From Argopecten irradians (taxonomy: Eukaryota > Mollusca > Bivalvia > Pectinida > Pectinidae), in contig NC_091142.1 of NCBI RefSeq assembly GCF_041381155.1, positions 8,551,340 through 8,615,339 of the forward strand: 64,000 bases of DNA, read 5' to 3'. The position numbers and the translations under genes are program-made. The notes beneath the pieces are model-generated. The model searched no databases and was not told where the DNA came from. It was given only the letters and a program-made list of their open reading frames with translations. The first letter of the stretch is position 1. Each line of letters opens with the position of its first letter. Positions 1 through 64,000 of this stretch are shown here, in pieces.

Positions 1-621
1 AACAACAAGTGCTATAGATGCACTGTAGCAGTGTGACGGTCGTACCATGTTTTCAAAACAAGATACAACCAATGTTAATTACCGATTTACACCTTCTCTT
101 GTATAATTACTACATGTATTTTTGTTTGAAAATGATCTTAGTTAAATTACAATTAAAAGGTAGCTAAAAATAAATTCGTTATGTGAGGCCTAGAAGCAAT
201 GACGTGTAAAGGGAAACAACTCGAGCTACCAATCTCGATGGAAGAGAGCGTGGTAGTTTCATCATATATTGTTCGGAACCTCAACCAAAAGACACATTTT
301 TTTGTAGAAATCATTCTTTTATATAAAAAATTATTTATAACATCAATTTTAATTTTGTTACATTCAAATAGATAGGTACATTCAAAAATGTACTGCGGAG
401 GAATTAATTAAAAAGGCGTTGTGTCTGGTTTTAGGGATACACACTCTGCTCACAAATAGTTCGAAGCAAACATTGGAAAACATCACCGATTGTGTTTGCG
501 TAATTGTAAACTTCGATTATCGTTATGAAAATTATTATACACGAATTTTTATTAATTTCATACTTTCAATTAGGATGTGAAGATAAAAAAACATATTCAT
601 TGCGGCTTGTTACGTTATTAC
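1..621. other. intergenic, AT-rich, no feature seen
   Basis: No coding exon, RNA gene or repeat could be supported here. The stretch is AT-rich with short homopolymers and stops in all frames. Confidence 0.6.
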
Positions 622-756
622 TGTTTTGATTAGTCCGCTAAACCTGCCTATATTATTAGGCTTTTTTAATTTTTTTTTGCCTTATATATATTAGGCACAA
701 TTTAAAAAAAAAAAAAAAGCCTAATAATAGGCAGGTTTAGCGGACTATGTTTTGAT
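622..756. mobile_element. 117-bp palindromic MITE with 9-bp target-site duplication
   Basis: The element spans 631-747. Its outer arms are inverted copies of about 30 bp: the left arm begins tagtccgctaaacctgcc and the right arm ends ggcaggtttagcggacta. An A/T-rich core carries a second small inverted repeat (gcctta..taaggc type). It is flanked by a perfect 9-bp direct repeat, tgttttgat, at 622-630 and 748-756. It has no coding capacity, so it is a non-autonomous DNA transposon. A 9-bp duplication is known for Mutator-like elements, so MULE origin is an inference. Confidence 0.85.
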
Positions 757-966
757 GTGCTCAGGCTTGCCTACCGTACCCCTGCGATTGCTGTAGAAAA
801 TTGAAAATATATATACATGTAGTCATACAAGCACTTACCATATATGTCTTTATCCATGTCACAGTCAATTTTAGTATGGAAATTATGTTGCGTTTGAGGC
901 GAAACTCGGGGTCATTGAACTGCTCCTCACCGAGAAGGAGTACAGTATTTTCCTCTCTCATTTGTG

Positions 967-1700
967 TCATCCTCACTGGTTGTCACCATCCTGATGGTGT
1001 CACTATCCTATCCTGATGGTTGTCGCTATCGTGATGGTTTTCGGTATCCTATATAAGTGGTTATCACAATCGTGATGGTTGTCACTATCCTGATGGGTGT
1101 CACTATCCTATCCTGATGGTTGTCACTATCCTGATGGCTGTCACTATCCTGATGGGTGTCACTATCCTATCCTGATGGTTGTCACTATCCTGATGGCTGT
1201 CACTATCCTGATGGTTGTCACTATCCTGATGGGTGTCACTATCCTGATGGGAGTCACTATCCTATCCTGATGGTTGTCACTATCCTGATGGCTGTCACTA
1301 TCCTGATGGTTGTCACTATTCTGATGGATGTCACTATCCTGCTGGTTGTCACACTCATAATGGTTAAATTGTCACTATCTTGATGATCTGGTATCACTAT
1401 AATGATGATGTTACTATCCTTAAATGCTAACCAATTGGGGTTGCCAACAGGAGTTACCAAACTGAACCATCCTTCTCTTGAAGTTAACAGCCAATAAGAC
1501 AAATCAACAGCAAACCGGGTCACTAAAAAAGGTCAAGATGCTGGAGCTGCCATTCGTTGTCACTATCCTCATGGTGTCATCTTCATATTCCGACGGTTGT
1601 CGCTATCCATTGTTGTCAATATTCTGATTATTGTCACTATCCTGATGTATCACGATCTTTATGGTTGTCACTATCCTGATGGTTGTCACTCTGAGAGAAA
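967..1700. repeat. 18-bp minisatellite (tgtcactatcctgatggt)
   Basis: A tandem 18-bp unit is well preserved from about 967 to 1360, with some 23-bp variants that carry an extra 'atcct'. It then decays into scattered copies to about 1700, with two stray copies near 2009-2070. Because 18 is divisible by three, open frames run through it on both strands. These frames contain only the repeat, so I do not call a protein. Confidence 0.85.
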
Positions 1701-2317
1701 TATTGATATCATTAGTATGGTGGAAAATACATGATATGATTAATAAAACCAGCCATCCCATTGTCTATTATTATTAGTTAAAGTTGTTTATCAAAAACTT
1801 TTTAAAAATCAAATACATGTACTTTACGAAACCAATTCTTCCTCTTTCCAATATTCCAGACCTAATTGTAAACTTTTTTTTGTATTTATCATATAATTAT
1901 TTTCATTTGTTCAAAATAAGTACAGGAATAACATACAAATACACAACACTTTCATTCTCAAACACATGTTATAATTTGTTTTACCTGGAAAAGTACCAAT
2001 TTTAATTTTAGTCACTATCCAGGAACGTCCTTCATCTGAAGGTAGTCACTATCCTGACGGTCGTCCGATTGCCTATGGATGCTAACTGAAAGATATTCAT
2101 TATGATTCCAACATCAAAATGACTCCTGTTCATCATCTATGACTTTCTCGTGTATTGAATCATTTTTTAAACTTTAGAATGCATCTTGAATTTTCCGCTT
2201 CACTTAGCACTGGAAGCCGACTCATGTAGACTTACCAGCCTTGACTTGTGGACTTTGGGCAGAGGTGCCTCAATGATAATCTAGGCGGGCTTTCTGTGAC
2301 GACAGTTCCATTTTTTG
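1701..2317. other. intergenic, no gene seen
   Basis: AT-rich sequence with two stray copies of the 18-bp repeat near 2009 and 2050. A 73-codon open frame at 1784-2005 is low-complexity (Phe/Tyr/Leu from T-rich DNA) and unsupported. Confidence 0.5.
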
Positions 2318-3010
2318 ATTGAAGAAAAAATGTTCTACAGCAAACGCACAGTCAATTCAATGCAGTTGTCCGCAACGGCACAGCACTACCTTTAAAGTGT
2401 CCACGTGAACAATAAGTCGGAAAGGTTGCCGATAATTAAGGGGACAAATTACTCACGTTCGTTCTTTCCGTCTAGAAAAGTAATCCCGCACTATACCAGT
2501 ACACTCTAGTTATTGTTGACGTTTTTGGAGTGATGCGCCGCTTTAAGTGACGAAAGCGATCAAATTGACTGATTGTCATAGAACCGTTCATCAATCAAAT
2601 GAAACAACCATCAAAAAGCCAGACAGGATTATCGCTGTGACAATGATAATCCAGATGATAGCGGTTTAATTTTCTAATTTTCTAATTTAAGAACAGACGT
2701 TCTACAGCAAAAGTACAGTAAATTCTATGCAATTGTCCCCAACAGCATAGTACTACCCTTAAAGTGTCCAAATGAACTATAAAACGGAAAGGTTGCAGAT
2801 AATTACGGAGACGGATTACCCATGTTCTTTCTTTCCGTCTAGACAAGTAATCCCGCCCTAAATCGGTACACCCTAGTTCATGTGGACGCTTTTCGAAAGA
2901 TGCATCGCAGTTGATAAAAGCGATGAAATTGACTGTGCAAAGTAGACCGTCCAATCAGAAAATTGAACTGCCATGACAGATTCCGCCTGGATTATCGTTG
3001 TGGCACAGTG
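2318..3010. repeat. diverged tandem duplication, two ~330-bp copies
   Basis: Positions 2318-2650 and 2684-3010 are diverged direct copies, offset by about 366 bp. Shared landmarks include gttctacag (2332 and 2699), tctttccgtctaga, and the end gattatcg.tgtg. No reading frame is conserved between the copies, so they look like a non-coding repeat or an old duplicated 5' region of the adjacent LINE. Confidence 0.7.
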
Positions 3011-3630
3011 ACCAAAGCTTTAGTCACAAGTCAAACCTAATGGCCAGTAAGAAAGATGCAAAAATGGCAACACAACATTTATTCCATGAGATAAGTACCT
3101 ACGTAACACGACATAGTTCGACCTTACTTGACCTAATCATTCTGTCGGACACGTGCACTTTTAGCTACGCTGATGTAATAGACATAGACAGTGACATTTC
3201 TGACCATAAAGCGACAATGTTTGAATTGACTGTTGGGACAAATTTTAGAAGTACATATGAAAGAAAAATAAGATGTTATAACGACTCAAATTATGACCTA
3301 TTCATTAATAAATTAGACGATACGGACTTGGTAGACTTATTTTCAACTGCCAATTCTCCTGACGACATGTGCGAACTTTTTATAAAACGATACTTAGAGA
3401 TAGCTGGGGAATGTATACCGACTCGGACTGTGACAATTAGACCTAAAGACAAACCCTGGTTTGACTCAAACTTACGACGAGAAATACGCAAACGAAATAG
3501 ACTATTGAAATTGTATAAATCTAACCGAACTGACAGAAATTTATTTAACTTCCGGAAACAACGTAACCATGTAAATAATGTTAAGAAAAGAACAAAAAAA
3601 ATTTTTATGCTGATATTAATGGAATTTTAG
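2998..3630 (+). pseudogene. LINE ORF2 fragment: endonuclease C-terminus and linker
   Basis: An open frame whose recognisable LINE part starts near codon 25. It carries the SDH motif of AP endonucleases (His is a catalytic residue in this family) and a basic 'RREIRKRNRLLK' linker that precedes reverse transcriptase in non-LTR elements. It ends early at a stop reached after a one-base slip in an A-tract near 3596. The first ATG at 2998 lies in the upstream duplicated repeat, so it is not a true start. Confidence 0.8.
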
Positions 3631-3690
3631 ATCGATACTCAAATTCAAATCCTCGAAATTTTTGGAAAATAGTCCATAAAATTAACTGGA

Positions 3691-4326
3691 CTGGAACCAC
3701 TCGCAAATAGAAGATCAAGAAGAAAACTGCAGCTTTTTTACAAAATAAAAAACAATCTAGCACCAAATTACCTAACAGCTCTTCTTCCAGCTTTAGTCTC
3801 AGAAAATTCTCAATATAACCTTCGTAATGCCAATAATTTCTCTATACCAAATTATCGTTTACAATTAACAAATTCATCCTTTTTCCCCTCTACAATCCAA
3901 CTTTGGAACCAGTTAGACCTTGGAACTCGACAAAGTGTATCATATTCGGCATTTCAACATTCTCTTCGTAGTTTTAGAGATACTCAAATACCCATTTACT
4001 TTCTCATTGGTGATAGAAAACATAACATTTTGCATGCCAGATTAAGAAACAAATCCAGCACTCTTAATAATGACTTATTTCAAGCTAATTTAATTAACTA
4101 CAAACACTGTCAATGCGGACATCCTATCGAAGATGCACATTATTTCTTTTTCGTATGCAACAATTATACTAATCAACGCCTAAAATTATTTCGTGAGCTA
4201 AATGATTTCATCCCGTTAGACCTGCACCTACTTCTATTCGGTAATTCTATTTTATCCAAGCAAGATAACGAAACTATTTGCCAATCCTCCCAGCAGTTTA
4301 TTAAAGATACTAATAGATTTAATTAG
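3691..4326 (+). pseudogene. LINE ORF2 C-terminal fragment with CxC..H..C zinc-knuckle-like motif
   Basis: This is one continuous frame of about 211 codons with no start of its own. It begins with the 'LEPLANRRSRRKLQLFYKI' region that follows reverse transcriptase in CR1/Jockey-like LINEs, continues through 'NLAPNYL..LLP' and 'QLWNQL', and ends with 'CQCGHPIEDAHYFFFVC', the Cys/His motif common at the end of such ORFs. It stops at TAG 4324-4326. The frame is intact, so the loss of the RT is relatively recent or the segment is a chimera. Confidence 0.8.
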
Positions 4327-4371
4327 AATATTGCTTTGTTTGTTTTAATATATTACATCATTCTGGTCTTT

Positions 4372-4533
4372 CCCGGCTCGGGTGACAAATATGTTTGTGA
4401 CAAGATTTTATAGAAGGATCAGCGAACGAAAATGAGAAAGACATCGAAGGCACGGCATGTGATAGACATTAGCTAGTTTGAATGGCATGAACAGTGGAAT
4501 AGTTTAACACCGGTGATTGTCACCTGAGCCGGG
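4372..4533. repeat. 17-bp inverted repeat in the LINE 3' region
   Basis: cccggctcgggtgacaa (4372-4388) and ttgtcacctgagccggg (4517-4533) are reverse complements with one mismatch, enclosing about 128 bp. They lie between the LINE stop codon and its (TA)n tail, so they could form a stem in the LINE 3' UTR. Confidence 0.75.
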
Positions 4534-4540
4534 ATGGACC

Positions 4541-4577
4541 ATAAATATATATATATATATATATGCTAATAAGGCTC

Positions 4578-4657
<80 letters not shown>

Positions 4658-4672
4658 ATATATTTGTATATA
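4541..4672. repeat. compound microsatellite (TA)n / (CT)n
   Basis: A TA run at about 4541-4564 is followed by a pure CT run of about 36 repeats (4579-4653) and then a further TA-rich tail. The TA run probably derives from the LINE 3' tail. Confidence 0.95.
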
Positions 4673-5177
4673 GTTAAGGTCATCCGTTTGTTGTTGTATA
4701 TAATAGATAATAATTGGAGCGGGCTTAATATAAGTTTTTGAACTTGTGCCCAATCCTTTTTGTGTATGAATTTACAAATAAACTATGTTTAAATCAAATC
4801 TTTCACATGGTATCTGCCATAAGTCATGTTTAGCTGAAACACGAACTTTGTGATACAAGTATAAAGGCACAACAGCAAAAAACATTACACTTTTGACACC
4901 ACCATTTGTACAATTCTAAATCCTCACCAATAAAAATGCTACAAAATTAAGGCAATATAAGTGCTACCCAATGCTTAGTTTCAGAGAAAAAAAAATACAT
5001 GGAAATAGTCGAATAGTCGAATTGACATTTTATTTTGATCCTTCCCTTCAGACAAGTCCCACAATTTGTACATTTTTGAATCCCCACCTAATAAGAATGT
5101 TACTGAATGTAGGTTAAGCATGAGTCCACTTCCAATGATGCTTACCATCTTTCCCTTCCTTTCGATCACTTGGATCT
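4673..5177. repeat. intergenic with two copies of a short dispersed repeat
   Basis: Two diverged direct copies of a 'tttgtacaattctaaatcctcacc' type segment occur at about 4904-4942 and 5057-5104. A third relative is at 25,350-25,390. No gene is visible. Confidence 0.5.
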
Positions 5178-6245
5178 CTGACAACTCCTGTCGTCACTAA
5201 GGTCTAGGAAATCTGAAACATATACTCTCCAAAAACGGCCACCTCACGTGGTTACCATTTGCGAAGGAAAGAGGTATATAATTAAAGCAATAGCAGTATG
5301 CATGAAGTGTTTATTTCGAAACGTCAATGCATCCGACAATGGGTCATCATACAGTGCGACAATATGCCATGCGAGAGTGCGACAATGCACTATGCGACAA
5401 CCACTGTCGCATGGTGCATTGTCGAGTTGTCGCATGAGGTGTTGTCGCACAAATTGATGAAAATGTATTATTTAGAACAGTTTCATTACCATTAAATTTA
5501 GCCGATATACTGGATATACCTATCTATATGCATTTGACTGTTTATTACGACTCCAATTTACCGTTCCTGAAGGTTGTCCATGAGTCCACATCCAAGCATG
5601 CTTAGAATGTTGCTCTTCCTGTCGTAACTGAGGTCTCGGAAAACTGAAACATAAATCTCCAAAAATGCCACCTCACGTGGTTACCATTTGCGAAGGAAAG
5701 AGGTATATAATTAGGGCGATAGCAGTATATACGATGCGCTTATTTCGAAACGTCAATGAATACAACAATGGGTCATGCTACAGTGCGACAATATGCCATG
5801 CGACCGGGCGACAATATACCATGCGGCAGTGCGACAATCCACTATACGACAAACACTGTCGCATGGCGCATTGTCGAGTTGTCGCATGAGATATAGTCGC
5901 ACAATTTGATAAAATTCATTATTTAAAACAGTTTCTTTGCCATTAAACTTATCCGGTATATTGGGTATATCTACCTAAATGCATTTGATAGTTTTTCACT
6001 ACTCCAGTTTACCATTCCTGGAGATTTCTATGAGTCCACATCCAAGCAAGCTTAGAATGTCGCTCTTCTTGTCGTCAATGAGGTCTCGGAAAACTGAAAT
6101 ACATAGTCTCCAAAAACGGCCATCTCACGTGGTTACCATTTGCGAGGGAAAGTGGTACATGATTAAAGCAATAGCAGTATATATGATGTGTTTATTTCGA
6201 AACGTCAATGCATATGACAATGGGCCATGATACAGTGCGACAATA
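5178..6245. repeat. ~440-bp tandem repeat, copies A, B and partial C
   Basis: Equivalent landmarks such as the 'ctcacgtggttaccatttgcg' block recur at 5241, 5670 and 6122 (spacings of 429 and 452 bp). Copy C breaks off near 6245. Each full copy contains a strong hairpin built from cgacaatgc / tgtcgcat motifs. Two more diverged copies follow at 7620-8250, so the array has been interrupted by about 1.4 kb of other sequence. Confidence 0.85.
5354..5450. repeat. 97-bp imperfect palindrome with 20-bp near-perfect core stem
   Basis: Core arms 5380-5399 and 5405-5424 pair at 19 of 20 positions around a 5-nt loop. Weaker complementarity continues outward to 5354 and 5450. Copy B of the tandem repeat carries a related palindrome at about 5780-5905, and copy D another at about 7765-7855. 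Confidence 0.85.
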
Positions 6246-6458
6246 TTGAAGTGACTATCATCTGTGACCCTGTGAACTTGGCCGCGGCCCTGGCCTCACG
6301 CGTGCGATTGTTAAATAAAATAGTTCCGTTTTTGATCGTCAAGCAGCGTTCTGTTGTTTTTGGCCAGTGGTGCCGAAACGGACCCACATAGACGGTAACT
6401 CGTCGCCGAGGCATCACAATATTACGGTGGCTGGGAGCGGACATGAAATAAATAAAAT

Positions 6459-6775
6459 TATTGCGTTCGAACGAAATATCATTGCGTGGGAACGAAATAT
6501 TATTGCGTGGGAACGAAATATTATTGCGTGGGAACGAAATACTATTGCGTGGGAACGAAATACTATTGCGTTCGAACGAAATATTATTGCGTGGGAACGA
6601 AATACTATTGCGTTCGAACGAAATATTATTGCGTGGGAACGAAATACTATTGCGTGGGAACGAAATACTATTGCGTTCGAACGAAATATTATTGCGTGCG
6701 AACGAAATATTATTGCGTGCGAACGAAATAATTATTTCGTGGGAACGAAATAATTATTGCGTGGGAACGAAATAT
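6459..6775. repeat. 18-bp minisatellite (attgcgtgggaacgaaat)
   Basis: About 17 tandem 18-bp units alternate between 'gtggga' and 'gttcga' centres; the latter gives a small palindrome, ttcgaa. All three plus-strand frames are open because the unit is a multiple of three, so the open frames are a by-product. Confidence 0.9.
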
Positions 6776-7619
6776 CAACGGTTTACCTTTGGCTATTTCA
6801 AATGTGGCAGTCTGCAATTTCATATCAATATTCTTTGTAATTGGTCATTTAAAGTGGTTTTGTGTAAACCTTCTTAATAAGGTATATTTTATAAAGTATA
6901 TTTTGCTTCGAAACCATTAATTTAAAGTTTATTGCATGTATTATTTGGATTTGTATTCTATTTCAGTATTTGCCTTCAATGATTTGCATTAAAATTGTAG
7001 AGAAAGTCATGTAAATTCATTGTTTTACTTTTTAAAATAGTTGACTAAGTATTGATACAAAACAACTTTCGTTGTAACACAATTGCACACATTCAAATGG
7101 AAACATTGAAGCATAATGTATTAAAGTCATATACACAGTAATATAAAAGCACATATAATGCTTTTATTTACGGCAGCGTGTTAGGACCAATATATAGTTT
7201 TATTTATCATGTCCATACAGATTATTATCTTGTACGTTTAACTTAGTATCTTTTTAGTATCTTTTGTTACAGTATCGTGTACATTTGTCTTACGTACGTA
7301 TGCATCAAACACTTATCTTGTACGTCTGTACGTACAGTTGGAAATCAATCTGTACGTCACTCACAAATATTTCATAGTTTACCTGGGTATTTTTTTTCAA
7401 AAATCAATAACAAATAAGAAAAACAAAACATAACAGTTTATCTTAGTTCCATTATCGAGCAAGTTTTACCGACAGTGACCTTTTCTCGGACTTTGATATT
7501 CTCTGCCTATAAGTGTCACCGCAATGACGGGAAAATGTGCCCTGAATTTTTCGCTGTCACATGACCGAATCAACATTTTCTACCTCCTACCCAGAAGAGT
7601 TCCTTGTATCCCGGAATCG
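6776..7619. other. intergenic, no gene seen
   Basis: AT-rich sequence with tacgta-rich stretches near 7230-7350. No coding exon, tRNA or clear repeat was found. Confidence 0.5.
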
Positions 7620-8250
7620 GCGTATTATTGCAATGATTGTCGTAAATGTATTATGAAACGTCATGTAATATGTCCGACTTTCCCTTGTATTTGATCAGCC
7701 GAAAGTAAGATATTACTGATTTCTATGATGATTATATAGGTTTTGTCGCACTGTCACTATGACGACAATACGACAGTGTAACAATGCGCCATGCGACATA
7801 CACACTGTTGCATGGCACATTATCGCGCTGTCGCATAGCATATTTGCGCACAAATTGATGAAAATACATTAACTTGGTAGGTATACCGGGTATTGTCACA
7901 GTTATGGTATACTTACATAAATATGTAGTTTTTTACGTTCACGACTACAGTTTACCATTAATGGAGGTGAACCATCCGTCGTCATCCAAGGATGCTTACC
8001 ATATTGCTTTTCCTGTCGCCACATTCGTGTCCGGAAACTAAAACATAGTTCAAAACAACGACCACCTCTCATGGTTACCATTTGCGAGAGAAGAAAATAT
8101 ATAGTTATTGCAATGACAATATACATGATTGACGTAAATGTATGTTGAAACGTCGTGTAATATAGCCGACTTTTCCTTGTATTTGATCAGCCGAAATTGA
8201 GATACAACTGATTTCTATGATGAATATTTAGACTTTGCCGCACTGTAACA
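7620..8250. repeat. ~440-bp tandem repeat, diverged copies D and E
   Basis: The segment beginning 'tattgcaatga' near 7626 recurs near 8108, including 'ttgtatttgatcagccgaaa' (7685 and 8177). The hairpin region (7765-7855) and the 'atggttaccatttgcgaga' block (8069-8090) match copies A and B at 5.2-6.2 kb. Confidence 0.75.
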
Positions 8251-8695
8251 ACATGTTTTTTCGCCTTAGTAATGAAAAAAGTGGGTTTTTTTCATTTTGG
8301 TTCATTTCCAGCCCGTTAAAACGCGTGTTAACCCATGATATCCGGGGTACGAAATAGTTGTTTTTAGTCGAATATGAAGTTCAGGTCCTTTGCATGAAGT
8401 TCAGGTCCTTTGCATTGTTATTCAAACGCATTGTTTACTTCACAACAAAACATAAACTATTTTGCAACACAACACTCTCATTATTGCAAATATTTTATTC
8501 CTAAAGAAGATTTTTACTTTTGGATTATTATTCATTTGCAAATATACTTAAATATATTACCATATCAAACATAACACATTTTTCACATTGAAGATATGGA
8601 GAGGTTAACCAGACAATACAAAAGTCGGCTGTCCTCAGCCGATTGCAAAGTCTCGCGATCGGTTTACCTTGTAAACCTGTGACAACTAAAAATGT
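8251..8695. other. intergenic with a small direct duplication
   Basis: A perfect tandem pair of a ~21-bp segment (gaagttcaggtcctttgcat) lies at about 8376-8415. Nothing else is supported. Confidence 0.6.
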
Positions 8696-8832
8696 TGTGT
8701 TCTACATAATGTTTCCAGTGTTCTACGTAACTGCTTCCAGTAATCTACGTAACTGCTTTCAGTGTTCTACATAATTGCTTCCAGTGTTCTACGTAATGTT
8801 TCCAGTATTCTACGTAATTGCTTCCAGTGTTA
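8696..8832. repeat. ~23-bp minisatellite (gtgttctacgtaatgcttcca)
   Basis: About six imperfect tandem units of 22-24 bp alternate 'ctacgtaa' and 'ctacataa'. It is non-coding. Confidence 0.85.
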
Positions 8833-9481
8833 AAGAGCAGGTAAATACCGGACAGATGTGAGGATTTAAAGCTGTCTTACCTGTAAGCGGCTTAATTTCC
8901 AAAGATTAAAATATAGAACTTTCCATAATTATCTGGTATTATCTTTTTACATAGAAAATCCGCGGAGAGACTTTTTGATGTTTATTAGGGTTTTCCTTCC
9001 CTCAAGATTACAAAATATTGTAAAACCTGAGGATTGTCGAAGGTTTTACAACATTTCATAATCCCGAGGATACAATAAGATCTCTGCCTATTCGGCTTCA
9101 CATCCACATTTATGAAACAGTATTTTTCTCTCTTACCTTAGCCTTTCTATAGCAATTTTACAATTATGATAAAAATGAAAAAATGTGACAGTTGTTTTGA
9201 TATTTTAATGATTTTTTGTGTTGTAATATTGAGTGAATCTGAATTGTCAGAAATCAGCCGATCTATTGAAATTGTAAACCTTTTTGCTGTTTTGTTGCAT
9301 CGTGACATTTTTATACTTTGATAAACAATTTAATGTTTAACATTTTGATATAATGTTTTGATATTCTTCACGACCATTTAAATATTGTAATATTTTCACC
9401 TGTGTATCGTAAATATTCTTTATTATGTTAATGTATTTTACGTGACCTCCATGTTGAAATTCCGCCTCGATATTAAAGGGG
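8833..9481. other. intergenic, no gene seen
   Basis: AT-rich sequence with a small inverted repeat, aaaaccttcgac / gaggttttac type, near 9020-9055. No gene signal was found. Confidence 0.5.
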
Positions 9482-9792
9482 CATCCTCGATACTCCATGG
9501 GGTTCCGATCACTTACGATATCTACACCCCTGGACTATCTCATAGTAAAACTTGAGGCAACAGAACAGGTAACTTAGTCGATTGATGTACATCAAAAGAG
9601 CCGTATAACGGTACACCGTGGTTGACTGTATGGCTTTGATGTTAGGCGTCGCTATCTCTGTAGTCTTCAAAGGAAATCTTTGCTGGCCTGTGATTGGTCA
9701 AATGTTTTCCACTTAGCTGCCTCCAATTTTACAATGACAGTCCAGAGGTGTAGTGACCGTAAATGATCGAAGCCCCTGGAGTATCGAGGATG
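9482..9792. mobile_element. fold-back MITE with ~50-bp terminal inverted repeats
   Basis: The left end (catcctcgatactcca, from 9482) and the right end (tggagtatcgaggatg, to 9792) are reverse complements. The match extends inward about 50 bp through 'tacacccctggact' / 'agtccagaggtgta'. It has no coding capacity. Relatives are at 9793-10,086 and 51,018-51,275. Confidence 0.85.
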
Positions 9793-10086
9793 TTCCAGGG
9801 GTTACTATTACCGTTTTTATATTCAACCCTGGGTATTTGATAGCAAACCTGAAGGCAGTTCACCATTTACATGTCTTCGGAGACTTCCTTTGAAGATTAT
9901 AGAGGCAGCGACGCCCAATTTAATAACCACTAAGTCAACTACAGTGTACCGTTATTCAATAATTTTCAAGTACATCAAATGACCAAACTACATTCTCATT
10001 TATGGTCGGACACAGAACCTTCAGTATGAAGTATCCCGGGATGGATTTAACGACAGTGATAATAACCCCTGAAATATCGAGGATGG
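9793..10086. mobile_element. second copy of the fold-back MITE, abutting the first
   Basis: It starts 'ccaggggttactatta' and ends 'cgacagtgataataacccctg..atatcgaggatg', the inverted partner. The interior shares 'ttcctttgaagattatagaggc' type sequence with the first copy. The two elements share or abut the boundary near 9792. Confidence 0.8.
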
Positions 10087-10235
10087 TCCTAGGGTAGCTC
10101 TATATTACGACAGTGATAGTAACCCCTGGAATTTTGAGGATGGTCCTAGGGTAGATATTACGACAGTGATAGTAACCCCTGAAATATCCTTTATTACGAC
10201 AGTGATAGTAACCCCTGGAATATCGAGGATGGTTG
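10087..10235. repeat. tandem iterations of the fold-back MITE terminus
   Basis: After the second element, its terminal motif (attacgacagtgatagtaac then cctgg-a/t-atatcgaggatgg) is repeated three more times in direct orientation, with short spacers containing 'gtcctagggtag'. This is iterated-terminus structure, as seen in fold-back elements. Confidence 0.8.
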
Positions 10236-10656
10236 AGATTCGATGTGAACTTTAATGTTTTGTTGTATGATTGTTTATATCCAGTGGTTCGGTCCAGTAA
10301 ATACACAGTAGTCTCGGGTAAATCCCAGCTTATATCTGTCCCCATTAGCGGGCGTTGGCGAGGTGATTTAATCATATAGAAATATGTATAACATGTCTCG
10401 ACACCTCCCGCACTTCACTTACCTTAGTACTGTTGCACGTACAAACACATACACACAATAGTAAACTTATAAAGATACCTGTATTTTGTCATACATGTAT
10501 CGGTTTATGACAAAGGAAGACGATAGTTACTGATATTATCCTAGTCTCGTTATAATTATATACGGGTATACCTGTTGATTGATTTACACCTGTGAATACC
10601 TGAGATATCACACCTGTGTATTGGGTTGAGCCAGCAGTGTATCGCTGTACATACAA
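10236..10656. other. region upstream of the CXorf65-like gene
   Basis: No repeat or coding exon is recognised. It presumably holds the proximal promoter of the plus-strand gene that starts at 10,832. Confidence 0.4.
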
Positions 10657-10664
10657 TATAAAGG
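10657..10664 (+). promoter_or_regulatory. candidate TATA box of the CXorf65-like gene
   Basis: TATAAAGG lies 175 bp upstream of the start codon. Transcription would be expected to start about 30 bp downstream, near 10,688-10,697, where 'ttcaagt' could serve as an initiator. This is inferred from spacing only. Confidence 0.45.
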
Positions 10665-10831
10665 ATGTGATTCCTCACCTATATACACGGCGTTTCAAGT
10701 GTCTTCAGTTCCAAGCAGAACTTCCCAGAGGACCTGACAGATAGTGTTTGGATTAGCTCGAGATGTGAAACTCTGTGAGATAAAGCTTTCTTTCTGTCTG
10801 ACTTATTGTGATTATACATAACACCTGTCAA

Positions 10832-10898
10832 ATGTACGAAAAAACGTCAAATATGCCGGCCGTGGACGAACAAACTTTCATAGTAGTGCGATATGGTG
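10832..10898 (+). CDS. CXorf65: CXorf65-like exon 1 (coding part)
   Basis: It encodes M-Y-E-K-T..VVRYG. The donor G|gtacgt follows 10,898 in phase 1. The 5' UTR upstream has no in-frame extension that I favour. Confidence 0.8.
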
Positions 10899-13800
10899 GT
10901 ACGTATTTCTTTTTTTCATTAATATTTAATCATACGTATATGCAATTATAACAAATCATGCCTAGTAATAAAGCAGCAAGCAATATCTAAAATGTTTATT
11001 CATGTAGGGTGATAATTTTACAAATATTTTTCATCCATATGCTATTTATTTCAGATCATAGAGGAATTAATAAATGTAATATGACGGGACGTTTAACATG
11101 TATCAAACATGTGCTAAGTCAAAATAAGGAAGTTTCTCATTCATTAGTGTTTCTCTCTTTTTTACCGTTAAATGCATCGGCAGTGCTGCTTATATGAACA
11201 TAATCTTAGAAATTAATTTGATTGAAATCAGATTTTCAAAATGCTTACACTTAAAAGATCGGCTGTTAATCAGACAGTACGCAGGGACTTATAATTAATA
11301 GTGTCTATCCAACTAGGGTCTACGTGTAGGATCTGATAAAGGCCTACCTAGGGTCTGGCTACCGGGGGTACGTCTAGTCTAGGGTCTCCCTTGGACCTAC
11401 CTAGGATCTAGGGTCTAGCTACACTTGACCAAATACCAGAATGCTAACATTCATCTAATTAAATCATCAAGATATCCGATTTATTTGTATGATAAAGTCC
11501 TAGTACGTTGTTAGTTTTATAAACAGGAGTTGTTTATTGAAATCTGTAATAGTTATATCTATAAACAGGAGTTGTACATTGAAATCTGTAATAGTTATAA
11601 GTGTAAAGAGGGTTGTACATTTAAATCTGTAATATTTATAACTGTAAAGAGGGTTGTACAACGAAATCTGTAATAGTTATATCTATAAACAGGAGTTGTA
11701 CAACGAAATCTGTTATAGTTATAACTGTAAAGAGGGTTGTACATTTAAATATGTAATAGTTATAACTGTAAAGAGGGTTGTACATTTAAATCTGTAATAT
11801 TTATAACTGTAAAGAGGGTTGTACATTTAAATATGTAATAGTTATAACTGTAAAGAGGGTTGTACATTTAAATCTGTAATATTTATAACTGTAAAGAGGG
11901 TTGTACATTTAAATATGTAATAGTTATAACTGTAAACAGGGAGATTACAACGAAATCTGTAATAGTTATAACTGTAAACAGGAGTTGTACGTTGAAATCC
12001 GTAATAGTTATAACTATAAACAGGAGTTGTACGTTGAAATCCGTAATAGTTAGCGAGTGTATTTTGACGACAATGACTAGACCCGATGTTACCTTAGGTA
12101 TAAAGCTATTTGACTGGTATTGATCTGCCTACCTTAACAATCCCCTCTAACTTTTGATCAATAACGACTCGTAATCTAACACTACACTGTACGGCACCGG
12201 AATCATCAGAGCTCATCAATATCAAAACACTTTCACTCCATATTTTATTCTCCTGAGGTCCCTCCTACCGATAATGTTACTCCCATACAACTATCCTTAC
12301 AACACAAGAGTTTGACGTTCTGTCAATAACATAAAGCAAAATATGTTTATAAATAGCCATATACGTTAAATATCACCACAATGAGACGTTCTGTCAATAA
12401 CATAAAGCAAAATGTGTTTATAAATAGCCATATACGTTAAATATCACCACAATGAGACGTTCTGTCAATAACTTCTTGCAACACAACGTATAAATCCCAT
12501 ATATTATATAAAAACAGAGATTGCGAGGTTCTGCAAATAACATCAAGCATAACAACGAATAAATACCCCATATATTATATGAATACATGTTGTGACGTTC
12601 TGTCAATAATATATAGCATAAACATACATAAATACACCTAAGCATTGAGCATTGGGGGCGGTAGGATCAAAGAGTGTGAAATAACTACTATATACTACAG
12701 CTACCTGTTACTGGCTGTCATACCTACAGTAACGGCTATGTTAGTGGAAACATGTTTACATTGATTTTCTAACGAGAATAAAATATGAAATGTCAACACC
12801 AGAAACCGTAAACCTTGTCAATAACGCGATTGTTAACGGCTCTTAACACCTGTTATGGTATTTCTTTAAGATACCAATATCGAATCTTATACCGAGGGCA
12901 TATGGAGTGTATATAGTAGATTTATGGAAACCGACTGCCTTTGTGTAGATTTCTATTTGGGAAATGTGTTTTTCTTATAACTGTATTAACTTTATTTTAT
13001 CGCAGAGGCACTACCACATGTCAATAATAAAAATACCCTTTGTAGAAGACTAATATAAATCTATTTTTGACCAAGGTTACATAGAAATGGAAATATTCTT
13101 TAGAATAGGCCAGCTTCTCCGATCAAACGTGCATTGTAGGGTTTGTGTTATGGCATCCAATTTTATTTTTCAATAATATATGTACATAATTACAATCCTG
13201 TGAGTCCTGCTGTGTGCCAACCATAATGAAACTTGACATTTCACAATCTTATAGAAATTGTGCCAAAACATTACAATACAGTTCAATTTATAAATATTCA
13301 CCAGGCATTTAAAAATGGAGAGCTTCTTTAAACCCGTTGTATATATGCATCGCCTATACTTTGACCTTGAACAATACATGGAGGTAATTTGAAATCCGAG
13401 TCTGGCGTGACGAACATCGCAAAATTCAATAGCTACCTAATTATTTTTTTTTCAAAAAACATCTGAACGTAATGATGATGGTATATCTGTGTTGAATATT
13501 TTCAGTTTAGAAATGACTATTTGTGTAAAACAATATTTGTGTAGCAATATTTGTGTAAAACAATATCTGTGTAAAATTATACAAATTATATTATAAATAT
13601 TATCAACCACTTGTATTTAATTCCCCAAACACTCCATTACAATTCCAACACAACAATGAGGTATCTTAGATTGCCGGATGTCAGAATCACGATTAAGTAT
13701 GCTCCATTTATTCTGGTATTGAAGTTATGTATATTATTTAGTAATAGGAAATGGTGAATGCATATAACATTATCATTGTTTATCACATAACTATCCCGTC

Positions 13801-16800
13801 CAGCCATGTCATAGATATCTAAGTCACATGTGTATTAACACTAATATGACGTCTCAAGTAGTTTTGACGTCATAATCTATATATGACGTCGCATGATTGT
13901 AGGGGTTCTGCTGTTCTATATTTATAGAGACGAAATTGAAAATTTCGCTTATATTTTTATTAGTAAAAGTTATGTGATAAATATAACCTTACACTCGTGA
14001 CTATTTAATATGAAATTTATCAAACATGTTAAATAATTTGATATGCCACTTGCCTTATCAAATTGTTGAACTCGTTTGATAAATTCCATAGCCGCACATG
14101 TAAGATCCTATATTTTAATCAGCACACTTGTGCATATATATAGTTATTTACGTTTGCCAAGTTCAGGAATCTCGGCAGTATTGAAACATGATTAATTATA
14201 AACATCTTTGTTTATTACTAAAATCAGGTGTTGACGAACTTGTTAATTCCTTCCAATGTGCACGTTAAAATTCGCATGTGATTAATCTTTGTTGTCTTAT
14301 ATAATGATACATTTGTAAGATCTCGATGTAAGAAATCTGACTGTGTAATCTGATGTGATGGCATATTTTATTTACTAGAGTTACTTTCCTTTGTTTACAC
14401 TCCGTCTGCATATTACAGAGTTAGCTCCCTTGCGGGTAGGTATCCATTTTTTTTGAGCGCAATTCACGTCGTTTTCTCAGAAATGTATGACGTTACGCTC
14501 GCAAACACATGATGTCACAATCAATACCTACCCGCAAAGACAGATAACTCTGTATTATGCAAATACAGAATACGCCTTTTACTTGTTTGAATATTAAAGA
14601 TTTCTAGACGACAGATAAAATTTTGAAGAAGCGGTATAAGGCAGTCATTGACGATGGTGTATTGGGACAGTCAAAAAGTGTTTAAACATTTTACTCTAAA
14701 TGTTAAGGGTTTTTCATGATCTAATTCAATAAACACGGTACTTGTATTGGAAAAGTGATTGAACAGTTTTATCTAAATGTAAAGAGTTTTTTCATTATCT
14801 TATTCAATACACATGGTACGAACTAAGCAAATAAAACTTGTATTGAGTCCTACTCTCTTCCTTCTGATTGCAACCTTTTGTTTTTTTTCTGTAATTACAT
14901 GGTATTTTTTAGAAAACATGTCCCGACTTTAAAACTTTCTTCGTAAAAGATCATTTTTGCGGAAATTAAGACATTATGAAAAATAAACGATATCCCCATT
15001 TGTTGAGACACAAACATTTATACATAGAATTTCACAATAAAACATTATGCCATAATTAATGTTTCACTAAATCATCGATATGCAAGTGTTTATCAGGGTA
15101 TATTTGATAGCAATGTTTTATTTTATTGTGATAAATACAATTATTTAACTAACTATGAAACTGTACCGGAGCTAAATTTTGATCAGATAAATCTACTGAA
15201 TGTTACATAGAATCAAGAATTTTTTCTTATACTTACATCAATGTAACAGTTTGAATATTTTGAAACCAGTACATTCTGTTACGAATAACAACGGAAACTG
15301 AAAACTGATAGCGGTATAGGTAGATAGTCAGTGTTATGGTAGGCAGGTGTATTAAGTACACATAGGTATAGGTTCCATACAATAAATAACGGCAATCAGT
15401 ACATTTATATTAAACGTCCACAACTCGACGTTGAAGGATTCAAAACCTCACTCACAGACGATTGAAGTACTACAAAGAATCAGTACATAAGTGTATTATA
15501 AGCTTATCCTATAATCACTCAACGCGATGTGTCTGAGTACACAACCTCTGTTATATAGGTCTCCTCATAAATTATCAATAATACTAACGTAAATGCAATA
15601 TCTATAATTGCGAGTTATTTTATGTAGCAGTTGTACTTCCCTTCAAGTCTGACATTAGAATTTATCAATAAATATTTTTTTTACCAAAACGAAGATATCG
15701 TCAAATCAAAAACAAATTGTCAACAGCTTGAACAAAATATTATATTTTTAGTCTAAAGACACGTACGGTATTGTCGTTCGCATTCAATCATCCGTTTTGG
15801 TGATCATGAATTCAACAAGTTATCTATTTTAAGTTATTCCATCAACACACAATGACAAGCTATTAGAAAAACAACCGTGTGTAAATGATTTTATGATATA
15901 CTTATGAATAGCAATGGCCACGTATAGCATTTGTGGCGATAAAGTTTGTGTTTATCTGGATCCAAATAGTTTAGTTGTGTGCAGGCAAATAGATATGACT
16001 TTTAGTGTTTTTACGTACCGTTTTGATTTAAGATTGACTTCCATCAACTTTAATGTTTGGTTTGAGATTTTTGTGTTATAGAAGTATTACATAACTCTAT
16101 TTTTGTGTTATAGAAATATTACATAAATCTATTCTAAGTTAATCCTTATAATTCAATTAAAATAATTAAATTCTAAATTTTGTGTACTTAGAGTTGAATG
16201 CTACAATAAGCAGAATTAGTTGACATGCAAATACAATAAGCAGAATCGAGTTACAATACAATAAGCAGAATTAGAGTTGACATGCAAATACAATAAGCAG
16301 AATTAGAGTTTGACATGCAAATAAATAAGCAGATTAAGCAGAATAGAATTAGTTGACATGCAAATACAATAAGCAGAATTAGAGTTGACATGCAAATAAA
16401 TAAGCAGAATTAGAGTTGACATGCAAATAAATAAGCAGAATTAGAGTTGACATGCAAATACAATAAGCAGAATTAGAGTTGACATGCAAATACAATAAGC
16501 AGAATTAGAGTTGACATGCAAATACAATAAGCAGAATTAGAGTTGACATGCAAATACAATAAGCAGAATTAGAGTTGACATGCAATACATGACCCTTGGG
16601 TTAGAATATCCCTATCCTTCATATCTACATATGAAAGAGTTATATATTAGTAAACTTTATCCTTATTGATATTTTATCAGATGACGAGTCCGCCTTGTTT
16701 AATCCGTATTGTACGAGTCACACATTGACGGAATGGATCAGGAAAAAATGTCACTGTGAAGACGACAGTAAGTATAAAAACATCTATCTCACCTATTTCC

Positions 16801-19800
16801 GATTAATTTCAATATTCACAAACATATGTATTTGTTTTAGTACCAAAGTTATCTAGCAACTCGGTTAATATCTTAAGGGCCATGACCCCAGCTCTGACAA
16901 AAAGTTATAATACACATAATATTTACTTGTGTAAGATCATAACAAGAGACCCTAGTTTTTTACAGGTAAATATTGTGACCCTAGTTTTACAGGTAAATAT
17001 TGTGACCCTAGTTTTACAGGTAAATATTGTGACCCTAGTTTTACAGGTAAATATTGTGTCCCTAGTCTTGCAGGAAAATATTGTGACCCTAGTCTTACAG
17101 GTTAAATATTGTGACCCTAGTTTTACAGGTAAAATATTGTGACCCTAGTTTTACAGGTAAAATATTGTGACCCTAGTTTTACAGGTAAATATTGTGAACC
17201 TAGTTTTACAGGTAAATATTGTGACCCTAGTTTTACAGGTAAATATTATGAGCCTAGTTTTAAAGGTAAATATTGTGACCCTAGTTTTACAGGTAAATAT
17301 TATGACCCTAGTCTTACAGGTAAATATTGTTATTGTGACCCTAGTCTTACAGGTAAATATTGTTATTGTGACCCTAGTCTTACAGGTAAATATTGTGACC
17401 CTAGTTTTACAGGTAAATATCGTGACCCTAGTTTTACAGGTAAATATCGTGACCCTAGTTTTACAGGTAAATATTATGAGTCTAGTTTTACATGTAAATA
17501 TTGTGACCTTAGTCTTACAGGTAAATATTGTGACCCTAGTTTTACAGGTACACCTGTAAATATTGTGACCCTAGTTTTACAGGTAAACATTGTGACCATA
17601 GTTTTACAAATAAATATTGTGACCCTAGTTTTACAGGTAAATATTGTGACCCTAGTTTTACAGGTAAATATTGTGACCCTAGTTTTACAGGTAAATATTG
17701 TGACCCTAGTTTTACAGGTAAACATTGTGACCCTAGTTTTACAAATAATTAATGTCCCTAGTTTTACAGGTAAATATTTTGACCCTGGTTTTACAGGTAA
17801 ATATTGTGACCCTAGTTTTACAGGTAAATATTGTGACCCTAGTTTTACAGGTAAATATTGTGACCCTAGTTTTATTTACAGGTAAATATTGTGTAACTAT
17901 TCCTACATATAAATATTATGTATTACAATGTTTTTGTCAGAGGCGGAGGCCATAGCCTTAAAGGATCTTTCGCCTACAAATAAGTTCAATCTCATATTGT
18001 AGTGCTAATGCAATATATATTTTAATAAGTAGCTTTAACTTCTTTAAAAGCTAGTTACCATATATGTAACCCTGGTCATTACTAGCCGCAATATACCGCT
18101 CGGCTAGAGAGAACTTCTCTTTAGCTCGATCGGTTGAGCGTCAGACTAGTAATCCAGAGGTCCCGAGTTCGATCCCTGGCAGAGGCAGGTATTAAATGTA
18201 TTGTAAATTCTGCACCCTGTTACATATAAACGATATTTTATGATTAGTATGCAATCATTGCTAGCAATAATCAATGAAAATAAGAAGGTAATCCCCCTGA
18301 TGCCTCTGAAATGAGCTTGTATTCACTCTTCTCTCTAACCATACAAGTGTGCATCTTATAGCCTAGTGCAAATAGAAGCTTGCTAAATACACAGATACAG
18401 ATCAAAGGGTAACCAGGTTACCGTTCTCTTTTGACGAATCTTATTTAGCAGGGTCTTTTTTCAAGAGCATGCACTGCACACTAGGAAGGATAAATAAGAG
18501 CGGAGCTAGTACAGGCGTTCATTTCAGTGGCATCCGACATGCACTTTACATGTTCTATTTCTATATTTTTAAATATACCTTATTGTGAAAACTGAAGACT
18601 TCAACAAAACAAAGTGAAAGTAAATTTATGCTGTCAAAAGCATAATGGTTAATCACATGATACCTTGTATACTGTAAAACAACTTTCTTTCGCGTGCAAT
18701 TTACTTTTTGCAAATTTCGTGAATTTTATGATTGCGAATTAACATGAACATCGTTTAAATTGGTAGGAATTTCCACTAAATGTTTAAACCTGCAAATTTT
18801 AATCTTTGCGAACTTGTTTTGAAATGAAAATCGCGAATTTTATAAATTTCAATACTAGTATTCATTGTATTTATAATTCGTTGGAAATTATTGTTTTTGA
18901 CAGTTACAATTGACCTAGTTGACCTTGAAGGACAGGTTAAGAACCTCCCAACCCGACCTAAGGACTACGCCAGCGAAATGGTGACTGGCAGGGAGACATA
19001 CGTACTTATACGGGTCGAACGTAAGTAAATAAGGATTGAAGTATTGTTATTTTTTTCGTCGTACATGCATGTCATTTTTTTCGTCGTACATGCATGTCAC
19101 CTTAGTGGTATTAAATGGCTACCCATGCAATATAACTTCGCTCACCTTGTTTGTAATGCCAAAAAATGTTCTGAATACAGGTTCATTGTTCCTTTTCTGA
19201 AGGAATTTAGATATTTACGTAGTACCTCTAATTTTCCAATTGGGTTCCACTCATTCTGCTTCAGAGGGTCACAGCCAAAATTGATACAAATTCTGTTTCC
19301 CATCCGCATCCATGCAGAACTCTTTTGACTAGTAGCGATTGAAAGGATTAACCTCTATTTTCCCTATTGGGCCCCACCCCTCCTGCCCCCGGGGGTCAGA
19401 GCCAAAATGTATACAAAATTTGTTGCCCTTTCCCCAAGGAAGTTTGTGACCAAATTTGATTACAATACATCTAGAGCTCTATGACTAGTAGCGATTGAAA
19501 GGAAATGTTGACGGACGGACGACGAACACTGCGCCATGACATAAGCTTACCAGCTCTTCAGACCAAATGATCTAAAAACGTAATTTGCGTTAAAATAACA
19601 CGCAGTTTTCATATATATGGAGAATTGACTTGTAGTTGCGGTTTTCATCGATTTTATTTTTCAAAATGGCGGGATATCATATAATTGTAAAACTTTGATA
19701 AAACGTCGTGGTATGAGATAAAAAGAAAATGCTCTTGACATGTTGATATGAAGAATAGGGATATTCTACCTTCTGGGTCACAAAATGTTGTATCTTATGG

Positions 19801-22800
19801 AGCAATAATACTGAACAACTATATAACAAGTAATCCTTGGATGAAGACGACTTTCTTTAAAAGATAATGCTATTTCTTTTCTAAGAAAACAAAGCCACGA
19901 AATCCCACTCTTTTTTAATTTCGTGACATGTTTTACGGAATTAGTACGCCGTTATATCGACCAATTTGAAGTGACGTTACAAATGGCAGCGTCATATTGT
20001 ACGTTATGAGATGATAAAAAATAAGCCAATGAAAAATCACGTTACAAGCAAAATTGAATTATGTAAACATTAAACGTGCCTACGGCCGACTGAATGCCTC
20101 CAGATGTCGTGTTCACAATCCCCATTAAATAACAGCGTCCGAGTCGAGATGGTGATTAAGTACAACACATACTCTAATGTACGAATAATAAGTCAATTAG
20201 GCCATGCATTAAATCAATAGCAACCGTGATTACCATAAAAGCTAGGTTTCGCAATCAATTAGGTCCCTTCGAAAAATACACAAATTATCCCTCAAGATTT
20301 TTAATGGCGTCCTTTTATCGAAAAATTGATTCTGTTTATGCATGGCTCTGCAATATTAGCAATGCGGCCCTCGTCAGGTCCTTCCGGAACCGTCCGGAAC
20401 CATATTACATTTAATCTATTGTGTATTGAAGTTTCTCGAATCAATATTTGACAACAATTACCAAATATTGATTGTACCCGGAGTACTCAGAAATACATAC
20501 TGAAATTCAGCATTGAGAGGGGAAATATCATTGAATATGCTTTAGCCAAGTGAATACATCGACTTCCACTATTGAATTGATGAATTGATTAAGTTCTATT
20601 CTGATGTATGAATTGATACAAACACAATTATTCCCATTAATTTGAATTTCAATTAAAAGCTGACAACAGGTCAGAGGTATATCCTGATCATACAACAGCA
20701 GTCACACACGGAATACCACCGATATGACACATAACAGGCTAACAGCCATATAGAGCTATGCTTGTGTGGGGCTATGTCATAATGATTGATAGACTATTTC
20801 ATCCACTTTTGGTGAGACAGGAGAATCTCATCCAGAGGGATAAAAGCAAGTTGTCATACACGAGGTTTGCGTACGAAGCTTGCCTCGTGCTGAACAGCTT
20901 AGAATTTTATCCCGAGGGTTGAGATCAACTGTCTTACCCCAAAGAGAGTAAATGATTCGTTTTGTCTTGCTCAGTATACCATATTGTGTCAATAAGAGCA
21001 TCTCACCAATGCAAGCAACGATTGACGATCTTATAATGTCGTCGGCGTTGTTTTGACGTAATTACATTGCCATGCTTCTTCTACCGCGACGTCATGACAG
21101 TGTTGTCGCAACGTCATGCATCAGTTAAGAGCGTTCAAGGATCTCATGTGACTTCCATTCACCCTAACGCGAGATAGACACACCGGTAAAATTGTGGATA
21201 TCCCTATCAGGGGTAAGAAAATAAAAATTTTCATCCTCTTCGAGATGAAACAGGATGCCTCAACCCAAACAGTGTGATTGGTTGTCAAACACGAGACCGA
21301 GATAGGAAAAACCTCACACCGGTAAAATTGCAGATATTCCTGTCCAGGTTAAGAGCAATTGTTCTCCGAGTCACTCATTATTGGTAAAGTATTAATTTTG
21401 ATGTATTTTATCATATGTTTCAGGTTGCAATGACGGGAAGTTTAGTTACACCTCACTACTTAATAATCTGGCGGAGGTCAACCCCGAACTGAGCGGTAAG
21501 GTCCCACAAATACTACCAATATTCTACTCCACAAACACTTATATACAGATTGCCAGATAGGGATGCTGCCAAAGACAACGCAAAACGCCAGTGACACACA
21601 ATTTGTCTCATCAAGTGTATTTAATTATAATATATAAAATGGGAAGATGAAATGGAAACGTGTTTCTTTTTTTTTCTTTTTTTGTACAAAGCGACATTTC
21701 TGTGACAATTGTCCCATATTTGTTTACATTGAAATAGTTTAGTAACATCGTCCAGTTGATATAGATATCATCTCAGTATATTTCGTTTTTATCATGTACA
21801 TCGGTGTGTACGTAGCAACCTTAAGAGAGAAAGACCTGGGCAATACAAAACATATAATAACAATGATAATAACCCGTATTGAAAATACATTGTTACTTTG
21901 TTAACTTGTTTTAAGCCTTATGTATGTTCAGATAAAAACATATCTGAATAATTCACTTCATAATTACTAATGGAAGATCATAACTTGGCTATTTGGTTTC
22001 AGCGCGTGTAGTCTTCACTGCACAAAAATCTAAATATGTGCATCATAATTTATAGCAGTTCTGCCAAAATTCATTTTAAGCTGTAAAATATATAGGGTTT
22101 AATTTAACAATTTGTTAGTATTGTCATTATCAAAATGTCGCTCACTTTTAGTAGTTAACAAAATATTTAAAGCTCTTCTTGGTTCGTGAATACAAAATAT
22201 CCAACATTAATATAATCTTCCGTGTTTCAGTTAAGTAATCCAGTATGTCAAGACCTACGACCAGTAATTATATAATGTTCCGTGTTACAGTTAAGTTATC
22301 CAGTATGTCCAGTAATTATACAATGTTCCGTGTTTCAGTTAAGTTATCCAGTATGACCAGACCTACGACCAGTAATTATATAATGTTCCGTGTTTCGGTT
22401 AAGTTATCTAGTATGTCCAGACCCACGACCAGTAATTATACAATGTTCCGTGTTTCAGTTAAGTTATCCAGTTTGTCCAGACCCACGACCAGTAATTATA
22501 CAATGTTCCGTGTTACAGTTAAGTTATCCAGTATGTCCAGACCCACGACCAGTAATTATATAATGTTCCGTGTTACAGTTAAGTTATCCAGTATGTCCAG
22601 ACCCACGACCAGTAATTATATAATGTTCCGTGTTTCAGTTAAGTTATCCAGTATGTCCAGACCTACGACCAGTAATTATATAATGTTCCGTGTTTCAGTT
22701 AAGTTATCCAGTATGTCCAGACCTACGACCAGTAATTATATAATGTTCCGTGTTTCAGTTAAGTTATCCAGTATGTCCAGACCCACGACCAGTAATTATA

Positions 22801-23210
22801 TAATGTTCCGTGTTTCAGTTAAGTTATCCAGTATGTCCAGACCCACGACCAGTAATTATATAATGTTCCGTGTTACAGTTAAGTTATCCAGTATGTCCAG
22901 ACCCACGACCAGTAATTATATAATGTTCCGTGTTACAGTTAAGTTATCCACTATGTCCAGACCCACGACCAGTAATTATATAATGTTCCGTGTTACAGTT
23001 AAGTTATCCAGTATGTCCAGACCCACGACCAGTAATTATATAATGTTCCGTGTTTCAGTTAAGTTATCCAGTATGTCCAGACCCACGACCAGGACAAGCA
23101 AAAACAAGAAACAGAAACCACAAGCGAAGCAAGTAAAGGTTGTACGTCAAGAATCTTCACAAGGCAAAAGACCGGGAAGTAGCGAGAAACCAAAGAAATC
23201 CGCTAAATAA
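10832..23210 (+). CDS. CXorf65: CXorf65-like protein, 164 aa, five coding exons
   Basis: Coding exons are 10,832-10,898, 16,681-16,767, 18,904-19,020, 21,424-21,495 and 23,059-23,210. All introns are phase 1 and GT-AG, and the exons total 495 nt with the stop. The N-terminal ~100 residues ('TFIVVRYGG', 'NPYCTSHTLTEWI', 'IDLVDLEGQV', 'DYASEMVTGRETYVL') align by eye with human CXorf65, which has 'IDLCDEAG' and 'DYAS..LTARSTYYV' at the same places. From memory the human protein is 183 aa, so the length fits. The C-terminal ~40 residues are Lys/Ser/Pro-rich and disordered. The function of this family is not established. An alternative start is the ATG at 10,853. Introns are loaded with minisatellites. 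The acceptor of the last exon is the final copy of a 60-bp array, so longer isoforms with 20-residue repeats are possible. Confidence 0.85.
11320..11420. repeat. low-complexity 'ctagggtct' repeats in intron 1
   Basis: Irregular repeats of 'cctagggtct' / 'ctagctac' lie over about 100 bp. Confidence 0.6.
11515..12050. repeat. ~42-bp minisatellite in intron 1 of the CXorf65-like gene
   Basis: About a dozen imperfect copies have a 'gttgtacatt-aaatctgtaatagttataactgtaaa' core, with two alternating subtypes (caggag and gagggtt). Confidence 0.85.
12313..12645. repeat. ~70-bp tandem repeat, five copies, in intron 1
   Basis: Each copy begins 'gacgttctgtcaataacat'. The first two are nearly identical and the last three are diverged. 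Confidence 0.8.
12646..16189. other. intron 1 interior, mostly unremarkable
   Basis: AT-rich intron sequence. Apart from one MITE at 14,403-14,573 I see no exon, RNA gene or repeat that can be supported. Confidence 0.5.
14403..14573. mobile_element. MITE family 'tgcatattacagagtta', copy 1
   Basis: Inverted ends 'tgcatattacagagttagct' and 'gataactctgtattatgca' are followed by inner inverted 'gcgggtaggtat' / 'atacctacccgc'. Other copies lie at 39,360-39,540, 41,562-41,728, 50,078-50,250 and 54,858-55,088. Confidence 0.85.
16190..16590. repeat. 32-bp minisatellite (gcagaattagagttgacatg core)
   Basis: About eleven copies of a 32-bp unit, some shortened, end about 90 bp before exon 2 of the CXorf65-like gene. 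The unit does not resemble the exon 2 acceptor. Confidence 0.9.
16681..16767 (+). CDS. CXorf65: CXorf65-like exon 2
   Basis: Acceptor tttatcag|AT and donor GACA|gtaagt. It encodes 'DDESALFNPYCTSHTLTEW' and 'IRKKCHCEDD' in the frame continuing from exon 1. Confidence 0.85.
16955..17890 (+). repeat. 27-bp minisatellite with back-to-back acceptor/donor motif
   Basis: More than 30 units of 27 bp (gtgaccctagttttacag then gtaaatatt) lie in intron 2, on the same strand as the gene. About 28 units contain ttttacag directly followed by gtaaa, that is, a 3' splice site abutting a 5' splice site. Several frames stay open over hundreds of bases ('VNIVTLVLQ' and 'GKYCDPSFT' repeats) because 27 is a multiple of three. 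I regard these as non-coding. Confidence 0.9.
18115..18187 (+). mobile_element. tRNA-derived SINE head or tRNA pseudogene (Thr-AGT-like)
   Basis: An A-box-like 'ttagctcgatcggttgagcg' and a B box 'gttcgatccc' (18,167-18,176) are present, with AGT in the anticodon position (18,148-18,150). The anticodon stem has mismatches and the acceptor stem is poor (..ttctct vs agaggca), so it is not a working tRNA gene. Flanks 'gtaaccctg' and 'ccctgttaca' suggest an element extending both ways. Confidence 0.65.
18660..18862. mobile_element. MITE 'actttctttcgcgtgcaattta', copy 1
   Basis: It shares its start, 'gaacatcgtt', 'taggaatttcc' and 'gttttgaaatg.aaatcgcgaa' with a copy at 41,744-41,951. The right terminus is less clear here than in copy 2. 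Confidence 0.65.
18904..19020 (+). CDS. CXorf65: CXorf65-like exon 3
   Basis: Acceptor ttttgacag|TT and donor GAAC|gtaagt. It encodes 'ITIDLVDLEGQVKNLPTRPK' and 'DYASEMVTGRETYVLIRVE', the best conserved part of the family. Confidence 0.88.
19180..19560. repeat. dispersed molluscan-type repeat, two partial units
   Basis: Two related units ('gggttccac..gggtcacagccaaaattg' and 'gggccccacc..gggtcagagccaaaatg') each run to 'gactagtagcgattgaaagga'. The second ends in 'gttgacggacggacgacg..catgacataagcttacc'. Such tails are, from memory, abundant in bivalve genomes. Confidence 0.7.
19570..21180. other. intron 3 interior, no feature seen
   Basis: AT-rich sequence without exon signals that join the gene. 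Nothing else is supported. Confidence 0.4.
21180..21353. repeat. short direct repeat in intron 3
   Basis: 'cacaccggtaaaattg..gatat' followed by a 'taag' block occurs at 21,180-21,218 and again at 21,315-21,353. Confidence 0.6.
21424..21495 (+). CDS. CXorf65: CXorf65-like exon 4
   Basis: Acceptor atgtttcag|GT and donor GAGCG|gtaagg. It encodes 'RCNDGKFSYTSLLNNLAEVN' then 'PELS'. Confidence 0.85.
22205..23092 (+). repeat. 60-bp minisatellite made of the exon 5 splice acceptor, 15 copies
   Basis: Each 60-bp unit is 26 nt of intron end (..ataatgttccgtgtttcag or ..ttacag) plus the first 34 nt of exon 5 (ttaagttatccagtatgtcc, then agacccacgaccag). AG sites fall at 22,230, 22,290, 22,338, 22,458 and every 60 bp to 23,058; the copy at 22,398 has GG instead. 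One unit is 48 bp, so the frame is kept. From the second copy to the gene's stop there is no in-frame stop; the first copy has TAA. Confidence 0.95.
23059..23210 (+). CDS. CXorf65: CXorf65-like exon 5 (last coding exon)
   Basis: Using the AG nearest the unique sequence (23,058), G+TT gives Val and the exon reads 'VKLSSMSRPTTRTSKNKK' and on to 'EKPKKSAK' before TAA at 23,208. Any of 12 intact acceptors at copies 2-14 would also be in frame and add 20 residues per copy. Confidence 0.8.
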
Positions 23211-25309
23211 GGAATATTAGTGGTAGATGACGCCATTTATAGGACATCATAGTATTATCATAGCATGCCTTAAAATTGACTTCGTAACTTTAACATTTGT
23301 GCGGATACTCTTGTGACATTATTCACGATGTCTACATGTTTTAGCCATGACATGGTATATCTATTAACTATATTAGTTTGTTTTTTCTCGCCAAACACAT
23401 GTCGTAATCTCTTATCCGTCCTATTAAATACATGTACGTTTTTTATTTTATATAATGCTGATTATTTAGATTAAAATCATTACTTATTTATTGAAAAGAT
23501 GGAGTCAATTTGTTTTTTGTTTATTATTATAACCACGTGAGGTCCGAGGAACTCTAAATATTTGAAGCTTCATGGATAACGAAATTAAATCACTCATCTT
23601 GCTTACTTATTTTAAAAATATCATTCAGAGAAAAATCTAATTTATGGCAATTGCGAAAATTCACGAAGTATTACTTTTTCCAAAAAATATTTCAATAGGA
23701 CCGTTTGATGAATTATCCAAGGTTTGAACGGAATCGACTTCACGACACTTTGAAATTTGTCAATAATTCAAGATGGAAATACCTATATAATTATGCAACA
23801 ATGAGAAATATCCCTGTAGTATTTTCTAAGACGTCGTGAGGGTAATAAACTTTAAAATTTCAAAATCCGATATGCATGGCAGCCTAACTGTGATGTTTTC
23901 CCTGTTTATCACAAAATAAAATGTGCCAAACAATGGATCTAGAGAAAGCCCTTTCTTTGCTTTCTAAGAAATAGCGATATCAAACTTCAATTATCATTAT
24001 CAAAGATGGCTGCATGTCGGCAATTTTGATAATGAATAGGTTTCAAAATGACATTAATTAACCATAGGGCCCAAGGGGAGTTTACATATGAAATTTGAGA
24101 CGGATCCCTTCTGTATTTTCTGCACTTTCTACGAAATACAATTTGGACGGATGGGCCACAGACGATTTTAGATTTGAATAGCCCATTGGGCTAAATAAAC
24201 CATCAGGCGAGCACCTACGTGGTTTTAGAATTAATTTGAATGTTGTGGAGATATAACACAGTATACGTGGCGATTTGTGATGAGAATTCACTCAGATTTT
24301 CGTGTTATACATGTAGCTCCATGACATATCAAATTTACTCAAGTTAATCTTAATAATTCAATTTATTATACAAACTCTTTTGAAATTTAAAAATATAATA
24401 TTAGATTTACAGACAGTAAAACATTATACACAGTGTTATGAAATGGAGCTTTTATTCCTAATGAACATAGAATAAACACATACATGTAACTGTACAAAAT
24501 GAAACGGTAAAAGAATGGTTAGAATAAATATATCAATATTATTTTACCTGTTATGTGTTCTTGCATATAATTAATCTGGATTAGAAAAGAATATTTCATT
24601 CAACTTCACCAGGTGGTCGCTTGTTATGTAATTCTTTTGATAAAACTTATAAAAACATATAAACTCATATTTTTATATATTGCACATAATAAAAAAAGCA
24701 AACGTTCAAAATTTTAAATTACCACATAATAATCAAAAGTTCAATTACTATCGATACAATAATGAAAACTTTTCCAGCGGCGTATATACAAAAATGTGTT
24801 AAAATAAAACTATAAAAATATATGAATATGCAGTATTGAACGCATTGGCATCATTAAATCAAAAAATATACAGAATGTATGGACACAACCGTTGCAGTCA
24901 TTGCAACAAATGGACGTGTTTATAATCACAGATGAAATAGATGTAAGATATGTGTTGTTTTTTAACCTCAGAGAGCTGACGTAATAATATCAGTGTACTT
25001 ACATCTGAGGTATCTAGATAAGGAAGGAAGACTCCGTTCTCTATCTACAATTTATTCTGCAAATCACGCTTTACGTACCCAAAAAAACACCATTTGGTTT
25101 AGATTTGAATTGTTAAACCTTCTTTTATGATTTGATGATCAGAAAGAATGGTAAACTACTTTTAAATGTATTTATACTAGTAACCTTTTTACAGTTATCA
25201 GAATCCAAAATGGTTACTAGAGACACGAAGACATTTTTATTTCGAAAATGGAATGTACAAATTCTTTCTGTCGCACCTAACAAAAATATCGCTAAACCTT
25301 AAGTAACTA
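23211..25309. other. 3' UTR and intergenic, no gene seen
   Basis: AT-rich. A variant polyadenylation signal, attaaa, lies near 23,424. Open frames here are short and show no protein-like composition. Confidence 0.5.
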
Positions 25310-25490
25310 TTATTTAGGCTCCCAGTTGTGGGGAGTGTCGTCAGCACGACCAATTGTACAATTTTAAGTCCCCACACTATCAGGACGCTACAAAATTTGA
25401 TGAAATTCCGACCAGTAGTTTGTGAGAAGCAGATGATTTTGTGAATTGTTGACGGACGCCACGGTATGTCATAAGCATATTATCATAACT
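25310..25490. repeat. dispersed molluscan-type SINE-like repeat
   Basis: It carries 'ttgtacaattttaagtcccc', 'gaaattccgaccagtagttt' and 'gttgacggacgcc..tatgtcataagc', related to the repeats at 4.9-5.1 and 19.2-19.56 kb. Confidence 0.65.
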
Positions 25491-25589
25491 TATAAAGTTA
25501 TTAAATAAAGTGTTTTTAAATATTGAATATCTCAACCAAGATATTTGCTAATCAAACTGCATGAAACAAAATGAACATTTTCCAACACA

Positions 25590-28195
25590 TGACTGAGTTT
25601 ACTATCGCCGAATTTACTATCATTGAGTTTACGATCACTGAGTTTACTAACAATGAGTTTATTGTTACTGAATTAACTTTCACTGAATTTACTATCATTG
25701 CGTTTACTATCACTGAGTTCACTATCACTGAGTTTTACTATCATTGAGTTTACTATCAATGCGTTTACTATCACTGAGTTCACTATCACTATCACTATAT
25801 TACTGAGATTACTATCACTGACTATCACTGAGTTCACTATCACTGAGTTTTATCACTATCATCACTAAGTTTACTTTCACTGAGTTTACTATCACTGAGT
25901 AATTGGTTCACTATCACTGAGTTTACATCACTGCGTTTACTATCAAATTTACATCACTGAGTTTTACTATACTGATTTACTATCATGAGTTTCACTATTA
26001 CTGAGTTTCACTATCACTGAGTTTACTATCACTGAGTTTACTATCACTGAGTTTACTATCACTGAGTTTACATCACTGATTTACTATCATGAGTTTACTA
26101 TCATGGAGTTTACTATCATTGAGTTTACTATCACTGAGGAGTTAACTATCATTGAGTTTACTATCATTGAGTTCAAACTATCATTGAGTTCACTATCACT
26201 GAGTTTACTAACTCACTGAGATCATGAGTTTACTCATCACTGAGTATTTACTATCACTGATTTAAACTATACACTGAAACAAAGTTACTATCACATGAGT
26301 TTACTATCACATGGAGTTTAAGGAAAGACTAAAATTGAGTTTACTATCACTGAGACAATTTGGATCTGCATTACTATCACTGAGTTAATTATCATTGAGT
26401 TATATTCAACAATCACTGAGTCCAATCAAATAGAACCACAAAATCATTGAATTTTTATCACTGAGTTTACTATCACTGAGTTTACTATCACTGAGTTTAC
26501 TAACCACTGAGTTTTACAATCACATGAGTTTTCACTAATATATGAGTTTACACTGAGGTTACTATTAATGAGTTTACTATCATGGAGTTTTCACTATCAT
26601 TTGAGTTTACTATCACAATTGTGTTTCCAACAGATTACACGTTAACTCATAGTTTACTGATCACTGAGTTTACTAACACTGAGTATTACTATCACTGAGG
26701 TTACTATATCATGAGTAGTACTATTCACTGTTATCACTAACACTGGCAGTTTACTATCACTGAGTGATTTACTATCAATGAGTTTACTATCCTGAGTTTA
26801 TCACTGATTTTACCTATCACTGAGATTACCACGTCACTGAGTGATTTACTATCACTGGGATTTACTATCACTGAGTTTACGATCAATTAGTTTCACTATT
26901 ATTGAGTTTTACTATCACTGAGTTTACTATCACTGAGTTTACTATCATTGAGTTTACTATACTATAACATGAGTTTTACTATCACTGAGTTTACTGATTA
27001 CAACACTGAGTTTACTATCACTGAGTTTAAACTATCACTGAGTTTACTATCACTGAGTTTACTATCATTGAGTTTACTATCACTGAGTTTACTATCATTG
27101 AGTTTACTATCATTGAGTTTACTATCACTGAGTTTACTATCATTGAGTTTACTATCACATTGAGTATCATGAGTTACTGAATCACTGAGTTTACTATCAC
27201 TGAGTTTACTATCATTGAGTATCTATCATGAGTTTACTATTACATTGAGTTTACTATTATTGGAGTTTACTATCACTGATTTTACTGTCACTGAGTTGTT
27301 TGAGTTTTACTTACACAGACTGAGTGAAGTTTACTATCATTGAGTTTACTATCACAATGAGTTTAAGATAATTGGAGTCGGAAGGAGACAAACGATCACT
27401 AAACAACAAGGACATGGACTTCATTACTAGTTCAATTATTTGAGTTTACTATCACTGAGTTTTACTATCATTGAGTTTACTATCATTGAGTTTACTATCA
27501 CTGAGTTTACTATCACTGAGTTTACTATCACTGAGTTTACTATCACTGAGGTTTACTATCACTGAGTTTACAATCAATGATCACATTATGAGTTTTACTA
27601 TCATGAATTTGAGTTTACAATCAATGGAGTTCTATCATTGAGTTTACTATCACTGAGTTTACTATCACTGAGTTTACTATCACTGAGTTTTTACGATCAC
27701 TGAATATCACTATCACTGAGTTTACTATCAATGAGTTCACTATTAGTGATTTACTATCACTGAGTTTACTATCACTGCATTTACTCACTGTGTTTACTAT
27801 CATTGAGTTTACTATCATTGAGTTACTATCATCTGAGTTTACTATCACTGAGTTTCACTAGTTTTACTATTGAGTTTAACGATCATTAGTATCACTACTA
27901 TTGAGTTCACTATCACTACTAGTTGAGTTTACTATCAATTGAGTTTACTATCATTGAGTTTTACTATCACTGAGGTTACTATCATGAGTTTACTATCACT
28001 GAGTTTACTATCACTGAGTTTACTATCATTGAGTTTACTATCACTGAGTTTACTATCACTGAGTTTACTATCACTGAGTTTACTATCACTGAGTTTACTA
28101 TCACTGAGTTTACTATCATTGAGTTTACTATCTGAGTTTACTATCATTGAGTTTACTATCATGGAGTTTACTATCATTGAGTTTACTTCACACTT
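25590..28195. repeat. 15-bp satellite (gagtttactatcact), ~2.6 kb, indel-rich
   Basis: About 170 units of 15 bp. Clean runs occur at 27,010-27,150, 27,430-27,560 and 27,960-28,170; between them the phase is broken by many one- to few-base indels and partial units. Unique-looking inserts at about 27,366-27,440 duplicate the flank at 28,290-28,380 ('acaacaaggacatggact', 'gttcaattatttgag'). Confidence 0.95.
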
Positions 28196-28628
28196 CAACA
28201 GACTGAGTGAATCTCATTAAATAGAACACAAAATAAATAGGAAAATAGTACAGGTACAAAGAAACAATCACATGATTAATCTCATTATCATGGAGTCGGG
28301 AAGGAAGACAAAACCTCGATCACATAAACAACAAGGACATGGACTGCATTACCATGTCAAAAGTTCAATTATTTGAGTGATATTCACAATACTGTAAATC
28401 AAATAAATCCCACGTGCAATTAAAATCTAATTTGAATTTGAGGACAAAAAGGATTAGTGAGTAGCAATTGCCATGGAATAGTTTCTGTAACTCGCAAAAG
28501 TGTGAAAATACATGGGTTTTCATTGTCACAAAGATGTTATCATACAACAATATATACAAGTATAATTTCAATTGTTATACCCTTCTTATTGATAAACTTA
28601 ATTAGAGGCACATATGTAAAGGTCATGT

Positions 28629-28820
28629 CTATATTTTCACATCAATAACGTTAGTCTCGGCTAAAATTGCGACAACCAGAAATATGCCGTAGAGCACTAT
28701 AAGTATAATTCCGTACGTACGAGACATCTTAAATTTGGACAGTGGCACTATTAGTAAGGAAGTTATGAGGCTCAGCATCAGGAACGCTGCCAACACGACC
28801 TCCTCAAAGGTTATCTCCAG
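28629..28820 (-). CDS. SLC8B1: SLC8B1 exon 16 (last), with TAG stop
   Basis: Acceptor gttctag|CTGGAG. It encodes the last two membrane helices ('LEITFEEVVLAAFLMLSLIT' to 'ETNVIDVKI') and ends at TAG (28,629-28,631). A damaged partial copy lies in intron 15. Confidence 0.92.
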   Translation of the reverse strand: MEITFEEVVLAAFLMLSLITSLLIVPLSKFKMSRTYGIILIVLYGIFLVVAILAETNVIDVKI

Positions 28821-31800
28821 CTAGAACAGATACAATACAGGTATATTATCCATTGTGGGCCTTTTAGGTGGAGGTACATATGGTGTTATTCTGCCCTGGT
28901 TAAGCTTAAAAATGATCGAGGATGTATATCAAAGTCATTATTTTACATTCAACAATGTATCGCATAGGCGGTATCACGATGTATTATGCATTGTATCGCA
29001 GTGTAGGTAACCTGATAGTGTCACTCTACCTGATAGTCATCATGTCACCATGGTAAATTACCTCATAATTGTCATACCATGGTAAACTTTCCTGATAGTC
29101 TTACCTTGTTGCCATGGTAATCTACCTGATAGTTGTCACCATGGTAACCTACCTGATATTTGTCACCATGGTAACCTACCTGATAGTTGTCACCATGGTA
29201 ACCTACCTGATAGTTGTCATCACCATGGTAACCTACCTGATAGTTGTCACCATGGTAACCTACCTGATAGTTGTCACCATGGTAACCTACCTGATAGTTG
29301 TCACCATGGTAACCTACCTGATAGTTGTCACCATGGTAACCTACCTGATAGTTAACCACTTGATAGTTGTCACCATGGTAACCTATCTGATGGTTGTCAC
29401 CATGGTAACCTATCTGATGGTTGTAACTATAGTAACTTTCTTGATAGCTGTCGCCATGGCAACCTACCTAATCACTACCCTTCTGTCTTACAACTGTTAC
29501 ACCAACGACAGGACAATGATTAAAAAATCCAAGATGGTGTCCTCATAGATAGACAACAATACAAGTACAATTTCAACTATTTTTAACCTTCTAATTGATA
29601 AACTTAATAAGAGGCACATATGTAAATGTCACGTCTATATTTTCACATCAATAACATAAGTCTCGGCTAAAAATTGCGACAACCAGAAATATGATGTAGA
29701 GCACTATAAATATGTCCACAAATAAGATCCCCACCAGTTTTGACCTTTATTTCTTCTCTGCATGGGTGAGGGGTATTATTCGTGGTGAAATATATATAAC
29801 CTACCTGATAGTCAGCACCATTTTTTATCGTTGCGACTGTAAAAGGTATTCCTATTCCAAGAAGTAAATCTGGTGATTGTTAAGGAAGTAGGTCAAAAAA
29901 ATTGGATGATTTCATTGTTATACTATTAAGGCCAAAAAAATAATATGTCTGTTTTGGGTTACATTGGCTAAAAAAAAATAGGGTCGGTAGGTCGGGAGGA
30001 TTTTTTTTTTTTTTTTTTTTTTTTGCGTCTTTCACTCTAAAATAATAGCCGGAACCAGAGTCTGAGATCGAAATCCTGATTTTTAATTTTTTTCGTAGTT
30101 GAGAAAAAAATTTATAGTCGGGGATGAAAATTAGGGTCAGTCGGTAAACCCTAAACAGACATTTTTTTTTTTTTGGCCTAATGAATGGTAATATGTCTTT
30201 AGAATATACTTCATTAAAACATCCCTTTGCAGCACTTTACAGAAAGAAGTCATAAGTCCAATATATATGATTGATCAAAGAAAAGCATTGCCCAACATGT
30301 CACTGTGTCTATTCTTCATGAGAACATTTACTTGGAAAGGATACTGAACAGCGGTCCACCAAAACACGCCGATATTCCCATCCTCGGATAGCCCTGTCTA
30401 GCCATCACAGTATCCGCTATCAAATCTGTTAACAAAAGCATTTAACTCATTAAGATGTGCCTATCAAACGAAATACTTTGATAAAATCGATATAGTTGCA
30501 TGTTTATTAATTTGGTCAAAATGAATATTCTGAATATCTGAAATAATACAACTTTTAAAGATCGATAAAAATCTCCCCAGGCCATTGATAAATCCTAGCC
30601 ATTCAACTCAGCACTAATACTATTTCCTAGCCCTTCAACTCGCCACTTATACTATTTCCTAGCCCTTCTACTTACCACCAATACTATTTCCCCAAGCCAG
30701 TAAAGTCAGCCCCAAGATAGCATTGCTGATATTGAGTACAATTCCAAAAGTCTGAAATCAATCAAAAGATTCTGATGTATTTATGATGTATGACGTATTT
30801 GTGATGTATGATGTATTTATGATGTATTTACGATGTATTTATGATGTATGATATTTTTGTGATGTATGATGCATTCATGATGTATGATGTATTTATGATG
30901 TATCTATGATGTATGATGAATTTATGATGTATGATGTATTTATGATGTATGACGTATTTATGATATATGATGTATTTGTGATGTATGATATATGTATAAA
31001 ATATTTGTGGTGTATGATGTATTTATGATGTATTTACGATGGATTGTATATTTATGATTTATTTATTATGTATGATGTATTTATGATGTATTTATGATTA
31101 TTATATGATGATTGTGTATTATGATGTATGTAGTATGATTATTTATGATGTATATTATATGATGTATGTATGATGTATTTTGATGTATGATTTATTTATG
31201 ATGTATTTATGATAAATATTATGATGTATTGTATGTATGTATGATGTATATATGTGTATTTATGATTTATTTATGATAATGTATGATGTATTTATATATG
31301 TATGATGTAATGTATTTATGATGTATTTTATGATGTATGATGTATTTATTATGTATGATGTATTTATGATGTATTTATATGATGTATTTATGATGTATTT
31401 ATGATGTATGATGTATTTATGATGCATTATGATGTATGATGTATGTATGTATTATGATATATGTATGTATTTATAATGTATTGTATTTACGTATTTAATG
31501 ATGTATTTGTGATGTAGTGTATGATGTATTTGTGATGTATGATGTATTTATGATATATGTATGATGTATTTATAATGTCTGATGTATTTATGATTTATGA
31601 TTTTTAATGCATGATGCATTTATATATATGCATGATGTATTTATGATATATGATGTATTTATGATGTAAAATGCTGATTCAGTCATCACCTAATAGGTAA
31701 TAATGTTTCAGCATTCGTGTAAACAATGTATATCAGGTACTAGTTATAATTAAAATTGTATAGTCATATTGCAAAATTTTTAAATAATTATATTTAAATT

Positions 31801-34800
31801 TACAGTTTTAAGCAAAATTGTGAAATGCTTGACCTGCAAGATAAAATTGGCATAGAATTTGGTCATAGAAATTTTGACTGCTCAAAAAAGCAGATCCTTC
31901 AACATGAAGATATACGTATATGAGAGTCAAATCATCTGATATACATAAATTGTAAAAGCAAAATATTATCAACAGGTCTTTCCCTGATTGTTTCCAGTCC
32001 AAAACACATGAACATGAAGTTTGTAGAGCAAAATTCATATGATAAAGCCTTCTTCCTAATAATTTATCTTGAAAAGCAAAATTTTTAACATGATTTAATA
32101 AATAGCAAATCATCAAAACTATAATTATCTTAAGTTTTCTGCCCATCTTTACCTGAAGAATGTTGACGATTTCATTAGCTACTGAGTAGATCCATATACA
32201 TGCCACAAGGAAACCAAGGTATGCAAATGCCTAAACAAAAATAATGCAACTGTATCAATTTAAGTAGCCATGGACCCAGTTTTACCATCATTCCTTCAGC
32301 TTAGGAATTCCTTAACATAAAATTTCCCATAGTAAAGTATTACAGAAGTTAACGAGTCTTCCTTAAAATCTGTAATGCTTTCCCATGGGAAATTATAAGT
32401 TAAGGAATTCCTTACAGTTAAGGAATGTTAGTGAAACTAGGCCTAGGTACATAAATGCCTAGACACAAAGTAATACAACTGTATTAATTATCTAGGAAGC
32501 CAATGCACTAGACATAATGCAATATACCGTAGATACAATTATTATTTCAAGGACGTGAATATTTTGTTTTCACAATTATTTTTATAATGTTGAAACTTTA
32601 TTATTCTCAAAGCATTTTGTTTTCACAATTATATTTTATAATGTTGAAACTTCATTATTCTCAAAGCAATTGTATTCTTCTAAATCAAATACAAAACTTT
32701 AACGTTTCATAATTATATATATATAAACATATATAATTGTTCTTCTCATATATGTTTGGCTGTTAGCGGACTAATTCCAACATGTGACGTACTGGGTGAT
32801 ATTTTGGTTGTTCATCATCCTTTGAAGTGAAGAACACTAGAGCGGAGAGCGCTGCACCGATGATCAGAGCGAGAGCCCACACTGGAAACGTTCCCCCAAT
32901 GGTGTCAAGGCCAACTACAACCCATAGTGTTAGATACAGCAAAAAAATTCATACTTTTACAACAGAAATTAAATTTTGTTTTGTCTAATAAATATCAGTA
33001 ATTGTAAAAGTTTTTCATTTCATAACTCATCAATTTGGTGAGGAAATAGAAAAATTGTCCAAAATGCAAATTTCAAAAATCTGATAGACAAAAATACGAA
33101 GTAAGACACACAATTTAAGTGACAAACCAACAATATTTATAATTATAACTCAATGTTTTATATATTATGAAATAAACCTTTGTGTACAGTACTTTAAGAT
33201 GTTAAAGACCTACCCTTGGTAGCCAGGGAAGAAAAGACGAGTCCAGTGAAACACTGTAGGGAATTAAGGTATCTATTCCACTTATGTTTGTCTTCTTCTT
33301 TGTCTACAACCGGAACTGTGATGATGAGTAGAAACATGATCGGGGCCTGTAATAGAACAAACATGATCAGGGCCTGTAATAAAACAAACATCATCAGGGC
33401 CTGTAATAGAACAAACATGATCAGGGCCTGTAATAGAACAAACATGATCAGGGCCTGTAATAGAACAAACATGATCAGGGCCTGTAATAGAACAAACATG
33501 ATCAGGGCCTGTAATAGAACAAACATGATCAGGGCCTATAATAAAACAAACATGATCAGGGCCTATAATAAAAAACAGTGGGCCTGTAATAAAACAAACA
33601 TGATCAGGGCCTGTAATAGAACAAACATGATCTGGGCCTATAATAAACAAACATAACAGGGCCTGTAATAGAACAAACATGATCAGGGCCTGTAATAGAA
33701 CAAACATGATCAGGGCCTGTAATAGAACAAACATGATGGGCCTTATAAACAAACATAATCAGGGTCTATAATATAACAAACATGAACGGGGCCTGTAATA
33801 GAACAAACAAAATTGGGACCTGTAATAGAACAAACATTACCGGGGCCTGTAATTGAACAAACATAATTGGGGCCTGTTATTGAACAAACATAAATGGGGC
33901 CTGTAATAGAACAAACATAATTAGGGCCTGTAATAGAACATGCATGATCAAGGTCTGTAATAGAACACACATGATCCAGGTCTGTGATAGAACAAACATA
34001 ATTAGGGCCTGTAATAGAACACACATGATCGAGGTCTGTAATAGAACAAACATAATTGGGGCCTGTAATAGAACAAACAATATCTGGGCCTGTAATAGAA
34101 CATGCATGATCGAGGTCTGTAATAGAACAAACATAATTGGGGCCTGTAATAGAACAAACATGATTTGGGCCTGTAATAGAACACACATGATCGAGGTCTG
34201 TAATAGAACAAACATAATTGGGGCCTGTAATAGAACAAACAATATCTGGGCCTGTAATAGAACATGCATGATCGAGGTCTGTAATAGAACAAACATAATT
34301 GGGGCCTGTAATAGAACAAACATAATTTGGGCCTGTAATAAGAACATGCATGATCGAGGTCTGTATAGAAAAAACATAATTGGGGCCTGTAATAGAACAA
34401 ACATAATTGAGGCCTGTAATAGAACAAACATAATTGGGGTCTGTAATAGAACAAACATAATTGGGGCCTGTAATAGAACATGCATGATCGAGGTCTGTAA
34501 TAGAACAAACATAATTGGGGCCTGTAATAGAACAAACATAATTGGGGCCTGTAATAGAACATGCATGATCGAGGTCTGTAATAGAACAAACATAATTTGG
34601 GCCTGTAATAGAACATGCATGATCGAGGCCTGTCATAGAACAAACATGGTCGAAACCTGTAATAGAACAAACAATATCTGGGCCTGTAATTGAACATGCA
34701 TGAAGGGGCCTGTAATAGAGCAGTTTATAATCTCACAGGACATATAAACATAATTGGGACCTGTAATAAAACAAATATAAATATGCACTTACCTTAAAAA

Positions 34801-37800
34801 CTTCATATACTTTTGTGTATATTTTCATGTCAGGCCACTTTTCTATATCTATGGGGTTAATAGCTGCCAGGAACTCTTGTAATGAATTTGTTTCTGTAGG
34901 CTCTTCCTCTGTCGACCTGTTTATTCTGTCGTCAAGGAGAGGATCACGCTCTGAAAAAAAAAAAAAATATTAATGTGAATTTTTTGTTTCATCAAGGACA
35001 GGATAACGCTTTTTAAAATATGGACATTTACTCTCTCTGTACTTTGTATTCTTTCCAGATTCTGTTCCCGAAGTGTCCATATCAGCCTCCCCTTCCTCGA
35101 AGTTTTTGAGAAAATGCCAGACAAAATGTCCAGTTGTTGTGTTCTTAAATGAATTAATTTAATTGAACTGACTTGGAAATTATTTTGTGAGCTATCTAAA
35201 ATCTGCATCAAGATTTTATTTTTATATTGCAATCTGGCATAAAGGTGCAGCTAATCAAGATTTTGGGTTGATGATAATGTCAGCTGAATTTTATACACAT
35301 GGTTGAAATACATATTTATTTAGCACCTACAAAGTTTGTTTCAAACCTAAAATGCTTTAATATCGTATATGACTGCATTGAAAATTTAATTTGTGAAGAA
35401 AGAACGTCAATATCAAGAGTCAACAATGGGGAAGAGGGAGGGAAATTAAAATCCCTGTCAATTACCGTCGGCAATGGTACGGAAAGATTAAAGGGACAAT
35501 GCAATGAGGCTAATTCTGTAACATAACCACGAACAAAATATGACATAATGAACATATTGTTCTACATTCCTTATGAAACATTTAGCAAGAAATATTGACA
35601 AATTCCAAGACATTGTTAAGTATTTTGATTGACACCGTTGATATTCCTAATCGTTGATCAATACAATTAAGCAGGTATAAACATGCATGCTGTACCCATA
35701 CCCTAGAACGAATATACGTACCCGGCCTACTATACCTTTCGGCCGGGTACGAATTGGTCCCTATGTGTTGTAGTGGAGCACTGCCTCCGAAAATCACTCA
35801 GGCATAGTTTTCTATACTTTTTTGTAGGTTTCCAATTATTTTATGCGTATACATGCATTTACATATTATTTTTGTCCAAAAAAAACATAACTACCATTCT
35901 TAATATCTACCGTACCGCTTACAAGACGTCAAATTCACAATTTGAGGACTTGCCGTATAAATTCCCTTCAGAAAGACCTTCATATGTATTATGTGAAAAA
36001 ATAATGCCTCAATGAGAATTTGAAATTTTATGTGGTTCAGTTTTATTGCCTAGTAGATAAGCGATATCAAACAAGTACAATAAATATGCAAACAAGTCAT
36101 GTTTGTAAATCAAATGCAATACATAACCACTGAGGAGTTGACATAAATTTATAGTTATTTAGACAAGATCTAGAATATGCCCCTAATAACGTAAACACAC
36201 TACTGTAAGAGCAATTTCAGTAGTTCTAGACAAAAATTTCTTTACAACACTGGCAAGGGCCATACACTGGCAAGGGCAAGGGTTCGGCATACAAGACGTC
36301 CGACCCCAATGTGTAATGGCGGACAGCAAGCGAGTGATAACATATCACATACATTTCACTACCGTTTGGCTTTTCTGATATATCACAGTAAAACCAACTA
36401 ATCTAATTTCCATTAGAACTGGTTTGATTCCGATATATATGCTAATTTTAATGTACTCTTAGACTGAATTGTCCTTTCAAATGTTGCAAATTCTGTCATC
36501 AAGGACTGTGCTCCATAAAATACTGATGTTAATGTACTTACGTGTCAACTGGATCAGTAGGCCCATTAAATGCTAGATATAGCTATTAAGAAGTTCAGTC
36601 CAGACATTCTGATGTGATCATGTTTCTCTGACTTACCAGATTTCTGATTGCTTCCTGGCAAAGTTTCATAAGAATCGTCATTTTCTTCTCGTACTGTAAC
36701 CTCGCCATCCTTTACTGAAATACAGAGCAACTACTGTAGTATTGATAATTTTCACTTGGCTTATAATTTCTCTAAATTCGCAGTTTAATCCAACTAGCTT
36801 TGACACACAGCAAAATTTGACACCTTTCAAAATTTATCAAAATCAAAGCTTCACATATTACAGTCTGTCATATGAATGACACTTTCAAAGGCTTACAGCC
36901 AAGATAATTCTCAAATTATGTAAACAGTGAATCAGTTCCAAACAGTAAACCGCGAAAATTTGCACCCGTGAAATTTTACCGAGTGTACAGTAGTAAATCA
37001 AGGTCAATATTGTATCGTATTTACATACATTTCAAGGTTTCAATTGAAAAAAAATTTTTTTTTAAACATTTGATCATTAGCCCAATATATAAGCAATGTT
37101 ACGGTAATTGATTATCTTGTATTTTCCTGATACATTATCATAAATGGTTGATATTAGACCAAATCAAAGTTACGGTAATTAATTATCTTGTATTTTCCTG
37201 ATACATTGACATAAATAGTTGATATTAGACTAAATTTAATCTTTACTTATTCCCTTCATAGCTACAAGTATGTAAATTCCAATGTACCAATAAGAATTGT
37301 CCATTGTATGTACTGTACTCATTGTTATTGTACTGTGTTGTATTGTATTATTATGCTGAAAACTAATAAAAAAATTCATGAAAAAAAAAAAAAGTAAAAA
37401 AAATATTGTACTGTATTGTTAGTTACGTCCTGTGTTCTGAATATCCAATCTCATGATGATAGACTGTCATGATGAAGGTGTCTTTTAACTTATTCACCCC
37501 TGAAATTTCATAATGGACTGGTCTATTCTTTGATTTAGAAGAGTCTAAATGTGTCTACAGGGGTGAATGAGTTAATATTTGTGGCGTTACGCGGGAATAC
37601 TTACAGGGAACAAAGCTTTTGTATTTCTGATAAATATATCTGCCAAACACGACCACCACCACGTAGCCGGCATACATCAGGATGAAGCCTACAATAGAAA
37701 ACGTTATTGACATCACCATTACATAAAATCTATAAATATAAACTTTATTTATTTTACATCGATTGAGAAACAAGTTATACAACTTATATAAATCACTCTC

Positions 37801-40800
37801 GATGGCCCGGATGTAAGCGCGCAAGGGGTCTTAGTGTGGGAGGAAACTGGAGTGCCCGGAGAAAACCCACGTGATCGGGCAGGTGACCCCTGGCCTTTTC
37901 ACGTCCGTGCCGGGGATCGAACCCCGGCTGGCTAGGTGAAAGGCGAGCGGCTTAACCACTACACCACCCGATCACCCATAAAATCTATAAATATACATGA
38001 ACATGATAAAGTATTAATATACAGTTATCATAAATAAGAGCATAATGAGCACACAGTATTATGAGTAATATTTGCGAGACATTTATTTGTGGTTTTCCTG
38101 AAATCTGCTATTTTTAAACACCAGAATTTCACTACTGGCATTCAAAAGTGCATTGAACATATCAGATATACAGAGGAATCACAAACCGCAAATTAAAACT
38201 AAGCGAATATGTTCCGTTAACAAAACAACAAAAATGTGCCCACCAATTTAAAGCACTATACATTGTGTAGAGTACACTTACATGCATCATACATACTGTA
38301 AACATACACATTTTAGTGGTAATATTATTTTACAACTTTTTTAGAAAAGCTACACTAAAAACGTTTATAAGTGAGAGGCATTTGTCACTCAGGGATTTGG
38401 ACCAATATGTCGCAAGCGCTTTTGTATTTGTGCACTGACTGTGATGTTGGTTGACGATTGATTTTCCTTTGATATCCGCCGGCCCAACATTTGATATTGG
38501 AGTAGACATCGTGGAATTTCTTAAGCTTTACATTTGTGTTTCTTTTGACTCGATAAGACAAGTATTTGTTAAGAAAAATGTTTTTTATTTCCCGGTTCAT
38601 AGGCTACTTGCATGGTGTTTAGTAATGTAAAGAGACAGTCACGAATCCTTCTCACTTATAAATCTTTGACTAAAATATGGTGGCGTTAATCTTATTACCG
38701 GTATATTGTTGATACAGCCATCGCAAAATTTGCGAAAGTAAATTAATTGCACATGAAAGAAAGTTGGTTTACAAAATTAAAGGGCACTCAAATCTCAGGA
38801 CCTTACAACAAATACTTTATTCGACCCAATAAGCGCCCATGTCCCTATAAGCGTCCTCCCCCTTTTTGAGGCCTCAATTTCAATTGTCCACGCATAAATA
38901 AAGAAAAAAACTACAAAATACTGTCTAGATTTTCAATAATTTTGTCTTATTAGCACCTTTTCATTTTTTCAATTTTTTAAACGCCCTGGGCGCTTATTGG
39001 GTTGAATACAGTAGGTTTTCTACAGTAGCACAGAAGCGTTCAGATATGAACTATTTTCCTATACATTTCCTATATAGATACACCGATCATCACCTATAGC
39101 CTCTATTTTCTTGATCTCCTTCTTCCACAGAATGGTGAAGCTCCAGAAGGCAGCGGCTAGATAAAATATGACATCCCTGAGAAACGGCCGCTGCATGGCC
39201 TGGAAGGGACAGATGACAGCGATGGATCCAGCTACAATGGTCGTCACAAACACACCAGCTCCTACATGGGATCAATAAAATACTGTTAAAGTGGAGTGCT
39301 AATTTTGCCATTTGCGAGCATAAAACTTTCACTGTGGTGTTATTTTCGCAATTCCGTCTTTGTAAAGAGTTAGCTCCCTTGTGAGTATCTATTGTTACAT
39401 CATTATTTTGTGAACACAATGGACGTTATTTTCTCTGAAAAGTACATGTATGATGTTACGCTCACAAACATATGACATCATTATCAATACCTACCCGCAA
39501 GGGCAGATAACTCTGTAATATGCAAATACAGAATAGATATACCTTCAGATGTTTTCGCTGTACAGTTCATACATTCACAGAATATTACATGCGGAGGAAA
39601 TTTCCGCAAACAAGCGACCTTCGCGGAATAAGTTGAAATTTCCCTCTTGCATAAATTTATACAGTATTAGTTACAAACAAGTTATTGCAAACATTTCTTT
39701 GACTTGACAAATATTATATTCATTTGTGTATTTTTTTCAGACAAAGTTATTAAAGCTAATTAATATGACCCAAATGACCTTGATTAAAAGTTTAAAATTA
39801 TTTCATGATGTACATGTATATGAACATACTTATTACCATTTTCTTCTAAAATACTATAGGGCCATTATCAAATATCTCGGTCTATTAGTAATTGATAATA
39901 CTATCTTTCTAACCACAATTCATTCCCCTCATGCCCTTTACCTACCAAACAAGGCCCCAATCGCCAATCCGGCATCTCCATTTTTGGCGTTACCAATGGC
40001 CGCAATTGCTGAGAAAATGTCGGGAGCACCATTGCCAAAAGCCAGGAAGGTGACACCCTTTGTTTTGGGTCAAGGAATGAATGTTTTATGCGTTTCACAA
40101 AAATTGTACAATTATTACTGTATAGAGGGTTATTTTTGCAATTTGACCTAAAAACAAGAAAATTAAATAATAACAATATTTTTTGGCATATCTAGCTATC
40201 CAGGTATATGATTCAACCATTTCTAATATTTCGCAGATTAAATTTTCGTTACCATAGTAACGTGCCGCAAAAATATCATACCCGCCATTGTTTTTTTGTA
40301 AAGGATACAGCAACATTGTGACTCAAGTGCATGGTCTCTGATATCACTGATAAAGCTGGGCAGAAACTGAAACAAACACAAAGAAACAATAACTGGAATC
40401 AATATGAACAAAGTCTGTTCACAATAATAGGGGTATATATATGTACCGTATATTCCCTATTAAGAGAGCCTCCTCTAATAAGTGCCCCCCCACCCCTCCT
40501 ACGTTTTTTGCCGAAAAAAATCAACTTATTTCATACAATTGTTGTGGCAGATTGTGACAATTTGTCTTGGAGGTGCTACTAAAATAGTGTCTCACATCAG
40601 TTTGATGTTTAACATATCTATATCATCTTGTATAAGAACTAAATTTATTATATTGGACAACTTAGGACATGTTTGCCGAATGTTTATGCAAAGAACAGCG
40701 AGATTGCCGTGTTCAAAACAAAACATGTCACTTGAATGTCCCACACACGCGTGTGGATGAAAACTAATTGGCATATGCAAGATGACTATAGTATGTTTCA

Positions 40801-43800
40801 GAAAAAAACATGTAAAAATGGTCTCAAATAACAGCGCCTCCCTTGGCCAATTACCTGCGCCCAGCACTCTTATTAGTGAAAATACGGTATGTATGTTGTA
40901 AAGTAAGTACTTTACTACAATTAATCTGATCTTTTATCATGATAATCACACAACCCCACTGTTCTAACCTTTATCAGCTAATCAAAAGGCTGTTTTAAAA
41001 AGATGATAATTCTGACTAGTCTGACAGTCAATAACTTCAAAAACATAAAGTAATGATCATTGTCATCATTTACACAGGTTTTCAGTGGAGTTACTGTATT
41101 CGACCCAATAAACTCCCAGGCTGCTTAAAAATTGAAATAAAATGAAGGGGCGCTTAATAGTACTAAATTGGACTAACTTTTCACAAAATTATTGCACAAA
41201 GAAAACCATTAATCAATTTTCAAAATAAATCAAATAGAGAAAACTACACAGTTTTCAAAATTTTAGTCTGCAATTAATTTGAGGTAATTAACTTGTGACC
41301 TCTACAGGCGTAGAGTCAGTTTTAGGGACGAGTCGAATGATTGAGTTGGATAAGCCAATTATATGGTAATACTTACAAATCATCGGCTGTGACAGCTAGG
41401 CCTATGAAAAGGAATATCCACCATAGAAACTGAAATTTAGAAATCAAAATTGAAAATTCAGAGGAAAAATGGCACAACTTTTCTGTTATTTACATATTAT
41501 CAGTTGGTATGACAATGTTTTAATTGGTGGGAAAAGGTACTCATCAATAGTTATTCTGTTTTTGCATATTACAGAGTTATCTCCCCAATGGGTAGGTATA
41601 TATAGTGACGTCATTATTTTGTGAGCAAACCTCATGTTGTTTTCTCTCAAAATATGACTTTAAACATGACTTAACAATCAATATCTACACGCAAGGTCAG
41701 ATAACTATGTAATATGCAAATAGGGAATATATTAGTTACAGTTAACTAACTTTCTTTTGCGTGCAATTTATTTGTGCGGATTTCGCAATCCAAATAAATT
41801 CGGGAAAGTTTATTTCTGTGAACTAACATCCACATCATTGAAACTGATAGGAATTTCCCCTCATATTTTTTTTCAAATTCACAAATGTTAATCTTCGCGA
41901 AATTGTTTTGAAATGGAAATCGCGAAATTAAGTAGTCGCGAAAGAAAGTGTGTACATAGTATAGTGGTCATACTCACCAGAATGATCATGGCCAGAACTT
42001 CGATGTGTTTGCCGTGGCCAAAATCACAGTATACAAACTGTGTGTAGTCAAGGAAGCCCTCGTCGATTTGACAGTCATCTGTCTGCTTGACAAAATCACA
42101 TCTCTCATCTGCCTTCTTGTTGAGAACTTCTCTACACTGAAACAGGTAACATCAAACGATGGGTGTCTCCTTATTACTCCTCGATCTCCAGGGGATTCGT
42201 GAAGAAGGTGTATGTGATCGTAACCCCCAGAGATCAAGGATTTTTCTAATATATACTCAGTGAACCTACTTGTTTATACCATTTGTACTATTCACACTTA
42301 GTAGGATGGTGTTAATTTAAAAGAAGCCTAGGTTTAAAAACAAAAAAATACCAGAAGATGACAACTTTAAGCATGTAAATAAGGATTTCATAAGCTAAAT
42401 GCGCTTTTAATTATAGTAAATTGGAAAATCAATCAATATATGGTCTTTTAGTATCAAATTCTAAAAGTCTGCAGGTCTGTACCCACTAGTTAAAAGGTCC
42501 AATAGATCTTTAAAGCCTGTCATTCTGAAAGACCAATAGAACAAAGGCTTATTTTTTAAGTCCAAGGTCTCTAGGTTCAACAACTGATAAGTCCACAGGT
42601 CCAATGGCCAAAAGGCCTTTTAGTCCAATAGTATTTAGGTCCAAAAGCCCATAAGTCCATAGGTCCAATAGGCTAAAATCCTGTTAGTCCAATAGTCTAC
42701 AGGTCTAAAAGCCCAATAAGTCCGTAGGCCTTGTTAGTCCAATAGTCTTTAGGTCCAAAGACCAATAAGTCTGTAGGCCTTGTTAGTCCAATAGTCTTTA
42801 GGTCCAAAGGCCAATAAGTCTATAGGCCTTGTAAGTCCAATAGTCTTTAGGTCCAAAGATCTGTGAGTCCACAGGTCCAATAGGCCAAAGTCCTGTTAGT
42901 CGAATAGTCTTTAGGTCAAAAGGTTCATATTAGTTCAAAGTTCCTGTGGTTCAAATACCTGTTAGTGAGAAAGTTCAATGATCCAAAGGTTCGTTTGTCT
43001 GTCAGGCCTTGGGACCGTTAACCCATTTTATGTTGTTTTCTTTAAAAGACTGTTTGAAAATTTATATATTGAAAGAAAATTGTTTTATATTTATATATTA
43101 TATTTAATGTTGAGTTTGCTTAGAAAAATAATGATACAAGGAATCCTGTTAATAACATATTCCATTTGTCAGATAAAATGTGATATTATGAGGAATGTGA
43201 CTGTTTCTAAATGTACAACGATAGGCCACATTGCAGAAAGTTCATTCAAAACTGAAGCGGTGTAAAACTAGGTCAAAATGTAAACAATGTCAAAATGTAT
43301 TCTCATGCAGGTCAGAGGTCAGAAGTGATCAGAGTTTACTAGTTTCATTGAGGCGGAGCGAAGTTGGTTTTTAATCAGAAAAACTGGGATAACATGCTGT
43401 CAAGAAAATGTGATAGAGAAATCCAACATTTATACAGTTTATAAAAGCATTTCTTTATCATATGTTTTATGATTGTTAAAAAATGTAGAATTTTGTTTGA
43501 TTGGTAACTAGTTACATATAAATTGAAGTGTTGCAAGTCAGATAGTTACAATCTAAGCAAGGTTTTTGGTGTAAATCATTGTTACTTACAGATGTTAGGC
43601 AAATTGATTGTTACAAAGTTTCCTGAAATTCAATTAGTTAGTACATCTTACATCAAAACTTAAAAATTAGAAATTTGTGTACAAATTAAATCAAAACCAT
43701 GTTAATATATATACACATGTAGTATCCAGGCTTCAGAATACATGTACAAAAAATATTGTCACTTTTGGACCACATGATATGTTGGTGGCTGCGGTGGCCG

Positions 43801-44287
43801 AGAGGTTAAGATATCTGGACATATTGCCACCAACCCTCCACTTCTGGGTCGCGAGTTTAAATCCCAAGTGGCCCTGAAACAGTTGCCAGGTACTAACCAC
43901 TGGTCGGTGATTGACTCCGGGTACTCTGGATTTCATCCACCAACAAACCTGGCACGTCCTTACATGACACAATAAAACCAAATCTGGAGCACATGACGTT
44001 ATTTATAAAGATCTATGATATTGGGCTGTTTTGTTTAATTTGCTTACCTCCACGTCGTCGTCATCTCCTAACGACTGTGAGATGTTCGGTGTAGTGTCAC
44101 TCGTCCAGTGCAGTTTCCGAAGTACTGAGCCTGATGCAGGTCGCCTAGGGAAATATCGCACAACTTGAGGAGTAGAAAATGTCTCCTGGTAAAAATAATA
44201 GACCAGAAAAACGCCAGACAGAATTAAAAGTCCGATAAACTTTCTGCCTCCCCGATCAGTGTCCAGTTTACATGGCCTGGAGTCCAT
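28629..44287 (-). CDS. SLC8B1: mitochondrial sodium/lithium/calcium exchanger NCLX, 618 aa, 16 coding exons
   Basis: NCLX exchanges Ca2+ for Na+ or Li+ across the inner mitochondrial membrane. I traced 16 coding exons (1857 nt with stop), each with GT-AG borders and matching phases. Diagnostic segments are the Cys pattern 'CREVLNKKADERCDF' with 'YCDF' (exon 2), the alpha-1 repeat 'GVTFLAFGNGAPDIFSA' (exon 5), 'PFQAMQRPFLRDVIFY' (exon 6), 'NPIDIEKW' (exon 9), 'TVPVVDKEEDKHKWNR' (exon 10), the alpha-2 repeat 'LGLTLLAWGNSIGD' (exons 13-14) and 'ARQGYPRMGISACFGGPLFN' (exons 14-15). They align by eye with human NCLX (584 aa), including the Asn/Asp residues of both ion-binding repeats. The N-terminus has one hydrophobic segment (about residues 17-33). 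Introns hold many MITEs, two SINEs and arrays derived from its own splice junctions. Confidence 0.95.
28860..29040. other. intron 15 start, no feature
   Basis: Plain intron sequence between exon 16 and the 27-bp array. Confidence 0.5.
29040..29480 (-). repeat. 27-bp minisatellite resembling the exon 15 donor junction
   Basis: About 15 units. Read on the gene strand, each contains ggtgacaactatcag then gtaggttaccat. The true end of exon 15 is ggtgctgactatcag|gtaggttatat. Unit ends lose precision beyond about 29,040 and 29,450. In frame the unit reads 'NYQVGYHGD'. Confidence 0.9.
29540..29705 (-). pseudogene. partial duplicate of SLC8B1 exon 16 and its 3' flank
   Basis: It matches 28,545-28,706 in the same orientation at roughly 85-90% by eye: 'tgataaacttaat.agaggcacatatg', 'tctatattttcacatcaata', 'agtctcggctaaa', 'caaccagaaatatg', 'tagagcactataa'. 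It covers only the last ~75 coding nt plus 3' UTR and has an extra A in the 'ctaaaa' run that shifts the frame. It lies in intron 15 between exon 15 and the 27-bp array, so array and exon copy probably arose in connected events. Confidence 0.85.
29805..29869 (-). CDS. SLC8B1: SLC8B1 exon 15
   Basis: Acceptor aatcaccag|AT and donor CTATCAG|gtaggt. It encodes 'NLLLGIGIPFTVATIKNGAD' then 'YQ'. Confidence 0.9.
29927..30180. mobile_element. MITE with 'taaggccaaaaaaa' inverted ends
   Basis: The left end 'taaggccaaaaaaataatat' then 'gtctgtttt' and the right end 'aaacagacat' then a T-run then 'ggccta' are inverted repeats, with an inner 'taggtcgggagg' / 'gtcagtcggtaaaccc' area. It lies in SLC8B1 intron 14. 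Confidence 0.8.
30345..30425 (-). CDS. SLC8B1: SLC8B1 exon 14
   Basis: Acceptor gttaacag|AT and donor TTCA|gtatcc. It encodes 'DLIADTVMARQGYPRMGISA' and 'CFGGPLF'; the leading D completes alpha-2 'GNSIGD'. Confidence 0.92.
30595..30690 (-). repeat. three exact 32-bp tandem units spanning the exon 13 donor
   Basis: Units are 30,659-30,690 (true junction: the last 15 nt of exon 13 plus 17 nt of intron), 30,627-30,658 and 30,595-30,626. All are exactly 32 bp. In the two downstream copies the donor ggtaagt has become ggcgagt and gctgagt, so they are dead as donors. Confidence 0.92.
30676..30751 (-). CDS. SLC8B1: SLC8B1 exon 13
   Basis: Acceptor gatttcag|ACT and donor TTGGTG|gtaagt. It encodes 'TFGIVLNISNAILGLTLLAW' then 'GNSIG', the core of the alpha-2 repeat. 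Confidence 0.93.
30766..31672. repeat. 'gatgtatttat' satellite, nearly C-free on the plus strand
   Basis: About 900 bp of irregular tandem 'tatgatgtat' / 'gatgtattta' units lie in SLC8B1 intron 12, starting about 15 bp upstream of the exon 13 acceptor. The plus strand has almost no cytosine, so the transcribed pre-mRNA strand has almost no G. Confidence 0.9.
32153..32230 (-). CDS. SLC8B1: SLC8B1 exon 12
   Basis: Acceptor ttgtttag|GCA and donor CTTCAG|gtaaag. It encodes 'AFAYLGFLVACIWIYSVANE' then 'IVNILQ', a membrane helix. Confidence 0.92.
32275..32452. mobile_element. long-hairpin MITE 'gttaaggaattcctta', copy 1
   Basis: The left half ('ccagttttaccatcattcct', 'taggaattccttaac', 'atttcccatagtaaagtatt') and the right half ('aatgctttcccatgggaaat', 'gttaaggaattcctta', 'ggaatgttagtgaaactagg') are inverted copies over about 70 bp. 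A relative lies at 54,480-54,737. Confidence 0.85.
32793..32914 (-). CDS. SLC8B1: SLC8B1 exon 11
   Basis: Acceptor ggttgtag|TT and donor CACCCA|gtacgt. It encodes 'VGLDTIGGTFPVWALALIIG' and 'AALSALVFFTSKDDEQPKYH' then P. Confidence 0.9.
33214..33346 (-). CDS. SLC8B1: SLC8B1 exon 10
   Basis: Acceptor ctattacag|GCC (AG at 33,347-33,348) and donor CCAAGG|gtaggt. It encodes 'APIMFLLIITVPVVDKEEDK' and 'HKWNRYLNSLQCFTGLVFSS' then 'LATK'. Its acceptor is the first unit of a 27-bp array. Confidence 0.92.
33332..34735 (-). repeat. 27-bp minisatellite made of the SLC8B1 exon 10 acceptor junction
   Basis: About 50 units. On the gene strand the unit is gccctgatcatgttt (the start of exon 10, which reads GCCCCGATCATGTTT) plus gttctattacag (the intron end). 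Units nearest the exon are almost identical and in frame, reading 'ALIMFVLLQ' straight into 'APIMFLLI'. Farther units (33.75-34.7 kb) show a three-unit, 81-bp higher-order pattern (aacataattgggg / tgcatgatcgagg / aacaatatctggg types). Four of six reading frames stay open for 600 bp or more. Confidence 0.95.
34793..34950 (-). CDS. SLC8B1: SLC8B1 exon 9
   Basis: Acceptor tttttcag|AG and donor TTTAAG|gtaagt. It encodes the cytosolic-loop segment 'ERDPLLDDRINRSTEEEPTE' to 'EFLAAINPIDIEKWPDMK' and 'VYEVFK'. Confidence 0.9.
34925..35022 (-). repeat. two-copy duplication of the exon 9 acceptor region
   Basis: 'gtcaaggagaggatcacgct' (exon 9 start, 34,931-34,950) plus 'ctgaaaa' resembles 'atcaaggacaggataacgct' plus 'ttttaaa' at about 34,992-35,018. 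The copy has no AG acceptor in the matching place. It is diverged, so this is less certain than the other junction repeats. Confidence 0.6.
35488..36480. mobile_element. DNA transposon-like element with 'ttaaagggacaat' ends, long copy
   Basis: The left end 'ttaaagggacaatgcaatga' and the right end 'gactgaattgtcctttcaa' are inverted. It shares long blocks with 52,765-53,346 ('aagaaatattgacaaattcc', 'tcgttgatcaatacaattaa', 'acataaccactgaggagtt', 'cagtagttctagacaaaaat') but has ~370 bp extra (about 35,705-36,090), including a hairpin cgtacccggcc / ggccgggtacg. No transposase is present. It lies in SLC8B1 intron 8. Confidence 0.8.
36637..36714 (-). CDS. SLC8B1: SLC8B1 exon 8
   Basis: Acceptor gtatttcag|TA and donor AATCTG|gtaagt. 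It encodes the acidic loop 'KDGEVTVREENDDSYETLPG' then 'SNQKS', poorly conserved as expected for the central loop. Confidence 0.85.
37100..37240. repeat. ~70-bp tandem duplication in SLC8B1 intron 7
   Basis: 'ttacggtaattgattatctt' then 'gtattttcctgatacatt' recurs at 37,172 with few changes. Confidence 0.85.
37485..37575. mobile_element. 91-bp MITE 'ttaacttattcacccctg', copy 1
   Basis: Inverted ends are ttaacttattcacccct and aggggtgaatgagttaa. Relatives are at 50,702-50,790 and 56,339-56,453. Confidence 0.85.
37605..37688 (-). CDS. SLC8B1: SLC8B1 exon 7
   Basis: Acceptor ctattgtag|GC and donor GTTCCCT|gtaagt. It encodes 'GFILMYAGYVVVVVFGRYIY' then 'QKYKSFVP', a membrane helix. Confidence 0.92.
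37805..37977 (-). mobile_element. tRNA-derived SINE (Glu-TTC-like head)
   Basis: On the minus strand the head runs from 37,977: A-box 'gtggtgtagtggttaagccg', a loop with TTC in the anticodon position (ctttcac), and B box 'ggggttcgatcccc' at about 37,911-37,926. It is followed by a body with 'gggttttctccgggcactcc' and 'agtttcctcccaca'. The body motif is shared with the SINE at 43,784. It lies in SLC8B1 intron 6, on the same strand as the gene. Confidence 0.85.
38818..39008. mobile_element. MITE 'tattcgacccaataagcgccc', copy 1
   Basis: The left end tattcgacccaataagcgcc and the right end gggcgcttattgggttgaata are inverted over about 20 bp. A left-half relative is at 41,096-41,165. Confidence 0.85.
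39094..39261 (-). CDS. SLC8B1: SLC8B1 exon 6
   Basis: Acceptor catgtag|GA and donor CTATAG|gtgatg. It encodes 'GAGVFVTTIVAGSIAVICPF' and 'QAMQRPFLRDVIFYLAAAFW' and onward, matching NCLX helices after alpha-1. Confidence 0.93.
39360..39540. mobile_element. MITE family 'tgcatattacagagtta', copy 2
   Basis: The left arm 'gagttagctcccttgtgag' and the right arm 'gggcagataactctgtaata' then 'tgcaaatacagaata' define it. It lies in SLC8B1 intron 5. Confidence 0.8.
39946..40057 (-). CDS. SLC8B1: SLC8B1 exon 5
   Basis: Acceptor acaaag|GGT and donor TTGTTTG|gtaggt. It encodes the alpha-1 repeat 'GVTFLAFGNGAPDIFSA' and 'GDAGLAIGALF'. Confidence 0.93.
40309..40366 (-). CDS. SLC8B1: SLC8B1 exon 4
   Basis: Acceptor tgtttcag|T and donor GTTGCT|gtatcc. 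It encodes 'FCPALSVISETMHLSHNVA', matching NCLX just before alpha-1. Confidence 0.9.
40442..40893. mobile_element. MITE with 'taccgtatattccctattaa' inverted ends
   Basis: The left end 'taccgtatattccctattaa' then gagagcctc and the right end 'cactcttattagtgaaaa' then tacggta are inverted. Inner 'tgcccccc' / 'gcgcctcc' areas also pair loosely. It lies in SLC8B1 intron 3. Confidence 0.75.
41096..41165. mobile_element. partial copy of the 'tattcgacccaata' MITE
   Basis: It begins 'tattcgacccaataaact' and has 'ggggcgctta' within 60 bp, so it is an internally shortened relative of 38,818-39,008. Confidence 0.6.
41377..41429 (-). CDS. SLC8B1: SLC8B1 exon 3
   Basis: Acceptor aatttcag|TTT and donor GATTT|gtaagt. 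It encodes 'FLWWIFLFIGLAVTADD', the first exchanger-core helix. Confidence 0.9.
41562..41728. mobile_element. MITE family 'tgcatattacagagtta', copy 3
   Basis: The left end 'tgcatattacagagttatct' and the right end 'cagataactatgtaatatgc' are inverted, with inner 'gggtaggtat' / 'atatctacacgc'. Confidence 0.85.
41744..41951. mobile_element. MITE 'actttcttttgcgtgcaattta', copy 2
   Basis: Inverted ends 'aactttcttttgcgtg' and 'gtcgcgaaagaaagt'. Copy 1 is at 18,660. Confidence 0.8.
41978..42136 (-). CDS. SLC8B1: SLC8B1 exon 2
   Basis: Acceptor cctgtttcag|TGT and donor ATTCTG|gtgagt. It encodes 'CREVLNKKADERCDFVKQTD' and 'DCQIDEGFLDYTQFVYCDFG' and onward. The four-Cys pattern is diagnostic for NCLX. 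Confidence 0.94.
42460..42990. repeat. ~49-bp tandem repeat in SLC8B1 intron 1
   Basis: Repeats of 'ttgttagtccaatagtcttt' then 'aggtccaaagaccaataagt' are clearest at 42,660-42,900 and dissolve into 'ggtccaat' pieces at both ends. Confidence 0.85.
42991..43783. other. intron 1 interior, no feature seen
   Basis: AT-rich intron sequence; no exon or repeat is supported. Confidence 0.5.
43784..43990 (+). mobile_element. tRNA-derived SINE (Leu/Ser-type head), with A-rich tail
   Basis: A-box 'ggtggccgagaggttaag' of the type II tRNA kind and B box 'gcgagtttaaatccc' at about 43,852-43,866. Then a body with 'gggtactctggatttcatcc' and 'acgtccttacatgacac', and tail 'aataaaacc'. It is antisense to SLC8B1. 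Confidence 0.85.
44048..44287 (-). CDS. SLC8B1: SLC8B1 exon 1 (coding part)
   Basis: ATG at 44,285-44,287 in context gataaaATGG; donor GTGGAG|gtaagc. It encodes 80 residues with a basic start, the hydrophobic segment 'FIGLLILSGVFLVYYFY' and an acidic end, 'GDDDDVE'. The N-terminus is not conserved with vertebrates, so start choice rests on the single ATG before the hydrophobic stretch. Confidence 0.8.
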
Positions 44288-45552
44288 TTTATCTCAGTGA
44301 TCCCTGCAGCCCATGGACGATTTGACAGCTCGGTGTGTATTGTGGTTTCAATGTGGGTCATCTTATCATAACAATCTATTGTAAATACTAGGACACACAT
44401 GATAACATTATATCAATATATCAATCGCATAGTCGCTCTCTGGACCCAGGTGCTGTTCGGATAAGTCGCTGCGTATCAGATTGTCGCCGATATCGATGCT
44501 TCTTTCGTTTTCAGCATATTTTACACTGTCAACTTAGAGTTGTCCCCCTTTTAACATATCCGTCGATTTCGTGTTTAGGGGTCCGAACAAGGGTAATTTA
44601 TAAGTATTATCATAATTAAAATAAGTGCTTTGTATGTATCATTTTTGATAGAAACAACAATATTAATGGTGACCAGGTTTTCTTAGCTATATTCGTGTCT
44701 ATTTGTAAGTTACAACAATGACTCCGATCTCATCCGTCGAAATGAAGTAAGAATTCCGGAATCCGTTTTGTTGTTTAGAAATCCAATATGGCTGCGCCCA
44801 TATGAAAAAGTAATTAACATGTTGTATGACTGTTAGGAACATGCTCTACGATACTGAAACATCATTACAATAATTTGGCACCACATATATATTGTAAGTT
44901 TCAATCACAAATATTCCAATCTAATTAATTCATCCTATTTCAGTGGGTTACATTGCTCATCCTTGATATTCCAGGGTTGTTATAACTGCTATAAGCTTAG
45001 ACTCTGTGAATAATTAAAAGGCCTAAAGACCTGATATTGGGTCTGTGACATGCTTGGATGAAGGGCTACCAAGTTTGTTCAAATGAATAACCTTGATCTT
45101 CAATCAAGGTCACAGGGGTCAAATAGGCTAAAATCTTAAACAACTATATGTTGTATTGTACTAATAGTCAGATGACCATTTAGGCCCATGGGCCTCTTGT
45201 TGTATCAAAATAGGGTGATTAAATTCTGGTACATTTAAATTTCGTGTTTCCCTATGCCATGTAAATTTTGATGCATAACTTGATTTGATCAAAGGATTCC
45301 AAAAAAAGCACATACCTGAAATGTATGTTTATGTGATCAAGTTATTAGCCAGAGAGTTAGTGTTTACACACCTGAAATACATGGCATGTAAATATACTGA
45401 TGGCTATATATAAACAAATAAATTCATAGCCAAATATTGCTGTGGTAAATCTTGGCGCTTTCATGCCAAACGCCAAAAAAGCCAAAAGATCCCAATTTAC
45501 GTTATGCCTATGTTATCTTTGTTGATAGAAACATTTTATTAATTTTTTTTCA
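44288..45552. promoter_or_regulatory. divergent promoter region between SLC8B1 and the FASTKD gene
   Basis: The two genes are transcribed away from this ~1.3-kb region. A YY1-like site (ccaatatggctgc, about 44,783-44,795) lies roughly in the middle. A dispersed molluscan repeat occupies 44,985-45,200 ('aagtttgttcaaatgaata', 'caatcaaggtcacagggg', 'ggcccatgggcctcttg'). An intron probably ends at tttttttcag (45,552). No promoter motif is proven. Confidence 0.45.
44985..45200. repeat. dispersed molluscan-type repeat, copy 1
   Basis: It shares 'ccaagtttgttcaaatgaat', 'ttcaaggtcacagg.gtcaaa', 'taggctaaaatctt' and 'taaagacctgat' with 51,790-51,990. It ends 'gggcctcttg'. Confidence 0.7.
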
Positions 45553-45678
45553 GATCAACAGCTATGAATAGGACAGTCAGGATGGACAGGCAATTTGAGA
45601 TGTGATTGTTGACATTTCTAAGAGACGAAGAACAAATCGAGAAACTTTATAGTTTGACATACCCATTAAAGTGTTGTC

Positions 45679-47806
45679 ATGCAGAATTTATCAAAATTGA
45701 GACAACTGACGAAGATCTGGACGCAAAGTTCACTTCCTCGCATACAATCAGTAGGGAGATGTTTAGATACAAAGCAAGCTGTGTATTACAGTGTGTCACA
45801 GGACAACACTCGAGCGAGTCTCGCAGAAACTGTATATCAACACCAGATCAGGGAACACCCCTGGCTTTATCCATATTCAAGAACTGTTGCATTCTCAAAA
45901 CAACAACATTTTGATATATTGGAAAAAATTGAACCCTGCAAGGAGAGTTTGCCTGACTTAGAATGTTTGGTTGAACACACAAAAGATTCTTTATGGCACT
46001 TGACAACAGATGAGGTGACTTCAGCCTTCCTGGATTTCACTCACATCGGCCTAACAAAATCACATCCTCTTATGACCAAGCTTTTTCTTAAGATACAGAG
46101 CGAATGGAAATCACTAGATTTTATTTCACTTGGACAATATTTATCTACGATAGTGAGCTACAATTGCAGCCACATTTTGATTGCAAATGAAATTCTTCCT
46201 CAACTTCGATACATTCTCAAGAATGACCTCGTGAAATTTGATGGAGATCCACAGCAGTTTATCCAAACACTGAGTCAGTTCACCCGCCAGGGTCTGTTAC
46301 AGCAGCTAGACGATGATGACTTAAATTATTTGTTGTCTCAAATATCCTCCGTCTGCTTTGAACAGGCAGCCATTATTGAGAATGACCTGGATCTGGTTAG
46401 GCCGTTGTTTGAGGTCCTGTCTCCATTAACACTAGGTGATGATCGACTGACCTTCATTGAATTCAAGGTCAAGGTCACATGCGAGAAGATTTTGAAACAA
46501 ATAACAGACATAATGTTAAAAAACATGGATCAATTGACTGTTCATCAGCTCTGTGCTATCATGGCTATGTCTGATGAAGAGCAAATGGAGATTTTGGCAA
46601 AATCATTTTTGGAAAGCATTCAATCTCGGACGGAACGTGTGTTAATGGAAACATCAAGCCTTTCATCATATGAAATCTTGGAGCTTCAGCAACTTGCTAA
46701 CCTTTCATGGATGAAACTTTCTAAAGAAAGTAGAGACCGTCTCCTAAACTTAACATTGGAATATTTAAAGGACAATAAAAAAGAAGAGTCAGTTCCTGTG
46801 GAAATGATTCTCTTCTTGAAACATTCAAATGCCTTATCGGATCTGCTTCTTGATAGCAAGTTTGTTTTAGCAAAGCAAGCTTTGAGACGGTCTGTTCTTG
46901 ATTTAGATATATTGCAAGATGTTAACTTAGATGTCTTTCAAGAAATATACGACATTGTATCTATGAGTATATTGCCAACTGATTCTAGAAGGAGCTTTTT
47001 ACACAAATGCAAATCAGAATTGTTGACAAACTCTTTCTTGTCTTCATCTGATAAATTGAGGCGTCTGCTAATTTTGGTTTTAGAAAAGGATATTAATCAA
47101 AACATCATACAGAAATTTATGAATGAAAAAATGATTAAACACAGCAGCCTCCATGATGTTAAGAAACTGATGGATTTTGCAACTCTTGGACTATTTGATA
47201 GATATCACTACAATTTTGTGAATAGCTTAAGTAATCTACTCTGCGCGGAAGGAAGGAAACAGTTACAGGCACAAAAAGACATGCGCCAGATTTTTCTCAT
47301 AGGCTCCGGTAACAGACATTCTAATACGTCTATAAAACTACATGGAATGCCAAGCTATCGACTGCAAAAACAGTTCCAAAATTTAAACAATCCAACTGGA
47401 GCTTTTGATAAAGATATTCTGAATACTTTGACGTTTTTGTGTCAGAGAGATCTGGACATTGAGGAGTTTGAGGTAGCATGTCTGATGGTTCGTCTGCTGC
47501 CGTGCACGGCTCTCCCACTCCTGTACCATGGGCTTCTGAATCGGGCCATTAGCAACCACACCAAAATGGCAGCACATCACTTCAGAGATGTTCTTCAGAT
47601 CCTTGTGAGGGTTGGGCGAGTCACTCCAAACACAGATATGTTTATTCAGACAACGTTAGACTTCCTCCACCGAGAGTCAGTCGACACCATAGATCCGTCA
47701 GTGTTGTTGGAGATTCTCAGCTGCCTGTCGCAGTTTAAGATGTATCCTCGCAGTATCCTCACCAAAGTGTTCGAGCCGTCTTTCCAACTCACAAAGAACA
47801 CACAAG
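45679..47806 (+). CDS. FASTKD gene exon with start codon
   Basis: 709 codons plus one base; donor CACAAG|gtattg. If the intron were retained, translation would add about ten residues and stop at 47,833-47,835. The exon's own acceptor is probably at 45,552 in the 5' UTR. Confidence 0.9.
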
Positions 47807-50800
47807 GTATTGCAAAGTACAGGGACCTAATATAGGATACTTATCAAAAAACTCAAACAAAGTAATCATACCGATGAATCAAAGAATGGCAGTGTGAAAG
47901 ATGTGCATGGAAGATAACTATATTAATATTTCATGTTTATGTAATTGATATAAAATAGATATATTGTTTGACAAAAAAAAAGAAAAATTATAAAAAAAAA
48001 AAAAAAAAAAAATTACTTAATTTTGCTTTTGGTGAATGCAAAATCAGTACTTCATTCCATGTAGGGAAAAATGCCATGGATTTGTTGGGGAAGCAATTAT
48101 TCATTTTTAATATTTTCATCTTGAAGTAAAATAAGAAGCTCAAATTTTTCAATGATGGTGTTAAGTAAGTAACTTTTGTAACTGAAGAAAAATATTAATT
48201 CGTCTGGTACTGTTTTTGATAGAGAAAAAAATACCATTCATGATCAATGGAGCATCTTAAACATGTATCTATAATGTACCAGAACCCAGGTGACAGTTCA
48301 AGCCCCTCTTGTTACAGATTTGTCGTACAATCAGTATGTGAAGCTGATGAGAAATGCTGCCAGGCTAAACCGAGCGGTGTGCCTCAAGTATCCAGAGTAT
48401 GGTGTGGTCAGTCATCCGGAACCAGTGGAATCGTACTTACAGCAACCAGGTAAAAAAAGGTCTGATGGACCTACTTAAACTGTTTAACAAAAGGTCCAAT
48501 AGGCCTACACAGCCATGTCAGTATTTCTTGCTTCAATTTTTGCCCTTAAATGATTTCTCATTAACAAAATTACTTATTTTTATGTATGATTTATATAAAG
48601 TAAACTTTAACAATGTATGATTATTATGAAAGTTCACATTTTTGTATGATTAAATTTAAGTTAGTTATAATAATTTTAACTATGAATGTACATGTACATG
48701 TATTATGATAACTAAAGTTTTACAATGATTATATAATATAATAATAACTATGTTTTCTAATTATTATATTTTCCTATTGTAAAAGTTGCTTTAATTTTTG
48801 TGTCGCCTGCTACGCAAAGGCGAAACTTAGGTATCACTATGTCGTCGGGGGGTCCGGGAAACGGTTTCCGTGCGATAATTTGAAGTATTTATTGTCCGAT
48901 TTCAACCAAATTTGGTATATATAGCTTTATATCAATGTGATCTCGGATGAGTTTGATAATGGTCAAAATCCTTCAATATTTGCAAGAGTTACAGGACATT
49001 AAAATCATCGAAACAGAAAAACCCATGGTTTCCGCTCGATAACTTAAATATTTATTGTCCAATTTCAACCAAATTTTGTAAAATGTTTGATATCAATGAG
49101 ATCTCGGATAAGTATAATAATGGTCAAAATCCGTCTATAATTGTAAGAGTTACGGGACTTTAAAATTGTCAAAACTAATAAATCCATGGTTTCCACTCGA
49201 TGACTTTAGTATTTATTGTCCGATTTCAACCAAATTTGGTATAATGAGATCTTAGATGGGTTCGATACTTTTCAAAATCCATCAATATTTGCAAGAGTTA
49301 TGGGACTTGATTACTTCAGCTAAATTACTGTGAAATCATTCATTTTCGTGGGGGTTTAATTTTCGTGGATTTCGTTTTTTGACCAAAATCAACGAATTTA
49401 CATCCCCACGAAAATATATAGTTGGAAAATATTGTTCAAACAAAGATAGTTTTCAGAATTTCATAGACTGCATCTACATGTACCAACAAATAATTGATTG
49501 AGTATATCATGACTCTATTAATGTGACATGATAATTGTTTGTTTGGACACATCTGCAAAAACACTGGCTACCGACTCTAGATTGTGATTGTAACTGTGTT
49601 GTGTGGTAGAGCTTAGTTCCGCTTGAGCGATCAAACAGTACAAGTGACAGTGTCGACTGTGTGTTTTAACGGTAATGTCTAAGGTCTTCTCCACGAATTT
49701 AAGTGCCAACGAAATTGTAAAAATTTTAGAATCCACGAAAATTGAGCCCAACGAAAATAAATGATTTCACAGTATTAACAATATTTTCAACTGTAAATAA
49801 CTATTTTTTGTGATGCTGTGCAGGCGACACATCCACTTCTGTAGAATTCTTGTATTAAAACTGTTTCAAACTTTTCAGTTTCTAAATCAGCTGTGGATTC
49901 TGACCAGCACCTGGTATTTATCTACCTGTATAAACAATGTCTACGGGATACTCTGGCCAAGGAGTTTGGAGGGACAGATTTTATATACCTCAATCACATC
50001 ACGCCTAAAGGTCTCCACACAGGTAAATTATGAAGTTTAGTAAGATAAAATTTCATATTATCTCAATCACCAAATCTGTATTTGCATTTTACAGAGTTAT
50101 GTGCCCTTGTAGGTAGGTAATGATCACGATGTCATGTTTGTGAGTGTAGTGAAAATGACTCAAAATCATTCACAAAATGATGATGTCGCAATGAATGCCT
50201 ACATGTACCTTCAAGGGACGCCACTCTGCAAATGCAAAGACAGAATAGTTGTTCTCTGGATATTAAACCATATTAAGCAGTTTCAGGTACTTTCTATATA
50301 TAAAGTGACACATCTTATCAAATTTTATCTTAGACTGATAGTAGCCGTCAGCCAATCCACATCAGTGTTACGGGCTTTCATATTTAGGATAGTTTTCTAT
50401 GTAATAAACTTTGAACAATATTTTTAACTGAAAGTAAATGTATACAGTAAGAACATGTTTATAACAAACACACTTACAAGAAATTTGTGGTTATAAGAAC
50501 AACCAAAGTGATTTTGTTGGTCCCCAGCAGTTCGTTATTTCCATATTTCACTGTTTTTCATTGTCTCTTGTTATGATGCCTCTTTTTAAATCTGTGTTTT
50601 TTTGCTGGGAACAGATGTGGCTGTGTATTTTGATGAAAACCTTGATGTTATGGAACATTCACCTGTAAACGGAAATCACTACAAAAAGTAAGTCTGATAC
50701 ATAACTCATTCACCCCTGAAATTTCATAATGGACTGGTCTGGTCTTTCATTTAGAAGAGTCTAAATGTAACTTTAGGGGTAATTAAGTTATTGCTCATGT

Positions 50801-52592
50801 TAAAGTTTACTGTGGTTCTTATGTTGTGGTACTATCTATCTATTGTTTAGTACTGCAAGGTACATAGATGTTTCCCAATAAACTTCAATTCATGCAGAAA
50901 TATTGAGATAGTGAAAATATTGATTACGGACAGGAGAAACAACAGGTAAAACACAGATGTACAAAATAAGATGATTTATCAAATGTGTTATACAGATATT
51001 GAAACTTGTATGTTCAATATTCCAAGGGTTACTATCACTGTCGTAATATCCACCCCTGGACTATATCATAGTAAAACTGACTAATCACACATGACCTCCA
51101 GAAACTTCTTTTGAAAATTACAGAGAGAAACGCCCAACTTAAAAGCATTAGTGTTCATCAAAGAACAAAACATGCTGTCTCATCTATTGTCGCACACAAA
51201 GCCTTCAGTTTTACTACGATATGATTCAGTGGGGAGGTTTAACAAAAGTGATAGTAACTCCTGAAGTATGGAGCCACACACAAACTGGAATGTTTACAAA
51301 CAGATTGTTGTAATCTATACACAGAAGCATGTCGTAGATGCATTAAATTATTGTTCATATAACTTTACTATTTCAGATTTGCTATTCTTTGCCTTGACAA
51401 AATGAATTTCCATCCAATTGCTGAAGGATTCACATTAGATGTTGAACACAGAAGAGAACTGCTTGAGGCAGAAGGATTCAACGTTGTCTTGGTGAGAAAG
51501 ATCTTTTATCAAAGTACTGATGGTACTGCTGTTCACATTAGATGTTGAACATAGAAAAGAACTGCTCGAGGCAGTTGTCTTGGTGAGAAAGATCTTATTA
51601 TCAAAGTACTGATGGCACTGCTGTTCACATTAGATGTTGAATATAGAAAAGAACTGCTTGAGGCATTTGGATCTTATTATCAAAGTACTGATGGTACTGC
51701 TGTGCTATCTGGCGTCCAAGGTTAACTTTACCATTAAATAACTTCTTTGTTGAAGGGGGAAGACTTGAGCCCTGAAATTGGCCCTATAACATTCTTTGAT
51801 GAAGGTCTACATGTACCAAGTTTGTTTGTTCAAATGAATGAACTTGACCTTCATTCAAGGTCACAGGAATCAAATAGGCTAAAATCTTTAAACAACATTA
51901 ATCAGGAGGTCTAAAGACCTGATGTTGGGCCTGAAACATGATGATGGGTTTGAGGACTTAAAAGTTATTCAAATGAATAGCCTTGTTTTCATGCTGACAT
52001 TACATGGGATCATAAACAGAAATTCTAATTGACTATCTTATGTCTTAGATATGCACTACCAGCGGGCAGTTGCGCAAATTGGACCCATTTACATTTTCAG
52101 TCCAATTAGTCAACAAGATGGCTGCCATCTTGGATTTCGATTGAAAGTTTGTTACTGCTATTTTTCAGAAAATACTGAAGGGATATTTCTCAAATTTCAT
52201 AAGTATGTTCCCATAGGGTCCTAGTTGTGCATATTGCATTTTAGGACCGATCAGTGAACAAGATAGCCGACAGGCCGCCATCTTGGATTTTGATATTTGA
52301 AGTTTGAAAAGTAGAGAAAAGATCTTTCAATTGTCAGACATAGATAAATCCTTGTATTGGTGGAGGCAAAAAATCCCTCTGGGATCTCATGTTATAACTG
52401 AACTTTATATGCTATCTTGAGTAGGACGATATAATTCAGCTATAGAAGATCAATTTTAAGGATATTGTGTTTTTCTTTCAGACTTCCTGTAAGATCAAAC
52501 ATAAACCCAGGTATCTGACAGTCATGGCCAACCAAGTGATGTCCGAAATTTGTAGCTCTCTTGGCAAGATTCCTCACGAAGTTCAACAGTAA
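45679..52592 (+). CDS. mitochondrial FAST kinase domain-containing protein, ~900 aa, six coding exons (FASTKD1-like)
   Basis: FASTK-family proteins act in the mitochondrial matrix in RNA processing and stability. Exons 45,679-47,806, 48,318-48,449, 49,879-50,022, 50,615-50,687, 51,377-51,491 and 52,482-52,592 total 2703 nt with matching phases. The N-terminus ('MQNLSKLRQLTKIWTQ..') is basic with few acids, as in a mitochondrial targeting peptide. A helical repeat region fills exon 1. The FAST_1-like part ends it ('LEILSCLSQFKMYPRSIL', 'VFEPSF') and FAST_2-like sequence follows ('LNRAVCLKYPEY'). The last three exons give a diverged RAP domain ('FAILCLDKMNF', 'HRRELLEAEGFNVVL'). About 900 aa best fits FASTKD1 (847 aa in human, from memory), but the paralogue is not proven. 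In-frame stops precede the ATG at 45,679. Confidence 0.87.
48000..48245. repeat. intron segment duplicated downstream of the gene
   Basis: It matches 55,575-55,840 ('ttgcttttg', 'catggattt', 'aatattttcat', 'tttttcaatgatggt', 'actgaagaaaaat'), at roughly 75-80% by eye. The source and boundaries are unknown. Confidence 0.7.
48318..48449 (+). CDS. FASTKD gene exon 3 (second coding)
   Basis: Acceptor ttgttacag|AT and donor CAACCAG|gtaaaa. It encodes 'DLSYNQYVKLMRNAARLNRA' and 'VCLKYPEYGVVSHPEPVESY' then 'LQQP'. Confidence 0.9.
48800..49830. mobile_element. ~1-kb element with 'gtgtcgcctgc' inverted ends, containing a nested MITE
   Basis: The ends gtgtcgcctgc (48,800) and gcaggcgacac (49,830) are inverted. 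The interior has about three tandem ~165-bp units ('atttattgtccgatttcaac', 'caaatttggta', 'gagatctcgga', 'gcaagagttacgggactt') over 48,860-49,310. It is interrupted by a second element at 49,326-49,774. Confidence 0.8.
49326..49774. mobile_element. MITE 'tactgtgaaatcattcattt' nested in the larger element
   Basis: The left end tactgtgaaatcattcattt and the right end aaataaatgatttcacagta are inverted, with inner 'cgtggggg..aattttcgtggatt' / 'aatccacgaaaattgagccc'. TA at both ends is consistent with a Tc1/mariner-type target site. Confidence 0.88.
49879..50022 (+). CDS. FASTKD gene third coding exon
   Basis: Acceptor cttttcag|TT and donor CACACAG|gtaaat. It encodes 'VSKSAVDSDQHLVFIYLYKQ' and 'CLRDTLAKEFGGTDFIYLNH' then 'ITPKGLHT'. 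Confidence 0.9.
50078..50250. mobile_element. MITE family 'tgcatattacagagtta', copy 4 (diverged)
   Basis: The left end 'tgcattttacagagttatgt' and the right end 'gccactctgcaaatgcaaag' are inverted and more diverged than the copies in SLC8B1. Confidence 0.7.
50615..50687 (+). CDS. FASTKD gene fourth coding exon
   Basis: Acceptor gggaacag|AT and donor AAAAA|gtaagt (phase 2). It encodes 'DVAVYFDENLDVMEHSPVNG' then 'NHYK', leading into the RAP domain. Confidence 0.85.
50702..50790. mobile_element. MITE 'ttaactcattcacccctg', copy 2
   Basis: It matches 37,485-37,575 closely, including 'gaaatttcataatggactgg' and 'ttagaagagtctaaatg'. Its right end is mutated (aggggtaattaagtta). Confidence 0.85.
51018..51275. 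mobile_element. fold-back MITE, third copy, in a FASTKD intron
   Basis: It starts 'ccaagggttactatcactgt' and ends 'aaaagtgatagtaactcctg'. Shared interior includes 'ctggactatatcatagtaaa' and 'cgcccaactt'. It belongs to the family at 9482-10,235. Confidence 0.8.
51377..51491 (+). CDS. FASTKD gene fifth coding exon (RAP domain, first part)
   Basis: Acceptor ctatttcag|AT and donor GTCTTG|gtgaga. It encodes 'KFAILCLDKMNFHPIAEGFT' and 'LDVEHRRELLEAEGFNVVL'. Its last 63 nt and donor are repeated twice more downstream. Confidence 0.88.
51429..51702 (+). repeat. three tandem copies of the RAP exon end and donor
   Basis: Units are 51,429-51,531 (103 bp, true junction), 51,532-51,623 (92 bp) and 51,624-51,702 (79 bp). 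Each begins ttcacattagatgttgaa and ends tactgatgg.actgctg. The second unit keeps the donor context gttgtcttg|gtgagaaag; the third has lost it. Confidence 0.93.
51790..51990. repeat. dispersed molluscan-type repeat, copy 2
   Basis: See 44,985-45,200; two partial units are present ('accaagtttgtttgttcaaa' and 'ggtctaaagacctgatgttg'). Confidence 0.7.
52020..52400. repeat. dispersed repeat with 'aagatggctgccatcttgg' palindromes
   Basis: Two tandem related units, each with 'gaacaagat.g.cg..gccatcttggatttt' (about 52,106-52,140 and 52,255-52,293), lie in the last intron of the FASTKD gene. Confidence 0.65.
52482..52592 (+). CDS. FASTKD gene last coding exon, TAA stop
   Basis: Acceptor tctttcag|ACT. 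It encodes 'TSCKIKHKPRYLTVMANQVM' and 'SEICSSLGKIPHEVQQ' before TAA at 52,590-52,592. The RAP-domain end is diverged. Confidence 0.85.
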   Translation, partial: TSCKIKHKPRYLTVMANQVMSEICSSLGKIPHEVQQ

Positions 52593-52764
52593 TGGGTCTT
52601 AATATTCCTTATCCTATTTCTTATCACATAATGTGATCTTATAAGAAATCACTGAAGGCTTGTTCTTTGAGCTAAGAAGTATACTTCAAACCAACTTTCT
52701 CTCACGACTACTTATTTTATGATTTCCATTCCCCAACATCGTCATGAAATGGACTTTGTATATT

Positions 52765-53346
52765 CAAAGGGACAATTCAGTGAGGTTAATTTTGTTACAT
52801 AACCCCGAAGCAAACTATGACATAAATATATTGTTCTATATTCATTATGAAACATATAACAAGAAATATTGACAAATTTCACAACATTGTTAAGTATTTT
52901 TGATTGATACTGTTGAAATTCCAAATCGTTGATCAATACAATTAAGCAGGCACAACATGTACGTTGTACCCATACCCTAGCCAAAGTCATGCACATTAAA
53001 CAAATGCAATACATAACCACTGAGGAGTTAATGAAATTATTTTTAGACAAGAACATGCATCTAGTAAGGTAAACATACTACTGTAAGAGCAAATTCAGTA
53101 GTTCTAGACACAAAAATTTCTTTACTACACTGGCAAGGGCCGGGATTCAGCATACAAGACATCCGACCACTATGTGTAATGGCTGACTGTAAGCGAGTTT
53201 GAACATTTCACTTACATTTCACTAGTGGACTTTTCTAGCATATCACAGTAAACTTATCTAATTTCTATTAGAACTGGTTTGTTTCCGAAACATGTGCAAT
53301 TTTAATGACCAATGTACGTACTCTTACAATGAATTGTCCCTTTAAA
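52765..53346. mobile_element. DNA transposon-like element with 'aaagggacaattca' ends, short copy
   Basis: The left end caaagggacaattcagtga and the right end tgaattgtccctttaaa are inverted. It is a relative of 35,488-36,480 without its ~370-bp internal block. Confidence 0.85.
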
Positions 53347-54479
53347 AATCAATATATGTCATGTAGATATAAATTTGTAGAGATAAACTTAAACAATATA
53401 TTCTTGGATTACGAGATTCACAAAAATAATTCATATGTGAAAGAAAGTTGGATAACAGTATTGCTTTGTGAGTGACTGACAGAATTACTGTCCATTGCAG
53501 TATTTTTATGCAACCTTACCACTTTGTTTATGATCTTGCTTACACTGAATGAATTGGAATTAAAACAAATTAAAACATGTCCAGTTTGTTGTATTTTAAT
53601 ATTGAAAAGAGCATTTTCGACAGATATATTTATTGTATATATACCTTTCTGTAATTAAATATTTAACTGATCATCAGTATATACAAACAATTATATTCCT
53701 CAAGTCTGTATATAAACTGTCACTGTGTGCCAGGGCCAGCATGGTAATGCTAAAGGTGTAATAACACACTGAAATAAGATACTAAATAATTATCAGCGAT
53801 ACAATTATATAAATTAATTATCTGAGGTATTCAAATTGAACATAGAAAATTTGATTAAATTTTTTTTCAAAACAGTAAATGTTTCTTCATTGTAAAAATA
53901 ACATCAAATATAAGAAAGTCTTTAATGAGAGAAATATTGTCCCCAGCTTCACTTGTACGAACTACAGGAGAGCAAAACCCTGTTTTTCTTCATCGGCCAG
54001 GCCGTCGATAATGACGATTTGTGGCCATAGTGTTATCTTTATTAATTTATCTCCACAATGACTTGTATATAGCATTGTAAGTGCTAACTTGATACTGGAT
54101 CATTATCTACAGTACATAAAGTGACTTGTGGGTTCGAGCCCAGCCGACTGCACACTACTCTCGCCCTGTTTCAATAGCATTGTTAGTGTTATTCTAGCAT
54201 CTGGCATTATCACCAACTGTACATTAGATGCCCTTTATATAACATTGTTAGTGCTATAATAATAAATGTACTTGGCATTGTTATTATCAACTGTACATCA
54301 AATGCCTATATGATATAGCAGAATCTCCAGTAATATGCATGAGCCATTTCAGGACATTTTCCTCCTCAACTGAAAAATTATTACCTCTTTTTTTATATCC
54401 AACACTGATAAATTCTACATGAGAATCAATAATGATTATCTATTGTCCGCCGAGATGATGAAATTTAAATTGCCTTGAC
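53347..54479. other. intergenic, no gene seen
   Basis: AT-rich. A B-box-like 'gggttcgagcccagcc' lies near 54,131 but without a matching A box or cloverleaf. 'catt.ttagtgctat' segments recur loosely at 54,075-54,260. Confidence 0.5.
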
Positions 54480-54737
54480 CAAATTTCACAAATAATTCCT
54501 TAACTTGAAAGAAGTCTAACTTTAAATTCTCCATAGGAGAGCACAAATTCTCCATAGGAGAGCATTACAGAAGTTAAGGAAAAACCATGTTTAGTTAAGG
54601 AGCCTTCCTTTAAATCTGTTATGTTTTTCCTTATTAGATTTTTAAGTTTTCTTTAAGTTAAGGAATGTCTTAGGAGACTGGGTTTTTAATTTAAGAATCC
54701 CTTAAAGTTAAGGAATGTTTGTGAAACTGGGTTTTAT
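54480..54737. mobile_element. hairpin MITE 'gttaaggaat', copy 2
   Basis: It is related to 32,275-32,452: 'aattccttaactt', 'cattacagaagttaagg', 'gttaaggaatgtttgtgaaa' then ctgggtttt. It contains a small duplication, 'aaattctccataggagagca', twice. Confidence 0.75.
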
Positions 54738-54857
54738 ATCATAAATAACCGATGGATCTCTCAGCCTTGGTGATACAGGTTAAGGACAACTTCTCTCTCA
54801 AATACTATCAGCACACCACATCATTCAACTACAGACGCTCTTATAAGCTAAAAGTAT

Positions 54858-55088
54858 TCTGTATTTGTATATTATGGAGTTACTTCCCCTTATGGGTATG
54901 TATTGGCTTTTACACAATACTTTTTACTCAAAAAATCAGTGATGTCACCATCAATACCACCCTGCAAGGGAGATAATTCTGTAATATGGAGGGAGATAAC
55001 TCTGATATCACCATGAATACCTACCTGCAAGGGAGATAATTCTGTAATATGCAGGGAGATAACTCTATTATATGTAAATACAGAATAC
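54858..55088. mobile_element. MITE family 'tgcatattacagagtta', copy 5, with a duplicated right end
   Basis: The left end is 'attctgtatttgtatattat'. The right end, 'caagggagataattctgtaa' and 'gagggagataactctg', is present twice (about 54,962-55,005 and 55,026-55,068) before the terminal 'atgtaaatacagaata'. Confidence 0.8.
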
Positions 55089-56338
55089 ATCTCTATACAC
55101 AGACCCCATATAGTGTTGGACAGTTGTAAGCCACAGACTAGAAGCTACAAGTACACATCTTGATTTGAAATGTTCCAGACAGTTTTTGTAACAATTTAAC
55201 ACAATTTTGCCCTGTTTCAAAAGTTTGTGGAGTTTTGATTGTTGTTAATGAATGGCGTCTTTAATTTTGAATTTAATGACAACTGCTAAATCCTACCTCA
55301 ACTTAAATTCTTAAAGATGCTTCACCACTGACAGAGCATAAACAATTTTTGTCATTTGGACAATATGATAATATATATGTGTGTCTAATTAACACATTGT
55401 GAATTTGAGCTCAGATATAGCATGAGTAATAATGAATAAATTGTCATTCTTTGTTAAATTGTGTTTCTTTGATATGCCTTGTCACTTAAACACGATGTAT
55501 CTTTGTTGATCCAAAGGCTTAATTTTAATTTCCCGTTGAAATTGTACTTCATTGATGATTGTCTAATTAACAAATACATACATGTAAAATAATTTTTGCT
55601 TTTGTTATTTGCAAAATCGGTACCTCATTCCACATTGGGCATAGTGTCATGGATTTTTTCCAGGATGTTATATAATTAAGTTTTTATTTCAAATATTTTC
55701 ATTCTAAAATAAAATAATTAAAGAGACTCAAACTTTTCAATGATGGTAAGTGTAAAGTTAGTAATTTTTTGTTACTGAAGAAAAATCCTAATTTGTCTGC
55801 TTCTCTTTTCATTAGATACCAATTACCATTCTTCAGTGGTGTAGCGTCTTTAAAATGACATGAATAAAAACACTTCAATAAGATAAATACAGATGCATAA
55901 TAATTAAACAATTCTGGAATTAGTTCTAGACATGTACTTGCATGGTATACATAATGATAATCAAGTTATTAGCGATAAATATACAAAGCTTCAAAATATA
56001 CAAATATACACCTCGTGGAAATATACACATAGCAAAATTTTTCAACATTATCAGCATATTGCCCGTAACTAAATATTGCTTGTAATTCGTTAAAACGGCT
56101 CATTGTGGAATTACATCTGATGATAGCACAGTGTGTAAACGGTCTACAAACATATTACATGGAAATAAAATTACAAGCTCAAGTTTGCATCATTTGACAG
56201 GAGTGTTGAATGCATTACTCTATTTTTCCTCTTTTCAGAATATTTTTTTTGTCTAATGGATATTGTCTCTGTTATTGACGATGTATTATAAAAATATTCT
56301 CTTAAATTGAATAATTAAGCTAAAATGAAATGAAGTTT
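55089..56338. other. intergenic; contains the duplicate of 48,000-48,245 at 55,575-55,840
   Basis: No coding exon is seen. The 55,575-55,840 part matches FASTKD intron sequence. Confidence 0.55.
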
Positions 56339-56453
56339 TAACTCATTAACCCCTTATAAATTTCATATGGCAAAGGTCTAGTAGTCTTTTGATTCTTTAG
56401 AAAGAGTCTTAAAATGTTTTATCTTCAGGGGCGTTGTTTGAAAATGAGGTTAA
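56339..56453. mobile_element. MITE 'ttaactcattaacccctt', copy 3 (diverged)
   Basis: The left end is ttaactcattaacccctt. The right part, 'aggggcgttgtttgaaaatg' then aggttaa, and 'ttagaaagagtct' in the interior match the 37.5-kb copy loosely. Confidence 0.65.
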
Positions 56454-57770
56454 TTTACCTTTAAATATCTTATTATTTACAATGTTTTCTCAAATTTTAA
56501 TTGTTGGTTAAAGAATTTAGAACGGAAATCATGATATATACATGGAATTTGATGAATAAAGTATTTCTGAATAATTGAATTTGTAAAATTAAGTATTCAA
56601 TAGTTGGGTTAGAATTATGATACTTCTTGTTTATCTGATCCATGATATTGAAAATGGAATCAATCGGATCGTCATGAGTCTATATAGGAGATTTTGAATT
56701 ATAAGCGATTCATTAATCTAACAGACAGAAATGTGAATATGTGAACTCAAGATATTCAGTTGAATAACTGAGAATTTGAATCAAGTATTCATGACTAATA
56801 GAATTTGAATACATAACAGAATGTGAATCAGAGAGTATTCATGAATAATGGAATGTTGAATCAAGTATTCATGAATAACAGACTGCTAATTCATCATGTT
56901 TGGAAGAGCTAGATAGGTTTGTAGTAAACAGATTTGTTAGACACCTGTCAAATAAAGGACAAAAAAATATCGCGCTCCTCTAACAACAGCCAACAAGAAA
57001 AAGTGGCAATATCAAAAACAAAAATGGAACTTCACGAAAAATTACAGCTTTAATTTAATATGTACAAAAACATCAAGCATTGTTTACTTACATAATGGAA
57101 TAGTTCCAATATTGATATTGACCCAGTAATATATAAATTGGTTAAGGGAATCAACTAATCTCCAGCAGTTTTTGTATACTTATTGCTCTTTTCTAGGAGG
57201 TTGGTGAAGTGACCATTACATTGTGCACTATATATAATTATGTCAACAGAATAAAAATAATTTGATGATAAGAAATTTTAGTGAGAAAAATCGAAAAATA
57301 ATCTGGATTTCAGCAGCATAGGGAAATATAGGGAAATATATAATTATAAATAAAAAAGTAAAAATTTTTAATCCTAGCTGATAAAGACATGTATTGTTTT
57401 GTGTTTTGTGTTCAGGGAGAAATAAAGGAAAAAACACACTTTAATCAAATCAAAATTTTTTCTTAGTCCATCATCATTTCCTCATGGTGGCCCCTCCTGA
57501 TCAAATGGTCCTGCATTTATACACAAATTGTTACTAATTTTAAATTGCTTAGATATATACTACACTTGCTGGAATCTGTAGCTATAAACACTGTATAGAT
57601 TACATAGCATATTTTTCGAATGCCTGTCATCCTTGGAATTCCATTGGCTTGTGTATGGAAATTATTTTAAAATCTAACATATGCTACAAAAGCTCTCTAA
57701 ACAGCTTACCCAGCATTTAATGCATCAAACATATGGGTTTTTTGTGTAGCATCTCACAATCATGCGCACC
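56454..57770. other. intergenic or 3' UTR of the minus-strand gene, no feature seen
   Basis: Very AT-rich, with a loose 'gaatttgaatcaagtattcatgaataa' repeat at 56,760-56,880 (three to four copies). No gene signal. Confidence 0.5.
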
Positions 57771-57779
57771 ATGGTGACG

Positions 57780-58100
57780 GTGGTAATGTAGCGCAATCAA
57801 ACTCAAATCAAGCATGTTCATGTATTACCCGGGTCTGTAGCGATCAGACTCAATCAAGCATGTCATGTGATCGGGTCTGTAGCAATCAGACTCAATCAAG
57901 CATGTCATAGGATTGGTCTGTAGCGATCAGACTCAATCAAGCATGCCATGTAACTGGTCTGTAGCAATCAGACTCAATCAAGCATGTCATGTCTCTGGTG
58001 TAGCGATCAGACTCAATCAAGCATGTCATGTGACCGGGACTGTAGCGCCAGACTAACTGGTCTGTAGCAATCAGACTCAATCAAGCATGTCATGTAACCT
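57780..58100. repeat. ~42-bp tandem repeat (gtagcgatcagactcaatca core)
   Basis: About eight copies of 'gtctgtagcgatcagactca' then 'atcaagcatgtcatgt', with variable spacers. Confidence 0.88.
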
Positions 58101-58386
58101 ACACATCATCCAACACTAGAGTTTGTATGGCATTCAATCACCATTCAAACTTCCTTATCATACATTCATTACAAAATCACATATTTGCAATAACACAAGC
58201 ATTGGAAAAAATTAATGGTCTACAAATGAAACATATAAAGTCTACTAATTGTTCATACATTTGTTAATACATCTACAGCTCCACAGGCTACGCCCCCCCT
58301 AGGAGAAAGTTCCAGCACTTTGAATTTAATTGATCAGTTCGTTATATCCTTGCATATATTGACGATGTGTGACAGCAAGCACTGGC

Positions 58387-58497
58387 CTACGGAGCACTTT
58401 TCTCCAGAGCTGCCACTTTCTGTTCTAGCTTACTGATTACACCATTCTGTAATTCCACCTTGTCTTGGAGATCTTTTATCAATCCTAGCAGCTTCTC
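58387..58497 (-). CDS. last coding exon of an unidentified coiled-coil protein
   Basis: Acceptor tgtttttcag|GAG (AG at 58,498-58,499). It encodes 'EKLLGLIKDLQDKVELQNGV' and 'ISKLEQKVAALEKSAP' then TAG (58,387-58,389). Leu/Ile/Val recur at heptad spacing (LLGLIKDL..VEL..VISKLEQKVAAL), so this is the end of a coiled coil. Such a short C-terminal coiled coil fits many oligomeric proteins, coronins among them, but I do not recognise the gene. The upstream exons lie beyond the window's right edge, behind the 44-bp satellite. Confidence 0.7.
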   Translation of the reverse strand, partial: EKLLGLIKDLQDKVELQNGVISKLEQKVAALEKSAP

Positions 58498-58499
58498 CT

Positions 58500-58795
58500 G
58501 AAAAACACAGAGTAAGGGAATTAATATAACATCAACCTTTGTTTGACAAGCTGTAATTCAGTTTGAACAACCTTTCAGAATATTCAACCTTTTGTTAAGC
58601 AAGCTTTAATTAAGTTTGAACAACCTTTCAGAATTTACAAATGAACCAATCAAGATCATTTATCTTCAGATTATTCCTGGATTTTTACATCAATTATAAC
58701 TTAGTTCAGATAAAAGATCTTATTTGAAATTTAATAACTTTTAAAATATCCTAACAATGGAGTCCAAATCCTATTAAAGTGTATTAATAACAAAT
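58500..58795. repeat. intron start with a short direct duplication
   Basis: 'caagctgtaattcagtttga' then 'acaacctttcagaat' at about 58,547-58,580 is repeated as 'caagctttaattaagtttga' at 58,603-58,635. Confidence 0.75.
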
Positions 58796-61700
58796 CGATA
58801 GATTGTATCAGTACCAACACCTTGTAATCATCACCACTAACTGTGCAAGTTAACACCCTAACTACAATATGTAACACCCGAATATCATCACTAACTGTGC
58901 AGGGTTAACACACTAACTACAACCCTGTTAATCATCACTAACTGTACAGGTTAACACCCTAACTACACCCTGTTATCATCACTAACTGTACAGGTCAAAC
59001 ACCTAACTACACCCTGTTATCATCACTGTGCAAGTGAACACCCAGTTCCTGGTTATCATCACTAACTGTTGCAGGTTAACACCCTAATACACCCTGTTAT
59101 CATCACTAACTAGTGGCAGGTTAACACCCTAACTACACCCTGTTATCATCACTAACTGTACAGGTTTATCATACCCTAAACTACACCCTGTTATCATAAC
59201 TATAACTGTACAGGTTAACACCCTAACTACGTCCTGTTATCATCACTAACTGTACAGGTTTTAACACCCCTAACTACACCCTGTTATCATCACTAACTGT
59301 GCAGGTTAACACCCTAACTACACCCTGTTTATCATCACTAACTGTGCATGGTTAACACCCTAACTACACACAACACCCTGTTATCATCACTAACTGTACA
59401 GGTTAAACACCCTAACTACATCCTGTTATCATCACTCTCGAATGTAGCAGGTTAACACCCTAACTACACCCTGTTATCATCACTAACTGTACAGGTTAAC
59501 ACTCTAACTACATCCTGTTATCATCACTAACTGTATACAGGTAACACCCTAACTACACCCTGTTATCCATCACTAACTGTACACGGTTAACACCCTAACT
59601 ACTCATCCTGTTATCATCACTAACTGTACAGGATAACAACCTAACTACAACCCAGTTATCATCACTAACTGTACAGGATAACAACCTAACTACATCCTGT
59701 TATCATCACTAACTGTACAGGATAACAAACCTAACTACATCCTGTTATCATCAACTAACACGGTAACAGGTTAACACCCTAACTACTACACCCTGTTTAT
59801 CATCACTAACTGTACAGGTTAACTACCCTAACTACACCCTGTTATCATCACTAACTGTACAGGTTTTACACTCCTAAATAACACCCTAATCACCCTAATA
59901 CACAGGTTATCATAACTAACTAAGTGTTAACACCATGTTAACATCAACCAACTATCACTGTGCAGGTTAACACCCTAACTACTCATCCTGTTATCATCAC
60001 TAACTGTACAGCGTTATCACCCTAACTACACTGTTATCCATCAATAACTGTTAACACCCTAAACTACACACTCTGTTATTCAATCACTCAACTGTACAGG
60101 TTAACATCCTAACTACATCCTGTTATCATCACTAAATGAACTGTACAGGTTAACACCCTAACTACATCCTGTTATCATCACTAACTGTGGCAGGTTTAAA
60201 CACCCTAACTACACCCTGTTATCATCACTAAACTGTGCAGGTTAACACCCTAACTACACCCCTGTTATCATCACTATACTGTGCAGGTTAACACCCTAAC
60301 TACACCCTGGTTATCATCACTAACTGTAACACCCGAACAACACCGGGTTATCATCACTAACTGTTACAGGTTATCCACCCCTACTACATACACCCTGTTA
60401 TCATCACTAACTGTACAGGTTAACACCCCTAACCTACAAAAACACCCGGTTTATCATCACTAACTGTGCAGGTTAACACCCATATAACAACTGTTATCAT
60501 CACTAACTGTACAGGTTAACACCCTAACTACACCCTGTTATCATCACACTAACTGTAAGCAGGTTAACACCCTAACCTACACCCTGTTTTATCATCACTA
60601 ACTGTACAGGTTAACACCCGTAACTACACCCTGTTATCATCCGCTAACTGTGCAGGTTAATAACACCCAAACTACATCCTGTTATCATCACTAACTGTAC
60701 AGGTTTAACACCCTAACTACACCCTGTTATCATCACTAACTGTGCAGGTTAACAGGCCTAACCTACACTACAACCTCTAGTTATTCATCAACTAACGTTG
60801 TAGCAGGTTAACACCCTAAGATACTACCAATCCTCGTTTATCATCACTAACTGTAGCAGGTTAACACCCTAACTACACCCTTGTTATCATCACTAACTGT
60901 ACAGGTTAACACCCTAACTACACCCATGTTATCATCACTAACTGTAATCAACACTAACTGTGCAGGTTAACACCCTAACTACACCCTGTTATCATCACTA
61001 ACTGTAACAGGAACTACACCTTAACACTAACCTAACTAACACCCCTGTTATCATCACTAACTGTACAGGTTAACACCCTACACTAACTATCATCACCTGT
61101 TAACATACTACACACTGTATCAACTGTACAGGTTAACACCCTAACTACATCCTAGTTATCATCACTAACTGTGGCAGGTTAACACATCTAACTAACACCC
61201 TGTTATCTCTCACTAACTGTACAGGTTAACACCCTAACTACACCCTGTTTATCATCACAAACCTGTGCAGGTTAACACCCTAACTACACCCATGTTATCA
61301 TCACTAACTGTGCAGGTTTTTAACACCCTAACAACTACAACCCCTGTTATCATCACTAACTGTGCAGGTTAACACCCCTAACTACACCCTGTTATCATCA
61401 CTAACTGTGTGCAGGTTAACACCCTAACTACACCCTGTTTATCATCACTAACTGTACAGGTTAACATCCTAACTACACCCTGTTAACATCACTAACTGTG
61501 CAGGTTAACATCCTAACTACACCCTGTTATCATCACTAACTGTGGCAGGTTAACACCCTAACTACACCCTGTTATCATCACTAACTGTAACACGGTTAAA
61601 CACTCCTAACTACTACACCTGTTATCATCACTAACTGTGCAGGGTTAACCCCACCCCTAACTACACCCCTGTCATCATCACTAACTGTGGCAGGTTACAC

Positions 61701-64000
61701 CCTAACTACACCCTGTTATCATCACTAACTGTAACAGGTTAGCACCCTAACTACACCCTGTTATCATCACTTAACTGTGCAGGTTACACATCCTAACTAC
61801 ACCCTGTTATCATCACTAACTGTGCAGGTTCAAACACCCTAAACTACACCCTGTTATCATCACTAACTGTACAGGTTAACACCCTAACTGACACCCTGTT
61901 ATCATCACTAACTGTGCCAGGTTAACACCCCTAACTACACCTGTTATCATCACTAACTGTGCAGGTTAACATCCTAACTACAACCCTGTTATCATCTAAC
62001 TGAACTGTACAGGTTAACACCCCTAACTACATCCTGTTATCATCACTAACTGTACAGGTTAATTAACACCCTAACTACATCCTGTTATTCATCACAAACT
62101 GTGCAGGTTAACACCCTAACTACATCCTGTTATCATCACTAACTGTACAGGTTAACACCCTAACTACACCCTGTTATCATCACTCACTAACTGTGCAGGT
62201 TAACACCCTAACTACACCCTGTTATCATCACTAACTGTGGCAGGTTAACACCCTAACTACACCACCTGTTATCATCACTAACTGTGCAGGTTAACACCCT
62301 AACTACATCCCTGTTATCATCACTAACTGTGCAGGTTAACACCCTAACTAACTACACCCTGTTATCATCACTAACTGGTGCAGGTTAACATCCTAACTAC
62401 ATCCCTGTTATCATCACTAACTGACCTGTGCAGGTTTAACACCCTAAAAATCCTTTATCACACTAACTGTGCATGTTAACACCTAACTACACCCTGTTAT
62501 CATCACCACTGTGCAGGTTAACACCCTAACAACATCCGTTTTATCATCACTAACTGTGCAGGTAACACCCCTAACTACACCCTGTTATCATCACTAACTG
62601 TACAGGTTAACACACCACTAACTACACCCGTTTAATCATCACTAACTGTGTACCAGGTTAACAACCCTAACTACACCCTGTTATCATCACTAACTGTGGC
62701 AGGTTAACAGTCCTAACTACATCCCTGTTAATCATCACTAACTGAAACTGTGCAGGTAACACCCTAACTACACCCTGTTATCATCATAAGCTAACTGTAC
62801 AGGGTTAACACCCTAACTACACTCTGTTCATCATCACTAACTGTGCAGGTTAACATCCTAACAATCATCCTGTTATCATCACTAACTGCACTGTACAGGT
62901 TAACATACCCTAACTACCACCCAGTTATCATCTACTAACTGTAGGCAGGTTAACCACCCTAACTACACTGTTATCATCACTAACTGTACATGGTTTAACA
63001 ACCCTAACTACCCTGTTATCATCACTAACTGTGCATGTAACCTACACTAACTGAACTGTACAGGGTAACACCCTACCTACACTCTGGTTTAGTTATCATC
63101 ACTAAACTTTGGCGAGGTAGACAGCCCCTAACTACACTCTTTTATCACCACTAACTGTGGGCATGTTAACATCCTATACTACACTCTGTTATCCATCACC
63201 TGTACAAGGTTAACATCCCTCTATCTGTTATCATCACTAACTGAAAACTGTGCAGGTTAACACCCTACAACTACACCCTGTTATCATCGCTTACTGTACA
63301 GGTTAACACTCTAACTACAACACCCTGTTATCATCACTAACTGTACAGGTTAACACCCTAACTACATCCTGTTATCATCACTAACTGTACAGGTATACAC
63401 CCTAACTACACTCTGTTATCATCACTAACTGTACAGGTTAACACCCTAACTACACCCTGTTATCATCACTAACTGTACAGGTTTAACACCCTAACTACAA
63501 CCCTGTTATCATCACTAACTGTACATTATCACCCTAACTACACCTGTTATCATCACTAACTGTAATCAGGTTAACACCCTAACTACATCCTGTTATCATC
63601 ACTAACTGTAACAGGTTAACACCCTAACTACATCTGTTATCATCACTAACTGTGCAGGTTAACACCCTAACTACACCCTGTTATCATCACTAACTGTGCA
63701 GGTTAACACCCTAACTACACCCTGTTATCATCACTAACTGTACAGGTTAACACCCTAACTACACCCTGTTATCATCACTAACTGTGCAGGTTAACACCCT
63801 AACTACATCCTGTTATCATCACTAACTGTACAGGGTAACACCCTAACTACATCCTGTTATCATCACTAACTGTACAGGTTAACATCCTAACTACACCTGG
63901 TTATCATCACTAACTGTGCAGGTTAAGCACCTAACTACACCCTGTTATCATCAACTAACTGTACAGGTTAACATTCCTAACTACACCCTGTTATCAATCA
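58796..64000. repeat. 44-bp satellite, >5.2 kb, indel-rich, runs off the window
   Basis: The unit is 'gttatcatcactaactgtac' plus 'aggttaacaccctaactaca' plus 'ccct' (44 bp), about 115 copies. The C/T and G/A variants (acaccctg/acatcctg; tacagg/gcagg) are shuffled between copies. Single-base and short indels are dense throughout the array, unlike in the short arrays of the window. Occasional 'ttagggtg' on the minus strand is part of the unit, not a telomere. Confidence 0.95.

Follow-up and report, generated by a model that had tools for sequence, protein, structure and literature searches.

Tandem arrays sharing exon and intron sequence with splice junctions of their own introns in three genes of Argopecten irradians

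Tandem arrays in three unrelated genes of the scallop Argopecten irradians share both exon and intron sequence with the junctions of the introns in which they lie. The genes were found in a window of 64,000 nucleotides (NC_091142.1, positions 8,551,340 to 8,615,339), which is the whole stretch of DNA analysed here; its GC content of about 35% suits a bivalve better than amphioxus. The pattern is real as anatomy and belongs to a kind already described, the so-called mirages. The arrays probably arose as short tandem duplications that straddled a junction in a minisatellite-rich genome, after which the usual turnover of repeats enlarged them on the intron side.

Gene models and junction-carrying arrays

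Three genes were modelled from splice signals, reading frame and homology, and we take them to be, in order of position, CXorf65-like, SLC8B1 and FASTKD-like. The Il2rg-domain gene (10832-23210, + strand) has five coding exons (10832-10898, 16681-16767, 18904-19020, 21424-21495, and 23059-23210), and its product matches PF15874 over residues 21-106 (Pfam, E 7.1e-27); exon 5 lies outside this match, and its model draws only on splice signals and frame. The NCLX-like mitochondrial Na/Ca exchanger gene (28629-44287, − strand) has 16 exons, the choice of which was also guided by the human protein and then checked against the solved NCLX structure. This model matches Na_Ca_ex (Pfam, E 1.5e-53) and, over residues 79-617, NCLX in the PDB (phmmer, E 2.2e-141). 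Six exons were modelled for the FAST-domain gene (45554-52592, + strand), whose product matches FAST_2 (Pfam, E 1.2e-6) and has no relative in the PDB at 0.001. Taken together, the models comprise 27 exons, 24 introns and 48 junctions, with GT-AG borders throughout; an intron in the 5′ untranslated region of the FAST gene was excluded from the intron count. An earlier note on this DNA gave roughly 27 introns. Rfam, at gathering scores, and ARAGORN gave no matches in the window.

Five arrays have units that carry a junction of their own intron, two of them an acceptor (units of 60 and 27 bp) and three a donor (units of 32, 27, and about 92 bp). The acceptor at 23059 of exon 5 of the Il2rg-domain gene is included in an array of about 15 copies of a 60-bp unit (22210-23092, + strand), which joins the last 26 nt of the intron to the first 34 nt of exon 5 and lacks the AG in one copy. 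The acceptor of NCLX exon 10 (33346) belongs to an array of 54 aligned 27-bp units (33332-34772, − strand; the TRF boundary is at 34719 rather than 34772), each formed by the last 12 nt of the intron and the first 15 nt of exon 10. This array occupies intron 9 up to 20 nt from its donor and retains the AG in 53 of the 54 units, one unit near the donor being badly degenerate, and the exon 10 copy differs at a single base from the type of unit that surrounds it.

The donors are represented by smaller arrays. Three copies of a 32-bp unit (30593-30691, − strand), made up of 16 nt of the end of NCLX exon 13 (exon end 30676) and 16 nt of intron, were found at this donor, and GT is lost in both intronic copies and retained only in the exon copy. 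In the FAST gene, a unit of about 92 bp that crosses the border from exon 5 into intron 5 (donor after 51491, + strand) is present as the exon copy and two intronic copies, the first of which carries a 12-nt deletion and keeps the donor, whereas the second has none; the array extends over 51429-51702 by eye and 51483-51669 in TRF. Finally, NCLX intron 15 contains a donor-like array (28990-29480 including degenerate flanking copies, core 29112-29469, − strand) of a 27-bp unit with CAG|GTAGGT, which matches the exon 15 donor (exon end 29805) over 25-28 nt. It lies about 335 nt from that donor, and the space between them holds a copy of part of exon 16 together with the flank downstream of this exon (29538-29713). 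In the other four arrays, the authentic junction sits at the edge of the array. The modelled exons at the arrays remain open and intact.

Homology of the arrays to their own junctions

For each of the 48 junctions, a 40-nt segment (20-nt flanks) was compared by alignment with the intron to which the junction belongs and with the remaining 23 introns. The score in the own intron was 40 for the exon 5 acceptor of the Il2rg-domain gene (10 for the best match elsewhere), 32.5 for the NCLX exon 10 acceptor (11), 26.5 for the FAST exon 5 donor (12), 22.5 for the NCLX exon 13 donor (11.5), and 18 for the NCLX exon 15 donor (11.5), so that these five junctions lead by at least 6.5 points. With 100-nt segments, z was 5.3 for NCLX intron 15, and the best alignment for intron 13 was intronic only, the target in this case omitting the first 50 nt of the intron.

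In total, 8 of the 48 junctions scored higher in their own intron than their maximum over the other introns, where roughly 2 were expected. The sixth is the NCLX exon 12 acceptor (17.0 versus 11.5; z 12.3 with 100-nt segments), the region of which has a duplicate at 32436-32508 (− strand) with an AG 228 nt upstream of the real one. This duplicate is old and non-tandem. A weak case had been announced beside five clear ones and left unspecified; a sixth junction does stand out, but not as a tandem array. The two others, the acceptors of NCLX introns 2 (12.5 versus 11.5) and 6 (11.5 versus 11.0), showed a marginal excess that does not cover the junction. Three more candidates were rejected. The donors of NCLX intron 9 and of intron 1 of the Il2rg-domain gene appeared duplicated across the junction with 100-nt segments (z 7.7 and 4.9, respectively), but with 20-nt flanks they scored 7.5 versus 11.5 and 10.0 versus 13.5. 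The NCLX exon 9 acceptor reached 14.5, versus 15.5 from other introns, and was absent from the best 14 of the 48 rows with 100-nt segments.

In parallel, 33 arrays were paired with the 48 junctions on both strands. Scores of at least 18 were obtained for 5 of the 40 pairs from the same intron and for none of the 1544 other pairs, the maximum of which was 15.0, with six between 12.5 and 15.0. In three of the five high-scoring pairs, the trimmed array overlaps the junction segment by 3-19 nt, but the alignments of 40-nt segments, from the targets of which that stretch was removed, gave the same five junctions. A comparison with shuffled intron-array pairs had been proposed by the earlier note for the whole genome; carried out at the scale of the window, it supports homology and upholds the five clear cases, as well as the involvement of donors and acceptors on both strands in three unrelated genes.

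Introner-like mobile introns place the same sequence in many introns. Unlike these, the six units found their best matches outside their own arrays, within the window, at scores of only 11.0-15.5, or 17.5 for the intron 15 unit; the value of 15.5 belongs to the 91-nt FASTKD unit and stands without a shuffle control at that length. The 17.5 obtained for the intron 15 unit exceeds the scores of 30 shuffled versions of this unit against the window (mean 12.2, maximum 14.5). This match falls at 1085-1125 in an intergenic array (969-1350), and the unit scores the same 17.5 against the exon 15 donor region. In addition, the alignment to the solved NCLX is poor at the end of exon 15, and a one-residue gap lies nearby. 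In intron 15, the donor may have come from a dispersed minisatellite, and not the array from the donor, although the exon 15 junction itself scores below 12.5 against the intergenic array. As an account of the arrays in general, this order of events, in which minisatellites with splice-like cores were there first, provided or shifted the splice site and lent the exon its end, seems very unlikely to us: the exon 10 and exon 13 borders fall in well-aligned NCLX sequence, and outside the arrays neither of the two units scores above 11.5 anywhere in the window.

Origin of the arrays and choice of splice sites

It had been argued that chance placement of minisatellites would not reproduce the adjacent junction. 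This is incorrect: a tandem duplication copies the junction whenever it overlaps one. In the mirage explanation that we prefer, a short tandem duplication would happen to straddle an exon-intron border, and the exon could stay intact. The spliceosome would continue to use the exon-proximal copy, so that the extra copies would be spliced out and the change would be nearly neutral, and the array could then expand into the intron by unequal exchange or slippage, as other minisatellites do. Because a duplication across a junction need not damage the exon, the arrays call for no special mechanism of breakage, and the earlier demand for one was an over-reading. Duplications that contain exon sequence are expected to survive mainly across junctions, since there they add only intron, whereas inside an exon they alter the protein. 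In agreement with splicing at the authentic junctions, the NCLX protein deduced from the exon-proximal sites aligns without gaps to the solved NCLX at the exon 9/10 and 13/14 joins; single-residue gaps are found near the 15/16 join.

Arrays occupy about 25% of intron bases, and some overlaps with junctions are therefore expected. A duplicate in the same intron (score of at least 16) was found for 26.4% of 5797 interior intron segments (20.7% with introns weighted equally), and only for 6 of the 48 junction segments (12.5%), which is below the interior rate. A different picture was obtained when each array was counted once and its unit was placed uniformly along the intron: a junction is carried by 5 of 20 arrays, or of 19 under the strictest setting, versus 0.95-2.04 expected (P 0.001-0.03), in a window picked for this pattern. 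The expectation was 1.49-2.04 with array-free intron (P 0.009-0.03) and 0.95-1.23 with the present intron lengths (P 0.001-0.004), and without any one of the cases P rose to 0.036-0.076. The input consisted of 21 merged intronic TRF arrays, from which a poly-A row was dropped by unit length, and one more at the 8-nt setting; two arrays were extended past the ends of their TRF rows (16198 for 16255, and 34772 for 34719).

This count exceeds the prediction of neutral scatter, and to that extent it speaks against the mirage model, although the window was selected. It would be explained if junctions were preferred seeds, that is, if a process tied to splicing or transcription, such as R-loops, paused polymerase or border nicking, duplicated DNA there more often, and the presence of both donors and acceptors in three genes points in the same direction. 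However, the excess is only suggestive, because the window was reported for its junction pattern; the choice was made post hoc, the case of intron 15 is ambiguous, and the better survival of junction-crossing duplications could by itself inflate the count. Together with the lower coverage at junctions, these points make a preference for junctions quite unlikely in our judgement.

The mirage model also leaves unexplained why the exon-proximal site wins. Scored with splice-site matrices derived from the other introns, the intron with the 60-bp array has 14 acceptors within 3 bits of the real site and the intron with the 27-bp array has 46. Both numbers count the real site, which leaves 13 and 45 rival acceptors, respectively. 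For the donors, 12 sites beside the real one pass the matrix in intron 15, and the real donor alone passes in intron 13. Upstream of exon 5 of the Il2rg-domain gene, a frame of 820 nt is open and contains the real acceptor among 13 in-frame YAG acceptors, with scores of 11.6-12.8, the real site scoring 12.8. Splicing to another of these acceptors would thus lengthen the protein by 20-residue repeats and keep the frame. The open frame before NCLX exon 10 extends over 189 nt and contains 8 such acceptors, one of them the real site.

The ladder before exon 5 is the most plausible place for selection to have maintained an array as a set of alternative splice sites that yields proteins of variable length. 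Even so, a 60-nt unit that is open in the frame of the exon would not be improbable by chance, only 12 of the 47 TTAYAG sites of NCLX intron 9 are in frame, and read-through of the donors meets stop codons after 5, 54, and 135 nt. We consider it extremely improbable that the arrays represent such selected sets. A broader proposal holds that junctions are a hot spot throughout the lineage, with border-derived arrays in about a fifth of introns, with introns such as NCLX intron 9 consisting almost wholly of 3′ splice-site repeats, and with some arrays acting as in-frame acceptor ladders that vary protein length with copy number; this proposal appears unlikely.

The copies of the 54-unit array also bear on how it may have grown. 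Their exon-derived half becomes less exon-like with distance from the exon (Spearman −0.57, P 8e-6), and the intronic half has no trend with distance (P 0.71). The gradient fits growth of the array outward from the exon, or alternatively it could result from local homogenisation. Between copies, the splice-site half of the 27-bp unit varies less than the exon half (uniformity of 0.962 versus 0.830). Selection preserving splice sites in the intronic copies was considered and rejected, as rare substitutions number 6 in the splice-site half and 10 in the exon half (P 0.62) and variant kinds 9 and 20 (P 0.10). The greater uniformity is put down to subfamily structure, with no clear sign of selection. 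The suggestion that only copies with a usable splice site are tolerated is hardly borne out by these counts, or by the 32-bp array with its intronic copies devoid of GT.

A further 27-bp array, at 16948-17893 (+ strand), carries the juxtaposed acceptor-donor motif TTTTACAG|GTAAATA, and 27 of its sites pass both matrices at 3 bits. Its scores against the junctions of its own intron are below 12.5. A reading as recursive-splicing (ratchet) sites was rejected, as there is no match to an own junction and an intergenic array at 59-64 kb also gives 17 AG|GT sites. On the + strand of the whole window, 57 such juxtaposed sites pass both matrices.

Comparison with known systems

The arrays described here are probably mirages in a phylum other than that of amphioxus. 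If mirages are common outside amphioxus, they would offer a general route for the lengthening of introns and for the supply of spare splice sites. They would also provide natural tests of splice-site choice, with dozens of almost identical acceptors in competition within a single intron, and they bear on intron gain by duplication. Should junctions prove to be preferred seeds across the genome, this would point to DNA breakage linked to splicing or transcription. Junction-carrying arrays may be unusually frequent here, and the new aspects may be the host group and the density.

Among the matches listed from the open-licence literature, no junction arrays in molluscs were noticed in titles and abstract openings. 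The portions available of a report on gastropod haemocyanin introns (PMC7931591) and of one on C. elegans minisatellites (PMC4039745) hold nothing on junction-spanning repeats. In humans, internal tandem repeats have units averaging 30 bp, and some lie at exon-intron boundaries and can alter splicing (PMC2812944). As far as the accessible text of that study goes, they are differences between recent paralogues in segmental duplications and mostly supported by RNA, whereas the present arrays are known from one sequence. According to the excerpts at hand, intron gain has been described from a duplication across an intron-exon boundary in potato (PMC4974935) and from duplication of a proto-splice site in Drosophila (PMC2891723), both of which supply ready splice signals. 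In contrast to these cases, no new intron is evident here, and the copies sit in introns.

The closest counterpart is a named one, despite the statement of the earlier note that no named system describes such arrays. The sections available of two papers (PMC3087553, PMC3902484) describe the mirages of amphioxus as minisatellite-like tandem duplications across the exon-intron border, at its 5′ or 3′ side, with units of about 10-160 bp in which AG or GT is kept in many, but not all, copies. They are known there from Adh3, the globins BflGb6 and BflGb9, and PGBD5, the last case being added by PMC3902484, which also cites troponin C, and the Adh3 and globin data suggested regular splicing. Judged by these sections, the scallop arrays agree with the amphioxus mirages in that the unit spans a border of the same gene, that both 5′ and 3′ borders are involved, and that many copies, though not all, retain the splice dinucleotide. 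They differ in that five are found in 24 introns of three adjacent genes, with up to 54 copies, and in that one intron, NCLX intron 9, is almost wholly made of units.

Dispersed repeats and intergenic sequences

The core TGACAAC(C/T)ATCAGG is common to minisatellites located at 969-1350 (intergenic), 1595-1690, and 29112-29469 (the donor-like 27-bp array in intron 15 of the NCLX/SLC8B1-like gene, NCLX), some 28 kb apart, and thus, judging from their sequences, these arrays may belong to one repeat family dispersed in the genome. Inspection by eye also showed about five copies in the window of a short dispersed element (about 14400-14580, 39350-39540, 41560-41740, 50080-50250, and 54860-55090), the copies ending roughly with AGATAACTCTGTAATATGCAAATACAGAAT.

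Two long arrays were intergenic, one with a 15-bp unit (25592-28191, 2.6 kb) and one with a 45-bp unit that runs to the window end (58883-63996). Two open stretches of 217 codons each, in an identical frame (2977-3630 and 3673-4326), had no match in Pfam at a threshold of 0.1, and are perhaps a single, interrupted mobile-element gene.

Splice signals and exon duplication in NCLX

Weak splice signals were found in both intron 4 (40058-40308) and intron 14 (29870-30344) of NCLX, which have the donor GTATCCTTT in common (donor scores of 3.0 and 2.4, and acceptor scores of −4.0 and 2.2, respectively). Intron 15 contains a partial duplicate (29538-29713), in direct orientation, of exon 16 and its downstream flank (28535-28706).

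Juxtaposed splice motifs in the Il2rg-domain gene

Intron 2 of the Il2rg-domain gene contains a 27-bp array (16948-17893) with 27 juxtaposed acceptor-donor motifs, TTTTACAG being directly followed by GTAAATA. In their sequence, these motifs appear to resemble recursive-splicing ratchet points in series.
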